The notes under the pieces are model-generated. The model saw only the letters and a program-made list of their open reading frames with translations. It was not told the origin of the DNA and ran no database searches. Positions 1-47,021 of a DNA stretch of 47,021 nucleotides are shown here, one piece after another. Both the position numbers and the translations under genes were made by a program. The DNA is from Deinococcales bacterium (GTDB lineage Bacteria; Deinococcota; Deinococci; Deinococcales; JAAFIG01). The stretch spans positions 1 through 47,021 of the forward strand of contig JAAFIG010000038.1 in assembly GCA_013298595.1 (NCBI GenBank). The letters run 5' to 3'. Positions within the stretch are counted from its first letter, which is position 1; each line of letters begins with the position of its first letter.

Positions 1-105
1 TGTATGCGGAAGTTACTTGTGATGTTGAACGCCATGGCTAGAAGTGGTGAGGTGTTTGATGCGAATTGGGTAACGAAACGCAGGGGTGTGGGTGTTGAAA
101 TTTGA
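1..105 (+). CDS. IS110-family transposase, C-terminal fragment
   Basis: The frame starting at base 1 is open for 34 codons to a TGA at 103-105. It contains RKLLVMLNAMARSGEVFD, which resembles the conserved C-terminal end of IS110/IS1111 transposases (typically RKLLvxLNAmxrxg). The N-terminal DEDD catalytic domain and the C-terminal Ser domain proper lie outside the window. The family call rests on this short tail alone. With only about 21 bases after the stop, a guide (bridge) RNA, if this element has one, would be on the 5' side as in the IS110 subgroup, not downstream as in IS1111. Confidence 0.6.
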   Translation, partial: CMRKLLVMLNAMARSGEVFDANWVTKRRGVGVEI

Positions 106-126
106 CAAATCATTACAGTTGCTACA
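1..126 (+). mobile_element. 3' end of an IS110-type insertion sequence (left copy)
   Basis: These bases are an exact reverse complement of 46895-47020. They contain the end of a transposase reading frame (stop at 103-105) followed by only 21 shared non-coding bases; the two copies diverge at base 127, which marks the element boundary. IS110 elements lack long terminal inverted repeats, in keeping with what is seen. The rest of the element lies outside the window. Because both window ends stop inside the same repeat, these are probably assembly break points. Confidence 0.7.
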
Positions 127-172
127 CGGAACGAACGAGATTTTGCAAAACTCAGCGATTTGTAGTCAAGTC

Positions 173-1453
173 CTAATTGCTGGTCTGATTAATCATCGAC
201 AAACACATTTCGTCAGCTGTGCCTTCGCCCCACGCGATGTAACGCATCTCGAGGGGATTGTTACCAATCAGCGGGCGGTTGTTTGCGCTGTTATCAAACA
301 CGCAACTGACTCTGATTACATCACCTTTTTTGGCTTGTACAGGATCTTTAAACCAGTAATTTCCTTGCCAGTGAAAATCCCATTTTGGTATGCTCAGCAA
401 GGTTTTCGATTTACCTTCAGAAATCAGTTCGACTTTAATTTGCTTACCCATTAAGTGCATATGCCCAGCCACGCTGTACAAAGTAGCATCCGCCCGTATA
501 CTTCGATCGCATGAAGTGCTGATACTCGAGGCATCACCAACTGGTTTTTGGTAATCGGCTAAGGTACGTTTGCATAAAAGTAAAGCCCCTGCCGATTGTC
601 GCGCTGCGAATGCACCCACTTCGGCAACATTACGGGCAATGGTCGTATCGCGTTGACAAGCTGGTGTGTTAATACCATCAGGACAAGGTAATTCTACTGG
701 CGCAATGTAATTTTGGTTGCGTATAGCTTGTAATTGTGAACCTACGGGTGCATACGTCAATTCAAAACTCGAGCGGTCCGTACCAAGCCCATTAGCTAAG
801 TTATAATGTATTTGCATCACATACATCGACCCTTTTTTGACAGGAACACCAATACCAGCAGGTAAGTTTCCCTTACCAGCGCCTGGAACCCAAGCACCAA
901 CCCAAGCACCGCCTCTGCCGCCTGGATTCTCGAGGTCTGACGCACCTACATTGGCATTGCCTCGAGTACCCAATCCAGACCCACCAAAACAACTCCAACC
1001 TTCACCATTTTTATTAAATTCTTTAGCTTCGGCAACATTTTCTGGTTCTACTCGAAATAAAATCGCATGATGCACCATTTTGCCATTTTGCGGCAAGACA
1101 TAAACACCTGTTACAAAACGATCTGACTCGAGTTTAGGGTCTATTAAAAAACAATGGTAATCGTCTAAACCGCCTTTTTCATTTTTAGGAGCATAAGCAG
1201 TTGTGCTCAATTCGTAGCGAACCGTTTCGCCCGCCGCTGCCGCGTAAGTTGGCGCTAGTGTCCACGGCACATCTGCAATATTTTCATTGACAAAATGTCC
1301 TTGATGAGGCGTATCATGCCCTATTGTTGTCGCACTTTGTACTCGAGAAATAGCGCTAAGCCAAGCACCTGACTGCGAAACACCAGTCGCAATGGTGATA
1401 CCAAGCCCAAGGAGAGCAAAAGCTCGAGTTAAGCGAATAAATTTTTGATTCAT
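173..1453 (-). CDS. PHM/DBH-like copper type II monooxygenase, exported
   Basis: A secreted protein of about 426 residues related to the copper type II, ascorbate-dependent monooxygenases (peptidylglycine alpha-hydroxylating and dopamine beta-monooxygenase fold). Candidate ligands visible in order are an HH pair (MVHHAILF), a later His (MQIHYNL), an HxH pair (GHMHLMGK) and a Met near the C-terminus (DEMC), matching the CuH set (three His) and CuM set (two His, one Met). The start was set at the ATG at 1453 because GGAGGT lies just upstream; this leaves a signal peptide beginning MNQKFIRLTRAFALLGLG. The c-type cytochrome gene lies 80 bp upstream on the same strand and could supply electrons. 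The substrate is unknown; many bacterial homologues are uncharacterised. Confidence 0.72.
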   Translation of the reverse strand: MNQKFIRLTRAFALLGLGITIATGVSQSGAWLSAISRVQSATTIGHDTPHQGHFVNENIADVPWTLAPTYAAAAGETVRYELSTTAYAPKNEKGGLDDYHCFLIDPKLESDRFVTGVYVLPQNGKMVHHAILFRVEPENVAEAKEFNKNGEGWSCFGGSGLGTRGNANVGASDLENPGGRGGAWVGAWVPGAGKGNLPAGIGVPVKKGSMYVMQIHYNLANGLGTDRSSFELTYAPVGSQLQAIRNQNYIAPVELPCPDGINTPACQRDTTIARNVAEVGAFAARQSAGALLLCKRTLADYQKPVGDASSISTSCDRSIRADATLYSVAGHMHLMGKQIKVELISEGKSKTLLSIPKWDFHWQGNYWFKDPVQAKKGDVIRVSCVFDNSANNRPLIGNNPLEMRYIAWGEGTADEMCLSMINQTSN

Positions 1454-1533
1454 AAATACCTCCAAAATGAAATTAGGCACGCCACGAAGATTTGGATTAA
1501 GCGAGGCATGTTTCGCCGCTACGGCTTAAAGCA

Positions 1534-1920
1534 CTACGGTTTTTGTCCAGGCAATGGTTTACCTAATGGTGCACCAGCCTTAACCCAATCAAACAGCATT
1601 TGCTTACTGGTTGCACCAAGGCGAGTATCGTTCAAATATGGCGGAGAATCCTCTCCGGGCATCCACGGAGGCATATTGCCTTGCGTCACCACTCGAGCGA
1701 TTTCCGAGGCATTCGTTACTGCATCCTGACCACTGGTTAGAGTAAACGGTGCAATACCACCCACCACATGACAAGCAGTACAGTGTTTCTCGAGAATTGA
1801 TTGCACATCGGTGTAATAAGTTGGCACATAATTCTGCGCTTGGCTCGAAGGGGTTTTTATCGTACCAAGAAACAGAAAAGCCATGCAGACAGTCAGTGCT
1901 TTCGTAGCAGTCAGTTTCAT
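1534..1920 (-). CDS. Exported c-type cytochrome-like haem protein
   Basis: A small protein of about 128 residues with a signal peptide (MKLTATKALTVCMAFLFLG) and one CxxCH haem-attachment motif (CTACH, in ILEKHCTACHVVGGIAPF), followed by a Met-rich MPPWMPG segment that may give the distal Met ligand. This resembles the cytochrome domain found next to, or fused with, PHM-like copper monooxygenases in other bacteria. An upstream GTG at 1941 is an alternative start; neither start has a clear Shine-Dalgarno sequence. It is divergent from the two-component system that begins at 1999. Confidence 0.72.
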   Translation of the reverse strand: MKLTATKALTVCMAFLFLGTIKTPSSQAQNYVPTYYTDVQSILEKHCTACHVVGGIAPFTLTSGQDAVTNASEIARVVTQGNMPPWMPGEDSPPYLNDTRLGATSKQMLFDWVKAGAPLGKPLPGQKP

Positions 1921-1986
1921 AGCAGCTAGTTTGCCAAGCACTTATGGAGAAGTTATGGAGATTATTCTTAACAACAAAAAAAGCCG

Positions 1987-1992
1987 TACACT
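1987..1992 (+). promoter_or_regulatory. -10 box of a leaderless promoter for the response regulator
   Basis: TACACT lies six bases before the GTG at 1999, and there is no Shine-Dalgarno sequence between them. Transcription would start at or beside the start codon. The last bases of the box form part of a CTCGAG palindrome (1991-1996). Confidence 0.45.
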
Positions 1993-1998
1993 CGAGTA

Positions 1999-2652
1999 GT
2001 GCAAATCCTACTGATCGAAGACCAAGGAGAAATCAGTCAAGCCTTACAAGGGTTTTTGATGCAGCATGGTTTTGTTGTCCAAGTTGCTGACAACGGACTC
2101 GAGGGCTTGCGATTGTTTCACCAGCAACAACCTGATGCGCTGCTGTTGGACATCATGATGCCCGGAATTACAGGTCTGGAGGTACTACGAGAAGTCCGCG
2201 ACACCAGCCAAGTTCCTGTGCTGATTCTGACCGCTCGAGCCGATGAACGCGAAATACTCGAGGGGTTTTCGTTAGGTGCAGATGATTACATCACCAAACC
2301 ATTTCGTATGCTCGAGGTGCTGGCTCGGTTACAAGCTGTGTTGCGCCGCAGTGGTAAACAAAAAAGCGTTTTACACGGCGCAGATGGATTGATACTTGAT
2401 CTTGAAGCTCGAGAAGCCAAATTGCATAACAAATCACTTGAGTTAACCGTTGCCGAATTTGAATTACTACAAAAATTAGTACAAAACCCAAATCGGGTGT
2501 ACACCCGTTCTGAACTGATCGAAATCACCAGTGCCGAACGTGAAACCTTAGAACGAACTGTGGACACACATATCAAAAATGTACGCAAAAAAATTGGCAC
2601 ACCGCATCATGTAGAAACAGTTTACGGCATAGGATATCGCTATGAACTTTAA
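1999..2652 (+). CDS. OmpR-family response regulator
   Basis: A 217-residue response regulator. The receiver domain (about 1-115) shows the acidic pocket near residues 8-9, the phospho-acceptor Asp51 (LLLDIMMPG), Thr78 (ILTARA) and Lys100 (ITKPF). A winged-helix OmpR/PhoB DNA-binding domain follows (about 125-215; ERTVDTHIKNVRKKIG). The GTG start is supported by the -10 box six bases upstream. The stop overlaps the start of the histidine kinase by 11 bases, so the two are co-transcribed and probably translationally coupled. The signal and targets are unknown; the divergent copper monooxygenase/cytochrome pair is a natural candidate. Confidence 0.9.
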   Translation: MQILLIEDQGEISQALQGFLMQHGFVVQVADNGLEGLRLFHQQQPDALLLDIMMPGITGLEVLREVRDTSQVPVLILTARADEREILEGFSLGADDYITKPFRMLEVLARLQAVLRRSGKQKSVLHGADGLILDLEAREAKLHNKSLELTVAEFELLQKLVQNPNRVYTRSELIEITSAERETLERTVDTHIKNVRKKIGTPHHVETVYGIGYRYEL

Positions 2653-3739
2653 GCGCCGACCACTGCCCCTGTGGGCGCAACTGGCATTTCCAATGAGCAT
2701 TGTGCTAATTATTATTGTGCTTGGTACTGTAGTGGTTTACGAAACCTATTGGGATCAAGTGCTACAACGGGTTTCACCAAGTGTTCGAGTAGCCATCGAA
2801 AATGTTCGCCCTTCACCAAAATTTTTTTTGGCAGACAACCGAATTCGTCCGAGTCCTGGGGTGATTAGTTTTATTTTCAGTGCAACTGTGATTATTTTTG
2901 TCAGCCTGATGATCTCGAGGCGTATCCTCAAACCCATCGAAGCACTTGAGCGCAGTGTCAATGCCATAGCTAAACACGGCAACAAGCCAATTAAAATTCC
3001 TCGAGGGCAATTTGCCGAAGTTTTGACTGGAGTTGCAGAATTAGCTGCAAAACTCGAGCGTAGCGAAAATGCTCGGCGCATTGCCAATGCCGCCATTGCC
3101 CACGAACTTCGCACCCCATTAACGGCATTGCGTGCTCGAGTCGAAAGTTTTGAATTTGGTGTTTACCCATTGGAAATTAAAGAAGTTATTAAACTGCATT
3201 CTTCACTTGATTTACTCGAGAAACTGATTCGGGATTTACAAACAGTTTCCTTATCTGAAGCAGGTGAATTACACTTAGAAATCCAAACACTCAACTTTGC
3301 TACTTTGCTACTTGAGGTTCGTGAAGATTTGCAATTACTAGCAGAGCAAAAAAACATAAGCCTTGAGTACCAAGTAAATCCCGAAATCAACATCCAAGCC
3401 GACCCGCAACGCCTTCGTCAAGTACTGCATAATTTACTCGAGAATGCCATTCGTTACACACCAAACGCTCAACGCATCAAAGCCTCCGCAGAAATCAACA
3501 ACCAACACCTCGAGATTCGTATTATTGATAGCGGTAATGGCGTGCCAGACAACGAACTCGAGAAATTATTTACTCCGTTTTATCGTTTAGAACCAAGTCG
3601 CTCGAGGGAATTTGGTGGCAGTGGGTTAGGCTTAGCTGTAGTACAAGCAATTGTCACTGCTCATCGTGGCACAATTCGCGCCACTCGAGCTACCATCGGA
3701 GGACTCGAGATTCAGATTTTACTGCCAATAAACGCCTAG
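2642..3739 (+). CDS. Sensor histidine kinase
   Basis: A 365-residue membrane kinase partnering the overlapping OmpR regulator. TM1 (about 14-34) and TM2 (about 74-92) enclose a short outer loop of about 40 residues. They are followed by a HAMP-like linker, a HisKA domain with phospho-acceptor His154 (AHELRTPLTALRARVE), and a HATPase domain with an N box (LHNLLENAIRYTPN), a G1 box (DSGNGVPD) and a G2 box (GGSGLGLAVV). All catalytic motifs are intact. The small sensor loop gives no hint of the ligand. Confidence 0.92.
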   Translation: MNFKRRPLPLWAQLAFPMSIVLIIIVLGTVVVYETYWDQVLQRVSPSVRVAIENVRPSPKFFLADNRIRPSPGVISFIFSATVIIFVSLMISRRILKPIEALERSVNAIAKHGNKPIKIPRGQFAEVLTGVAELAAKLERSENARRIANAAIAHELRTPLTALRARVESFEFGVYPLEIKEVIKLHSSLDLLEKLIRDLQTVSLSEAGELHLEIQTLNFATLLLEVREDLQLLAEQKNISLEYQVNPEINIQADPQRLRQVLHNLLENAIRYTPNAQRIKASAEINNQHLEIRIIDSGNGVPDNELEKLFTPFYRLEPSRSREFGGSGLGLAVVQAIVTAHRGTIRATRATIGGLEIQILLPINA

Positions 3740-3783
3740 CAGCCTCGAGCACCATAAGCTTCGACCTATTTCATCTACTTGCT

Positions 3784-4215
3784 TCATGGTTTTGCAGAAC
3801 GCCACATTGGTCCAATCGCTAGAAGTAATACCAAAATGTTAAAAAACACATTTGAAAGTGTTCCAGAGGCAATAGAGCCAGCACTGTCTAACACAAACCA
3901 AGCAATCAAACTGGTTAATACAGTTCGGCGCACAAGCTCGGGTGATAAATCGTATATCCATTGCCTTAAACACCAAATCATCACGCCCCATCCAAACAAA
4001 AAACCACCTGTTAGCGCAGCTAAAAATCTGACGGTGGGGTCTGAAATTGTTTGTAAACCATCCAACGGGAATTTGAGCAAATCAAGTGTCCAGCGGGCAG
4101 GTTCTGCTGTAGCAGCCATTGTTCCTAAAAAAAAGACAGGACCAAAAGATCCAACAACAACAGCTGTAATGATTAACCAGAACTTATGAAATTTGTGCGA
4201 CGACATTGTATTCAT
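3784..4215 (-). CDS. Small multi-spanning membrane protein, unknown
   Basis: A protein of about 143 residues with four likely membrane helices (around FWLIITAVVVGSFGPVFFLG, FLAALTGGFLFGWGVMIW, VLTSLIAWFVLDSAGSIA and NVFFNILVLLLAIGP). The start was chosen at the second of two adjacent ATGs because AAGGTG lies about seven bases upstream; the longer frame has no such site. I do not recognise the family with certainty; it looks like small excinuclease/DoxX-size membrane proteins of unknown role. It lies 128 bp downstream of a TetR gene on the same strand and may be its target. The gene contains no CTCGAG, unlike nearly all its neighbours. Confidence 0.6.
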   Translation of the reverse strand: MNTMSSHKFHKFWLIITAVVVGSFGPVFFLGTMAATAEPARWTLDLLKFPLDGLQTISDPTVRFLAALTGGFLFGWGVMIWCLRQWIYDLSPELVRRTVLTSLIAWFVLDSAGSIASGTLSNVFFNILVLLLAIGPMWRSAKP

Positions 4216-4343
4216 CATTTTCACCTTATGCAGCATGATTTTTCCAAGCAAGCAAATAATTTTTTCAAGTATTTGCTCGATCAGCATTTTTCTAAAATTG
4301 TTAACGTGCTACAAAATAAATAGCACCTACTTGGCAATTGTCT

Positions 4344-4895
4344 TCATCGCGCACCTCCCTCGAGTAATACCAACATGTTCTCAAAAGCAGCTTCGATACG
4401 TTCGCGTTCTTCAGTAACCATATAATCTAAAAGTAAACCGCTAAAAACACCCACCACCAATGTTGCTGTGGCAGCATTTGAACCAGCCATTTGCGCTGAA
4501 ACCAAACCGACCCAACGATGTAAGGTGTCTCGAGCAAATTGTTGATATTCAGTTTTGCCCTGTATGGACAGCACTTCAAGCTCTAAAGTCAGGCGGATGA
4601 GTGGGGTCATTTCTTTTGAAGTGAAATGCTGCCACAGCAAACGCAATGCTTTTGTTGGGGTAACTCCAAGGCTCAGGTTAGTGAACATGGCTTGTTGTTG
4701 CTGTTGGCTGTAGATCAGCACTTCTACAATTAAATTTTCTTTACTGTCAAAGTGGTATAGCAGCATTCTCGCTGTTGTACCAAGAGATTCGGCAAGTGCA
4801 CGTAGACTTAGGTCTTGCAATCCGTGCTGCAAAATATACCCGACGATTTTCTCGAGAAGTTCGGCTTTAATTTGAGGAATTGGTTTTCTACCCAT
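4344..4895 (-). CDS. TetR-family transcriptional regulator
   Basis: A 183-residue regulator with an N-terminal three-helix HTH (about 10-57; DLSLRALAESLGTTARMLLYHF) and a helical ligand-binding domain. The start was set at MGRKPIP rather than the longer frame because that frame would run through a palindromic operator two bases upstream of this ATG. The operator position implies autorepression and possibly a very short leader. The downstream membrane protein gene (3784-4215) is a likely co-regulated partner. The inducer is unknown. Confidence 0.85.
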   Translation of the reverse strand: MGRKPIPQIKAELLEKIVGYILQHGLQDLSLRALAESLGTTARMLLYHFDSKENLIVEVLIYSQQQQQAMFTNLSLGVTPTKALRLLWQHFTSKEMTPLIRLTLELEVLSIQGKTEYQQFARDTLHRWVGLVSAQMAGSNAATATLVVGVFSGLLLDYMVTEERERIEAAFENMLVLLEGGAR

Positions 4896-4897
4896 AA

Positions 4898-4929
4898 TGT
4901 AACACCTGTTACGTGTAATAAGTGTTACA
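4898..4929. promoter_or_regulatory. Palindromic operator, probably TetR autoregulatory site
   Basis: A 32-bp near-perfect palindrome begins with TGTAACAC and ends with GTGTTACA, with further matching GTTAC/GTAAT steps inside. It is centred about 20 bp upstream of the TetR start codon and ends two bases before it. This arrangement is usual for TetR operators that overlap their own promoter. Confidence 0.65.
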
Positions 4930-5110
4930 TGAATTCTTATTGTTGTCAAGCCTATTTGCAATCAACTTCATCCTTTGTATCCCAAGACTCGTCAGTTACT
5001 TTGTCAATATTGCAGCCTATAAATTGCCCAGTATGTCCTGCTTAAATAAGTCACTCGAGAGAATTGAGCAGACTTGTCTCTGCTCATCAAAACGCAGTGA
5101 GCACCGCCCA
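4930..5110. other. Intergenic region upstream of the TetR gene
   Basis: An AT-rich gap between the TetR operator and the 3' end of the exported-protein gene. I see no convincing gene, RNA or strong terminator; open frames here lack start signals and family resemblance. Confidence 0.4.
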
Positions 5111-5668
5111 TCAAAGCCGGCAATCTGAACGCGTAAAAGCCTCGAGCAGCACAGGCTTTGGCGTAACTCGAATCACAGTTGCTGAAAATACATGATCCAC
5201 ATGAAAAGTTTTTTGCACACAGCTCGAGGCTCGAAAACGCCCTTGATTAAAACGAAACGAGACTTTACTCCAACCGCGCCAGCCCGAACCTACAAACTCG
5301 AGAATCGAAAAACCATTTTTTTCAACAACAATCCGAGCAAAGTTCTTATCTGTTCGCGCCCAAGCGTCCCCTGCTACACCAGAACAAGCAGCACAACGAA
5401 CCACAGTGTTAGCTCGAGCAACACGGACTAAATTACCCTGAGAATTCCGCAAGAAAACCAATAATGGGCGTGGTGTGTTGGCATTTTGGATTTCATCCCA
5501 AGAGCGAACCAAAACAATCAGATCTTGTAAACCATCGTTATTGATATCGCCTCGGAAAATTCGCATCATGGCATGACGGGCTGGAATACCGTTTTGTAAA
5601 ATCTGTGTATCTCGAGAAGCAGCCAATACTGGCATGGCTAAAAGTAAAACACACAAAATCCGAATCAT
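5111..5668 (-). CDS. Exported protein with one FG-GAP/EF-hand-like Ca-binding loop
   Basis: A 185-residue protein with a short signal peptide (MIRILCVLLLAMPVLAAS) and a DxNxDGxxD loop (RGDINNDGLQDLIVLVR, about residues 38-55), typical of FG-GAP/VCBS repeats and dockerin-type calcium loops. The remainder is beta-rich with four Cys residues (RCAACSG, SSC, SDC) that could form disulfides outside the cytoplasm. Its ATG overlaps the stop of the MoxR gene (ATGA), so it belongs to that operon. No enzymatic motif is visible. Confidence 0.6.
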   Translation of the reverse strand: MIRILCVLLLAMPVLAASRDTQILQNGIPARHAMMRIFRGDINNDGLQDLIVLVRSWDEIQNANTPRPLLVFLRNSQGNLVRVARANTVVRCAACSGVAGDAWARTDKNFARIVVEKNGFSILEFVGSGWRGWSKVSFRFNQGRFRASSCVQKTFHVDHVFSATVIRVTPKPVLLEAFTRSDCRL

Positions 5669-6597
5669 ACGGTTTCGACAGGCACTGGAACTCGAGCCAG
5701 AATATCTTTGACTAAACTTTCGCTGGTCACACCACGCAACCGCGCTTCGGCTCGCAGCATTAAACGATGCCCTAGCACAGGAATGGCAGCCCGTTTAATA
5801 TCGTCGGGTAGCACAAATTCTCGCCCTGCGATGGCAGCTAAGCCTTGGGCAACACCTTGCAAAGCCAAACTGGCTCGAGGGCTGGCACCTAGGTAAACAT
5901 CGGCTAAACCGCGCGAGGCATGTACTAAACGCACAATGTATTCTCGTAATTCTGCTTCTAAATGCACTTCTCGAGCTGATCTTTGCGTGGCAATCAATTC
6001 ATCAGCACTCGAGACAGATTGTAACTCCGCAATAGGGTGTACTCCTCGTAAACGATGCAAAACCTCGAGTTCTTCGGATGCACTTGGGTAGCCAACATTG
6101 CAACGCACCAAAAACCGATCTAATTGGGCTTCGGGCAACCGATACGTACCATCCATTTCAACTGGGTTTTGCGTAGCAATAACAATAAATGGTTTAGGCA
6201 ACGCCCTTGTTTCACCGTCGGCACTCACTTGCCCTTCTGCCATTGCCTCGAGCAGCGCCGATTGGGTTTTTGGGGTGGCTCGGTTGATCTCGTCGGCAAG
6301 CAGTAAATTGGTAAACACAGGTCCTTGCACAAATTCAAACCCTGTCCCTCGGTACACACTGACCCCAGTCACATCGGATGGCAATAAATCTGGCGTGAAC
6401 TGCACTCGCTTAAACCCCAAGCCAAGCGAAACCGCTAAAGCCCGAGCCAACATGGTTTTACCAGTGCCTGGCACATCCTCGAGTAGCACATGCCCACCTG
6501 CCAGAATCGCAGCTAACGTAATCTCGAGGGTGTTTTCCCGACCAACAATGACTTTAGCAACATTTTGTTTTATTCGATCTGCGAAATCTTTTATCAT
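5665..6597 (-). CDS. MoxR-family AAA+ ATPase
   Basis: A 310-residue ATPase with Walker A GTGKT (residues 44-48), Walker B LLLADEIN (Asp102/Glu103), a sensor-1 ATQNP and the family signature GTYRLPEAQLDRFLVR. MoxR ATPases act as chaperones that mature or activate membrane-associated complexes, usually with DUF58 and von Willebrand A proteins. The start MIKDFADRIK was chosen over a longer frame because AGGGGA lies directly upstream. It follows the two DUF4129 membrane-protein genes on the same strand, and its stop overlaps the next start by ATGA. Confidence 0.9.
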   Translation of the reverse strand: MIKDFADRIKQNVAKVIVGRENTLEITLAAILAGGHVLLEDVPGTGKTMLARALAVSLGLGFKRVQFTPDLLPSDVTGVSVYRGTGFEFVQGPVFTNLLLADEINRATPKTQSALLEAMAEGQVSADGETRALPKPFIVIATQNPVEMDGTYRLPEAQLDRFLVRCNVGYPSASEELEVLHRLRGVHPIAELQSVSSADELIATQRSAREVHLEAELREYIVRLVHASRGLADVYLGASPRASLALQGVAQGLAAIAGREFVLPDDIKRAAIPVLGHRLMLRAEARLRGVTSESLVKDILARVPVPVETV

Positions 6598-6725
6598 ATT
6601 CCCCTTTTTCGTAAAGGCGAACCCTGTGTTCGCTCTGCAACCAACAATATTGATCTGATTCCTAAAATTCTCGTGTGCATAACAATTTCTTAAAATTCTT
6701 GAGCTAGGGCAAAGCACACCTACGA

Positions 6726-8108
6726 TTAGTTATTTCCTTTCATGATTTGCTGCACAGCTTTTTCTGCCTCGAGTGCATTGGTTTCAGCTACCAATTTTCC
6801 ATAGCGAACAGGTTCGTATAAATTGGTGATTTGTAAAGCAAAAACCCGAGAGATTGGGTTGATATCAGCAAACCGCTGAGCAAATTCAAGTGGTGTTTCG
6901 GCTTCGCCACGAGGCACACCTTGGGTTTTTGCAAACTCGAGAAAGTTTTGGTACGCAGCTCGAACGCGGTTGCTGGCAGCTTGGCTGGGTTGACTCGAGG
7001 GTGGAGTATCAGATTCGGATTCTGGTTTGATGATATGGGTTTTGCTTGCTTTACGAAATGCCCAGTACAGCATCAGCAGCAGTATCGCTGCCAGTACATA
7101 GGGTATCCATAGGTTCTGTGCGAATCTGCTGCGTCTGATTTGTTCCTCGAGTTCAGCCAGTGTCAATTGCCTTGTTGTACCTTCGCCATTCATTTGGTTC
7201 AAGGTTGTATCTGAATTCATTGCTGGGTTAGAGCCACCATTAGGAGCCGATAAAGCCAGTGCAAAGAGCACTGTGGCAAGAATTAATGCAGCAATAATAG
7301 GCATGAAATCCCAGAGTTCTATTTTTTTTGCACCCTTAGATTTCTGCACACGCGAACCCAAAATATAAAACCCCAATATCATCACAAGGGCATATAACAT
7401 GGCAGAGACACTGGCAAAAAAAGCATCTTGAGTTGAGTCTATTTTGTTTGTGGCTCGAGGTAAAATTTTTTCGCCTTGGGTATTGACGCGAGGTTTCTCG
7501 AGTTCTTTTTGTTTGGCAGGGCTTGCCTGATTGATACTCGAACCACCAGTTGGGTCTTGCAAACTACGAGGCATTGGTAAAATAAAGGCAAAGGCAGCGA
7601 CTGCAGCAAAAATGAGGGTTAAATTCCATATATGATTTCGCTCGAGATGAAAAGGATTTGCTCCTGCAAAAGTGTGTTGTTTTTGCATTGCAGCTAGGGC
7701 TGCTAAACCCAGTACCGACAGCAAACCATAAACACTTGGCATAGCCACCAATAAGACCAATGGTGCAAACCAAGCCCAGACCGAACCATCCTGAACACCA
7801 TCTAAGGCAAGCCCAAGCAAATACGCTAAAACCAGCACCGCAAAAAATGGCGCAAGCCGAGCAAATAAAGCAGCCCCCAAATCAAAAGGTGGCAAAATAA
7901 ACACCACTGCCGCCGCGTAAACACTGGCAAATACGGCATATTGTCTCGAACCTATGTTTAACCGAACCAGCCACGGCAATAAAACCGCTGCTACTACGGC
8001 AATAAAAGGTAATACTGTTACCCATTGGACAGCTGCTAAAGCCAGCAACAATAACGCTAACCAAATTCTATTGCCGATGCGTATTGGGTCAGCAATATGA
8101 GTCACCAC
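6726..8108 (-). CDS. Polytopic membrane protein with C-terminal DUF4129 domain
   Basis: A 460-residue protein with about eight membrane helices in the first 150 residues and around 235-280, one more near 335-350, then a cytoplasmic C-terminus. The segment PRGEAETPLEFAQRFADINP followed by NLYEPVRYG matches the DUF4129 domain that ends TgpA-type transglutaminases. The transglutaminase Cys-His-Asp core itself is absent. The GTG start lies one base after the stop of the preceding DUF4129 gene, so translation is probably coupled. The MoxR gene follows about 130 bp downstream. Confidence 0.68.
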   Translation of the reverse strand: MVTHIADPIRIGNRIWLALLLLALAAVQWVTVLPFIAVVAAVLLPWLVRLNIGSRQYAVFASVYAAAVVFILPPFDLGAALFARLAPFFAVLVLAYLLGLALDGVQDGSVWAWFAPLVLLVAMPSVYGLLSVLGLAALAAMQKQHTFAGANPFHLERNHIWNLTLIFAAVAAFAFILPMPRSLQDPTGGSSINQASPAKQKELEKPRVNTQGEKILPRATNKIDSTQDAFFASVSAMLYALVMILGFYILGSRVQKSKGAKKIELWDFMPIIAALILATVLFALALSAPNGGSNPAMNSDTTLNQMNGEGTTRQLTLAELEEQIRRSRFAQNLWIPYVLAAILLLMLYWAFRKASKTHIIKPESESDTPPSSQPSQAASNRVRAAYQNFLEFAKTQGVPRGEAETPLEFAQRFADINPISRVFALQITNLYEPVRYGKLVAETNALEAEKAVQQIMKGNN

Positions 8109-8109
8109 T

Positions 8110-9423
8110 TCACGTTACCATCTGTGGTGAAACTGTCGGCGGCAAAATTGTGGCAACTTCTTGCTGCCAAACTGCAAGAGCCGTTAAAACTGCCTCGAGT
8201 TCTTGTTGACTCGGATTTGCCCCATATCGCACTCGTTGGTAAGCCTCGGTAATGATTTGCGTTTCGGCATACAAAGCAGGGTACTGAATATGAACCATGC
8301 TCGAGAATTCTGTGGGGGTTTGCGTTACACCTCGGCGCAATTCGAGGTCACGCAGCCAGACGAGCCATTGGTAATACGCAGCTCGGACAGCGTCTTTGGG
8401 TAACAGATATCTCAGTGGCTCGAGTACTGAGTTACCAGCCACAGCTTCGGAAGGGGGTTTATTGGTACGACGTTTATTTTGCATACGAGCAATGACAAAT
8501 AAGGCAAGAAAAAAGAGAATCCCTAACCATGCCATGCTGCTCGAGGTAAGTGGGAGTTGAATGGTTGTTTTAGCAATACTTGGTTGTATCAGGCTCAAAA
8601 TGACCAAACTAAGAAGAATGCCTACTATCAGTAACCATATCCATAGTGATTCTTTCTTTTGTGGCATACTATTTGGTTGTGGCATAAATCGTAATTTTTG
8701 TCGCACATACGCAAAATATGCCAGCATCAAACCAAGTACAATGGTGAAACCGATTGAGTTACTGAGCAATTCACCCGAGAATCCTGTGGCTCGAGTTTGG
8801 TCAATATTGGACAGAAAAGTCGTTCCCTCCAGAGATTGACTAGCCTCAGTATCGTTGTTAGCAAAACGAAAACTTGGAATTTCAGGTGTTACAAAAGGTG
8901 AAACTCGAGGAAATGGTAAAAATAAAGCCACAGCAGTGAGCATCAGTAGCGCCATTAAAACCGCAGCCCAATCCCGCACTCGAGAGCGTTGCTCGGCGAC
9001 TCGAGCCAAGGCTAACCCCGCGTGCCAACGCGCATTTGATACCAGTATCAGCAATAAAATACCTGCTAAACCAAGCGCTGATGGGACGAAACACCATAAA
9101 CCTGCTAACCAAATCCAGGGGCGTGGTGTGTCCTCCTCGAGACCCCATAACACTTGTAAAAACACAAAAGCCGCAAGCGCTACCTGGATTGCAATAATCG
9201 CGTGTTCGTTGGGTGTTGCTGCAGGTAATAAAAAAGCTATCAACACAGGCACAACCAATAAATTCAGTCCTAGCCGATGTGCTCGAGCTTGGGTAGCAAT
9301 CAAAGCAATGGTCAGTAAAACCACTACAAAAGCAATACCTACCACGATTTTCTCGATCTGTGGCAGAACAACCAACATCATGCTCAATAAACTAGGCAGC
9401 AAAACTTGCCATGGTAATGGCAT
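8110..9423 (-). CDS. Polytopic membrane protein with C-terminal DUF4129 domain, first of two
   Basis: A protein of about 437 residues, similar in layout to the next gene: many N-terminal membrane helices, one later helix (around SSMAWLGILFFLALFVIARM) and a DUF4129 C-terminus (RRGVTQTPTEFSSMV ... EAYQRVRYG). The two are probably diverged duplicates. The ATG at 9423 (MPLPWQVLL) was chosen; a longer frame from TTG at 9507 adds a polar extension unlike a membrane-protein start. This is the first gene of the MoxR operon, transcribed away from the oxidoreductase at 9613. Confidence 0.66.
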   Translation of the reverse strand: MPLPWQVLLPSLLSMMLVVLPQIEKIVVGIAFVVVLLTIALIATQARAHRLGLNLLVVPVLIAFLLPAATPNEHAIIAIQVALAAFVFLQVLWGLEEDTPRPWIWLAGLWCFVPSALGLAGILLLILVSNARWHAGLALARVAEQRSRVRDWAAVLMALLMLTAVALFLPFPRVSPFVTPEIPSFRFANNDTEASQSLEGTTFLSNIDQTRATGFSGELLSNSIGFTIVLGLMLAYFAYVRQKLRFMPQPNSMPQKKESLWIWLLIVGILLSLVILSLIQPSIAKTTIQLPLTSSSMAWLGILFFLALFVIARMQNKRRTNKPPSEAVAGNSVLEPLRYLLPKDAVRAAYYQWLVWLRDLELRRGVTQTPTEFSSMVHIQYPALYAETQIITEAYQRVRYGANPSQQELEAVLTALAVWQQEVATILPPTVSPQMVT

Positions 9424-9518
9424 GAAAATCGGTTCATCCGCCGTGATACCAATTTGATCTGACTTTCTGGATTGCACCGATTCACAATACTGCGTTTTTT
9501 GTTGCAATGACGAACAAA

Positions 9519-9540
9519 TTTGTCATGAATTTGTGACAAA
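9519..9540. promoter_or_regulatory. Inverted repeat in the divergent promoter region
   Basis: TTTGTCA, eight bases, then TGACAAA form a 7-bp inverted repeat between the divergent DUF4129 and oxidoreductase genes. It has the size and position of an operator, but no cognate regulator is evident in the window. Confidence 0.35.
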
Positions 9541-9612
9541 ACCATGTCTCTAAGCTGGCAAACCAACTCGAGCAATTACAATTCAAAGCGTGAAATCCGA
9601 GGAAAACCAAAA

Positions 9613-10653
9613 ATGAGTCAAAAAAAACTTGTTACAATCGCGCCCATGTCAAAAAACATTGCCATTCTTGGCGCTGGTGGTATCGCCAGCACCCATCACC
9701 GAGGTTACACCCGAGCCAATGCAAAAGTGATTGGTTTTGTAGAAGTTAATCAAACCACTCGAGCCAAACGCGAAGAAGAATGGAATGCTCCTGGTTTTGC
9801 CAGTTTTGAACAATTACTGGGAAATGTCAAACCCGAAGCTGTTTCGATCTGCACACCTAATGCCTACCACGCACCATTAACACTCGAGGCAGTCAAAAAT
9901 GGCATTCATGTACTGTGCGAAAAACCGTTATCACTCAGTCTCGAGGAATGCAGCACCATGATTAGTGCTGCCAAAGAAGCAGGTGTGATTCTGCAAACAG
10001 GGCATCATTTACGTGCCAATTGGTATGTGCAAAAAGCCAAAGAAATCATTACCAGTGGAGAACTAGGCAAAGTCACATTTATTCGCGCCCGCCAATCTCA
10101 CGATTGGGGTGGTTCAGGACGCGTTCCAGACACCTTCAGCACCTACGCTCGAGCTGGTGGCGGCACACTACTCGACAACGGCTGTCACTTGATGGATTTA
10201 GTACGTAACCTTGGTGGTGATGTCAAAAGTATTTATGCCAAAACAGCTACGCTTGCTTACCCCGTCGAAGTCGAAGACTTAGCCCTAGCCCACCTCGAGC
10301 TAAATTCAGGAGCACTTGCCAGTATCGAAAATTCTTGGTCAAGTATTGGCTTTGAAGAAGGTTTTTGGGTGTACGGCACCAAAGGCACACTCGAATGCAG
10401 TTTTACGGGCAGCCAACCTCGAGACTTAAAACACTACCACCGAGCCAGCCAAGACCAAGAATGGGGCGCTCGAGATAGTATCACGTACAAAGTTGGCAAC
10501 GAAGGTGGACACAGCGGCGAAATCGCTGCTTTCCTCGAGAGTATCGAACATAAAACCCAACCGATTTGCACAGGAGAAGATGGGCAAGAAAGTGTGCGTT
10601 TGGTTTTAGCCGCCTACCAAAGTGCCAAAGAGAACCGAGCAATCACACTCTAA
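9613..10653 (+). CDS. Gfo/Idh/MocA-family NAD(P)-dependent oxidoreductase
   Basis: A 346-residue oxidoreductase. The N-terminal Rossmann domain shows GAGGIAxxH near its start and CEKPLSL (the EKP lysine motif) about residue 105; the C-terminal domain has NGCHLMDLVRNLGG, carrying the Asp/His catalytic residues of the family. Members oxidise or reduce hydroxyls of sugars and inositols. GAGGA lies nine bases before the chosen ATG; a second ATG at 9646 (MSKNIAIL) is an alternative. The GH38 alpha-mannosidase gene is convergent beyond a repeat element. The substrate cannot be read from the sequence. Confidence 0.87.
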   Translation: MSQKKLVTIAPMSKNIAILGAGGIASTHHRGYTRANAKVIGFVEVNQTTRAKREEEWNAPGFASFEQLLGNVKPEAVSICTPNAYHAPLTLEAVKNGIHVLCEKPLSLSLEECSTMISAAKEAGVILQTGHHLRANWYVQKAKEIITSGELGKVTFIRARQSHDWGGSGRVPDTFSTYARAGGGTLLDNGCHLMDLVRNLGGDVKSIYAKTATLAYPVEVEDLALAHLELNSGALASIENSWSSIGFEEGFWVYGTKGTLECSFTGSQPRDLKHYHRASQDQEWGARDSITYKVGNEGGHSGEIAAFLESIEHKTQPICTGEDGQESVRLVLAAYQSAKENRAITL

Positions 10654-10685
10654 ATAGTTAAATTCCCTGACCTGATTCACAAGAT

Positions 10686-10830
10686 TAGACCTCGGGCGAA
10701 AGTCATTTTTTGCCGTTTTGAGGCAGGGCGACCACAAGGGTCACCCCTATAGGAACGATATTTTTTGTAGGGGCGGGGCTTGTCCCCTCCCGTGCTGAGA
10801 TTGAATTTGGCTACTTTCGCCTGAGGTCTA
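10686..10830. repeat. MITE-like element with 18-bp terminal inverted repeats
   Basis: A 145-bp non-coding element begins TAGACCTCGGGCGAAAGT and ends with the reverse complement of the same sequence, with one mismatch (17 of 18). Inside are two GC-rich hairpins: one around GGGCGACC/GGTCACCC (about 10725-10747) and a GTAGGGGCG palindrome (10767-10791). A second copy, in opposite orientation and truncated, begins at 46816. It lies between convergent genes and may also end transcription. Confidence 0.72.
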
Positions 10831-10854
10831 TTAACCCGCACTTGTCTTCTCGAG

Positions 10855-13836
10855 TTACCGCCAAAGTTTTAACGTGATAATTTCGGATACACCGACCTCG
10901 AGCTGTACTGTGCCATCCATCATTGCAATGTCTGCCATGTGTTCCTCGAGAATATTGACTTTGGTGATGCGTTTAGCTTTGAAGTGCTCGAAGTTGAGCT
11001 TGTGTTTGCCGCGTACTCCACTTGGTTCGTAGCAACGGATGATGATGGCATTATCCGTTTGGCTGCGTTTAATGGCGCTGACAACCAGTGTTTGTGAAAC
11101 CAATACAGCAGCAGCAGCAAGGATTGGGCTGTTGAATTGAATGGCTTTTTCGGTGGCAGCAAGAATTGGATCATGAGCTTGGAATTCTTGGTTGTTACCT
11201 ATTTCAATAGCGTAGCAAAATTCGTGTTTACCAAGGTCAGCCATTGGGTCTGGGTAGAGTGTGCCACGCAGCACAGACATTGTTAAGGTATTATTTTGCA
11301 TACCATAGCCGTACTTGCCATCATTGATAATCGCTACAGCATTCATGCCCTCTTGTAACAAGACAAAGCGTTGGGCACAAACTTCAAAAGCGGCAGCTTG
11401 CTCGAGGCTATTGGCATGGGTTGGACGTTGGGTGACACCAAAGGCTGTTTCGTACCAAGCGTTTTGATTGTGAATTCGCATCGGAAATTCGGCACGAACC
11501 ATGACCCGTTTTTCTTGCCAATCAATGTGGTTATGAATGTCTATGCCATTGGTTTTTAAAGTGAATATCTGGGTAAAACTTGAGTCTCGCCAAGTCCGAG
11601 TGACCCGCACACCATTGTCTAGGATTGAAAATTGGACTGTTCCATCAAGTGGTGTGGTTTGGGCTGGGTTGATATCCCACGCTTCCCATTCTCGAGGGAC
11701 ATCATGTTGCCACGTCCAAATGCAGGGTTGGGCAATATATTCGCGGTTTTGGTCTTTGTGTATCAGAGATGCTAACCAACCTTGGGCATTGATTTTGGCA
11801 CTAATGGTTGCTGACTCGAGGTGATATCCGCCATCTGGTAACGATTGAATTACCACATCTGTGCTGGTATTTGCTTGACTAGCATCGGCTAAGGCTTGCT
11901 CGAGGTGTTGACGTAACATACCTTGCCTAGAAGCACTATCGCGCAGCTGCTCGGCGTGTTGTACAGCTTGCTCGAGTGCTTGGTGAGCATCTTCGTAAAC
12001 TTCACGGATACTTGAACCTGGCAGAATATCGTGGAATTGATGCAGTAACAAGGTTTTCCAGATTTGCTCGAGTTCGGTTTTTGGGTATGGTACGTTTTCA
12101 TCTGCCCATGCCAGTGTCCAACATATTTCAGCTTCGACAATCCGATGCTCGAGTGCTCGATGCAGTTTCTTGATTTTGGCTTGCGTGGTTAAAGTACCTC
12201 GGTGTAACTCGAGGTACATCTCCCCTGTCCACACAGGTAAATCCGTTGGTAGGGTTTTGTAAAAATCATCCACTCGAGTCATACTTAATTTTGGTAAAGC
12301 AGGGTAGTTTTTAATCCGAGCGTAACTCTCGAGCATTTCGCGGCTGGGTCCACCCCCACCATCACCGTAGCCAAATGCCAATAGGCTTTGCGGGGCAGAT
12401 GGGTGTTTTAACCAAGCTTTACTATTTTTGCCTTTGAAACTGCGCCAAGTACCAAGGGTACTTTTAGGGTTAACAATCGCGTTGTAACTGTCTGGCACGT
12501 TCCAAAAGCAATGGGTTAACACCTTTGAACCATCCATACCTTGCCACCAAAATAAATCATGTGGAAATTCGGTGGTTTCGTTCCAACGCATTTTGGTAGT
12601 AAAAAATGTATGAATGCCTGCTAAACGCAACAATTGTGGCAGTTGTGGATGAAAACCAAAAGTATCAGGCAACCACGCAACACTCGAGATTCGACCAAAT
12701 TTTTCTTGAAAATAACTTTGCCCATATAATAATTGCCGCGCCCAAGATTCACCACTAGGCATCTGCCCATCGGGTTCAACCCACATACCCCCAATGATTT
12801 CCCAACGACCTTCTTGCACTCGAGCTTTGACCTCCTCGAACATGGCGGGGTTATCTTGCTCAAGCCACGCATACGCTTGTGCACTGGATTGATTAAAAGT
12901 AAAATCTGGGTAGCGTTTCATTAACTCGAGTACTGTGGCAAAAGTGCGTTCGATTTTGCGCCTTGTTTCAGAAATAGTCCATAACCAAGCTAAATCAATA
13001 TGGGCATGACCTGTTAGCGCAATCGCACCTTGAGCTGGATATAAACCACGAATTTTCTCGAGGTGTGTTTGCAGTTGTTCTTGAGCGATGTGCACCCCAA
13101 CTAACCATTGTGGGTCGAGCGGTATAATTTCTGGCATACTCGGCAAACTCCATAAAATGCTACGTTCAAAAGGTGTGCCTAGTGTGCCATGCAGCAACCG
13201 ACTGAGGTACGCATTGGCATTGCTTGTCCACGGTAACGACTCGAGAATATCCTCAGCAGCCGCCAGTAAATGTGGTACAACCTCGTGCTCATCCAATTCT
13301 TGAGCTGCCATATGCAATGTTTCTAAATCTGTAAGGAACGCCCGAATCTCGAGGTGTGGTGCAACCAAATGCGCTCTGGTGATAGTGGGAGTATCGTTTC
13401 TTGAACCAAATAAACCCTTAGGCACAACTTGTACCGTCACTTGGAAGGATTCGCCACCAACGGCTTGCTCGAGAATGGTAAAAGCTTTATGGAACGGGTT
13501 TAAACCACCTTTGTAAACCACTCCAGTTGTATTGGTAATTTCGACTAAACCCTCACCACCAAAATCCAACTCGAGTTCAACTGCAAAACCAGTCATTACA
13601 GTTGGGATAGTAAAACTTGCACAAAAAACCACAGCCCCTTGCTGATGGGTATTATAGCCATTTGTACCATCAGAAAAACCCCATGCCTCACCTAACTTAA
13701 TGGCTTGCATTGGCTGATTTGGTTGAGTCATTTCCCAAAGAGGAATCGGGGTTTCTACAGCATTACGCCAAGCAGAAAGTTCAAGCATTCGCCTTTCAAG
13801 CAAACGCAAACGCTGAGGAATGGTTAATTGCCACAT
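10855..13836 (-). CDS. GH38 alpha-mannosidase
   Basis: A 993-residue cytoplasmic glycoside hydrolase of family 38, of normal length for the bacterial subgroup. An N-terminal accessory beta domain precedes the catalytic domain, which has zinc ligands in HAHIDLAWLW (His279, Asp281), the nucleophile Asp391 in WLPDTFGFHPQLP, and the later HQFHDILPGSS motif. These enzymes hydrolyse alpha-mannosidic bonds with retention. GAGG lies just before the ATG at 13836. No mannose transporter or regulator is adjacent; the nearest sugar gene is the convergent Gfo/Idh/MocA oxidoreductase. Confidence 0.93.
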   Translation of the reverse strand: MWQLTIPQRLRLLERRMLELSAWRNAVETPIPLWEMTQPNQPMQAIKLGEAWGFSDGTNGYNTHQQGAVVFCASFTIPTVMTGFAVELELDFGGEGLVEITNTTGVVYKGGLNPFHKAFTILEQAVGGESFQVTVQVVPKGLFGSRNDTPTITRAHLVAPHLEIRAFLTDLETLHMAAQELDEHEVVPHLLAAAEDILESLPWTSNANAYLSRLLHGTLGTPFERSILWSLPSMPEIIPLDPQWLVGVHIAQEQLQTHLEKIRGLYPAQGAIALTGHAHIDLAWLWTISETRRKIERTFATVLELMKRYPDFTFNQSSAQAYAWLEQDNPAMFEEVKARVQEGRWEIIGGMWVEPDGQMPSGESWARQLLYGQSYFQEKFGRISSVAWLPDTFGFHPQLPQLLRLAGIHTFFTTKMRWNETTEFPHDLFWWQGMDGSKVLTHCFWNVPDSYNAIVNPKSTLGTWRSFKGKNSKAWLKHPSAPQSLLAFGYGDGGGGPSREMLESYARIKNYPALPKLSMTRVDDFYKTLPTDLPVWTGEMYLELHRGTLTTQAKIKKLHRALEHRIVEAEICWTLAWADENVPYPKTELEQIWKTLLLHQFHDILPGSSIREVYEDAHQALEQAVQHAEQLRDSASRQGMLRQHLEQALADASQANTSTDVVIQSLPDGGYHLESATISAKINAQGWLASLIHKDQNREYIAQPCIWTWQHDVPREWEAWDINPAQTTPLDGTVQFSILDNGVRVTRTWRDSSFTQIFTLKTNGIDIHNHIDWQEKRVMVRAEFPMRIHNQNAWYETAFGVTQRPTHANSLEQAAAFEVCAQRFVLLQEGMNAVAIINDGKYGYGMQNNTLTMSVLRGTLYPDPMADLGKHEFCYAIEIGNNQEFQAHDPILAATEKAIQFNSPILAAAAVLVSQTLVVSAIKRSQTDNAIIIRCYEPSGVRGKHKLNFEHFKAKRITKVNILEEHMADIAMMDGTVQLEVGVSEIITLKLWR

Positions 13837-13922
13837 AGCCTCAGTTTACACAGTCTCGACACCAAGGTCGCAATCCTTGATAGACTAAGCCGAACTCGAG
13901 CAAACTCGAGATGGAGGAAACC

Positions 13923-14117
13923 ATGAGTGCATGGCAATGGATAGCAGTTTTTTTTCTGGGCGGTTTCATCGCTTGGGTCTTACAATGGGTTTTAGATGTG
14001 GTCAAATGGAATGGTTCGCAACCCGCTCAAGGCATCACCAACGATGACCTGCGCGAAGAATTAATTGCAAAGCAACGCGAAGTCCTCGAGTTACGCGCTA
14101 AACTCGAGCAGCATTAA
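13923..14117 (+). CDS. Small membrane-anchored coiled-coil protein
   Basis: A 64-residue protein with one N-terminal membrane helix (IAVFFLGGFIAWVLQWVLDVV), a short linker and a charged C-terminal helix (DLREELIAKQREVLELRAKLEQH) of coiled-coil character. The ATG at 13923 is preceded by GGAGGAAACC; an in-frame ATG at 13911 overlaps this site and is rejected. It is followed closely by a second protein of the same design (14132) and a surface protein (14311). I do not recognise the family. Confidence 0.62.
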   Translation: MSAWQWIAVFFLGGFIAWVLQWVLDVVKWNGSQPAQGITNDDLREELIAKQREVLELRAKLEQH

Positions 14118-14131
14118 GGGGAGGCAATCTT

Positions 14132-14311
14132 ATGGAATACTTAGGCGTATTTTTACTTGGTGCTGGCACATTTTTTGTGCTGGAAATTGTTTACGATTAC
14201 TTTTTGTGGCGCACCAATGCCAACAAATCCAACGATGCCTTACGTGCTGATATTCTCAAAGTCAGCACCGAACTCGCGGCATTGCGTAGCAAAGTAGGGA
14301 GTGGTCATTGA
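14132..14311 (+). CDS. Second small membrane-anchored coiled-coil protein
   Basis: A 59-residue protein with an N-terminal membrane helix (MEYLGVFLLGAGTFFVLEIVYDYFL is interrupted only by acidic residues) and a C-terminal amphipathic helix (ALRADILKVSTELAALRSKV). AGGGGAGG precedes the ATG by about seven bases. Size, order and topology mirror the previous gene, so they are likely an ancient duplication. Its TGA overlaps the ATG of the next gene (TGATG), implying coupled translation. Function unknown. Confidence 0.6.
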   Translation: MEYLGVFLLGAGTFFVLEIVYDYFLWRTNANKSNDALRADILKVSTELAALRSKVGSGH

Positions 14312-15248
14312 TGGCACGAGGTTATCCGTTTCATCCTGTTAAAACCGCTGGTGCTTTACTTTTAGCTGGTGCAGCCAGTTTTGGCTTTCTCAATTGGAAC
14401 ACAGTTTCTTTAATTGCCCCAACCATTGCCCCAATCACTGGCGCAGTGGCTTCTGGTATGCGAACCCTTGAAGGGACAGGTGCAAAAAACGGCAAAGTCC
14501 AAGTTTTGTTAATGGACAAGCTGTTGGCACTACCAATGTAGACGCAAATGGCAATTGGAAACTTGACACCAACCTGCCAATAGGAGCCGTTAATGTGGTT
14601 GCCAAAGCCTACGATGGCAAAGTAGCAGCCCTCGAGAGCAACCCATTAAACCTAGACCTCAAAGCCCCATTTGCTGGTTTAAACGTCATGGCTGAAGGCG
14701 AGGGCATTCAGATTTACCAACCGCAACTCAAAGATGCCAACGGCTTTCTAGCCGCTGAAGAATTCACCATTTCAGGTTTAGCTCCTGCTGGCACAAAACT
14801 CGAGATTCTTGAAGGTGGAAAGAAAATCGGTGATGTAACCGCTGGCGCAGATGGTTTATGGAGTTACCTTGTTAAACCCAATGGCAATGGCGACATTGAT
14901 TACTTGGTACGCAGTGTTGGCAAAGAAGCAGGTGCCTTATACACCTTAAACATTGCTCCAAAAGGTGCAACTTCGGCAGTTTGCCCCTGCAAATTGCGTT
15001 TTATTCTCACCAACCCCAAAGCCCAAGCTGCCAATGTTAGCTTAAAAGGCTCGAGTAGCACTCCAGAACCCGTTAGTGCATTTATTCCATTTAAAGGTAA
15101 AACTGCCACTATGGTTTCGTTTATTGGTGTGGCTGCTGGCGATTACACTTATAATGTCGAACAAGCTGGTTTTATTAGTTTTGGTAAAACCGCCAGTCTG
15201 CCTAAGAATCGTACCATTAGTGTCTACTTAAATCCTGTAAAGAAGTGA
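14311..15248 (+). pseudogene. Membrane-anchored Ig-like surface protein, split by a frameshift
   Basis: Two frames make one protein. The first (14311-14541) has a membrane helix (AGALLLAGAASFGFLNWNTVSLIA) and reaches GTGAKNGKVQV. In the -1 frame the chain continues FVNGQAVGTTNVDANGNWKLDTNLP and on through the 14595-15248 frame. That sequence is the typical turn-rich pattern of bacterial Ig-like domains (xVNGxxVGTTxVDANGNWxLD). The break falls in the run GTTTTG at 14502-14507 and fits loss of one T. Restored, the protein would be about 312 residues, with N-terminal anchor and two or three beta domains. A real mutation, a sequencing error or slippage cannot be told apart here. Confidence 0.7.
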
Positions 15249-15263
15249 TAGAACAAGTAACTT

Positions 15264-15300
15264 AAAACCAGTTCGAGTTTGATTAACTCGAACTGGTTTT
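15264..15300. terminator. Bidirectional terminator between convergent genes
   Basis: A perfect 16-bp stem (AAAACCAGTTCGAGTT and its complement at 15285-15300) with a 5-base loop. A/T tracts at both ends suit termination in both directions, between the surface-protein gene and the convergent cyclase/KynB-like gene whose stop codon it overlaps. Confidence 0.85.
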
Positions 15301-15907
15301 ATTCTAGGATGCAACGAGCTGGTGCACCATCAGCCGCCTCAAGATTGAGTGGCAAACACACCAACCTATACCGCCCTGCTGTCACACCATCAAGCGCTAA
15401 ACTCTCGAGAATACACACACCGCTGGCTGCCAATGCTGCATGACCAGGCAAATCTTTACTGGTTAAGGTATCGGCACTTGGTGCATCTGTGCCAATCAAA
15501 CTAATGCCTTGAGCTGCTAAATACGGTGGCAAACTTGGGTCTACTACTGCCCACTCGAGCGGAAAGGACTGCCAATCATTGGGTTGCCCCGTCTTAAAGA
15601 GCACTTTTGTTACACCTGTTAAATCAATCTGCTCGAGTAAACTTGGTTCAAGGGTTGTTGCACCAATGGCATCTACGACTACACACTGCCCAACCCAAGT
15701 CTCGAGTGGCACTTCGTGAAGTTTGATGCCGTGGTCTATGTAATGCCACGGTGCATCCACATGCGTTCCAGTGTGGGTTCCCATTGTTATTGTGCCAACG
15801 TTAACAACTGCACCATCGGCGATTCGTACAGGCGTGGTGTACTCAACAGGATCAGTACCAATCCAGACGGGGCTGGTATTTGAGATACGACGTGTGACAT
15901 CAATCAT
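15299..15907 (-). CDS. kynB: Cyclase-family hydrolase, likely kynurenine formamidase
   Basis: A 202-residue metal-dependent amidase of the cyclase (PF04199) family. The metal site HTGTHVDAPWH (about residues 45-55) and the KynB-type sequence GTDAPSADTLTSKDLPGHAAL, GVCILESLAL and LVCLPLNLEAADGAPAR are present. KynB hydrolyses N-formyl-kynurenine to kynurenine and formate in tryptophan breakdown. No kynA or kynU lies nearby, so a related amide substrate is possible. It is separated from the SPFH gene by a terminator and so is likely transcribed alone. Confidence 0.75.
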   Translation of the reverse strand: MIDVTRRISNTSPVWIGTDPVEYTTPVRIADGAVVNVGTITMGTHTGTHVDAPWHYIDHGIKLHEVPLETWVGQCVVVDAIGATTLEPSLLEQIDLTGVTKVLFKTGQPNDWQSFPLEWAVVDPSLPPYLAAQGISLIGTDAPSADTLTSKDLPGHAALAASGVCILESLALDGVTAGRYRLVCLPLNLEAADGAPARCILE

Positions 15908-15928
15908 AACAGCAGTTTAAATGAAAAA

Positions 15929-15951
15929 TGGCGAAGATGTTATCTTCGCCA
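15929..15951 (-). terminator. Terminator after the SPFH gene
   Basis: A 10-bp perfect stem (TGGCGAAGAT / ATCTTCGCCA) with a 3-base loop, followed on the minus strand by TTTTTC. It lies between the SPFH gene and the KynB-like gene. Confidence 0.75.
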
Positions 15952-15967
15952 CCTTGAACATTGGCAC

Positions 15968-16912
15968 TTACTTTTGCTTTGTTAAACTTTCTAAGTTCAG
16001 TAAGAAATTACCAGATGATGGAATCATAATCGTTTGAATGGTTGGCGCAAGCTTCTCGGCAATGGTTAATTGAATCAGTTGTGGATTGGTTTTCAAAGCA
16101 TTCGCCCGTAAAGTCAAAGCTTGAGCTTCGCCTTGAGCACGCACAATAGCCGCTTTAGAATCACCATTGGCTTTAACCACCACTGTATCCGAGCGGATGC
16201 GTTCGGCTTCACGGTTGTTCTTTTCGGTTTGTACACGTTGTTCGGCAGTTTGTTTTTCCTCAATGGCTTTTGCCACACTATCAGGAATCCGCAATTCACG
16301 CAGCAGCACAGCTTTTAATTCGATATTAGATTTAAGAAATTCTTTCTCGAGATTCTTAATAATGACTGCCTCGAGTTCTTTGCGTTTGGTGCTGATTAAA
16401 TCAGCAGCATTAAAGCTACCAATGCCGTTACGCACTTCTGAACGCACAATAGGGCGAATAATCACGTCTTCGTAGCCAGGTCCAATTTCTTGATGCAAAG
16501 TTGGTACTTTTGCCGCAATAATCTGGTATTGCACAGTAATATCTGCTGAGATTTCCAAGCCTTCTCGAGATAAACCCTTAATGCTTTCGTCCTTGTCTGG
16601 TCCACCTTCGCCGCGTCTCGAGAGCGTCATTTCTTGCAAACGGGCATTGTAATACGTGACAGATTCAATACCGGGCAAAATAAAATGTGTTCCTGGCAGT
16701 AACACATCGGGTTTCATACCCGTAAAACGGTTCGAGATCACACCAGCCGAACCCACAGGCACACTGACCAAAGCCGCCGCACTTGTCCAAATAAGAATAC
16801 CAAAAACCACGCCTATTAAACCCACAGGACGCAACTTTGAAAACTGAGATTGTGCAAAACTAGCAACGATTGCCGCTAAACCCAATAAAATAACCAAGAC
16901 TCCAAAAAACAT
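15968..16912 (-). CDS. SPFH/prohibitin-family membrane protein
   Basis: A 314-residue protein with two N-terminal membrane helices (about 1-20 and 28-52), an SPFH/band-7 domain (VSVPVGSAGVISNRFTGMKPDVLLPGTHFILPGI ... broken here by context, about 50-230) and a charged helical region (AIEEKQTAEQRVQTEKNNREAERI) typical of prohibitins, stomatins and HflK/C. These proteins form membrane-associated cages or microdomains and often modulate proteases. The start has AGGAGG seven bases upstream. No NfeD or FtsH gene is adjacent, so the partner is unknown. Confidence 0.85.
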   Translation of the reverse strand: MFFGVLVILLGLAAIVASFAQSQFSKLRPVGLIGVVFGILIWTSAAALVSVPVGSAGVISNRFTGMKPDVLLPGTHFILPGIESVTYYNARLQEMTLSRRGEGGPDKDESIKGLSREGLEISADITVQYQIIAAKVPTLHQEIGPGYEDVIIRPIVRSEVRNGIGSFNAADLISTKRKELEAVIIKNLEKEFLKSNIELKAVLLRELRIPDSVAKAIEEKQTAEQRVQTEKNNREAERIRSDTVVVKANGDSKAAIVRAQGEAQALTLRANALKTNPQLIQLTIAEKLAPTIQTIMIPSSGNFLLNLESLTKQK

Positions 16913-16982
16913 GGTAGCCTCCTTTTCTATAGTTCAATACGACTCGAGTGACATAAACGTTCCGAAATTACGCCAAACAACT

Positions 16983-17321
16983 TTAGGCAACGCGTTTTGC
17001 ATCCGCCCAAAGCCCCTCGAGATCATAAAACTCACGGGTTTCAGGGGTCATCAGGTGCACAATAATTGCCCCAAAATTCAGCAACACCCAACGTGGGCTT
17101 GGACCTTCGACACTGGCAACACGAAAACCTGCTTCACGCATTTTCTCCACGGCACTGCGTTCCAAAGCCTGTAACTGAGGTTGGCTGGTGGCACTGGCAA
17201 TCACAAAAAAATCGAGGGTCGTGCTGACTTCGGTTAAATCCAAAGCGACCACATTACTGGCTTTTTTATCCTCGAGTGCTTCTTTAATAATATTGATTTG
17301 GGCTAGAAAATCTTGACTCAT
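16983..17321 (-). CDS. rsfS: Ribosomal silencing factor RsfS
   Basis: A 112-residue protein with the full RsfS/Iojap/YbeB pattern: ALDLTEVSTTLDFFVIASATSQPQLQAL (split by family convention), then GxSPRWVLLNFGAIIVHLMTPETREFYDLEGLW. RsfS binds uL14 on the 50S subunit and blocks subunit joining when nutrients are scarce. It follows the LCP gene by about 50 bp on the same strand, an arrangement seen in Gram-positive bacteria and Deinococcota (often with nadD and yqeK upstream, which are not present here). Confidence 0.93.
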   Translation of the reverse strand: MSQDFLAQINIIKEALEDKKASNVVALDLTEVSTTLDFFVIASATSQPQLQALERSAVEKMREAGFRVASVEGPSPRWVLLNFGAIIVHLMTPETREFYDLEGLWADAKRVA

Positions 17322-17370
17322 TACCGTCTAGTCTACCTTGCCAAAAAAACAACGTCCACAGACAGATGGC

Positions 17371-18696
17371 TTATGGCGCAGCAGGTAAGCGACTGGCTTC
17401 GACTGCCAAAGCCCCAAATTTCTGGGCAGCATCTTTGCCAAGCACAATCGCCACCGCCCCAGCCCCATCAGGATAACGATACGGGGTACTAACACTCACA
17501 CCCAGCACTCGAGCGTAAAAATCAGCACTTTCGCTATCACCCCATGCACGTCGTACCACTCGAGTTGGTTCAGCACTAATCACATCCGAAGCAACAATCT
17601 CGGCTTTACCCCAACCACTACGCTCGAGAAACAACGCCAGAGCACGCCCAAGACGTGGTACACCACTCTGATTGATAATTTGCGGCACGACCGCAGGAGC
17701 CGTCTCGAGATTCACAGCCACTGGATTCATAATTCCTTGTACTAAAGCTTGGATATTAGGTATATCAGCAATTAAATTCGAGCCATAACGAGCATCCTCG
17801 AGCGTAGGCAACATCGCAGAATGCAGGGTTAAACCTTTGGCATGAGCAATTAAACTCTGAGCTAACTCGAGATTTGCATTGGTAATCATATCGTTTTGTA
17901 AACCAGAAATCAGGGTAGGAACCAAATTCAAAGCCGCAGGGCTTTTTAATTTCTGTAACAACTTAGCAATTACTTCCTTACCTCGATCCTGACGCGCATA
18001 ATCCGAACCATAACCTTTGCGAAAACGCAAATACTCAACAGCTTTCTTACCGTTCAAATGCTGATTACCCGCTGGTAAATCAATGTATAAATTCGCAGCT
18101 CGGTCTGTGTACTGCATGGGTTCAGGTAAGAACACATCCACCCCACCTAAAGCATCTATGACTTTAGAAACCAATTCAACATTAAAAACAACCGTGTAAT
18201 CCACAGTCACTCCCAACAATTGTTCCATTGTTTCCTTAAAAGCCGTTGTGCCACCATCCCGAAACAATTGCTCTGCTCGAGCATCCTTCGTATCAGTAAT
18301 ACCCGCCTCGAGCAACGCGGCTTTACCACCCAACTCGAAAGTAGCATTCATTTTGTGTGCCCCGAATTTATCCTCAACATACGTATCTCGAGGAATCGAA
18401 ACCAAATCCACCCGTCCAGGCTGAATTCGTACAAACATCATCGTATCAGTACGCCCATACCGTTCTATGCCCTCACAAGGAATTGCTTCTAAACCAGAAG
18501 GACCAAAACCAGGGGTACAATATTCAATATCACGACCTGCAACAACCAGATTCACCACAGGTGTTAAACCACTAGCTGCAATTAAATTTGGTTGTGCTTC
18601 ACGCTTATTTTTAGGTTTTGTTTCAACAATCCAAAACGAAACTAAACTCAGCAACGCCATCACCAAACCACCCATTTGAAACGCTCTACGCCACAT
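17371..18696 (-). CDS. LytR-CpsA-Psr (LCP) family cell-wall ligase
   Basis: A protein of about 441 residues with one N-terminal membrane helix (GGLVMALLSLVSFWIVE) and an LCP domain: MFVRIQPGRVDLVSIPRDTYV, then KMNATFELGG, VDYTVVFNVELVSKVIDALGGVDV and AVEYLRFRKGYGSDYARQDR with the conserved Arg/Asp phosphate-binding residues. A LytR_C domain closes the protein (VPQIINQSGVPRLGRALALFLERSGW). LCP enzymes attach lipid-linked glycopolymers to peptidoglycan or other envelope acceptors. The start MWRRAF was chosen over a longer frame because GAGG lies in front of it. Next to rsfS. Confidence 0.9.
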   Translation of the reverse strand: MWRRAFQMGGLVMALLSLVSFWIVETKPKNKREAQPNLIAASGLTPVVNLVVAGRDIEYCTPGFGPSGLEAIPCEGIERYGRTDTMMFVRIQPGRVDLVSIPRDTYVEDKFGAHKMNATFELGGKAALLEAGITDTKDARAEQLFRDGGTTAFKETMEQLLGVTVDYTVVFNVELVSKVIDALGGVDVFLPEPMQYTDRAANLYIDLPAGNQHLNGKKAVEYLRFRKGYGSDYARQDRGKEVIAKLLQKLKSPAALNLVPTLISGLQNDMITNANLELAQSLIAHAKGLTLHSAMLPTLEDARYGSNLIADIPNIQALVQGIMNPVAVNLETAPAVVPQIINQSGVPRLGRALALFLERSGWGKAEIVASDVISAEPTRVVRRAWGDSESADFYARVLGVSVSTPYRYPDGAGAVAIVLGKDAAQKFGALAVEASRLPAAP

Positions 18697-18770
18697 AAAA
18701 CCTCGAGAAGAAAATCTAAACCAGATTATGACACCTTCACTAAGAAATAAGTGAGACAAGTATCACCATA

Positions 18771-18799
18771 AAAAAGAGCAGCCAGAAGCTGCTCTTTTT
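18771..18799 (-). terminator. Terminator after the intact Uma2 gene
   Basis: A 12-bp perfect stem AAAAAGAGCAGC / GCTGCTCTTTTT with loop CAGAA. The same hairpin recurs at 19368-19392 and, degraded, at 21223-21246, marking repeated units of this cluster. Confidence 0.85.
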
Positions 18800-18810
18800 C
18801 GAGGAACAAC

Positions 18811-19290
18811 TCACCAAGTGATTAGTTTTGGAAACTGAGCAGCTAAAGCAGAAACTTCACGAGCACCAGCAACATCATAAAACGCCATCGTACCGTCAAG
18901 TGTACAAGTCCAAACTTCTTTCGCACCTGCTTGCAAATACAAAGCAACTTTATTCAAAATTTCTTGTTTTGTATTACCAGGACTAATAATTTCAACACAA
19001 ATTTCGGGTGCAACGAGTAATGGCGTAGCATCACCATGAACCTCTAAAAATGCTCGAGATAACCAAGCCACATCAGCAACTTTAACCCCATCCGTGGTTT
19101 GAATACTGGTTTCAGTAATTGTAATGCCTGAACGTTGAAAAACCACACCAAACCACCAAACGATTTCTGCTTGTAACAATCCATGTCGATTCGTCGCTGG
19201 ACTCATTTCAATAACTCCTCGAGCATTTAATTCAATCTTGAAAGGAAGATTTTCAAGTGATTTATGTTCCAACACTTCTTGCCAAGTCAT
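18811..19290 (-). CDS. Uma2-family (DUF820) PD-(D/E)xK nuclease-like protein
   Basis: A 159-residue protein with Uma2 features: FKIELNARGVIEMSPATNRHG (start of the fold), a VKVADVAWLSR segment with the acidic metal residue, and PEICVEIISPGNTKQEILNKVALYLQAGAKEVW with the E...K element. Uma2 proteins have a restriction-endonuclease-like core, are very abundant in Cyanobacteria and Deinococcota, and have no firmly known role. A broken relative lies at 20923-21158. GAGGTGA precedes the ATG. Confidence 0.85.
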   Translation of the reverse strand: MTWQEVLEHKSLENLPFKIELNARGVIEMSPATNRHGLLQAEIVWWFGVVFQRSGITITETSIQTTDGVKVADVAWLSRAFLEVHGDATPLLVAPEICVEIISPGNTKQEILNKVALYLQAGAKEVWTCTLDGTMAFYDVAGAREVSALAAQFPKLITW

Positions 19291-19367
19291 GATTCACCTC
19301 TGAAATTCATTCTACTCGAGAAATCGGGTTAGTGTAGATTAGCAAAGTAAAGACAAATACCCATAAA

Positions 19368-19392
19368 AAAGAGCAGCCAGAAGCTGCTCTTT
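19368..19392 (-). terminator. Terminator after S41 paralogue 1
   Basis: A 10-bp stem AAAGAGCAGC / GCTGCTCTTT with loop CAGAA, sharing its whole sequence with the terminator at 18771-18799. Confidence 0.8.
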
Positions 19393-19407
19393 CTCGAAGA
19401 ACAAATT

Positions 19408-20922
19408 TTAGTACTGAGCTTGTAGAGCAAAACCATTGGTTTTTGTGGCAGATGAATATAATTGCTCGAGCGCAGTTACAATTGCATCCTGTCCGAACAT
19501 TGGCACTGGTTGAACAAACGGTACTTGGATTTCCGTATTAACTGGTGCGCTAAGGAGTGTTTTCGCTCCAACAGATTCAAGGGCTTTGTTCATACCAGCA
19601 TCAATGCCTGTTTTGAATAATTCAAAATTGGTGGCAGTAAAATCTGGCTTAACTTGAGCTGGTAAACTAACACCATCTGTCCAGAAGGTACGCAATGTTG
19701 GCATACCAGCAGCGCCCCCATTTGCCAATGGGAATCTAGCAGTGTTGGTATTACCAATACCTACTGTGGGTTCGCCAATAACCAAACCACGCTTGGCACG
19801 TTGGAAACTCGAGGAGATATACTCACAAGCACTAGCACAACCATCATCTACGAGTACTGCTAACGAACCTTCAAAAAGCACCGGAGTTTTTACGGCGAAG
19901 CTATTACCTACTTCAGGACGAGCAACAAAACGTTGATAAAACGCGCCATTACTAAAGCCTTCCTCAACTGTATTTTTATCAGCATTGTACCTAGGAGTAC
20001 GACGCATGGCATCAGGAGCTTTAATCAAAGCACCAGTGGTGAACCAACGTTCAAGTGCTGAACCGCCACCATTACCTCTTTGGTTAAAAATAATACTTTT
20101 TAACCCTTTTCCATTAGCTTCACGAATTAAATCGTGAATGCGTTGTCCAATACCAGCTATCAAATAATCAGGTACACGCAATAACCCAACTCCATCTGGG
20201 CGCAACTCGAGTTGCGGCACTTCTGAAGTTGAAATGATTGCGCCCTTAACAGTAATATCTATCTTTTGCTTATCAGCACCGCGAAGCATTTGCATCACAA
20301 TGGTCTCACCAGCCCGAATCTTAGTGGTAAAATCTGCTGAGAATTTATTGAGTTCAGTAACATCACCATTAAGACTTGCGAAAGTATTCCCATTAAAACC
20401 AACCCATCGATCACCGTATTTAATGCCCGCTTTATCGGCAGGTGAATCCTTGATTACATTGGTTACTAAACGATCCCCATTGACTTTACTGGTTAAATTG
20501 CCTTTGTCATCAGTAGTACATACACCATCAGCAGTTTCACAAAAAGTACGGTTTGAAAAACCAACTCGAGGAACAGGGCTAGTTGCTTGTCCTGCGCTAT
20601 TTGCATTTTCTTCTGCTACAGCAGCAGCAGAAAGGTAGTACGCATGTCTATCTTGAAATTCCCTAAACATTTGAACCAACAGTGGTTCAACTTTGTCATA
20701 ACCACATTGCTCTTTTAATTCAGCACAAGCTTCACCTACTTTGATTTGATACTTAGCAATCAGTTCTGGGATACTTATCTTGCTCGGACCAAAATACTGT
20801 GTCTCGAGAAAAAAACTGGCTTGGTCAAATAAATCCTGTGCAGGGCTACCAATGTACTTCTGAGCACCAGCCATGCTCGAGAATGCAAGTGCAGCAGTTA
20901 TTGCAATAACAAACTTTTTCAT
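19408..20922 (-). CDS. Exported S41 (C-terminal-processing-like) peptidase paralogue 1
   Basis: A 504-residue protein with a signal peptide (MKKFVIAITAALAFSSMAGAQ), a family-specific start (YIGSPAQDLFDQASFFLETQYFG), a PDZ domain (VTNVIKDSPADKAGIKYGDRWVGFNG) and an S41 core. The region DDGCASACEYISS aligns with the SASASE nucleophile motif and keeps the central Ser. The general-base Lys expected 25 residues later in GKG is Ile (GEPTVGIGNT), so the usual Ser-Lys dyad is incomplete. AGGAGG precedes the ATG, which overlaps the stop of the Uma2/S41 remnant. It is the last of four tandem paralogues. Confidence 0.8.
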   Translation of the reverse strand: MKKFVIAITAALAFSSMAGAQKYIGSPAQDLFDQASFFLETQYFGPSKISIPELIAKYQIKVGEACAELKEQCGYDKVEPLLVQMFREFQDRHAYYLSAAAVAEENANSAGQATSPVPRVGFSNRTFCETADGVCTTDDKGNLTSKVNGDRLVTNVIKDSPADKAGIKYGDRWVGFNGNTFASLNGDVTELNKFSADFTTKIRAGETIVMQMLRGADKQKIDITVKGAIISTSEVPQLELRPDGVGLLRVPDYLIAGIGQRIHDLIREANGKGLKSIIFNQRGNGGGSALERWFTTGALIKAPDAMRRTPRYNADKNTVEEGFSNGAFYQRFVARPEVGNSFAVKTPVLFEGSLAVLVDDGCASACEYISSSFQRAKRGLVIGEPTVGIGNTNTARFPLANGGAAGMPTLRTFWTDGVSLPAQVKPDFTATNFELFKTGIDAGMNKALESVGAKTLLSAPVNTEIQVPFVQPVPMFGQDAIVTALEQLYSSATKTNGFALQAQY

Positions 20923-21158
20923 AATCCTCCTATGTTTTGTAATGCCTTGGGCATACTGGGTTGAGCTAATAAAATACTGATTTCAGTAATTGTATTACCT
21001 AACCTTTGAAAACCACACCAAACCACCAAACAATTTCTGCTTGTAACGATATGCCGATTCGTTCCCAGACTCATTTCAATAACTCCTTGAGCATTTAATT
21101 CAATCTTGAAAGGAATATCTTCAAATGATTTATATTCCAACACTTCTTGCAAAATCAT
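20923..21158 (-). pseudogene. Chimeric remnant: broken Uma2 N-terminus joined to an S41 C-terminal tail
   Basis: The reading frame starts like the intact Uma2 gene (QEVLEYKSFEDIPFKIELNA) up to about residue 36, drifts out of frame through small deletions, returns at FQRLGNTITEISI, and then ends LLAQPSMPKALQNIGGL. That last stretch nearly equals the C-terminus of S41 paralogue 3 (LLSQPTMPKALQNVGGL). The join falls at a CAGTnTT sequence shared by both parents. The tail was probably kept because it carries the Shine-Dalgarno sequence and ATGA overlap for the next gene. Not expected to make a working protein. Confidence 0.75.
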
Positions 21159-21222
21159 GATTCACCTCTACAATTTATTCTACTCGAGAAAACGGGTTGG
21201 TATAGATTAGCAAAGTAAAAAC

Positions 21223-21246
21223 AAGAGCAGCCATGTGACTGCTCTT
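21223..21246 (-). terminator. Terminator after S41 paralogue 2 (degraded copy)
   Basis: An 8-bp stem AAGAGCAG / CTGCTCTT with an 8-base loop, followed by T residues. It is a diverged version of the two terminators at 18771 and 19368. Confidence 0.7.
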
Positions 21247-21263
21247 TTTCTATGTAAATTCAT

Positions 21264-22739
21264 TTAATACTTTTGCCAAGTATTTACTTGCGTCTGAAGT
21301 TGTCTTTTCAGAGGGAATAACCATTCAAATCCATTATTTGAGACTAGTTTTTCTCGAGCTTGAAAAGAACTAAATAGGGTTGCAGTCGTCTTGCCTTGTA
21401 GAAAATCAATAGCTTTATCTAAAGTAGCATCCACGCCGTCATTAATGAACTGTTCAGAGACCACATTAGACCCAAAATTATAAAACTTATCATCTTTTTT
21501 CGTATCTTCAGTGGCGATATCTGGTTTTACACTTTCTGGGTAAGGACTACCGTCAAGCCTTAGTGAACGAACGATAGATACTTGTAAGCCAGATTTGTCT
21601 GCAAGCGGGAAAACAACCGTGCCTGTATTTCCAACTCCAACAGTTTGCTCTCCCATAATTGTTGCTTTTTTCGTAAGCTGCAAATCAGACGCGAAATACT
21701 CAGAGCATGATGCACTACCACGGTTAACCAACACCACAGTTTTTCCAGTCCATTGGGCAACGTCAGGAATTTTGTAATACTGAAGGCGTTGACCTTGCGT
21801 GTTTTCTCTGTAAACTAGATTGCCCTCAACCCCATCCTTAACACGCCCCTGATAACGTGATTCACGAATTCTCGCTAGGTTTCCGACAAAAGCTGCAGCT
21901 GCGGACAAACACTCGGTGGCAACTCCTCCTCCATTAAAGCGTAAGTCTACAATCAATGACTGTGCGACATTGGCATTTTGAATCCTTTTAATCAGAGCGT
22001 GTATTTGCGGTCCGATTTGACTGCGCCATTCTAATGGGATTCGCAGCAATGCAATATCTTTGGTTCGAGTTTTTCTTAACAATGGTCCTGAAGTGGTAGA
22101 AAGTGTCTTTCCTTGTAACGTAATTTCAAAAGTCTCAGCGTCAGCTTTACCATCTTTACTGCGTTTGATGGTTAACTTAAATGGCTGTGCAGTTTCGACA
22201 ACTTTTAGAATTGCAGCATCGTTTTCTTCTTTTCCAGTTGGTAATTCTTGTCCATTCAGCGCAGTAATTCGGTCGCCTGTCAGTAGTCCTGCTTCCTCTG
22301 CTGCGCCCTCGGCAACGACATCAACAATTCGCCGATCATTTGAGTTAGGAATACGAATGCTAGAAACACCAATTCGAGGACCAGGTGCAGCTTGTGGACC
22401 TGCAGGTGGAGTGAAAACTTGGCTAAACTCAGCCGCATCTTCTGGAGGCAAGAAATTCGTGTGTTTATCACCTATTTCTTTAACCATATTACCAATCACA
22501 GGATAGGCGGTTTTATAGGCACACTTATCTTTTTCTGTTTCACAGGCAGAATCGAGGGCTAGTTGCGATTTGTTGAAAAGTTCAGGCAATTTAACGGTTG
22601 AAAAACCATAGTATTGCGTATCTAAATAAAATGTTGCTTGATCAAATAAATCTTGGGCTGGACTACCCAAATATCTCTGAGCACCTGCAATACTCGAGAA
22701 TGCAAGTGCAGCAGTTATTGGAATAACAAACTTTTTCAT
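21264..22739 (-). CDS. Exported S41-like peptidase paralogue 2
   Basis: A 491-residue protein with the same signal peptide (MKKFVIPITAALAFSSIAGAQ) and start (YLGSPAQDLFDQA) as paralogue 1, a PDZ domain (EGAAEEAGLLTGDRITALNGQ) and an S41 core. RGSASCSEYFASDL keeps the nucleophile Ser; the dyad Lys position is Val (GEQTVGVGNT). GGGVATE and DLRFNGGG shape the oxyanion region. Its ATG overlaps the stop of paralogue 3 (ATGA). The gene holds only two CTCGAG sites in about 1.5 kb, far fewer than its surroundings. Confidence 0.8.
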   Translation of the reverse strand: MKKFVIPITAALAFSSIAGAQRYLGSPAQDLFDQATFYLDTQYYGFSTVKLPELFNKSQLALDSACETEKDKCAYKTAYPVIGNMVKEIGDKHTNFLPPEDAAEFSQVFTPPAGPQAAPGPRIGVSSIRIPNSNDRRIVDVVAEGAAEEAGLLTGDRITALNGQELPTGKEENDAAILKVVETAQPFKLTIKRSKDGKADAETFEITLQGKTLSTTSGPLLRKTRTKDIALLRIPLEWRSQIGPQIHALIKRIQNANVAQSLIVDLRFNGGGVATECLSAAAAFVGNLARIRESRYQGRVKDGVEGNLVYRENTQGQRLQYYKIPDVAQWTGKTVVLVNRGSASCSEYFASDLQLTKKATIMGEQTVGVGNTGTVVFPLADKSGLQVSIVRSLRLDGSPYPESVKPDIATEDTKKDDKFYNFGSNVVSEQFINDGVDATLDKAIDFLQGKTTATLFSSFQAREKLVSNNGFEWLFPLKRQLQTQVNTWQKY

Positions 22740-24076
22740 AATCCTCCTACGTTTTGTAATGCCTTAGGCATAGTGGGTTGAGATAACAGAACACTGGTTT
22801 TTCCACCAAGGGCTTCAAGAGCTTTCTCGAGTATGACATCGCGTCCGTTTGCAAGTGCCTCAAGATCTTCTTGGTATTCAATATCTGGTTTGACCCGTTC
22901 TGCAAATGGTTGTCCATCTGGACGTAAACTTCTCGCTGTGGTTAATCCTAGAATACTACCATCAGAAAAGTTAAAGGGCTTTGTAGCTGTATTTAAAATG
23001 CCGTATGTTTCTTCGCCAACAACAATACCGCGCTTAGTATATTGAATTTCTGCTGGGAAAAATTCAGCACATGATGCACTATCGCTACTTACTAATACAG
23101 CAACTTTACCTTTGAACTGTGCTGGATTTGCAATACGATACGCTTCTGTCATTTTTTGCCCATTACCTATGGCAACAACACCATTTTTATAAGTGTAGAA
23201 AGTGCGACTATAACGTGTCTCGAGGGTATTATTAACTTCTGGTAGAAAAGCACCTGCAGCACTTGTACATTCGGTGACATTGCCACCTGGGTCATCACGT
23301 AAATCCACAACAATATTGGTCGCACCAGCTTTTTCGGCAGCATTAACCAATTCATGGAATTTAGTGCCAATCACTTTAAATGGCGAAAATTCGTGAATAC
23401 GAATAATAGCAGTATTGGTTGGTAAGCCATTGGGGGTTTTTGCTTCAGGTAACCATGCACTCGCTACAACCACTGGCGTGGCAGTAATCTCGAGTTTTTC
23501 TTGTCCGCCTCGCAAAATACTAAATATTATTGGTTTACCTTGTTCCTCGAGTGTAGGAATGAGGTTTTCATTATCGCGTCGAGTGGCTGGTAAAGTCACT
23601 TTGTTAATTGCAATAATCCTGTCACCGCGACGTAAACCGGCTTTACCTGCAGGTCCATCTTCTCGCACATCGGTAACAACTCTGTCACTGACAGCTTTGA
23701 GTTTAGCTGTATTTAATTCTAAGCTGGGCGCTCCTGTGCCAGTACCGTTTAATTGTCCCGCAAATTGCTCAGCCACTTCGGCTGGCACAAAGTAACTATG
23801 TGGGTCTTGAAGTTCTCGGATCATATTGGCAATTGGTAACCAAGCAGCTTTGTAAGCACAATCAGTTGGAGTTCTTGCACAAATCGTGTCTATCTGCGCT
23901 TGGTACTTAGCGATCAGATTACCGATATTTTGCGTACTAAAACCATGGTAATTAAACTCGAGGAAAAAACTGGCTTGATCAAATAAATCCTGAGCTGGTG
24001 TGCCAACGTATTTTTGTGCACCAGCCGCACTCGAGAGTGCTAATGCAGTAGCAATCACAAGTGCGAAGTGTTTCAT
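22736..24076 (-). CDS. Exported S41-like peptidase paralogue 3
   Basis: A 446-residue protein with a signal peptide (MKHFALVIATALALSSAAGAQ), the shared VGTPAQDLFDQASFFLEFNYHG start, a PDZ domain (REDGPAGKAGLRRGDRIIAINK) and an S41 core with SDSASCAEFFPAEIQ (nucleophile Ser kept). The Lys of the dyad is replaced (GEETYGILNT). Its stop overlaps the start of paralogue 2, and its own ATG overlaps the stop of paralogue 4, so the array is one operon. Its last 17 residues recur in the remnant at 20923-21158. Confidence 0.8.
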   Translation of the reverse strand: MKHFALVIATALALSSAAGAQKYVGTPAQDLFDQASFFLEFNYHGFSTQNIGNLIAKYQAQIDTICARTPTDCAYKAAWLPIANMIRELQDPHSYFVPAEVAEQFAGQLNGTGTGAPSLELNTAKLKAVSDRVVTDVREDGPAGKAGLRRGDRIIAINKVTLPATRRDNENLIPTLEEQGKPIIFSILRGGQEKLEITATPVVVASAWLPEAKTPNGLPTNTAIIRIHEFSPFKVIGTKFHELVNAAEKAGATNIVVDLRDDPGGNVTECTSAAGAFLPEVNNTLETRYSRTFYTYKNGVVAIGNGQKMTEAYRIANPAQFKGKVAVLVSSDSASCAEFFPAEIQYTKRGIVVGEETYGILNTATKPFNFSDGSILGLTTARSLRPDGQPFAERVKPDIEYQEDLEALANGRDVILEKALEALGGKTSVLLSQPTMPKALQNVGGL

Positions 24077-25341
24077 TTCGCTCCAAGAATCTCGAGGGCT
24101 TTCTCGAGTTGTACATCCCGCCCAGCAGCAAGTGCGGCAAGGTCTTCGGGTACGATAATATCTGGGGTGATATTCATTGGGAATGGTGTTTTATCTAAAT
24201 TCAGCATTCGCATTTCTGACACTTGAATGATGTCATTATTAATGAGTTGGGCTAATGCTCCGCCTGATACACCAAGTTGACCTGCTGTTGCTTCGCCAAC
24301 AACTTGTGCCCGACCAGCTTTTTGCAAGAAGTACGCTAACATTTCCGATGAATTTTCGGTAACTTTATTCACCAGTACGACCACTTTACCAGTGTACTGA
24401 GTGGCAGGATTCGCCTGACCAGCAAGTACAGCTTTGCCACCTTCAGGTGTTCCCTCTACGCTGCCACCATTATTAATCAGTTTGTACGAATCGTCTTGTC
24501 CTAAGAAACGACGATCATAAATAAAACCGCCTTCTTTGATAAATGCTCCTGCTGCCAGCAATGCTTCGGTATCGTAACCACTAAAAGCATCGCGCAAATC
24601 TATAATAATACCTGCTGCATTATCACGAACAGCTCGAGCCGCGTTACTATGCACTCGAGCACCCACCGAAGTTGATTGCGAACCATACAAATGCGGAATT
24701 CGGATCATTAAAGCCTTACCAATCGTGGCACGGTATGGTAAACGTGGGTCGTTGACTAAAATAGGTATAATCGAAGCGGTTTTGACTGCTCCAGCAGCGC
24801 TGTATTCAACTGCAATGGCTTTTGCGCTGGCTTCCGCAGCTTGTAAAGCTTTTATAGTGGCAGGTGCACCATTGATAGTTTTAATTAGATTACCTCGAGC
24901 TAAATCAGCATTGAACGCTGGTTCGCCTGGGAAAGCTTCAAGTACCACTAAACCTTGACCTGGGAGTTCTCGAGCTTGGATACCAATGGTAGCTGTACTT
25001 GGTCCTTTGCCTTCAGCAAAATTACTGGATGTTTCATATTCTTCTTCGGTTACCAATCGGGTAAATGGGTCATTAAGGCTTTTCATATAGGTAACAATGA
25101 CTTCTCTGCCTTTATCGTAACCACATTTAGCATCGCCTGCACAGACTTTTTGCACATCTGCTACCATGTTTTTTTGTAATTCACGCCAGTACGGTACTTT
25201 GGCAGATCCATTGTAATAAAACCCGATGTAGAACGAGGCTTGTTTGACTAAATCCTCGGCTGGTGAGGCTTTGGTTTGAGCGTTTGCCATGCCGAAGCTA
25301 CTGGCAACAATGGCGAGAGCGGCGAGTAATGGTTTTTTCAT
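24073..25341 (-). CDS. Exported S41-like protein paralogue 4, catalytic residues lost
   Basis: A 422-residue protein, first gene of the S41 operon, preceded by AAGGAG. It has a signal peptide (MKKPLLAALAIVASSFGMANAQ), a weak PDZ-like region (QGLVVLEAFPGEPAFNADLARGNLIKTING, about residues 105-135, given here in parts) and an S41 core. The nucleophile motif reads VTENSSEMLAYF, with Asn where the active Ser belongs, and GEATAGQLGV in place of GKG. It is likely inactive as a classic Ser-Lys peptidase and may bind peptides or assist its neighbours. Confidence 0.75.
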   Translation of the reverse strand: MKKPLLAALAIVASSFGMANAQTKASPAEDLVKQASFYIGFYYNGSAKVPYWRELQKNMVADVQKVCAGDAKCGYDKGREVIVTYMKSLNDPFTRLVTEEEYETSSNFAEGKGPSTATIGIQARELPGQGLVVLEAFPGEPAFNADLARGNLIKTINGAPATIKALQAAEASAKAIAVEYSAAGAVKTASIIPILVNDPRLPYRATIGKALMIRIPHLYGSQSTSVGARVHSNAARAVRDNAAGIIIDLRDAFSGYDTEALLAAGAFIKEGGFIYDRRFLGQDDSYKLINNGGSVEGTPEGGKAVLAGQANPATQYTGKVVVLVNKVTENSSEMLAYFLQKAGRAQVVGEATAGQLGVSGGALAQLINNDIIQVSEMRMLNLDKTPFPMNITPDIIVPEDLAALAAGRDVQLEKALEILGAK

Positions 25342-25559
25342 GCGGTTCTCCTTTGAAATGTGTTTGAACGCCTTATAGAATACCGTTTTTGATGTGATCT
25401 CGAGTAGTTTGTAGCTTTCAGTTATTCTTTAGAGTATTGCCATACTTTTGCCATAAACTAGAGATTGAGTAATAAGTGAATTCTGCTATTGACAGAAAAC
25501 ACTTCAATCCTCGAGAATAAACAGATTGCGCTCGGGTCATTCTCGAGCTTGGAGGCAAT
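25342..25559. other. Divergent promoter region between the S41 operon and uvrB
   Basis: No gene is seen. A TTGACA at 25489-25494 with a weak -10 (GAGAAT, 18 bases further) points toward uvrB. No LexA-type palindrome was recognised. Three CTCGAG sites lie here, at about 25400, 25510 and 25542. Confidence 0.4.
25489..25518 (+). promoter_or_regulatory. Possible uvrB promoter
   Basis: A perfect -35 TTGACA is followed after 18 bases by GAGAAT, a poor -10 that partly overlaps a CTCGAG palindrome. GGAGG then lies directly upstream of the GTG start at 25560. Confidence 0.35.
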
Positions 25560-27593
25560 GTGAATCAACGCTTCAAAATCGAATCTGAATTTACTGCCAA
25601 AGGCGACCAACCTAAAGCCATTGAACAAATGGTAGAAGGACTTGAGAGTGGTTACCGCTTTCAAACACTGTTAGGGGCGACAGGTACTGGAAAGACATAT
25701 TCCGTAGCACGCGTGATAGAGCAACTTCAGCGACCTGCTTTAATTATTGCACCAAATAAGATTCTAACCGCGCAATTGGCTGGTGAGTTCCGCGATTTTT
25801 TTCCCAATAACGCCGTCGAGTTTTTTGTTTCCTATTACGATTACTACCAACCCGAAGCCTATGTGCCCGGCAAAGATTTATTTATCGAAAAAGATTCCGC
25901 TGTTAACCAAGAAATCGAACGCCTTCGCCACAGCACCACGCGCAGCTTATTAACTCGCCGTGATGTGATCGTGGTTGCCAGTGTCTCCTGCATTTACGGC
26001 TTAGGTAACCCTGAAGAATACAAGAAGATGAACTTGTACCTCGAGAAAGGTAAACCTATTGCCAGAGATGCGATTCTCGAGCGATTGGTACAAATTCAGT
26101 ACGAACGCAACGACATCGAATTGTTACCGGGACGTTTTCGTGCCAAAGGCGATACGCTCGAGATTTGGTGTAGTTACGATGAGCACCCAATGCGAATTCA
26201 ACTCTGGGGCGATGATCTCGAGCAAATCCAAGTGGTCAATTTATTAACGGGCGAGATTCTCAAAGATCTCGAGTCGACAATTGTTTACCCAGCCAAGCAT
26301 TACGTGACCGAACAAGGCAATATTGATGCAGCTCTCGCAGGAATCGAATCAGAACTTGCTGGTCAACTCGAGTATTTTAACAGCGTTGGTAAGTTGCTCG
26401 AGGCACAACGGATTAAGGAACGCACCTTGTACGACCTCGAGATGATGCGAGTGCTCGGGTATTGCAGTGGTATCGAAAATTACTCGAGGCACATAGATGG
26501 TCGTCAACCGGGCGAGCGCCCTTATACTTTGCTGGATTACTTCCCAGATGATTTTGTGACTTTTTTAGACGAAAGCCATATTTCTCACAGCCAAATTGGT
26601 GGGATGTATAAAGGCGATTATGCTCGCAAAAAAACCCTGTCCGATTATGGGTTTAGATTGCCCAGTTGCTTAGATAATCGCCCATTAAAAACCGAGGAAT
26701 TCTACGAAAAAGTTGGACAAGTGGTCTATGTTTCTGCCACCCCAGCCGAATATGAACGTACCATCTCAAGCCAAATTGTCGATCAAGTGATTCGCCCGAC
26801 AGGTTTGATAGATCCAAAAATCGAGATACGCCCGACACTTGGACAAGTGGATGATTTGGTTGGTCGAATCCGTGCTCGAGCCGATAAAGACGAACGGGTA
26901 CTTGTTACTACGTTAACCAAACGCATGTCCGAGGATTTAACCGAGTATTTCTTGTCGCACAACATCAAAGCACGGTACTTGCACTCGGAAATAGACACCA
27001 TGGAACGCCAAGAAATCATCCGCGATCTTCGCCTTGGACATTTTGATGTGCTGGTTGGTATTAACTTGCTGCGCGAAGGCTTAGATTTACCCGAAGTCAG
27101 CTTAGTTGCCATTCTTGATGCCGATAAACCAGGGTTCTTACGCTCCGAACGCAGCTTAATTCAAACCATCGGACGTGCCGCTCGTAACGTCAACGGCGAA
27201 GTGATTCTGTATGGCGATGGTATGACGCCCGCTATGCAATTTGCTATTTCGGAAACCAATCGGCGTAGAGCTTTACAAGAAGCCTATAACTTTGAAAATA
27301 ACATCACCCCAACCACCATTAGCAAAAGCATTCGCAAAGTGATTCGCGGCGAAGAAAACATCGAAGAAACCGCTCCAATCAGCGAAATCGGACTGAGCAA
27401 AGACGACATCCTCAGCGCCATCACCGATCTCGAGTTAGATATGTGGCAAGCCTCCGAAGCGATGGATTTTGAAAAAGCTGCCAGTATGCGCGACCAGATC
27501 AGACAACTCGAGGCAAAATTATCAGGGCAAGAAGTGAAAACCGTCAATATTCCAGGGGGCAAACCACAGAAACGCTCGAGAGGCAGAAGGTAA
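25560..27593 (+). CDS. uvrB: Excinuclease ABC subunit B
   Basis: A full-length 677-residue UvrB, the damage-verifying helicase-like subunit of nucleotide excision repair. Walker A GATGTGKT is at residues 39-46, the beta-hairpin region shows [12 protein letters not shown], the helicase motifs include FLDESH and GRAARN, and a C-terminal UVR motif ([20 protein letters not shown]) contacts UvrC. The start is GTG with GGAGG four bases upstream. Ten of its eleven Leu-Glu pairs are written CTC GAG. It is a single gene, with the DUF433 pair starting 50 bp downstream from its own promoter. Confidence 0.98.
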
Positions 27594-27631
27594 ATCATGA
27601 AAAAACAACACTATAAATGACCCCAATACCG

Positions 27632-27637
27632 TATAAT
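27632..27637 (+). promoter_or_regulatory. -10 box of a leaderless promoter for the DUF433 gene
   Basis: A perfect TATAAT lies six bases before the ATG at 27644, with no room for a Shine-Dalgarno sequence. Confidence 0.6.
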
Positions 27638-27643
27638 TCTTTT

Positions 27644-27985
27644 ATGACTATGGTACTAGAAACCACAACCGCTGTACCGCTCAGACACGATCAGGGTGGC
27701 GCAGTGCGTGTTGGTCAAACACGAGTAACCTTGAATACGGTCATTTATGCTTGGCAACAAGGCAATAGTGCTGAAGAAATCCTCGAGCAATATCCTGCAT
27801 TAAACTTAGCTGATATTCACGCAGTACTCGCATGGGCATTACGCAATCCTGAAACAATCAAGACTTATATGCAAGGTTGCGCTGAACAAGAAGCACAAGC
27901 AATTCGACAACTTGAAGTAGACCCTAAAGTTCAAGCCTTTCATGCTCTTTTACGAGAAAGAATCAAAGCTAAAGGGTTACGTTGA
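27644..27985 (+). CDS. DUF433 antitoxin-like protein
   Basis: A 113-residue DUF433 protein: GGAVRVGQTRVTLNTVIYAWQQGNSAEEILEQYP followed by LADIHAVLAWALRNPE forms the small winged-helix of the family (given in parts). DUF433 proteins pair with DUF5615 PIN-like proteins and are taken to be the antitoxin and autoregulator. The start was set at the ATG just after a TATAAT box. It overlaps the next gene by four bases. Confidence 0.85.
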   Translation: MTMVLETTTAVPLRHDQGGAVRVGQTRVTLNTVIYAWQQGNSAEEILEQYPALNLADIHAVLAWALRNPETIKTYMQGCAEQEAQAIRQLEVDPKVQAFHALLRERIKAKGLR

Positions 27986-28329
27986 AATTTGCTGCCGATG
28001 AAAATCTGAACAATCGGATTTTACGTGGACTTAAACGCATATACCCAAATTTAGATATTTTACGAATCCAAGATACCGAAATAGTCCATGGCGATGACCC
28101 AACTGTACTGCATTGGTGCGATTTAGAAAATCGAATATTGCTCAGCCATGACTTTGAAACCACACCAATGTTTGCGTATGCCCGAATAAAAACAGGTTCT
28201 CGAGTTGCAGGAATTATCATGATTCCTAAAACACTCAGTATCGGTGCGGCAATTACAGAATTAAGTGTTGTCATTGAATTCATGAGCCTAGAAGATTGGA
28301 CAAATCGCTTGCAGTATTTACCAATTTAG
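27982..28329 (+). CDS. DUF5615 PIN-like toxin candidate
   Basis: A 115-residue DUF5615 (Mut7-C/PIN-like) protein beginning FAADENLNNRILRGL with the conserved acidic pair, then IQDTE, DxxVLHWCDLENRILLSHDFET and a late DD/ED region (EFMSLEDW). The fold is related to PIN ribonucleases, so RNA cleavage is the expected activity, held off by the DUF433 partner. The start is TTG, inside the stop of the upstream gene, so translation is coupled. Confidence 0.82.
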   Translation: MKFAADENLNNRILRGLKRIYPNLDILRIQDTEIVHGDDPTVLHWCDLENRILLSHDFETTPMFAYARIKTGSRVAGIIMIPKTLSIGAAITELSVVIEFMSLEDWTNRLQYLPI

Positions 28330-28417
28330 AAACTTGAGCTAACACAAAATACTCGAGTTGAAAGGTTTTGTAAGGCTCGAGTGATAAGCCATTTCGCCCC
28401 ATTTACAGTTATTGCAG

Positions 28418-28423
28418 TACAAT
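28418..28423 (+). promoter_or_regulatory. -10 box of a leaderless promoter for the GGDEF gene
   Basis: TACAAT lies seven bases before the GTG at 28431 with no Shine-Dalgarno sequence. Confidence 0.5.
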
Positions 28424-28430
28424 CTGAGCT

Positions 28431-29762
28431 GTGGAGAATCATGTACCAACACCTGAGCTGGCTTTTCAAGCCTTAGAAGCATTAGGCGTTGGAGCATTAC
28501 TACTTAACCACGAAAACATTGTGGTGTATGCCAATCAGGCTTTACTCGAAATGAGCGAACACACTTCTTGTATTGGTTTAACTCGAGAAACGTTGCTTTT
28601 GCCACCCGAAGATAAAACCACTGGCTGGCATCAATTGCGTACAGCCCAAGCACAAGGTATTGCCGTGGAAATTACAGAACGGCAACTGCCTTCTGGTCAT
28701 CAAATCATCACTGTTAGCAACGCTGTTGCCCGTTATCGCCGAGAACGATTAACTCGAGTCTTAGAACAAATTGCTCATGCCTTAAACAGCCTCGAGCCAG
28801 ATAGCACCAGTTTGTACCGAGCCATTCATCGGGCTTTACAAAGTGTCATGGATGCCCGAAATTTTTATATTGCCTTATGCGAACCAGCCCCTGACACATT
28901 TAGTTTCCCATACATGAGTGATGTGTACCAAGAATTTCGCTTAGAAAACTTGTACTTACCTGATAGTTTAACCGCGTATTTAGCACAATCGGCTCGAGCA
29001 CAACTGATTTCTGGGCTTGAATTTGAAAACTTTATTAAGTCTAACAAAATGAAGTTATATGGCACACTTCATACAAGTTTAATTGGTACACCTTTGCGTG
29101 TTGGTGAGGAAACCGTTGGTGTAATGACTTTACAGAGTTACGATCAACAAAGTTACAGCATTTACGATTTGCAATTACTTGAAGCTGCGGCGGCTTCGAT
29201 TAGCATTTTTATTCAAGCCAAACGAGTAGAACAGCTTTCGATGGCAGCCCGCTTTGATGCTTTGACAGGATTGCATAATCGTCGAAGTTTCGAGCAGCAC
29301 TTAGCCATGTGTTTTAGCAATAAACAACACCCTGATTTTGCCGTAGCATTTATAGACTTAGATGGTTTTAAGTCAGTCAATGATAACTTTGGGCATCAAC
29401 AAGGCGACTCTCTCTTAAAAATTGTCGCCGAGCATTTAGAAGAATTTGCTCGTCAAGGAGACATCGTGGCGCGTTTAGGCGGCGATGAATTTGCCATACT
29501 GCTTCACAATGTGCAATCTACTGCCGATGCTCAAAAAATTGGTCAGCGCCTAATTGAACAATTCCAAAAACCATTGCAAATAAAACAAACCGAAGTCACC
29601 ATTGGTTTGAGCGTTGGAATTGCAAAATTTGCAGCTGACCCAAGCATAGATGCTTTATTACACCGAGCCGATGATGCCATGTACCAAGCTAAACGAGCTG
29701 GTGGATTCCGTTGTGTTATTTCCACACAGTCTGAAGCCCCAAGCACAGTTATTGGACTATAA
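28431..29762 (+). CDS. Diguanylate cyclase with PAS-like and GAF sensor domains
   Basis: A 443-residue soluble signalling protein. The N-terminus (about 1-110) looks like a PAS domain (VVYANQALLEMS), the middle (about 115-255) a GAF domain, and the C-terminus (about 270-430) a GGDEF domain with the intact signature RLGGDEFAILL at residues 348-358. The product-inhibition I-site RxxD is present as RQGD (341-344), five residues before GGDEF. It should make cyclic di-GMP from GTP, limited by product feedback. There is no EAL or HD-GYP domain and no PilZ gene nearby. Confidence 0.92.
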   Translation: MENHVPTPELAFQALEALGVGALLLNHENIVVYANQALLEMSEHTSCIGLTRETLLLPPEDKTTGWHQLRTAQAQGIAVEITERQLPSGHQIITVSNAVARYRRERLTRVLEQIAHALNSLEPDSTSLYRAIHRALQSVMDARNFYIALCEPAPDTFSFPYMSDVYQEFRLENLYLPDSLTAYLAQSARAQLISGLEFENFIKSNKMKLYGTLHTSLIGTPLRVGEETVGVMTLQSYDQQSYSIYDLQLLEAAAASISIFIQAKRVEQLSMAARFDALTGLHNRRSFEQHLAMCFSNKQHPDFAVAFIDLDGFKSVNDNFGHQQGDSLLKIVAEHLEEFARQGDIVARLGGDEFAILLHNVQSTADAQKIGQRLIEQFQKPLQIKQTEVTIGLSVGIAKFAADPSIDALLHRADDAMYQAKRAGGFRCVISTQSEAPSTVIGL

Positions 29763-29925
29763 AAAACAGCGCACCGTGATTCAGATAGTTAGTCTAGGAT
29801 TAAGGATTCATCACGGTTCAAAATACTAATGTTCGAGATGATTTTCGGCGCAACTACTTTAACAAAGTACTTGTAGGTACACCTCAGTTTCTCCAGTGCA
29901 AAATGCTGGTAAACTCGAGAAATCT
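29763..29925. other. Intergenic region after the GGDEF gene, with a long-loop hairpin
   Basis: ACCGTGAT at 29773-29780 pairs with ATCACGGT at 29810-29817 across a loop of about 29 bases. There is no T tract, so it is not an obvious terminator. Nothing else is recognised here. Confidence 0.3.
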
Positions 29926-30413
29926 ATGGCAGTTGATTTTGCGGAACTTGCTACCCAACGGCTTTGGATGCTATTCACAGTTGGAGTGCGGAGTTTGCAA
30001 GTTTCGATCAGCGCTTAGATGATTTGTATTTTGAGCTGACTATTCTAGCTAAACCTCAGTTGTGGTTAAAGTTATTTGCGAAATTGAATGTAAAAATTTC
30101 GCCTAATACATTGAAACAGGGAGGGTACAAGCGCGAGTAGCCCGTCAGGTGCTATCTTACGAGCAAGAAGACCCTCCCCTACATAAAAATTCGTGATTTT
30201 ATCTCGTAGGGGCGACCCTTGTGGTCGCCCTGTTCTTATCCGCAACTGACGTTAGCTAAGCATCTCGAGGTGGCAAAATTTACGGCTCAGGTGTTCGTGG
30301 TTTGGGCTGGCGATAATTGGTCTGAGCCTGCTGTGTTGAAAAATATCAAGGAAGAGTTGCATCGTTTAGCTTTGGAATCATTGCTTTGCCATATCAATGG
30401 CACACTAAACTGA
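29926..30413 (+). pseudogene. Broken hypothetical gene interrupted by a GC-rich repeat
   Basis: An ATG at 29926 opens MAVDFAELATQRL; after a frameshift near 29963 the chain continues DAIHSWSAEFASFDQRLDDLYFELTILAKPQLWLKLFAKLNVKISPNT (given as one region, about 29968-30113). A repeat element (30119-30232) then interrupts it, and a further frame ending at 30413 (LEVAKFTAQVFVVWAGDNWSEPAVLKN, in parts) looks like the C-terminus. The protein family is not recognised. The call depends on these pieces belonging together. Confidence 0.5.
30119..30232. repeat. GC-rich palindromic repeat element inside the broken gene
   Basis: It begins with GGGAGGGT, which pairs with ACCCTCCC near 30171-30178, and ends with a perfect 8-bp hairpin GGGCGACC / GGTCGCCC (30210-30230) opening with GTAGGGGCG. 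The same opening is found at 10767, 40090 and, reversed, 46878. Confidence 0.6.
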
Positions 30414-30432
30414 ATTTCTCGAGCCAAAAAAA

Positions 30433-30455
30433 GGAGCAAAGGCTGGCTTTGCTCC
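30433..30455 (-). terminator. Terminator after mglA
   Basis: A perfect 9-bp stem GGAGCAAAG / CTTTGCTCC with a 5-base loop. On the minus strand it is followed by seven T residues. It lies just downstream of the mglA stop. Confidence 0.85.
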
Positions 30456-30474
30456 TTTTACCTCATCTCGAGGG

Positions 30475-31065
30475 TTATTTACTTTTGGCTAATCGCTCAA
30501 GTACCAGTTTTGATACAGCGCGGAGGGTTTCAAATACGCCGCCGCCAATGTGTGCTGAACCTTCAAAGCATTGGAATTGACTGGTTGGGTCTACTACAGC
30601 TTGGAGCATATCCATTGGCATGGCATCTGGTAAGTCGCGTTTGTTGAATTGAATCACCATGGGGATTTCATCTAAGCTGAGGTTGTACTCTTGTAAGTTC
30701 TCGCGTAGGTTACGCATACTTTCGGCATTGGCACGCAGACGATTTGGGGCGCTGTCAGCAACAAAAATAATGCCATCCACACCGCGTAGAATCAGTTTGC
30801 GGCTGGCGTTGTAAAAAACTTGTCCGGGTACAGTGTACAAATGAAAACGGGTTTTGAAACCTTGGACTGTACCAAGGTCTATGGGCAAGAAATCAAAGAA
30901 AAGGGTGCGTTCGTCTTCGGTGGCAAGCGAAACCATTTCGCCTTTGACACCTTCAGGGACTTGCTTATAAATCCATTTGAGATTGGTGGTTTTACCAGCA
31001 ACGCCAGGTCCGTAGTACACGATTTTACAATTGATTTCTCGAGCGGCAAAATTAATCGTACTCAC
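30475..31065 (-). CDS. mglA: MglA-type Ras-like small GTPase
   Basis: A 196-residue GTPase of the bacterial MglA group, close to the Thermus protein. The P-loop is GPGVAGKT (19-26), switch 2 carries TVPG (78-81) in place of the usual DxxG, and the guanine motif is NKRD (141-144). MglA-GTP marks a cell pole and controls motility machinery such as type IV pili or gliding complexes. The start is GTG with AAGGAT upstream. The gene follows mglB by nine bases and ends at a strong terminator. Confidence 0.95.
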
Positions 31066-31074
31066 AATTTATCC

Positions 31075-31572
31075 TTAATTTGTCTTAAATAGGTCATCGA
31101 GTAACGCTCCGACTCCCGAGGCGAAATCCGCACCTAATGCCATATCCATAGCAGGCATTGGCTCGAGGTGTTCTATGATATGCGAAATATCTTTAATCGC
31201 GGTTTTAGCATACAACTTAACCCGTCCAATTGGCGCTGTTTCATCAAAAATGACCACCAATAAGGCTTCGGATTGGACTTCTTCGACGTATAAGCCAATG
31301 CGTTCGCCTTGGTGGACAAGTTCGTTAAACCGCCGTTCGCCAAGCAATTTGGCTAGGGCGCTGGTGGCAGCAGCATTACCTGCAATTAAAGTGGCAATGC
31401 TATCCAAAGCAGGTGGTTTTGGTGCCCATAATGCTTCTTTGTGGGCTAAGACAAAACCTTTTCGGTCGAGCAGCATCGCGTAGCGCACGTGCGCTTTGGT
31501 CAGCAAATCGTCTAGCGATGCCGTAACCTTATTAAACGATTCGCCATACAAGGCGATACTTGGTTCAATCAT
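31075..31572 (-). CDS. mglB: MglB-type Roadblock/LC7 GTPase-activating protein
   Basis: A 165-residue Roadblock/LC7 protein (core about 15-135, with MLLDRKGFVLAHK and ALLVVIFDETAPIGRVKLYAKTAI, given in part) and a C-terminal tail. MglB dimers activate GTP hydrolysis by MglA and set its polar position. The ATG at 31572 was chosen since a TATACT box sits six bases upstream. It is the first gene of the mglBA operon and divergent from the glycosidase-like gene at 31642. Confidence 0.85.
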   Translation of the reverse strand: MIEPSIALYGESFNKVTASLDDLLTKAHVRYAMLLDRKGFVLAHKEALWAPKPPALDSIATLIAGNAAATSALAKLLGERRFNELVHQGERIGLYVEEVQSEALLVVIFDETAPIGRVKLYAKTAIKDISHIIEHLEPMPAMDMALGADFASGVGALLDDLFKTN

Positions 31573-31578
31573 GTCTCG

Positions 31579-31584
31579 AGTATA
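31579..31584 (-). promoter_or_regulatory. -10 box of a leaderless promoter for mglB
   Basis: On the minus strand TATACT lies six bases before the mglB ATG. As at 1987, the last two bases of the box are the first two of a CTCGAG palindrome. Confidence 0.55.
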
Positions 31585-31641
31585 GCAAAGCTGGCAGCGA
31601 TTGTAGGCAAAATCCGACATCAGGCATTACCATAGGTCATA

Positions 31642-33408
31642 ATGCGAATTTTTCTTGCTGTCATCTGTCTTTGCTCGAGTGCCTTAGCTACACCTATTTT
31701 ACTGAGTGACCAGCAACTCGAGCCACCATTAGAATCTCGTGCTGATCTGGATTTAACGCCGCTCGAGAGTGTTTTAGATGAACGCGTACCACTCTCGGCA
31801 TTGGAGCGCTTTGGGGTGGTGGTGCAAACTTCAGGCTTGGATGGACGGATTCGGATGGAGGTTGTGCCAACCGAAGAAATCGTACCACCAATGCCTGTTT
31901 TGTTTGTACAATCCGTACTTGGTTTTAAGAAAGCCGAGGAACCACTTGGTTCGTTTAGGCTCGAGTGGCAACCCGAAAAAGGGTGGGTTAGTCTGTCTGG
32001 TGAGGTTGTAACAGGTTGGAATGCACCTATTCTGCGTGATGGCATCATTTTTGTGCCAATCAAATGCCTTGGAAAATTGGGCTTTGACTTAAATGTACTC
32101 GAGTCTGGAATTCAGGTTCGTTCTACTTTTGCTCAAAACACCTTACCTGTTGGCGGTTTAAACCAAATCCTTGAAATCAAAAGCCAAAAGGGACGTTCCA
32201 GCCGAGTTTCCCTTAGTTTTGCTCGAGCTGCCGAGTTTTTTGTCACTGAAAAAACCACAGCAAAATTTCGTCTCAAATTTGCTAATACTGCCACTCAACC
32301 CAAATTCCAAGCTGTGGGTTCTGAAAGCCTCTCGAGAGTACGGGTGTTGCGCTCAGGCAAAGACGCAATACTCGAAGCAGAAATTCCTTTTGGTGCCACA
32401 CTCGAGGTCAGTGCAAACGGCAAAGAGGTTTTTATTGACACCACAGAAATTGGTTTACCCTTGCCTTTAGTGCCGACTGTGCTACCCACGGGAGTGTCGT
32501 ATACCATCACACCCGTTGGATTAAGCAAACTGCACTTAATTCGCCTCGAGCCGAGTTTATACCGCCCAGAAGTACAAACCGCACCTTGGGGCGGTGCAAA
32601 AAGCATCCTCGAGTATGGCGGCACAACCATTGCTGCTGTTAATGGTGGGTACTTTGACCCAAGCAGTATGCAAGCAGTGGATTTACTGTTTACTGGCAAT
32701 ATCCAAGCCTACTCGAGAGGCAACCGAGCTACCATCGGATTTATAGATAACACCATGCTTTTTGGTATTCCTCGAGCCAGATTGGTACTCAGCATGGGTG
32801 CAACCACTGCCAATATCAATCAGATTCGACCCGTACCGCACCCGCAAAACCTGACATTTTTCATTGGTGATGATTTCGTACCCGTTGGTGGTTTAGGTTT
32901 CACAACTTTTGTGCTGGCAAATGGCAAAATTCTCGAGCGCCGAGATGATGCTTTTGTGCCAAAAACAGGACAAATCACAGTGACATTTAATCCTAAAACC
33001 AATCCGAGTTTTGAACGCAAAGTTGGTGATGATGCCAGTGTCGCCCTGAACTGGTCAGATGCTGCTTGGCAAAACACCAGCAGTGCCATCGCCGCTGGAC
33101 CTCGCTTAATCGCTAATGGCGTTTATGCTGTCAATCCTCAAGCTGAAGGGTTTGACCCAAACAGCGAAATTTGGCGCCCTACTCGACAAATCGGTATTGG
33201 TATGGACACAACAGGCAAGTACGTCCTAGCCATGCTCGAGTTAGCCAGCCCCGAAGATTTTGCTAAAGCCTTATTAGCCCAAGGCTTGCGTGATGCCATT
33301 CGCTTAGACAGCGGCACCAGCGCACAAATGACACTGATGGGAGGCGCAGTTGGCGGACGCATCAGCCGAGCTATTCCAAACGCAATTGTATTCAAAGCTC
33401 GAGAGTAA
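31642..33408 (+). CDS. Exported phosphodiester glycosidase (NAGPA-domain) protein
   Basis: A 588-residue protein with a signal peptide (MRIFLAVICLCSSALA), an N-terminal region with a copper-amine-oxidase-N/AMIN-like beta layout (about 80-250), and a C-terminal NAGPA (DUF2233) domain. The latter shows TTIAAVNGGYFDP, SAIAAGPRLIANG, RQIGIGMDTTGKYVLAML and RDAIRLDSGTSAQMTLMGG. NAGPA enzymes remove N-acetylglucosamine from phosphodiester-linked sugars; in bacteria they act on envelope glycopolymers such as teichoic acid-like chains. A TACCAT eight bases upstream may be a leaderless -10. Divergent from mglB. Confidence 0.85.
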   Translation: MRIFLAVICLCSSALATPILLSDQQLEPPLESRADLDLTPLESVLDERVPLSALERFGVVVQTSGLDGRIRMEVVPTEEIVPPMPVLFVQSVLGFKKAEEPLGSFRLEWQPEKGWVSLSGEVVTGWNAPILRDGIIFVPIKCLGKLGFDLNVLESGIQVRSTFAQNTLPVGGLNQILEIKSQKGRSSRVSLSFARAAEFFVTEKTTAKFRLKFANTATQPKFQAVGSESLSRVRVLRSGKDAILEAEIPFGATLEVSANGKEVFIDTTEIGLPLPLVPTVLPTGVSYTITPVGLSKLHLIRLEPSLYRPEVQTAPWGGAKSILEYGGTTIAAVNGGYFDPSSMQAVDLLFTGNIQAYSRGNRATIGFIDNTMLFGIPRARLVLSMGATTANINQIRPVPHPQNLTFFIGDDFVPVGGLGFTTFVLANGKILERRDDAFVPKTGQITVTFNPKTNPSFERKVGDDASVALNWSDAAWQNTSSAIAAGPRLIANGVYAVNPQAEGFDPNSEIWRPTRQIGIGMDTTGKYVLAMLELASPEDFAKALLAQGLRDAIRLDSGTSAQMTLMGGAVGGRISRAIPNAIVFKARE

Positions 33409-33422
33409 AATAAAGACTTGGT

Positions 33423-34007
33423 TTACTGAAGACTCGAGAACCAATCTATGTTGTCTTCGGGAAACGCCAAACAAGTAGCCAACTGACCTGTTTTAAGAAC
33501 AAACGTGGTGGTGTAACGCGCATCTTCGGGGTCTCGGTACACCTCGAGTTGATGGTTTTGCAAATTCAGAATCCAATACTCTTGGATGCCATCTCGGGCG
33601 TAAATGCTGGCTTTCCAATCACGATCTTTTTGTAAACTCGAGTCAGAAACTTCGATCAACAAATACACATCTTCAGGTTGGCTGTATCGACCTAATGGGC
33701 GATCTTTTCGCACCAATGCGAAATCGGGTTGTGGTCGTCCATCAAGCGGTAAATTGATCGAGTTTTGACAAGAAACCCTGGCTCGAGGGCTGAATTGTAG
33801 AATCAATCGTTCGTTTAAAGCATCTATGTGGTCAACATGTTCGGGTTTCATTTCCTCTATCTCCACCAATCTGCCATCAAGCAACTCCACTCGAGATTCA
33901 TGGTCAATCACACCCGTTTCAATCATCTGATCGAACATTTCGGCAGTCACATGAAACCAGTACGAATCGGTTTGCTTAGCTCTTGGTTTTTCCAGTAAAG
34001 CGGTCAT
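33423..34007 (-). CDS. Uma2-family protein
   Basis: A 194-residue Uma2 (DUF820) protein: RVELLDGRLVEIEEMKPEHVDHI, LPLDGRPQPDFALVRKDRP with the metal-binding Asp, and PEDVYLLIEVSDSSLQKDRDWKASIYARDGIQEYWILNL (in parts) with the E...K catalytic element. The start at 34007 has AGGAG seven bases upstream. It is a close relative of the next gene (same MTALLE start and DWFSSL end), so the two arose by tandem duplication. It converges on the glycosidase-like gene with only 14 bases between. Confidence 0.87.
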   Translation of the reverse strand: MTALLEKPRAKQTDSYWFHVTAEMFDQMIETGVIDHESRVELLDGRLVEIEEMKPEHVDHIDALNERLILQFSPRARVSCQNSINLPLDGRPQPDFALVRKDRPLGRYSQPEDVYLLIEVSDSSLQKDRDWKASIYARDGIQEYWILNLQNHQLEVYRDPEDARYTTTFVLKTGQLATCLAFPEDNIDWFSSLQ

Positions 34008-34015
34008 ACACACTC

Positions 34016-34597
34016 CTACAAACTCGAGAACCAATCTATTTGATCGTTTGGGAAGGCTAAGCAGGTGGCAAGTTGTCCAACCTCGAGAGTAAAACTGGTT
34101 AAGTACCGCTCTTCGGATGGGTTGCGGTAGACCTCGAGTTGCTTGGCTTCAAGATTGAGAATCCAGTATTCACAAACCAGATCTCGTGCGTACAGTGGCA
34201 ATTTAATACTTCGATCACGATGAATCGTTGACTCTGCAACTTCGATCAATAAATAAATGTCTTCGGGGAGCGGCACTCGAGTTCGAGGTACTTCTCGGTG
34301 CGCTAGCACAATGTCGGGGTCTGGTCTGCCATCATGAGGCAATTGAATCGTGCCTTGATTAACCACTATTGCTTGAGTATCAAATTGGTACATCAGGCGT
34401 TTATGTAACTCGAGCAATGCGTAGTAATGTGTCGAATTCACTTCTGGTTTCCTCACAATCTGACCATCGAGTAATTCGACTCGGTCATCAGATGACAAAA
34501 AACCAATTTGCCAGAGTTGATCGAATTGCTCGCCCGAGAATCGCATCAACTCGAGTTGTGCTTGAGGTTTTCTTGGTGATTCAAGCAATGCGGTCAT
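34016..34597 (-). CDS. Uma2-family protein, tandem paralogue
   Basis: A 193-residue Uma2 protein paralogous to the downstream one: RVELLDGQIVRKPEVNSTH, LPHDGRPDPDIVLAHREVP and PEDIYLLIEVAESTIHRDRSIKLPLYARDLVCEYW (in parts). The acidic and Lys residues of the PD-(D/E)xK core are kept. The role of Uma2 proteins is not established. Confidence 0.87.
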   Translation of the reverse strand: MTALLESPRKPQAQLELMRFSGEQFDQLWQIGFLSSDDRVELLDGQIVRKPEVNSTHYYALLELHKRLMYQFDTQAIVVNQGTIQLPHDGRPDPDIVLAHREVPRTRVPLPEDIYLLIEVAESTIHRDRSIKLPLYARDLVCEYWILNLEAKQLEVYRNPSEERYLTSFTLEVGQLATCLAFPNDQIDWFSSL

Positions 34598-34602
34598 GAT
34601 TT

Positions 34603-34608
34603 ATTCTA
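34603..34608 (-). promoter_or_regulatory. -10 box of a possible leaderless promoter for the Uma2 pair
   Basis: On the minus strand TAGAAT lies five bases before the ATG at 34597, just after the stop of the glucosidase gene. Confidence 0.4.
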
Positions 34609-36657
34609 GCGGATTTTTGTGGAAACACCAGCTTTTAGCACACTGACCTCGAGTGAACCCCAAGCTTCTGGTACAGCATTACACTCGATAGCTGCACTAA
34701 GAAACGCATAAGGGGCTGCGGCATCCCACGCTTGTGGATGACAAGCAGCAGGGTAGGGCACAGGTGGACTCGAGGGTAGCCCAGGGGTTTCTTCGCGTTT
34801 GAACCCAGCAAACAATTCGGATAAGCGAGCATCACCTGACAATGCGGCTGCATCGAGTTGGGCAGTCACTAACTTTTTGACTTCTTGTGAGTACCCGTAT
34901 TTGGCTAATCCAAGTGCAATAATTGCATTATCATGACTCCAAACACTGCCATTATGATACGAAACAGGATTGTAACGCGGCATCGCTTCGCCAAGGGTAC
35001 GAATACCCCAACCACTCCAAAGCGCACTCGAGAACAAGGTTTTGGCTATGGCAGCGGCTTTTTCGGGTGGCACAATCCCAGTCCAAAGCGCATGACCCGG
35101 ATTAGATACCAGCACCTTAGCAGGACGTTTATGCTCGTCTAGTGCGTGGGCATATGTGCCTAATTCAGGCAACCAAAAAGCCGTGTCAAACTTGGTTCTC
35201 AGCACTTCGGCTTTGTGGCTGTAAACCTCGGCTTGGCTCGAGTTACCCAAGGCTGTGTAAATGGCGCTGGCACTGAGGTAAGCGCGGTAGGCATAGGCTT
35301 GGACTTCGATAACTGCTACATTTTTTAGTAAATCCATGCCGTTTTCATCAAAGGTGCTGTCGCCAGAATCCTTCCAGACCTGATTGGTAATCCCGCCCTT
35401 ATGCGGCGTGTACTCAATAAAACCATCCTGGTCAGGGTCAGCATCTTCAGATTGCATCCAAGTGAGCGCTGCCAATAAATTTGGCTCAAGCAAACGGACT
35501 GTTTCAAGGTCATTGGTTTGGGTGCGGTAATCCTCGAGCAAACAGACCCAAAGCGGGGTGGCATCGACTGTGCCATAATAGCGCTCAAATGGAATGCGTC
35601 CTGTTAGAGCTGCTTCGCCGTTGCGTTCTTCGTGCAGGATTTTACCGGGGTACTCGAGGTTTTTAGCATTAATTACTTTGCCTTGCTTCGCGGCTAAATA
35701 CTGCAATGTACCCTTAGCAATTTCGGGATACCAAGGCATACAGAACAAACTAACAATAATCGGATCGCGTCCAAATGGCGTGACATACCACGGAATCCCA
35801 GCCGCTGGCAGACTGCCCTGTTCGGTATCAAAAATCAGTGCTCGTAAATCCTCGCTCGAGCGGTCAAAAACCCTTTGAATCAGTGGATTACCAAGATTCA
35901 CTGTGCTTTTTTGTCGCCAAGTACGGTACTCGGCTTCAAGATTCTCTCGAGATTTCTGGATTCGGGTTTGACCATTTTGCATTGGTGTCACGCGAACAGT
36001 CAAATCCAAGCCCGTAGCAGGAATATCCCAATGCAAGGCTCGAGCCGTGTTACTGACAACAACAGCATCGGCAGTCCCATCGCCGTGTGATTCTGTATCA
36101 AAAGTGATTGGATAATTCGAGTCAACTGTCAGTTCAACTTCCTCAAGCCGCCCCATTGGCACAATGTCAATCTGAACTGACCGATGCACCCCATCACGCC
36201 CAGCATACTCGTACAACAAACCAGTCTCGAGAACGGTTAGACGCACATCTTTAGCAATACGTGGCAGCCCGCGCACCTCGAACAAATCAGAAAAATCGGC
36301 TTGAACGTGCAACTCGAGCTTAGAAATATCAGGCAGTGTCCGCCCCCAATACGCATGAGACTCGAGCTTATCAAAAGCCCTAATGCGAATAGTTTCTTCG
36401 TAAACTGCGCCACTCAGCCAACCCTTACGGCGAAACTCGAGGCGTTGGGTTGGACCCAACCCATGCTCAGTGCCATGTTGCGAAAACCGAAACGGCTCAG
36501 GGGCATGAGTGGATAGTACCGTGGGCGACTGACCACCAATACGCCACTCGAGATGCGATAAAAAACGGGTGTCGCGGTCGTACAAACCGGTTTCTCCACC
36601 TGAGATTTGACCGTTTTCATCGGCAACGAGATACAAAGTGTTTTCTTTTAAACGCAT
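34606..36657 (-). CDS. Amylo-alpha-1,6-glucosidase (glycogen-debranching-type)
   Basis: A 683-residue protein with an N-terminal GDE_N beta domain (NTLYLVADENGQISGGETGLYDRDTRFLSHL, about 5-205, in parts) and a C-terminal (alpha/alpha)6 domain (AAGIPWYVTPFGRDPI, YYGTVDATPLWVCLL, DPDQDGFIEY, QVWKDSGDS, SVWSHDNAIIALGL). These features mark the amylo-alpha-1,6-glucosidase/GH63-like group, which trims alpha-linked oligosaccharides in the cytoplasm. AAGGAG precedes the ATG. It is the last gene of the sugar operon, 12 bases after the PIG-L gene, and would process the imported sugar. Confidence 0.87.
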   Translation of the reverse strand: MRLKENTLYLVADENGQISGGETGLYDRDTRFLSHLEWRIGGQSPTVLSTHAPEPFRFSQHGTEHGLGPTQRLEFRRKGWLSGAVYEETIRIRAFDKLESHAYWGRTLPDISKLELHVQADFSDLFEVRGLPRIAKDVRLTVLETGLLYEYAGRDGVHRSVQIDIVPMGRLEEVELTVDSNYPITFDTESHGDGTADAVVVSNTARALHWDIPATGLDLTVRVTPMQNGQTRIQKSRENLEAEYRTWRQKSTVNLGNPLIQRVFDRSSEDLRALIFDTEQGSLPAAGIPWYVTPFGRDPIIVSLFCMPWYPEIAKGTLQYLAAKQGKVINAKNLEYPGKILHEERNGEAALTGRIPFERYYGTVDATPLWVCLLEDYRTQTNDLETVRLLEPNLLAALTWMQSEDADPDQDGFIEYTPHKGGITNQVWKDSGDSTFDENGMDLLKNVAVIEVQAYAYRAYLSASAIYTALGNSSQAEVYSHKAEVLRTKFDTAFWLPELGTYAHALDEHKRPAKVLVSNPGHALWTGIVPPEKAAAIAKTLFSSALWSGWGIRTLGEAMPRYNPVSYHNGSVWSHDNAIIALGLAKYGYSQEVKKLVTAQLDAAALSGDARLSELFAGFKREETPGLPSSPPVPYPAACHPQAWDAAAPYAFLSAAIECNAVPEAWGSLEVSVLKAGVSTKIR

Positions 36658-36669
36658 TGGTGAGACTCC

Positions 36670-37419
36670 TTAGGTTTTTAAGTCAGCAAATAAATCTTGC
36701 ATTGGTAAGTGGGGAACATTGCCTCGAACGCCACCAAGAATAAATCGTTCTGTGTGCAGCATATCTGGTACAGATTGGGTGATTCTGGCAACATCGGTTG
36801 CGTTACCAATTTGTGATTGGTGCGATTGTAAAGCCTGTTCTATTTGAGTACGGTAGGTTTGCACAGCGACTTTTGCGGCGAGGGATGCCTCGGGGACGCT
36901 AAAATTGCTGGTGTTTTGTACAGGGTAAAACAAACGTTGCGGCGGGTTAATCATGTACTGATCTGCCAGCCAAAAAGCAGCTGTTGCCGCTCGGTGAATG
37001 ACAATATGGTCAATGTGTCCGTATAAACCAAAAGGATCAAAAGTCATCATAATTTGGGGTTTGTACTGCACCATGTAATCACAAATCTGTTTAGCAAGCG
37101 CTAAAGGGTTCTCGTGCATAAAAGCTTTGGGGTTGCACAGAGCAACCTCGAGTGGATGCCCTGAATCTTCGTAACCCATAAAAATTGGTGAATGAATACC
37201 AAGTACCTGACAAGAAGCCTCGAGTTCAGCAGCCCGGATTTGTCCTAATTTTTGAGGGCTAATCTGGTTGTGTTCTGGCAGTCGGTGGCGTTCACCATGT
37301 TCACCTTTGGTGGCACAAAGTAAATACACATCATGACCCATCGCTGCCAAATGCGCCAATGTACCAGCACAAAAGTAAGCTTCGTCATCGGGATGGGCAA
37401 ACACCACCAACAATGTCAT
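36670..37419 (-). CDS. PIG-L-family (LmbE-like) N-acetyl-sugar deacetylase
   Basis: A 249-residue zinc deacetylase. AHPDDE (residues 8-13) gives the first zinc ligands and the catalytic Asp; LYGHIDHIVIHRAA gives the later His ligand. PIG-L enzymes remove acetyl groups from GlcNAc-type glycolipids or small thiols (as in mycothiol and bacillithiol synthesis). The Shine-Dalgarno sequence overlaps the stop of the upstream permease gene. Its place between transporter and glucosidase genes suggests that the imported sugar is N-acetylated, but a thiol or antibiotic-type substrate is possible. Confidence 0.88.
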   Translation of the reverse strand: MTLLVVFAHPDDEAYFCAGTLAHLAAMGHDVYLLCATKGEHGERHRLPEHNQISPQKLGQIRAAELEASCQVLGIHSPIFMGYEDSGHPLEVALCNPKAFMHENPLALAKQICDYMVQYKPQIMMTFDPFGLYGHIDHIVIHRAATAAFWLADQYMINPPQRLFYPVQNTSNFSVPEASLAAKVAVQTYRTQIEQALQSHQSQIGNATDVARITQSVPDMLHTERFILGGVRGNVPHLPMQDLFADLKT

Positions 37420-37421
37420 GA

Positions 37422-38978
37422 TTACTCCTTACCACCTGTTGTTGCTGCACTTGCCACAAAGTAACGTTGGAAAATTGCAAATAAAACAATCACAGGGATA
37501 GCTGAGATAATCGCACCTGCCAGAATTAAGCCTTGATCACCTGCACTGCCGTAAATGCGGTTAAAGCTGTTTAAACCAATTGGCAATGTAAAATTGTCTT
37601 GCGGTGATTGCAGCACAATCAAAGCCCAGAAATACTCATTCCAAATACCTTGGGCACTTAAAATCGTCAAAGCGCCAAGAGCAGGAGTTGTGAGCGGCAA
37701 GATAATTCGCCAGAAAATCTGAAAAGGCGTTGCACCATCAATCTTGGCTGCTTCCTCGATTTCCTTAGGCAGGGTTTCAAAGAATTGTTTCATGAAAAAT
37801 ACCTGACCAGCCACAACAATACCTGATAAGGTCAAGCCCCAAATACTGTTTAACAACCCAAGGTTCTTTAAAATTAAGTAATTACTGATAAAGGTAACTT
37901 GCCCCGGCACAGTCATCACAAACAGCACCAAACCAAACAACAAACCTTTCATCGTGATTGGATTATTCTCGAGGATACGTCGGGCTAAAGAGGTTTTACG
38001 CTGTGCGTACTTTTGTTCGGCAGTTCGATTATCTCGAATATCATGTCGTCCAAACTCGAGTCGGGCAATCGCATAACCAGCTAAGCAAGCAATAATCAGC
38101 GTCACAAGGGTACGAATGATGACCACCAAAAATGAGTTGCCAATCCAACGTAAAAATAAACTCGAGCCTGTGGCTTGTGAACGGGTATCTTCAAAAACAC
38201 GGAAGTAATTCCTGAACACATAGGTCAGTACACCCGGTGCAATGTTCACATAACTCTGGATTTTGGGGTATTCAAACGGCACTTCTTCATTTGCAGCTTG
38301 CGGATTTTCACGGCGCGATGGGTCGAGCGTGGCATTCTCAAAAATATATCCACGCTCAGCTTCCATTGTCATTGGGGTACGGCGCAGCTCAGGTGCAGCT
38401 TTTTGAGGGTCATCCACATTTTTCGCATTGGCTGGATAGGTGATATCCCAAGTGTAGGTCACTCGCGTACCCGCTGTGTTGTTTTTTAAGATAATAGGCT
38501 CAGTTGTAGATACCCGTAGATTCTGAATTTGCACATAGTCGCTGGCGTAATCAAAGTTACCCAAAGCAGCAGCTCCAGCACCTGGACGCAACCGTGGAAT
38601 CGTAACTGAAAGCGGTTTAGGCGTTTGATCTTTTGGTAAAACAGTGTCAGGCACAACATAACTGGCAGTGAAGGGAATGGTTGAGCCGGGTCGAATACCG
38701 CCAATCCAAGGATTACCACTGCCCTTTGTACCCAATGACCAAGCGGCTGCCCAGTTACGAGGACGTAATTCCTCAAAGTAAACACGAGGCGGACTTTCTA
38801 AAGAGTCCACTTTGAGACTGGATAACGCACCCATCAACAGTGGTCCCATAAAAATCACTGAGAACAACAGCAACAAGCCGTAAATCAGGATGGCGTATGA
38901 CCAACGACGACGCATCACCCAAGCCATTGGCACTTCAACACCGTTGACACGAACAGTATTGGTTAAAGCAGAATTCAT
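37422..38978 (-). CDS. ABC sugar permease, MalG type, with a large extracytoplasmic insertion
   Basis: A 518-residue permease, far longer than the usual 270-300. TM1 (about 27-52) is separated from the remaining helices (from about 275) by an insertion of about 190 residues rich in Pro and Thr that should lie outside the membrane. A second extra loop of about 40 residues (GRHDIRDNRTAEQKYAQRK) precedes the next helices. The EAA loop EEAAKIDGATPFQIFWRIILPL, which contacts the ATPase, is intact. No ATPase gene is in the operon, so a shared MsmK-like ATPase is expected. It overlaps the upstream permease by ATGA. Confidence 0.88.
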   Translation of the reverse strand: MNSALTNTVRVNGVEVPMAWVMRRRWSYAILIYGLLLLFSVIFMGPLLMGALSSLKVDSLESPPRVYFEELRPRNWAAAWSLGTKGSGNPWIGGIRPGSTIPFTASYVVPDTVLPKDQTPKPLSVTIPRLRPGAGAAALGNFDYASDYVQIQNLRVSTTEPIILKNNTAGTRVTYTWDITYPANAKNVDDPQKAAPELRRTPMTMEAERGYIFENATLDPSRRENPQAANEEVPFEYPKIQSYVNIAPGVLTYVFRNYFRVFEDTRSQATGSSLFLRWIGNSFLVVIIRTLVTLIIACLAGYAIARLEFGRHDIRDNRTAEQKYAQRKTSLARRILENNPITMKGLLFGLVLFVMTVPGQVTFISNYLILKNLGLLNSIWGLTLSGIVVAGQVFFMKQFFETLPKEIEEAAKIDGATPFQIFWRIILPLTTPALGALTILSAQGIWNEYFWALIVLQSPQDNFTLPIGLNSFNRIYGSAGDQGLILAGAIISAIPVIVLFAIFQRYFVASAATTGGKE

Positions 38979-40072
38979 TGGTTCACCCCTTCGTCTGATA
39001 AGAAACGGCGCTGAATTTGTAATAAAACCAATGTAATAACTGCTAATAAAATGGCGGCTGCGCTGGCTAAGCCAACTCGAGATTCGGCACCACCACTAAA
39101 GACATTGTGATACACATAAAATGCCAGCGTGACCACCGTATCTAAGGGTGATGTCCCTCCTAGCAAGGCAGCTTGGTCAAACATTTGCAGCGTTCCAATG
39201 ATACCTATTGAAATGACGTAAAAAGTCACAGGACGCAATATAGGAATGGTCACAAAACGAATTTGCTGTATAGGACTTGCTCCATCAATACTGGCGGCTT
39301 CATAAACACTTTGTGGAATACCCTGTAAACCTGCTAGAAAAGTCAACATCAATGTTGGCATAGTGGTAAAACTGTTCATCAAAATGATCATCAGGATCGG
39401 ATAAGAAATAAAGCCAAATAAGCGATCCGAAGTGGATAACCACAAGAGTGGTGTTGGATCAGCACTACCGACACGAACCACACCACCAGCGTTAAGCACA
39501 ATCGTTCCAATCACAGCGACCAGCAACGAAACAACAAGTAAAGCTGGGTCAAATGGTGATGCGGGTAAGCCTCGAGAACGCTCAAAAGCAACTTGTAAAG
39601 CTTGTACAACAATCACAATTGCAAGACCAGTTAAGAGCAGTGGTAAATAATTAACAAAAGTGGTGCTCAGGTATGAAATCAGACCCGTTGGGCGAAACAA
39701 CCAAATAAAAATAAGTGTGGTCACCGCACTCGAAGCAATGCTAGGGAAATAATAAGCTGTTCTAAAAAAACCAATTCCTCTGAGTTTCTGATTCATCACA
39801 ATAGCCAGTAGCAATGCACCAACGGTTTGAATCAGGGTTGTCAAGATAGCAAAAGTAAATGTGTTAATAAGAGCTTGGATAAATAATGAATCTTTAAAAA
39901 CATCAGCATAATTTTGTAAACCAACCCAGTCACTTTTATCAAATAAATTATAATTGGTAAACGAGTACCAAATAGTGCGAAGAAAAGCGAATAAGAAAAA
40001 TACAACCAAGCCAATCAGAAACGGCAACAAAAACCAAAATGCAGTCAGGTTCTCTCGAGTTCTCGCATTCAT
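38975..40072 (-). CDS. ABC sugar permease, MalF/UgpA type
   Basis: A permease of about 365 residues with six or more membrane helices and the EAA loop VYEAASIDGASPIQQIRFVTIPIL (in parts). An extra hydrophobic stretch (around LLVVSLLVAVIGTIVLNAGG and its flanks, about 185-245) makes it longer than the usual 300. The ATG at 40072 was chosen over a longer frame because AAGAAGG lies upstream. A strong hairpin stands between it and the binding-protein gene, which may keep permease expression below that of the binding protein. Confidence 0.88.
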   Translation of the reverse strand: MNARTRENLTAFWFLLPFLIGLVVFFLFAFLRTIWYSFTNYNLFDKSDWVGLQNYADVFKDSLFIQALINTFTFAILTTLIQTVGALLLAIVMNQKLRGIGFFRTAYYFPSIASSAVTTLIFIWLFRPTGLISYLSTTFVNYLPLLLTGLAIVIVVQALQVAFERSRGLPASPFDPALLVVSLLVAVIGTIVLNAGGVVRVGSADPTPLLWLSTSDRLFGFISYPILMIILMNSFTTMPTLMLTFLAGLQGIPQSVYEAASIDGASPIQQIRFVTIPILRPVTFYVISIGIIGTLQMFDQAALLGGTSPLDTVVTLAFYVYHNVFSGGAESRVGLASAAAILLAVITLVLLQIQRRFLSDEGVNQ

Positions 40073-40092
40073 ACAACCTTCTTTTGACAGTA

Positions 40093-40114
40093 GGGGCGAG
40101 TACATACTCGCCCC
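40093..40114 (-). repeat. REP-like hairpin between binding-protein and permease genes
   Basis: A near-perfect palindrome: GGGGCGAGTA, two bases, TACTCGCCCC. It opens with GTAGGGGCG like the repeats at 10767, 30207 and 46878. It has no T tract and sits about 20 bases before the permease start, resembling the palindromes between malE and malF that protect the upstream mRNA. Confidence 0.7.
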
Positions 40115-40136
40115 CCAGGAGGAAATTCAAACGGGT

Positions 40137-41378
40137 TTATTTGCCCATAACTTTATTGACTGCTGCCTGAGCTTCACGCACTGCTTGGTCAACAGTTTTT
40201 TGACCATCCATTGTGCTATTTAAGGCTTCGTCAATGCCACGGAACCAAGCATTACCAAATTTGTCAGGTGCGAAAGAAACGGCATTACCTTCGGAAGCAC
40301 CACGGAACACATTACGGAATGCAATATTTTCTACACCGGCACCACCCAAGTATGGATCGTCTTGTAAGGAAATACGGCTAGGCAAAGCAAGCCCGCCACG
40401 CAATACGAATTGTTGTGCTTCTACGCTGGTCAACGCGTTCAAAACCTTCACAGCAGCAGCTTTGTTCTTGGTACCAGAGTGAATTGCCCATGCCACAGTG
40501 TAAATCAGATTGCCGCGCTTATTGGTTTGTGGATCACGTGGTAACAAGGTTGTACCATACTTGAGGTTTGGTGCTTGGTCACGCAAGAAACCAAGTGCCC
40601 AGCCACCTTCAAAAGCAGTAGCGACTTTGCCACTCTTCATGCAGTCGCCACCCCAACCAGCATTAATTTGACCTGGTTTGACTGCCACGCCACTCTTGAC
40701 CAGATCAGTATAGAACTTAAAGGCACGTTTGAAATTGCTGTCCAGCACAGTACGACCACCTTGAATTGGTTTCCAACCAGTGCTGGCTGCAAAAGCACCA
40801 AAGCGGCTATACTCGGCAGGGAAACAGGTACCTGTGTAACCTTTACCTAAGGCTTTTTGTACAGCTGTGGTTTTGGTCGCAAAATCATTCCAATTGTCAT
40901 TGTCATCTGGATAAGCCACTTTGGCTTGGTCAAACAAATCTTTGTTGTAGTACAAGACCAAAGTATTAAAATCCTTAGCAATACCATATTGCTTGCCACC
41001 ACTCGAGAAAATATTGTTCAGGCTTGGCAAGAAGTCTTTTGAGTTAACCAAACCATTTAATGGCAAAATTTTACCACTGGCGATCAAACCTTTGGCAGCG
41101 AAATCCTCGAGGTAAAACAGGTCTGGTGCAGTACCAGCCGAGAGTTGCGTAACTATCGAAGTGCCAAAATCAGCTGTCGGTACGTATTTTACATCCACAC
41201 CATCAGCTGCCAGTTTGGGTTTCACAAATTTTGCAATTAATTCGCTAACCAAGGCTGTATCTGTTTGACCATCGTAACCACCAATGGTGATCACATTGGC
41301 TTGCCCTTGAACCATACTACCTGCCAACACTGCGGCTGCGCCGAGTGCCAAACCTGTTGCTACTACACGCTTTTTCAT
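40137..41378 (-). CDS. Extracellular sugar-binding protein (family 1) of an ABC importer
   Basis: A 413-residue MalE-like binding protein with a signal peptide (MKKRVVATGLALGAAAVLAGS) and the family features VITIGGYDG, LSAGTAPDLFYLEDFAAKG, DFNTLVLYYNKDLF and AFEGGWALGF. There is no Cys lipobox (the corresponding position reads LAGS), so it is likely a soluble or otherwise tethered protein, not a lipoprotein. GGAGGAG precedes the ATG. It lies 65 bases after the LacI regulator gene. The ligand is probably an oligosaccharide. Confidence 0.9.
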   Translation of the reverse strand: MKKRVVATGLALGAAAVLAGSMVQGQANVITIGGYDGQTDTALVSELIAKFVKPKLAADGVDVKYVPTADFGTSIVTQLSAGTAPDLFYLEDFAAKGLIASGKILPLNGLVNSKDFLPSLNNIFSSGGKQYGIAKDFNTLVLYYNKDLFDQAKVAYPDDNDNWNDFATKTTAVQKALGKGYTGTCFPAEYSRFGAFAASTGWKPIQGGRTVLDSNFKRAFKFYTDLVKSGVAVKPGQINAGWGGDCMKSGKVATAFEGGWALGFLRDQAPNLKYGTTLLPRDPQTNKRGNLIYTVAWAIHSGTKNKAAAVKVLNALTSVEAQQFVLRGGLALPSRISLQDDPYLGGAGVENIAFRNVFRGASEGNAVSFAPDKFGNAWFRGIDEALNSTMDGQKTVDQAVREAQAAVNKVMGK

Positions 41379-41443
41379 AAACTCTCCTCCGAGCCTATCT
41401 GAGAAACGAATTGCCGAACAACGCCATTAAAAAGGTAAAAGCA

Positions 41444-42430
41444 CTAACCTTTAACCTGAGAAGAATGCTCGAGAATGGCAGCGGTGGATTGCCGCACAAT
41501 TAAACTGGTAGGTATCAAAGCGCTGCTGGCAGGCTTGCCACTCATACGCTCGAGTAAGAGTTCAGCAGCGCGGATGCCAACATCGTGGATGGATTGGCGA
41601 ACAGTGGTTAAGTTGACTCGAGCCGCAATCGGTAAGTCGTCAAATCCTGTAACTGAAACATCCCAAGGGACGCGTTGACCTGCGTCTTCAAGAGCAGCAA
41701 TAGCACCAATTGCCATTTCATCAGAGGCTGCGGCGATGGCAGTAAACTCGAGTCCTTCGGCTAAGGCACGACGAACTGCACGGTACCCCCCGAGTTCAGT
41801 AAAATCGCCATCCCAGATCAGGGTGCGTTTAATCTCGAGGTTGCTTGATTGCATAGCTGCGCGGTACCCCTCGAGTCGTTGTACGCTGGCTTGCCCAGTG
41901 TGTGCGCCACCAAGGTAAACGATGTGTTGATGCCCTAAATTAATCAGGTGTTGTACAGCGGCTCGTAGTCCGCCGTGGTTATCTACATCCACCCAAGCTT
42001 GACGGTCTAAACTACGTCCAACAATGGTAAAAGGTATTCCTTGTGCCTCGAGTTGCCCTGGTCTGGGGTCATCAAGATGAACACCGAGCAAAATCACGCC
42101 GTCCAGATCAGTCAGGGTTTCATTGCTGCGCTGAATTTGTGTGCTGTAGCCTTCATTGGATAAGCGTTCCTCGAGCGCATCGCGTAACACGCCATAATAG
42201 GTGCTACCTCTACGCTCATCGGAATCCAAAGCTAAACCGATTACATGGCGACCACGCCGAGCCAGTTGGCGTGCCCCTGGATCGGGCACATAACCAAGAC
42301 GTTCAACAACTTCAAGTACAAGGATACGAGTTTCAGGGTTTACCCCATCTCGTCCGTTTAGTACTCGAGAAATTGTTCCTTTGGAGACACCAGCATTGCG
42401 TGCCACTTCTTGGATTGTCACTTTCGCCAT
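41444..42430 (-). CDS. LacI-family transcriptional regulator
   Basis: A 328-residue regulator with the N-terminal HTH and hinge (VTIQEVARNAGVSKGTISRVLNGRDGVNPETR, about 3-35, in parts) and a periplasmic-binding-protein-like effector domain ending in VNLTTVRQSIHDVG and a LIVRQST segment. AAGGAA lies seven bases before the ATG. It is first in the sugar operon and carries a LacI-type operator 28 bp upstream, so it probably controls itself and the transport genes in response to the imported sugar. Confidence 0.92.
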   Translation of the reverse strand: MAKVTIQEVARNAGVSKGTISRVLNGRDGVNPETRILVLEVVERLGYVPDPGARQLARRGRHVIGLALDSDERRGSTYYGVLRDALEERLSNEGYSTQIQRSNETLTDLDGVILLGVHLDDPRPGQLEAQGIPFTIVGRSLDRQAWVDVDNHGGLRAAVQHLINLGHQHIVYLGGAHTGQASVQRLEGYRAAMQSSNLEIKRTLIWDGDFTELGGYRAVRRALAEGLEFTAIAAASDEMAIGAIAALEDAGQRVPWDVSVTGFDDLPIAARVNLTTVRQSIHDVGIRAAELLLERMSGKPASSALIPTSLIVRQSTAAILEHSSQVKG

Positions 42431-42457
42431 ATGCGATTTCCTTTTGGATATGAGTTT

Positions 42458-42471
42458 TGTAACCGGTTTTA
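42458..42471. promoter_or_regulatory. LacI-type operator upstream of the regulator gene
   Basis: The sequence TGTAACCGGTTTTA matches the LacI-family pattern TGnAAnCGnTTnCA except for its last two positions, and is centred on the AACCGGTT palindrome. Placed 28 bp before the regulator start, it would suit autorepression and control of the divergent hydrolase gene. Confidence 0.6.
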
Positions 42472-42543
42472 TGAGTGTAATCGGAAGAGCTTCCAGTTGT
42501 CAAGGGGTTGACAGCCAAAAAATTCGGTGCTATTTCTGGGAAT

Positions 42544-43257
42544 ATGAATCAAAAATTAATCTGTTTAGTTGCTATCACCGCTATGGTTGCCCAAGCAGGT
42601 AGCAACGAAATCACCTTCAAAACCGCCGATAATGTCAAAATTTACGGCGATTATGTACCAGCTCAAGGCAAGTCTCGAGGTTTGATTACTTTGTTTCATC
42701 AAGCCAGTGGTAGCCGATTAGAATACGCAAAAATTGCCCCTAGATTGAATAAAATGGGTTTTGCAACCATTGCCATCGATCAACGTTCAGGTGGCAGCCA
42801 GTTTGGTGGTGTCAACAAAACTGCTACTGAAAACGGTTACGCCTCGTACCTAGCAGCCCTGCCAGATTTAGAAGCTACGGTCAAATATGCAAAAACCACG
42901 CTCAAAGCACCTCGAGTCATTATCTGGGGAAGCTCATACTCGAGTGCTTTGGTATTCTTATTAGCTGCTAAAAACAAAGATGTGGCTGGTTTATTAGCTT
43001 TCTCACCCGATGAATATTTAGGTAAGCCCACACTGGTTAAAGATGCTGCTAAACAAGTAACCACACCCGTTTTTATCACCAGCGCAGCCAGTGAAGCTGA
43101 TGCTGCAAAACAAATTTTAAATGCCACATCAAGCCAAGAAAAAAACCAGTTTATTCCCAAAGGAGCTGGTATGCACGGCTCGAGCGTTCTCGCTGATGAT
43201 ACAATGAAAGCAGAATATTGGGTTGCTGTCGAGAAATTCTTGGCTCGTTTTAAATAA
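42544..43257 (+). CDS. Exported alpha/beta hydrolase
   Basis: A protein of about 237 residues with a short signal-like N-terminus (MNQKLICLVAITAMVAQAGS) and an alpha/beta hydrolase core: LITLFHQASG (oxyanion strand), IAIDQRSGG, the nucleophile elbow IIWGSSYSSALVF with the central Ser, an Asp near SPDEY or EADAAK, and a candidate His in GAGMHGSSVL. It resembles dienelactone-hydrolase-like esterases. The start at 42544 gives the export signal; a longer frame from 42508 does not. It is divergent from the lacI gene. Substrate unknown. Confidence 0.75.
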   Translation: MNQKLICLVAITAMVAQAGSNEITFKTADNVKIYGDYVPAQGKSRGLITLFHQASGSRLEYAKIAPRLNKMGFATIAIDQRSGGSQFGGVNKTATENGYASYLAALPDLEATVKYAKTTLKAPRVIIWGSSYSSALVFLLAAKNKDVAGLLAFSPDEYLGKPTLVKDAAKQVTTPVFITSAASEADAAKQILNATSSQEKNQFIPKGAGMHGSSVLADDTMKAEYWVAVEKFLARFK

Positions 43258-43340
43258 GCCATTTTTTGAGGTGCAAACAAGCCATTCAGTCCAATACAAA
43301 ACGAGAGTCAACACCGTAAAATAAAGCATAGGTGTTACTC

Positions 43341-44339
43341 ATGACTCAGACTACACAATTAACGACATTTGCAAAAAGCATCCAGCCACACGAGTTATTA
43401 CTACTCGCCAAAAGCGGTTCGCAGTTATTTGGTACTGCTACACCCAAAAGCGATTTAGATGTCAAAGGCGTGTTCTTACCATCCCCCGAGAGTTTATATT
43501 TGCAACGCGCACCACAACAATTTACTGAGAATACCAACCCAAGCGATTCAGGTACAAAAAACCAAGCTGACGACGTGGATGTGACCGTTTGGAGTGTACA
43601 ATTCTGGCTCAAATTATTGCTGCGCGGCGATATCAACGCTGTTAGTTTATTATTCTCAATCACCCACCCAGATGCGGTACTCGAGGGTTCTAGCCTCGCA
43701 TTTATTGAACGTTTACGCAACCTCGAGCCAAGAAAAATTCTCACCAAAGATTTGGGTGGCATGATGGGTTTTGCTCATAGCCAAGCGATTAAATACAGCG
43801 AAAAAGGTAAGCACTTGCGGGCTGTACAAATTGCCACCGAGCATTTATCCAAAGTAACAGGTTTGGTTGGCGAAGTTGCCGAAACGATTATTGGTATTGT
43901 GGCTAACGATAAACTGGCTCGAGTTATAACGGGTGGTAATGGGCAAAAACAATTACTAATTCTCGAGAAGGCTTTTGATTACACTGCCAAAGCAGATTGG
44001 GCAATAAAACCGCTCTTAGAATTGCAAGAGCGGTATGGTAAACGCGCTAAACAAGCACTTGAGGATGGTGGTGTGGATTTCAAAGCCTTCTCACATAGTT
44101 TACGGGTGCTCGAGGAAATGCGTTTACTGCATTTGCAGGGGCGTTTAACGTATCCGCACGAAACCGAGTTTGCTATTTTATTGCGTGATATTAAACAAGG
44201 CAAACTCGAGTATAACGTGTTAGTCGAAATGCTGGATGCCAAACTCGAGGAAGTCCAAAATGCAGAAACCAAAAGTGTTCTACTCGAGCAAGCCGATTTG
44301 GAATATGCCGATCAATTTGTGTTGTCGTTATACCAATAA
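43341..44339 (+). CDS. DNA polymerase beta-superfamily nucleotidyltransferase
   Basis: A 332-residue protein. The N-terminus has the minimal nucleotidyltransferase motif GSQLFGTATPKSDLDVKGVF (GS followed by DxD), and a downstream acidic residue in DDVDVTVWS completes a metal triad. The rest (about 130-330) is helical, with AHSQAIKYSEKGKHLRAV. Proteins of this layout are linked to RNA repair or nucleotidylation of RNA or protein, but the specific role is unclear. GGTG lies about seven bases before the ATG. The cca gene follows 10 bases later, so the two form an operon. Confidence 0.78.
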   Translation: MTQTTQLTTFAKSIQPHELLLLAKSGSQLFGTATPKSDLDVKGVFLPSPESLYLQRAPQQFTENTNPSDSGTKNQADDVDVTVWSVQFWLKLLLRGDINAVSLLFSITHPDAVLEGSSLAFIERLRNLEPRKILTKDLGGMMGFAHSQAIKYSEKGKHLRAVQIATEHLSKVTGLVGEVAETIIGIVANDKLARVITGGNGQKQLLILEKAFDYTAKADWAIKPLLELQERYGKRAKQALEDGGVDFKAFSHSLRVLEEMRLLHLQGRLTYPHETEFAILLRDIKQGKLEYNVLVEMLDAKLEEVQNAETKSVLLEQADLEYADQFVLSLYQ

Positions 44340-44349
44340 GGAGAACACC

Positions 44350-45690
44350 ATGCAGCAACGTTTATTAGAAAGCATCGAAGCATTACATGGCGAAATTTAC
44401 TTGGTTGGTGGGTCAGTCCGTGACACCATGCTCGGACTCCAGGTTAAAGATTCAGATTATATTGTCACAGGCATCGAATTTCCTGTTCTTAAAGCCCAAC
44501 TCGAGACTTGGGCAAAAGTGGATGTGGTTGGTGCTAGTTTTGGTGTGCTCAAAGTTGCCAGCAATGGTGTGATTGTTGATGTTGCATTGCCCCGCACTGA
44601 ACGCAGTACAGGTATTCATCACCGAGATTTTGAAGTCAGTTTTGACTCGAGCTTACCTGTCGAGTACGACTTAGCACGCCGAGATTTTACGGTCAATGCC
44701 ATGGCGTTACGTTTACGTGACCAAGCGCTGATAGACCCGTTTGCTGGGCAATCAGACTTAGAAAAAAAGATTTTACGGGCGGTTGGTGTTGCCACCGAGC
44801 GATTTACCGAAGACCCTTTACGAATGCTGCGTTTAGCTCGTTTTGTGGCTAAGCTTGGCTTTACTGTAGATTTGGATACGCTGGCAGCCACCAAAGCCTT
44901 AGCGCCTTTGGTCTCGAGTGTTGCAGCTGAACGAATTCAAATCGAGTTACTGGGTTTACTCTCGAGCCAAAAAACCTTGTTACCTGCACTACGTTTACTA
45001 CGTGATACAGGTTTACTCGAGCAGTTTATTCCAGAATACAAAATCTGTTTTAGTTTTGACCAGCAAAACCCATATCATCATTTAACCCTCGAGGAACACA
45101 TGTTTCAGACAGTAGAATTGGCTAGACAAAACACTGCCGAAGTAAAATTAGCCGCGCTGCTTCACGATATTGGTAAACCAGCCACACAGGTATTTGGTAC
45201 AGACGGGATCGCACATTATTATCATCATGAAGCTAGAGGTGCAGATATCACCAGAAGCATTCTGACACGGCTTAAATGCTCAACTGAATTACTTGAAATG
45301 GTGGTTAAATTAGTTCGTAATCATATGCGCCCACCAATCCAAAGTAGCAATAAGGCACTGCGGAAATTTGTCAATGATCTTGGTGTACATTGGCAAGCCG
45401 CACTCGAATTACGCCGAGCAGATCGGTTAGCTCATACCCCAGAACCCGATTGGGACGCAGACCATTGGCTTGCAGAAACCATTGCTCGTTGCCAAAGTTT
45501 CCCACCTGACCTCGAGACATTCGACGAGCGCAACCTTGCTGTCAGTGGTACAGAATTAGTTGAACGTTTTGGCTTACAAGGCGCAAAAATTGGTGCTGCC
45601 AAAAAAGCTGCTGCCACTGCCATTATTGAAGGCGAACTCGAGAATGAACACGATGCAATTCTAGCTTGGTTGGGACAACAAAAAATCTGA
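44350..45690 (+). CDS. cca: CCA-adding tRNA nucleotidyltransferase with HD domain
   Basis: A 446-residue class II nucleotidyltransferase. GGSVRD (20-25) and DSDY (catalytic DxD at 34-36) form the head; RRDFTVNAMAL, the RxxRF motif (RMLRLARFVAKLGF) and ERIQIELLGLL follow. An HD phosphohydrolase domain (AALLHDIGKPAT and HHEARGA) closes the protein. It builds or repairs the tRNA CCA 3' end; the HD domain may remove 2'-phosphates or cyclic phosphates. The start has AAGGAG upstream. Some Deinococcota split CC- and A-adding between two enzymes, so a partial activity cannot be excluded. Confidence 0.88.
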   Translation: MQQRLLESIEALHGEIYLVGGSVRDTMLGLQVKDSDYIVTGIEFPVLKAQLETWAKVDVVGASFGVLKVASNGVIVDVALPRTERSTGIHHRDFEVSFDSSLPVEYDLARRDFTVNAMALRLRDQALIDPFAGQSDLEKKILRAVGVATERFTEDPLRMLRLARFVAKLGFTVDLDTLAATKALAPLVSSVAAERIQIELLGLLSSQKTLLPALRLLRDTGLLEQFIPEYKICFSFDQQNPYHHLTLEEHMFQTVELARQNTAEVKLAALLHDIGKPATQVFGTDGIAHYYHHEARGADITRSILTRLKCSTELLEMVVKLVRNHMRPPIQSSNKALRKFVNDLGVHWQAALELRRADRLAHTPEPDWDADHWLAETIARCQSFPPDLETFDERNLAVSGTELVERFGLQGAKIGAAKKAAATAIIEGELENEHDAILAWLGQQKI

Positions 45691-45709
45691 CCAAACAATT
45701 GGTCAGATT
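45684..45709. terminator. Bidirectional terminator between convergent genes
   Basis: A perfect 11-bp stem AATCTGACCAA / TTGGTCAGATT with a 4-base loop, flanked by an A tract on one side and a weaker AT-rich stretch on the other. It overlaps the cca stop codon. Confidence 0.8.
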
Positions 45710-45720
45710 CAACATTTATT

Positions 45721-46677
45721 TTAGAATTGCAAAGGTGCGGGCACAAATTCGTAACCTTCGCCGCTGCGTTTACGAATATACCCAACGCCAGGAAATGGAA
45801 AGTGATACGCAGTAACCAGCATTTTTTCGGCTGCTACTCGAGCAAATAACGCAGCTCGAGTTTTCACAGCGGCTGGCTTGTCGTTATCAAACCCTAAATA
45901 GGCTGTTGGGTACTGCAAGCTCAGCAAATAATGCCCTGCTGCATCACCAAAAAGCATCATTTGATTTGATCCACTCGAGACCAAAACACTCTGATGCCCT
46001 GGGGTATGCCCGAAGGATTCAACCGTGGTTAAGCCTGGCACAATTTCTGCCCCGCCTTTAACAAGTTTAAGTTTTTCAGCTTGTGAGACAATATTCTTGG
46101 TCACACCTGCGCTAACTGTTCCTGTAGCAGGTTTTGTCCAAAAAGTATGTTCTGCTTCACCAGTTATCACTCGAGCATTGGGGAAAATCGCTTTGCTATC
46201 GGCGTTGGTCATACCATTGATATGGTCACCATGAAAATGCGTCAAGAAAACTGTATCTATATCTTCGGGTTTATACCCTGCTAAGGCTAAATGGTTGAGC
46301 AATTTACCTGTTGGAGCATTAGCATTAACACCACTGCCTGAATCAATCAACACTTTATTTTTGCCAGTATCCACAAGCACAGGATGAAAATTATTACGAA
46401 CAGCCGCTGGATCAATAAAATTTTCAACAAGTGTGGCTTTGAATTGATCTTGCAGTTCTGGGTTTGCACCCCAATTGGGTAACAATGCACCTGGGTTACC
46501 TTGTCCATCAGACAGTACCACCACGGTGATATCACCGACTTTAATGCGGTTAAAACCAGCTCCATTTGGTATTGCCAAAGTACCAGCTGTTTGTGCATTC
46601 ACGCTAACCCCACCAAGCGTCGCTGCCGCTCCTGCCAAACCAAATGCCTTTAGTGCTTCCCGTCTTGAGATACCCAT
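45721..46677 (-). CDS. Tat-exported metallo-beta-lactamase-fold hydrolase
   Basis: A 318-residue protein with a twin-arginine signal (SRREALKAFGLAGAAATLGG) and an MBL core: VLIDSGSG, the zinc motif HFHGDH (HxHxDH), HTPGHQSVLV, FGDAAGH and a late AYHFPFPGVGY His. All metal ligands are kept, so it should be an active zinc hydrolase outside the cytoplasm. The family includes lactonases (quorum quenching) and other hydrolases; the substrate is unclear. AAAGGAG precedes the ATG. Confidence 0.87.
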   Translation of the reverse strand: MGISRREALKAFGLAGAAATLGGVSVNAQTAGTLAIPNGAGFNRIKVGDITVVVLSDGQGNPGALLPNWGANPELQDQFKATLVENFIDPAAVRNNFHPVLVDTGKNKVLIDSGSGVNANAPTGKLLNHLALAGYKPEDIDTVFLTHFHGDHINGMTNADSKAIFPNARVITGEAEHTFWTKPATGTVSAGVTKNIVSQAEKLKLVKGGAEIVPGLTTVESFGHTPGHQSVLVSSGSNQMMLFGDAAGHYLLSLQYPTAYLGFDNDKPAAVKTRAALFARVAAEKMLVTAYHFPFPGVGYIRKRSGEGYEFVPAPLQF

Positions 46678-46815
46678 AGTATTTGCTCCTTTCAGTTGAG
46701 AACAAAAGTCTACCCGAGAATTTGTTTTCCGACTGCTCTAAGTAATACTACTGAATTGTAGGTTTTCTACCTTTTTTTATGTCTGTCTCTAAGACATTGG
46801 TGTTAGGTTCAAAAG
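46678..46815. other. Promoter region of the metallo-hydrolase gene
   Basis: No gene is seen. A short GTAG/CTAC hairpin followed by CTTTTTTT (about 46758-46778) might be a weak terminator on the plus strand. Confidence 0.3.
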
Positions 46816-46894
46816 TAGACCTCGGGCGATAGTAGCCAAATTCAATCTCACACGGGAGGGGACAAGCCCCGCCCCTACATTAAAAATCGTTTCC
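46816..46894. repeat. Truncated second copy of the MITE-like element
   Basis: It starts TAGACCTCGGGCGATAGT and follows the reverse complement of 10830-10757 closely, including the GTAGGGGCG palindrome (46854-46878, reversed). The match is lost where the IS110-type end begins at 46895, which suggests that the insertion sequence landed in this element. Confidence 0.7.
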
Positions 46895-47021
46895 TGTAGC
46901 AACTGTAATGATTTGTCAAATTTCAACACCCACACCCCTGCGTTTCGTTACCCAATTCGCATCAAACACCTCACCACTTCTAGCCATGGCGTTCAACATC
47001 ACAAGTAACTTCCGCATACAA
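46895..47021 (-). mobile_element. 3' end of an IS110-type insertion sequence (right copy)
   Basis: Bases 46895-47020 are the exact reverse complement of 1-126; one extra base (47021) belongs to the same element. The window therefore stops 127 bases inside this copy. It borders a REP-like/MITE-like repeat, a known type of IS110/IS1111 target. Confidence 0.7.
46916..47020 (-). CDS. IS110-family transposase, C-terminal fragment (right copy)
   Basis: The same 34-codon C-terminal frame as at 1-105, ending in TGA at 46916-46918 and containing RKLLVMLNAMARSGEVFD. The rest of the gene lies beyond the window. Confidence 0.6.
   Translation of the reverse strand, partial: CMRKLLVMLNAMARSGEVFDANWVTKRRGVGVEI

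Follow-up and report, generated by a model that had tools for sequence, protein, structure and literature searches.

What makes a single six-base palindrome, CTCGAG, recur in genes on either strand, and in the spaces separating them, throughout a 47,021-nucleotide stretch of bacterial DNA (the window, which is the entire contig C32 of genome G000)? The host belongs to a little-known, CTCGAG-rich family of Deinococcota, kin of Thermus and Meiothermus and not cyanobacterial. The closest parallel proposed in an earlier note, made from the letters of the window, was HIP1 of the cyanobacteria. What HIP1 does is a long-standing question, studied almost entirely in one phylum.

Abundance in the window and in the genome

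The window (1..47021) contains exactly 258 copies of CTCGAG, 66 of them in the first 10 kb (1..10000), in full agreement with the counts of the earlier note. Its estimate of about nine expected copies and a 28-fold excess likewise holds for base composition (9.1 expected), while Markov models of first and second order predict 4.9 and 18.1 copies (52-fold and 14-fold excess, respectively), the next-ranked words under the second-order model being those that overlap CTCGAG. Site density passes through a local minimum of 1.7–2.3 per kb at 37001..41000, a segment with sugar-ABC-transporter permease and binding-protein genes (NCBIfam). The excess extends far beyond the window: 27,159 copies were counted in the 4,582,226 bases (4.58 Mb) of G000 (5.9 per kb, or about one per 170 bp), 30-fold over base composition and 14-fold over a second-order Markov model, so that a purely local excess, which the earlier note had named as the outcome that would undo its claim, did not materialize. 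This abundance (14–57-fold across Markov orders 0–2) is at the level of HIPs, palindromes that recur hundreds to thousands of times per Mb and far exceed expectation, and in a control panel of unrelated bacteria among the matches listed the median observed/expected ratio of CTCGAG was 0.61, with a maximum of 6.8 in a genome of 73% GC. CTCGAG counts refer to whole genomes, and most of the other statistics to a 10% sample of the 94%-complete assembly.

Other hexameric palindromes are nearly all avoided in G000 (median observed/expected 0.2–0.3); the reversed word GAGCTC occurs just 15 times in the genome (approximately 900 expected), and CTCGAG is the single large exception. Base frequencies at the six positions flanking it are near background, and thus, as noted before, the word is not a dispersed repeat family; it lies both in and between genes, outside longer repeats. 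Its density is flat around gene starts. An analysis of spacing, suggested in the same note, yielded a 3-base codon signal and nothing convincing at 10–11 bp.

Coding, noncoding and orthologous DNA

Codon-shuffled genes contained 187 CTCGAG compared with 2,388 observed in the coding DNA of G000 (13-fold fewer). In noncoding DNA the enrichment was 32-fold in G000, 29–36-fold across the four genomes of the family (G000, G001, G002 and G003, representing three genera) and 34-fold in G012, and codon phases 1 and 2 exceeded the shuffles 13–16-fold. The description of the word as present in every codon phase and between genes is thereby borne out, and codon-pair preference alone does not explain it. 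In fact, a preference for codons or codon pairs is refuted for the family, and the avoidance of other palindromes cannot lift one of them 30-fold over composition; even though in-frame CTC-GAG makes up much of the excess in relatives of 65–70% GC, an explanation along either of these lines is hardly credible. The pressure reaches into the proteins: two thirds of the Leu-Glu dipeptides (1,331 of 1,994) are written CTCGAG, and Leu-Glu and Ser-Ser exceed their expectation from composition 2.33-fold and 1.56-fold. Since the Leu-Glu dipeptide is itself in excess, a DNA-level pressure overrides protein sequence.

The sites are also conserved across genera in an all-or-none manner. In a comparison of G000 with G001, whose nucleotides are 75% identical, 114 of the 178 orthologous CTCGAG sites (64%) are kept, as compared with 22% of control 4-GC hexamers (P 6e-32), and only 9 of the 64 lost sites are one-mismatch forms, as compared with 44% in the controls (P 6e-7; 1e-12 when this deficit is pooled over three genomes), all of these P values being too small because neighbouring hexamers were treated as independent. 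The 18 one-mismatch words combined stand at about 0.7-fold of expectation, so that only the last step to a perfect CTCGAG is favoured. The commonest of these neighbours are the transition forms CTTGAG (1.44-fold) and TTCGAG (1.58-fold), whose mild enrichment shows some decay of CTCGAG. Most gains arise out of transition neighbours, CTCAAG among them. Sites are sparse (1.3–2 per kb) in the low-GC region L005:8001-13000, where a D12-like methylase is found, as expected if sites accumulate after the arrival of a segment.

The other three genomes of the family each contain about 27,000 CTCGAG and only 4–9 GAGCTC. The strong form is found in all four family genomes and in one sister genus, and the word is shared by related genomes, namely these four of three genera together with G012 and G016. 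A milder excess, noncoding DNA included, is seen in relatives from Meiothermus, Marinithermus and Truepera and is absent in Thermus; this distribution of the mild form suggests that the trait is old within the order.

Possible causes of the excess

We favour, with a probability of roughly 0.6, the interpretation of CTCGAG as a HIP-type word in this family and in its relatives, that is, a recognition site held by selection or by an equivalent drive. A sequence-specific DNA factor would read only the perfect six bases, genome-wide, and a perfect site at almost any position would confer a small population-level advantage, so that existing sites would be kept and new ones would accumulate. The advantage may consist of natural selection acting on the site, or of a transmission or repair bias of the same effect, as selection and biased repair or conversion lead to the same equilibrium; its strength there would be about 2Ns = 3.7, assuming stationarity. 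We infer a factor that reads CTCGAG, and the word, by analogy to HIP1, points to a genome-wide DNA mark or binding site. Methylation of DNA is the most likely context for this factor, a link drawn only by analogy to the HIPs of cyanobacteria because no tested methylase family is common to all affected genomes; searches of these genomes found no cognate methylase, nuclease or reader. A more specific version, in which an order outside the cyanobacteria evolved its own palindrome, and a putative factor other than a classical methylase favours perfect CTCGAG to the point of one site per 170 bp and a proteome rewritten (Leu-Glu 2.3-fold) within a single family plus one sister genus, is advanced tentatively, at less than even odds.

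As a special case of the favoured interpretation, an orphan CTCGAG methylase comparable to that presumed for HIP1 may mark the word for mismatch repair, replication or regulation, with selection acting on marking density. The methylase profile searches found no recognisable CTCGAG methylase in G000. The orphan methyltransferase that the earlier note had proposed and suggested searching for was not recognised in the family: M.XhoI-type gamma methylases have no match at 1e-20 in G000, G001, G003 and G012 (a distant relative, E 4.6e-27, occurs within the family only in G002), and searches with five Pfam classes (C5, N6/N4, D12, Eco57I and N6_Mtase) revealed no methylase common to all affected genomes. 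Among the relatives, four Meiothermus genomes (G015, G025, G037 and G073) have an M.XhoI-type gamma methylase (in G025, M. ruber, its gene spans C1:2437478-2439139) and no detected XhoI nuclease (PF04555), and in the Truepera relative G009 an enzyme of this type adjoins a broken XhoI gene; yet G059, with no M.XhoI-type match, contains 9,811 CTCGAG, as many as the Meiothermus genomes that have the enzyme. Another candidate, an orphan HhaI-like C5 methylase (L024), is common to G000 and G001 along with the same downstream gene. Neither G002 nor G003 has a close relative of it, and the relative in G012 sits beside an HNH gene and looks there like a part of a restriction system. An orphan CTCGAG methylase does exist in Nocardia (PMC4752239). 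Overall, we consider this special case possible but somewhat doubtful. As for the nuclease, PF04555 has no match in any of the four family genomes or in G004, G008, G012 and G016, which agrees with the argument of the earlier note against an active XhoI-like enzyme in the host. Homologues are present in G018, G042 and G048 of genus g10, and the CTCGAG/GAGCTC ratio is the same in these genomes as in G010, G014 and G030 of that genus, which have none. Avoidance of restriction was dismissed as a cause, as it cannot enrich a word.

A mutation or repair bias, in which an enzyme turns near-miss words into CTCGAG (a Vsr-like activity or a methyl-directed ratchet of the kind suggested for HIP1) and the site itself brings no benefit, would be in keeping with the pressure on both coding and noncoding DNA, the disturbed protein sequences, the scarcity of one-mismatch forms at orthologous positions and the gains from transition neighbours. 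A Vsr-like restorer of C:G pairs, however, predicts depletion of CTTGAG and TTCGAG, the two most common neighbours, and was dropped on that ground; moreover, no known enzyme favours one 6-base word over all 18 of its neighbours. We therefore regard such a bias as unlikely. Still less probable is a DNA uptake sequence, spread by recombination as transformation prefers CTCGAG-bearing DNA. Uptake words are likewise genome-wide, common to related species and found in genome-maintenance genes, the naturally competent genus Thermus is among the relatives, and the genes densest in CTCGAG include some whose products resemble repair proteins of the AddAB type and RecN. However, this density may just mirror Leu-Glu-rich helical proteins, uptake words have 9–12 bases at about one per kb, as compared with six bases at 6 per kb here, and Thermus, the classic competent genus, has no CTCGAG excess. 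Equally improbable is the landing site of an abundant nucleoid protein that needs spaced copies. Pairs of sites closer than about 20 bp are indeed scarce: in G000 their observed/expected ratio is 0.06–0.58, the deficit tailing off to 40 bp, and in four other genomes it is 0.39 for distances under 15 bp. Control hexamer pairs do not show this exclusion, and 551 control hexamers ruled out general hairpin avoidance as its source. The exclusion is restricted to genes, however; noncoding site pairs show none overall (15 observed and 17.6 expected in G000; 38 and 22.7 in G002). The protein-footprint reading of the spacing was accordingly abandoned, and the chromosome-organising protein of the earlier note is not supported by the spacing; the best explanation of the exclusion is that two forced dipeptides in close succession carry a cost.

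Relation to known iterated words

With a further case that is independent and much denser, the common features of such words (a palindrome, avoidance of other palindromes, a methylase or not) become separable from cyanobacterial accidents. The mild form occurs in the cultured type strain Meiothermus ruber DSM 1279, for which PacBio data are public and methylation can be tested immediately, and the strong effect on protein composition matters for reading amino-acid usage and codon bias in these genomes.

The uptake sequences of Neisseria and Haemophilus are likewise short words iterated genome-wide and shared by relatives; they are longer, non-palindromic and sparser than CTCGAG here. XhoI/PaeR7I restriction-modification systems recognise the same word, but restriction of this type would deplete rather than enrich it, and the nuclease homologue, present elsewhere in the order, is absent in the family. 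The orphan CTCGAG methylase of Nocardia shares the palindrome and has no restriction partner; its motif clusters next to dnaA, at the origin of replication (Blow et al. 2016, PMC4752239), whereas the sites of this family are spread genome-wide, and no relative of that methylase was identified in the genomes analysed here. The remark in the earlier note that it knew of no report of CTCGAG in such a role thus stands for a genome-wide excess, and not for the orphan methylase with motif clusters at dnaA (PMC4752239).

The parallel to HIP1 is sound. HIP1 (GCGATCGC) is also a palindrome hugely overrepresented genome-wide, in and between genes and in related species, and the alternate HIPs of cyanobacteria (GGCGCC in Calothrix PCC 7103, GGGATCCC and TCGATCGA; Elhai 2015, PMC4390886) include a hexamer, as here. 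The word and the phylum differ, and CTCGAG is therefore not HIP1 in the strict sense of GCGATCGC in a cyanobacterial host. Cyanobacterial HIP cases all have a candidate methylase (PMC4390886), unlike CTCGAG, for which none was found in the family and whose iteration has visibly changed the Leu-Glu content. At about 5,900 copies per million bases, CTCGAG is denser than most HIPs (500–2,500; PMC4390886), and the best reading is that of a HIP-type iterated palindrome outside the cyanobacteria.

Abundance and phylogenetic distribution of CTCGAG

The exact count of CTCGAG sites in the window (258, with 66 in the first 10 kb) reproduces the figures that the earlier note had obtained without tools, while zero-, first- and second-order Markov models predict only 9.1, 4.9 and 18.1 copies. 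By order-2 ratio it is the top hexamer of the window, the next ranks being held only by words that overlap it. The excess is genome-wide in the host (G000; 4,582,226 bases in 68 contigs, the window being contig C32) and is found in its relatives as well. The host genome carries 27,159 copies (5.93 per kb) as against 15 of the reversed-word control GAGCTC (∼901 expected), and the density stays at 3.2-7.9 per kb in every one of 21 sampled stretches (447 kb in total).

All four genomes of the host family (three genera, 45-59% GC) contain 26,600-28,200 CTCGAG and 4-15 GAGCTC each. In the sister family, the density is 6-8 per kb in genus g11 (G012 and G016) and 3.6 per kb in G008. Another member, G004, shows the reverse of its relatives, with 683 CTCGAG in 2.3 Mb vs 1,525 GAGCTC, and just one CTCGAG in 20 kb of sampled DNA; no XhoI gene that could account for this scarcity was found there. 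A milder excess, noncoding DNA included, is seen elsewhere in the order, in Meiothermus (5-9x), a probable Marinithermus (G006, 7x) and a probable Truepera (G009, 3x), and in Thermus CTCGAG is about as frequent as GAGCTC. These names are tentative for the two genomes, for genus g13 as a whole (Meiothermus, leaning also on kinship to M. ruber DSM 1279, G025) and for g7 (Thermus). Since the order includes M. ruber DSM 1279 and Oceanithermus profundus (G014), the host family belongs to Deinococcota, as an uncultured or little-known family. Among the matches listed for unrelated bacteria (66 loci), the median observed/expected ratio is 0.61 and the maximum 6.8, in an actinobacterium of 73% GC. Overall, the CTCGAG excess is genuine and extreme, extends across the order and is of the HIP (highly iterated palindrome) kind.

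CTCGAG is the lone palindrome at 30x excess in the host, the second being TTGCAA (2.75x), and the median hexamer palindrome stands at 0.2-0.3 of expectation. In the host sample (window plus L004-L023) we counted 8 GGCC vs 1,174 expected, 1 TTCGAA vs 128, and no copy of CTTAAG, GAGCTC or CCGCGG. This extreme depletion, which spares few palindromes besides CTCGAG, extends to the remaining family genomes and genus g11.

Coding phase, spacing and turnover of sites

The excess is no codon effect. Host noncoding DNA holds 284 sites vs 8.9 expected (32x), and the three codon phases of genes hold 1,357, 570 and 461 vs 112, 54 and 20 after synonymous-codon shuffling. Leu-Glu and Ser-Ser dipeptides exceed expectation from amino-acid composition (2.33 and 1.56; 0.93 for Glu-Leu), and 1,331 of the 1,994 Leu-Glu in the sample are encoded as CTCGAG; therefore, the pressure for this word alters proteins. 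Around gene starts (200 bases upstream to 300 bases downstream), site density stays about level. Genes reading like AddA/AddB-type and RecN repair proteins (L011:9011-14172, L014:7447-9033) are among the densest (∼10 per kb). Only 1.3-2 sites per kb are seen at L005:8001-13000, a region of low GC (0.38) that encodes a D12-like methylase and is probably a recently acquired defence island. The window also contains a complete uvrB gene (excinuclease ABC subunit B, 25560-27593) and, at 30130-30236, two ∼30-40-base stretches (near AGGTGCTATCTTACGAGCAAGAAGACCCTCCCC and GGGGCGACCCTTGTGGTCGCCC) matching dozens of places in the other three family genomes at 85-100%, which represent an intergenic repeat dispersed through the family; an Rfam search of the window gave no match.

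Closely spaced sites are scarce, the pair correlation being 0.06 at 6-10 bp, 0.31 at 10-15 and 0.58 at 15-20, a scarcity below 20 bp not seen for direct or inverted pairs among 551 control hexamers; pairs under 15 bp are likewise rare in four other genomes. But the exclusion is limited to genes, noncoding sites showing none overall. We attribute it to the price of forcing two dipeptides into a stretch of a few codons rather than to a protein footprint. In noncoding DNA of G002 (L284-L293), the density reaches 13.7 sites per kb in convergent intergenic regions, and sites separated by 20-40 bp are more numerous than expected (84 vs ∼32), perhaps forming pairs in terminator hairpins.

In a 29 kb alignment of G000 with its family relative G001 (74.8% identity), 114 of 178 orthologous sites (64%) are kept, compared with 22% for control hexamers containing four G/C. 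Forms with a single mismatch occupy 5% of these positions (34% in controls) and 9 of the 64 lost sites (44% in controls). The two other family genomes agree, with 37% (G002) and 47% (G003) kept and 1 and 6 one-mismatch forms, respectively. Over the 447 kb, the 18 one-mismatch words total 1,253 copies vs ∼1,700 expected, and the perfect word 2,666 vs 88. Under a stationary model, this would correspond to a scaled advantage of ∼3.7 at equilibrium for the last step to the perfect word only. The mechanism that we propose is a recogniser of perfect sites, with a small advantage per site. Restoration of CTCGAG by a Vsr-like activity is another conceivable source of the excess; the transition neighbours TTCGAG (1.58x) and CTTGAG (1.44x) are, however, the commonest, which counts against it, and their abundance is as expected of decay products.

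Candidate recognisers

The orphan CTCGAG methylase proposed in the earlier note fared unevenly: the XhoI-type nuclease (PF04555) has no match in the host family, but no methylase common to all affected genomes emerged from five Pfam classes. One methylase may have been replaced by another of the same specificity, and methylation appears to be the leading candidate for the basis of the excess.

The nuclease is present in G018, G042 and G048 and broken in G009, where methylase L087 adjoins it. There, at locus L140 (G009:C1:1093856-1096226), stop codons break the nuclease gene and the M.XhoI-type methylase beside it is intact, which reads as a restriction system caught becoming an orphan methylase. 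L087 is a gamma N6-adenine enzyme, as is L091, a Meiothermus relative at 48% identity that resembles M.BseCI and M.TaqI. This type occurs in several Meiothermus genomes, M. ruber among them, that gave no match to the PF04555 nuclease; it was not found in G000, G001, G003 or G012.

The host itself encodes a methylase adjoining a NotI-family nuclease (L051), a gamma methylase neighbouring no recognised family (L107), a D12-like enzyme within a site-poor region (L077), a permuted N6/N4-type enzyme (L061), an Eco57I-class protein of 1,264 residues, putatively PglX-like by size (L088), and a sole orphan HhaI-like C5 methylase (L024). L024 is followed by the same gene in G000 and G001; its relative in G012 (59% identical) adjoins an HNH gene, and no close relative was found in G002 or G003. 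A C5 methylase gene of G003 (L035, G003:C40:29451-31355) appears to carry an in-frame intein, positioned at the catalytic Pro-Cys motif itself.

Relation to known iterated palindromes

For HIP1 of cyanobacteria and its alternate words, mostly at 500-2,500 per Mb, Elhai (2015, PMC4390886) described a candidate methylase for each and proposed a methyl-directed repair ratchet. In Nocardia, an orphan CTCGAG methylase is known whose motif clusters at dnaA (Blow 2016, PMC4752239). Among open-licence papers we found no report of CTCGAG as a genome-wide iterated word. The phenomenon is thus of the same kind as the cyanobacterial HIPs, but differs from them in its new word, its new phylum, its higher density and its effect on protein composition.

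Follow-up and report, generated by a model that had tools for sequence, protein, structure and literature searches.

The window, the whole stretch of 47,021 nucleotides analysed here, contains the uvrB gene and, upstream of it, a cluster of three genes for C-terminal processing (S41) peptidases (Table 1). UvrB contains eleven Leu-Glu pairs, which start at residues 28, 161, 173, 200, 220, 237, 270, 280, 293, 624 and 650. An earlier sequence-only reading of the gene had noticed that ten of these pairs are written CTC GAG and only the first CTT GAG. This count is exact, and the pair at residue 28 is the sole exception. The leucine codons of uvrB are TTA (22), CTC (15), TTG (13), CTT (9), CTG (7) and CTA (1), and glutamate is encoded by GAA (41) and GAG (21). 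The Leu-Glu pairs account for 10 CTC codons (15 in the gene) and 11 GAG codons (21 in the gene).

In the intergenic stretch listed in Table 1, a terminator-like inverted repeat (AAAAGGAGCAAAG...CTTTGCTCCTTTT) lies between two CTCGAG. The same stretch carries two segments of a dispersed intergenic repeat, the copies of which are 25-53 bp long and in many cases 95-100% identical. Such copies were found on dozens of contigs of genome G001 and also in genomes G002 and G003.

Table 1 Features of the window and CTCGAG sites in and near uvrB
Feature	Position	Strand	Remarks
Whole window	1..47021		258 CTCGAG, 5.5 per kb; about 5 in all expected
Three S41 peptidase genes	19411-25341	-	clustered upstream of uvrB
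uvrB	25560..27593	+	677 aa plus stop; 13 CTCGAG, 10 in frame as Leu-Glu
Leu-Glu, residues 28-29	25641..25646	+	CTT GAG; one transition from the palindrome
CTCGAG, Leu161-Glu162	26040..26045		frame 0
CTCGAG, Leu173-Glu174	26076..26081		frame 0
CTCGAG, Leu200-Glu201	26157..26162		frame 0
CTCGAG, Leu220-Glu221	26217..26222		frame 0
CTCGAG, Leu237-Glu238	26268..26273		frame 0
CTCGAG, Leu270-Glu271	26367..26372		frame 0
CTCGAG, Leu280-Glu281	26397..26402		frame 0
CTCGAG, Leu293-Glu294	26436..26441		frame 0
CTCGAG, out of frame	26483..26488		phase xxC TCG AGx
CTCGAG, out of frame	26875..26880		phase xCT CGA Gxx
CTCGAG, Leu624-Glu625	27429..27434		frame 0
CTCGAG, Leu650-Glu651	27507..27512		frame 0
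CTCGAG, out of frame	27575..27580		phase xxC TCG AGx
Intergenic stretch with four CTCGAG	29763..30474		sites at 29914, 30264, 30418 and 30467; site density as in genes
Dispersed intergenic repeat	30130-30170, 30205-30232
Two CTCGAG with a terminator-like inverted repeat between them	30418-30472		

CTCGAG in the genome, in the reading frames and in noncoding DNA

Dinucleotide shuffles of the window gave 5.1 ± 2.2 copies of CTCGAG against the 258 observed, and the runner-up among the 6-bp palindromes of the window counts 33. The flanks of the CTCGAG sites in the window showed no extended motif. The source genome (G000; 4,582,226 bases in 68 contigs, 94% complete, no 16S gene found in the assembly by a 16S search) contains 27,159 CTCGAG and 15 copies of the reversed word GAGCTC. 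Since GAGCTC, chosen as a control, is itself avoided in G000, the ratios of observed to expected counts (O/E) were obtained from Markov models for which the CTCGAG sites had been masked; in 447 kb of G000 they were 70-95. The genome carries approximately 27,000 CTCGAG, 50 to 90 times the number expected by chance. The effect spans the genome, and its attribution to uvrB in the sequence-only reading was therefore too narrow.

The tabulation of codon pairs that had been proposed for the three phases of the word was carried out on 447 kb, with the expected rates derived from codon use outside the CTCGAG sites. Leu-Glu pairs were written CTC GAG in 1286 of 1876 cases (68.6% vs 1.6% expected), the NCT-CGA-GNN phase contained the palindrome in 537 of 820 cases (65.5% vs 4.2%) and the NNC-TCG-AGN phase in 429 of 1107 (38.8% vs 1.2%), so that all phases agree. 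Genes and noncoding DNA carry 5.9 and 5.3 CTCGAG per kb, respectively (447 kb), and across contexts the density is 5.3-6.0 per kb. In 115 kb of noncoding DNA of G000, 690 CTCGAG were found vs 9-13 expected. The odds ratios calculated from these counts are about 131 (Leu-Glu), 43 (NCT-CGA-GNN), 52 (NNC-TCG-AGN) and 54-79 (noncoding). There is thus a single, roughly constant force in every context (natural log 3.8-4.9), which corresponds, for each place where the word is permitted, to an odds ratio of about 40-130 and to a population-scaled strength of about 4-5.

The proposal that a force acts on the DNA word rather than on codons is supported by its strength in three frames and in noncoding DNA, and a drive on CTCGAG itself is almost certain. 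The proposal would have failed if CTC and GAG were the commonest codons for their amino acids in this genome, but outside the sites 9% of leucines are encoded by CTC and 18% of glutamates by GAG. A preference of the translation machinery for CTC-GAG, as codons or as a codon pair, would agree with Leu-Glu being the commonest phase (1286 of the 2252 coding CTCGAG in 447 kb). Its probability is negligible, however: it is refuted by the equal density in noncoding DNA and by the strong excess of the word in the other two phases. Outside the sites, CTC and GAG are used for a minority of the Leu and Glu residues, and no comparable bias was seen in eight control groups from other phyla (odds ratios 0.3-1.6).

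Several other palindromes are nearly eradicated in 1.25 Mb of G000: TTCGAA (3 copies), CTTAAG (9), CCCGGG (4), GAGCTC (3), GACGTC (1), CCGCGG (2), AGGCCT (0) and GGCC (29). GGCC does not occur in the window. TTCGAA, CTTAAG and CCCGGG are the three words that two symmetric transitions produce from CTCGAG. Two of the three copies of TTCGAA lie in the T-loops of tRNAs, where the word is functionally constrained.

Proteins, turnover and near-miss words

The sequence-only reading had also taken protein need to be constant, and this part did not hold. Within the proteins encoded by 1.25 Mb of G000, 5415 Leu-Glu dipeptides were counted vs 2324 expected (2.33x), which makes Leu-Glu the top over-represented dipeptide among those with an expected count above 100. 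The ratios for the control dipeptides Glu-Leu, Leu-Asp and Leu-Gln were 0.98, 0.94 and 0.98, respectively. CTCGAG encodes 3583 of the 5415 pairs, and the remaining 1832 are slightly fewer than the 2324 expected in total. Since the surplus matches the CTCGAG-coded pairs, protein need is not constant, and the case for a force on the word is stronger than originally argued. Peptides that the other two phases permit were also in excess: the type [SPTA]R[VADEG] reached 1.40x, whereas the reversed order gave 0.87 and the replacement of R by K 1.03; xSS peptides reached 1.61x and xT[SR], with T as the replacement, 0.96. Besides codon choice, the palindrome has altered the proteins themselves. Of the earlier interpretation as a whole, the force on the DNA word thus stands, and the constant protein need and the restriction to uvrB do not.

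The Leu-Glu excess was similarly measured in the relatives G001 (2.47), G002 (2.46), G003 (2.93) and G012 (2.52), vs 1.10 in the site-poor genome G004 and 1.01 in the Thermus-like G007. Leu-Glu positions of G000 are kept as Leu-Glu at a rate of 0.60-0.63 in site-rich relatives (control dipeptides 0.49) and of 0.27-0.31 in site-poor relatives (control dipeptides 0.39), both gaps being modest and that in the site-poor relatives borderline significant by our estimate.

In the parts of the window alignable with G001 (75% identity), 69% of CTCGAG are shared vs 23% of general hexamers. At conserved Leu-Glu pairs, relatives at family distance carry CTCGAG at 83 of 109 pairs where G000 has it and at 29 of 41 where it does not; within the genus, the respective numbers are 30 of 37 and 8 of 15. 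The excess of shared sites thus vanishes at family distance once the protein is held constant, which indicates that the sites turn over and that their density is restored. The force is therefore current in each lineage. Taken together, these measurements have shown it to be genome-wide, frame-blind, site-autonomous and ongoing, and to alter proteins as well.

Pairs of permitted places 60-1000 bp apart gave an odds ratio of only 1.1-1.2 for joint occupancy. Neighbouring CTCGAG are consequently not redundant and behave independently beyond about 50 bp, which counts against models in which one site serves about a kilobase of DNA, such as methyl-directed mismatch repair and DNA uptake signals. Methyl-directed mismatch repair would saturate near one site per kb (Elhai, PMC4390886). 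Preferential uptake of CTCGAG-bearing DNA in transformation, in the manner of the Neisseria DUS or the Haemophilus USS, is likewise improbable, since kilobase-sized fragments predict redundancy and occupancy is independent at 60-1000 bp; moreover, CTCGAG is a palindrome of 6 bp, lacks an extended context and occurs about 6 times per kb. It is in accord with uptake that Thermus and Deinococcus are naturally competent and that CTCGAG-poor islands of the genome include pilin, defence and restriction genes. Words with one mismatch are in excess, as they are for uptake sequences (PMC1939737).

At short range, pairs of CTCGAG closer than about 50 bp are avoided inside genes, with an odds ratio of 0.15 at 7-9 bp, and noncoding DNA showed no repulsion except under 10 bp. 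The repulsion in genes suggests that hairpins in mRNA may be avoided. A spacing function was considered and dropped, because the repulsion is confined to genes below about 50 bp.

In the 115 kb of noncoding DNA, the words one transition away from CTCGAG exceed expectation (O/E 1.8 for TTCGAG, 2.8 for CCCGAG and 1.8 for CTTGAG), and the transversion neighbours stay at 0.6-0.86. A simple reversible bias would leave the neighbours at background, and the one-transition excess therefore speaks against it. Either a recogniser would tolerate transitions, or the word would be created and lost by different routes. In E. coli, Vsr inflates its own target word. A similar very-short-patch repair of T:G mismatches, by which TTCGAG or CTTGAG would be turned into CTCGAG from one step away, is very improbable, since it predicts the depletion of these T variants typical of Vsr targets. 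Here, TTCGAG and CTTGAG are enriched 1.8-2.4x in noncoding DNA and about 2x overall, and CCCGAG, which would require the opposite change, is enriched too.

Carriers of the bias and search for a cognate enzyme

G000 belongs to an uncultured Deinococcota family (f1), a relative of Truepera and Thermus, and was placed in the same order as Truepera radiovictrix. A comparison of UvrB with the named set of sequences gave no close relative. All four f1 genomes, which represent three genera, contain 26,600-28,200 CTCGAG each, and G012 and G016 of family f2 have 6-8 per kb. All site-rich genomes fall into f1 and f2. A weaker, phase-independent bias was detected in Truepera (G009, which we take to be T. 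radiovictrix; odds ratios 3-9), Marinithermus (G006, presumably M. hydrothermalis; 3-13), G075 (6-21), G102 (6-15), G070 (9-56) and G008 (6-11). It is weaker in most of the sampled genera of families f2 to f5, the last of which presumably corresponds to Thermaceae. No bias was found in G004 (odds ratios of all phases below 1) and G007 (Leu-Glu odds ratio 0.5, zero sites in the other phases), and no comparable bias on the D. radiodurans plasmids (Leu-Glu 0.4-0.5) and T. thermophilus pTT27 (Leu-Glu 0.5). The trait is therefore present in all f1 genomes and in most of the sampled Deinococcota outside Thermus and Deinococcus, and it is lost or absent in G004, Thermus and the D. radiodurans plasmids. 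Cultured genera, among them Truepera, Marinithermus and a Meiothermus-like one, appear to belong to the carriers.

The islands of lowest site density sampled in G000 hold a restriction-modification system, Prok-E2/ThiF/JAB and SIR2 defence genes and pilin genes, which indicates that DNA is not edited immediately after import. Scans of viral contigs for the same signature picked out mainly GC-rich ones and no convincing example.

No methyltransferase ortholog common to all four f1 genomes was found in the Pfam classes PF07669, PF01555, PF00145 and PF02086. A profile of the XhoI/PaeR7I type detected such methyltransferases in 9 of the 111 genomes of the order. Each f1 genome encodes several methyltransferases, and non-orthologous enzymes with a common target may act as the cognate activity. 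An m5C methyltransferase, orphan-type by its best match in PADLOC and native-like in site content, is present in G000, G001 and G012 and missing from G002 and G003. Structure and sequence look-ups of three G000 methyltransferases returned generic matches alone (HhaI, CcrM and TaqI).

CTCGAG is the target of XhoI and PaeR7I, and endonucleases of the XhoI family are present in the order. That an active restriction-modification system of this type selects for CTCGAG is nevertheless hardly credible. The XhoI endonuclease family PF04555 is absent from all eight f1 and f2 genomes, and its carriers G018, G042 and G048 avoid the site (0.7-1.0 CTCGAG per kb vs 1.7-2.0 in the congeneric relatives G010, G014 and G030). 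Three of the four PF04555-bearing genomes are relatively site-poor for their genus.

In G018, G042 and G048 (loci L109, L110 and L111), the XhoI-family gene overlaps a gene of the N6_N4_Mtase methyltransferase family tail to tail. The XhoI gene of Truepera (G009; L112 and L113) contains stop codons and adjoins a PaeR7I-like methyltransferase gene. At L119, L114 and L130 (G102 and G077), PaeR7I-like methyltransferases occur without the XhoI endonuclease family and are apparently orphan.

Origin of the bias and comparison with known systems

We give about an even chance to the overall reading that CTCGAG is a highly iterated palindrome (HIP)-like element of a Deinococcota lineage, maintained by an ongoing, local and frame-blind force, with a mechanism based on repair or conversion as the most likely one. 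The mechanism itself, a repair- or conversion-linked drive exerted by a word-specific activity, is proposed tentatively and with slightly less than even confidence. Of the overall reading, it has been shown that the force favours the word at any place where mutation gives rise to it, in noncoding DNA and equally in coding DNA, where amino acid changes are fixed as well. In the proposed mechanism, a sequence-specific DNA-modifying or DNA-binding activity would act on CTCGAG, and the copy bearing it would be the favoured template in the repair of mismatches or heteroduplexes between chromosome copies. The clade-wide gradient, with controls at baseline, agrees with the overall reading; the absence of a methyltransferase ortholog common to the four f1 genomes in the four Pfam classes, the rarity of the XhoI/PaeR7I type and the excess of one-transition words count against it. 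Thermus, Deinococcus and cyanobacteria have many chromosome copies per cell, which would help a conversion-like drive. A repair-linked, conversion-like drive is also the kind of process proposed for cyanobacterial HIPs.

In place of such a drive, direct selection might maintain CTCGAG as a weakly useful target of an abundant protein that binds DNA throughout the genome, each site conferring a scaled advantage of about 4-5; roles in chromosome organisation, repair loading and segregation were considered. Many small and equal contributions would suit the similar strength in all contexts and the independence of neighbours, and the mild excess of one-transition variants would follow if a binding protein tolerated them. 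We consider direct selection less likely, as positions are not conserved between genera beyond what the protein allows, density or spacing beyond 50 bp has no visible effect, the constraint on thousands of amino acids must be outweighed and no candidate protein emerged. The conversion-like drive is favoured over binding-site selection because the force prevails over the constraint on proteins and leaves no sign of positional memory or of density effects. It is possible, at somewhat less than even odds, that an ancestral Deinococcota mechanism, unrelated to the known pairings of methyltransferases and HIPs, drives this one hexamer and imposes thousands of amino acid changes. If so, it would be a bacterial counterpart of word-specific biased gene conversion, with DNA chemistry dictating dipeptide content. 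The shift in proteome dipeptides means that genome signatures which look neutral can distort the evolution of proteins, sequence alignments and selection tests that rely on codons.

The closest known system is HIP1 (GCGATCGC) of cyanobacteria, a short palindrome over-represented tens of times throughout a clade, in genes and intergenic DNA, and scarce in recent acquisitions (PMC4390886; PMC3025956). Copies of HIP1 are believed to arise by mutation at the sites where they stand. Similarly, CTCGAG is over-represented tens-fold across the genome (27,159 sites, O/E 70-95), is found in every frame of genes as well as in noncoding DNA, is clade-wide with exceptional losses and is scarce in recently acquired genes (the low-density islands). 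It is not HIP1 proper, since the word is not GCGATCGC and the host is a member of Deinococcota rather than a cyanobacterium, and CGATCG is depleted here (O/E 0.08-0.24). The density of CTCGAG, a 6-mer, is 5,900 per Mb, compared with 300-2700 for HIP1, an 8-mer (PMC4390886). No cognate methyltransferase common to the carriers was found with the four Pfam classes and the XhoI/PaeR7I profile, and a proteome-wide effect was measured for CTCGAG (2.33x Leu-Glu).

Alternate HIPs of cyanobacteria, GGCGCC in Calothrix PCC 7103, GCsGC in Cyanothece PCC 7822 and rCCGGy in Oscillatoria PCC 10802 (PMC4390886), are, like CTCGAG, short genome-wide palindromes that differ from the HIP1 word. These occur sporadically, each in one genome that also has a methyltransferase as its putative cognate (PMC4390886), whereas CTCGAG is common to whole families and most of the sampled genera of an order. 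DUS and USS resemble CTCGAG in that a highly over-represented word is accompanied by one-mismatch variants (PMC1939737), but they are non-palindromic and 9-10 bases long, while CTCGAG is a 6-bp palindrome with about 6 sites per kb and no redundancy between sites.

A search of the openly licensed literature found no prior report of CTCGAG enrichment. The upkeep of HIP1 in cyanobacteria has been a puzzle since 1995, in part because such palindromes seemed limited to a single phylum. CTCGAG, as an independent second case from a different phylum, provides a comparative test, in which the carriers can be set against Thermus, Deinococcus and G004. CTCGAG behaves like a HIP, but with another word, in another phylum and at a higher density.
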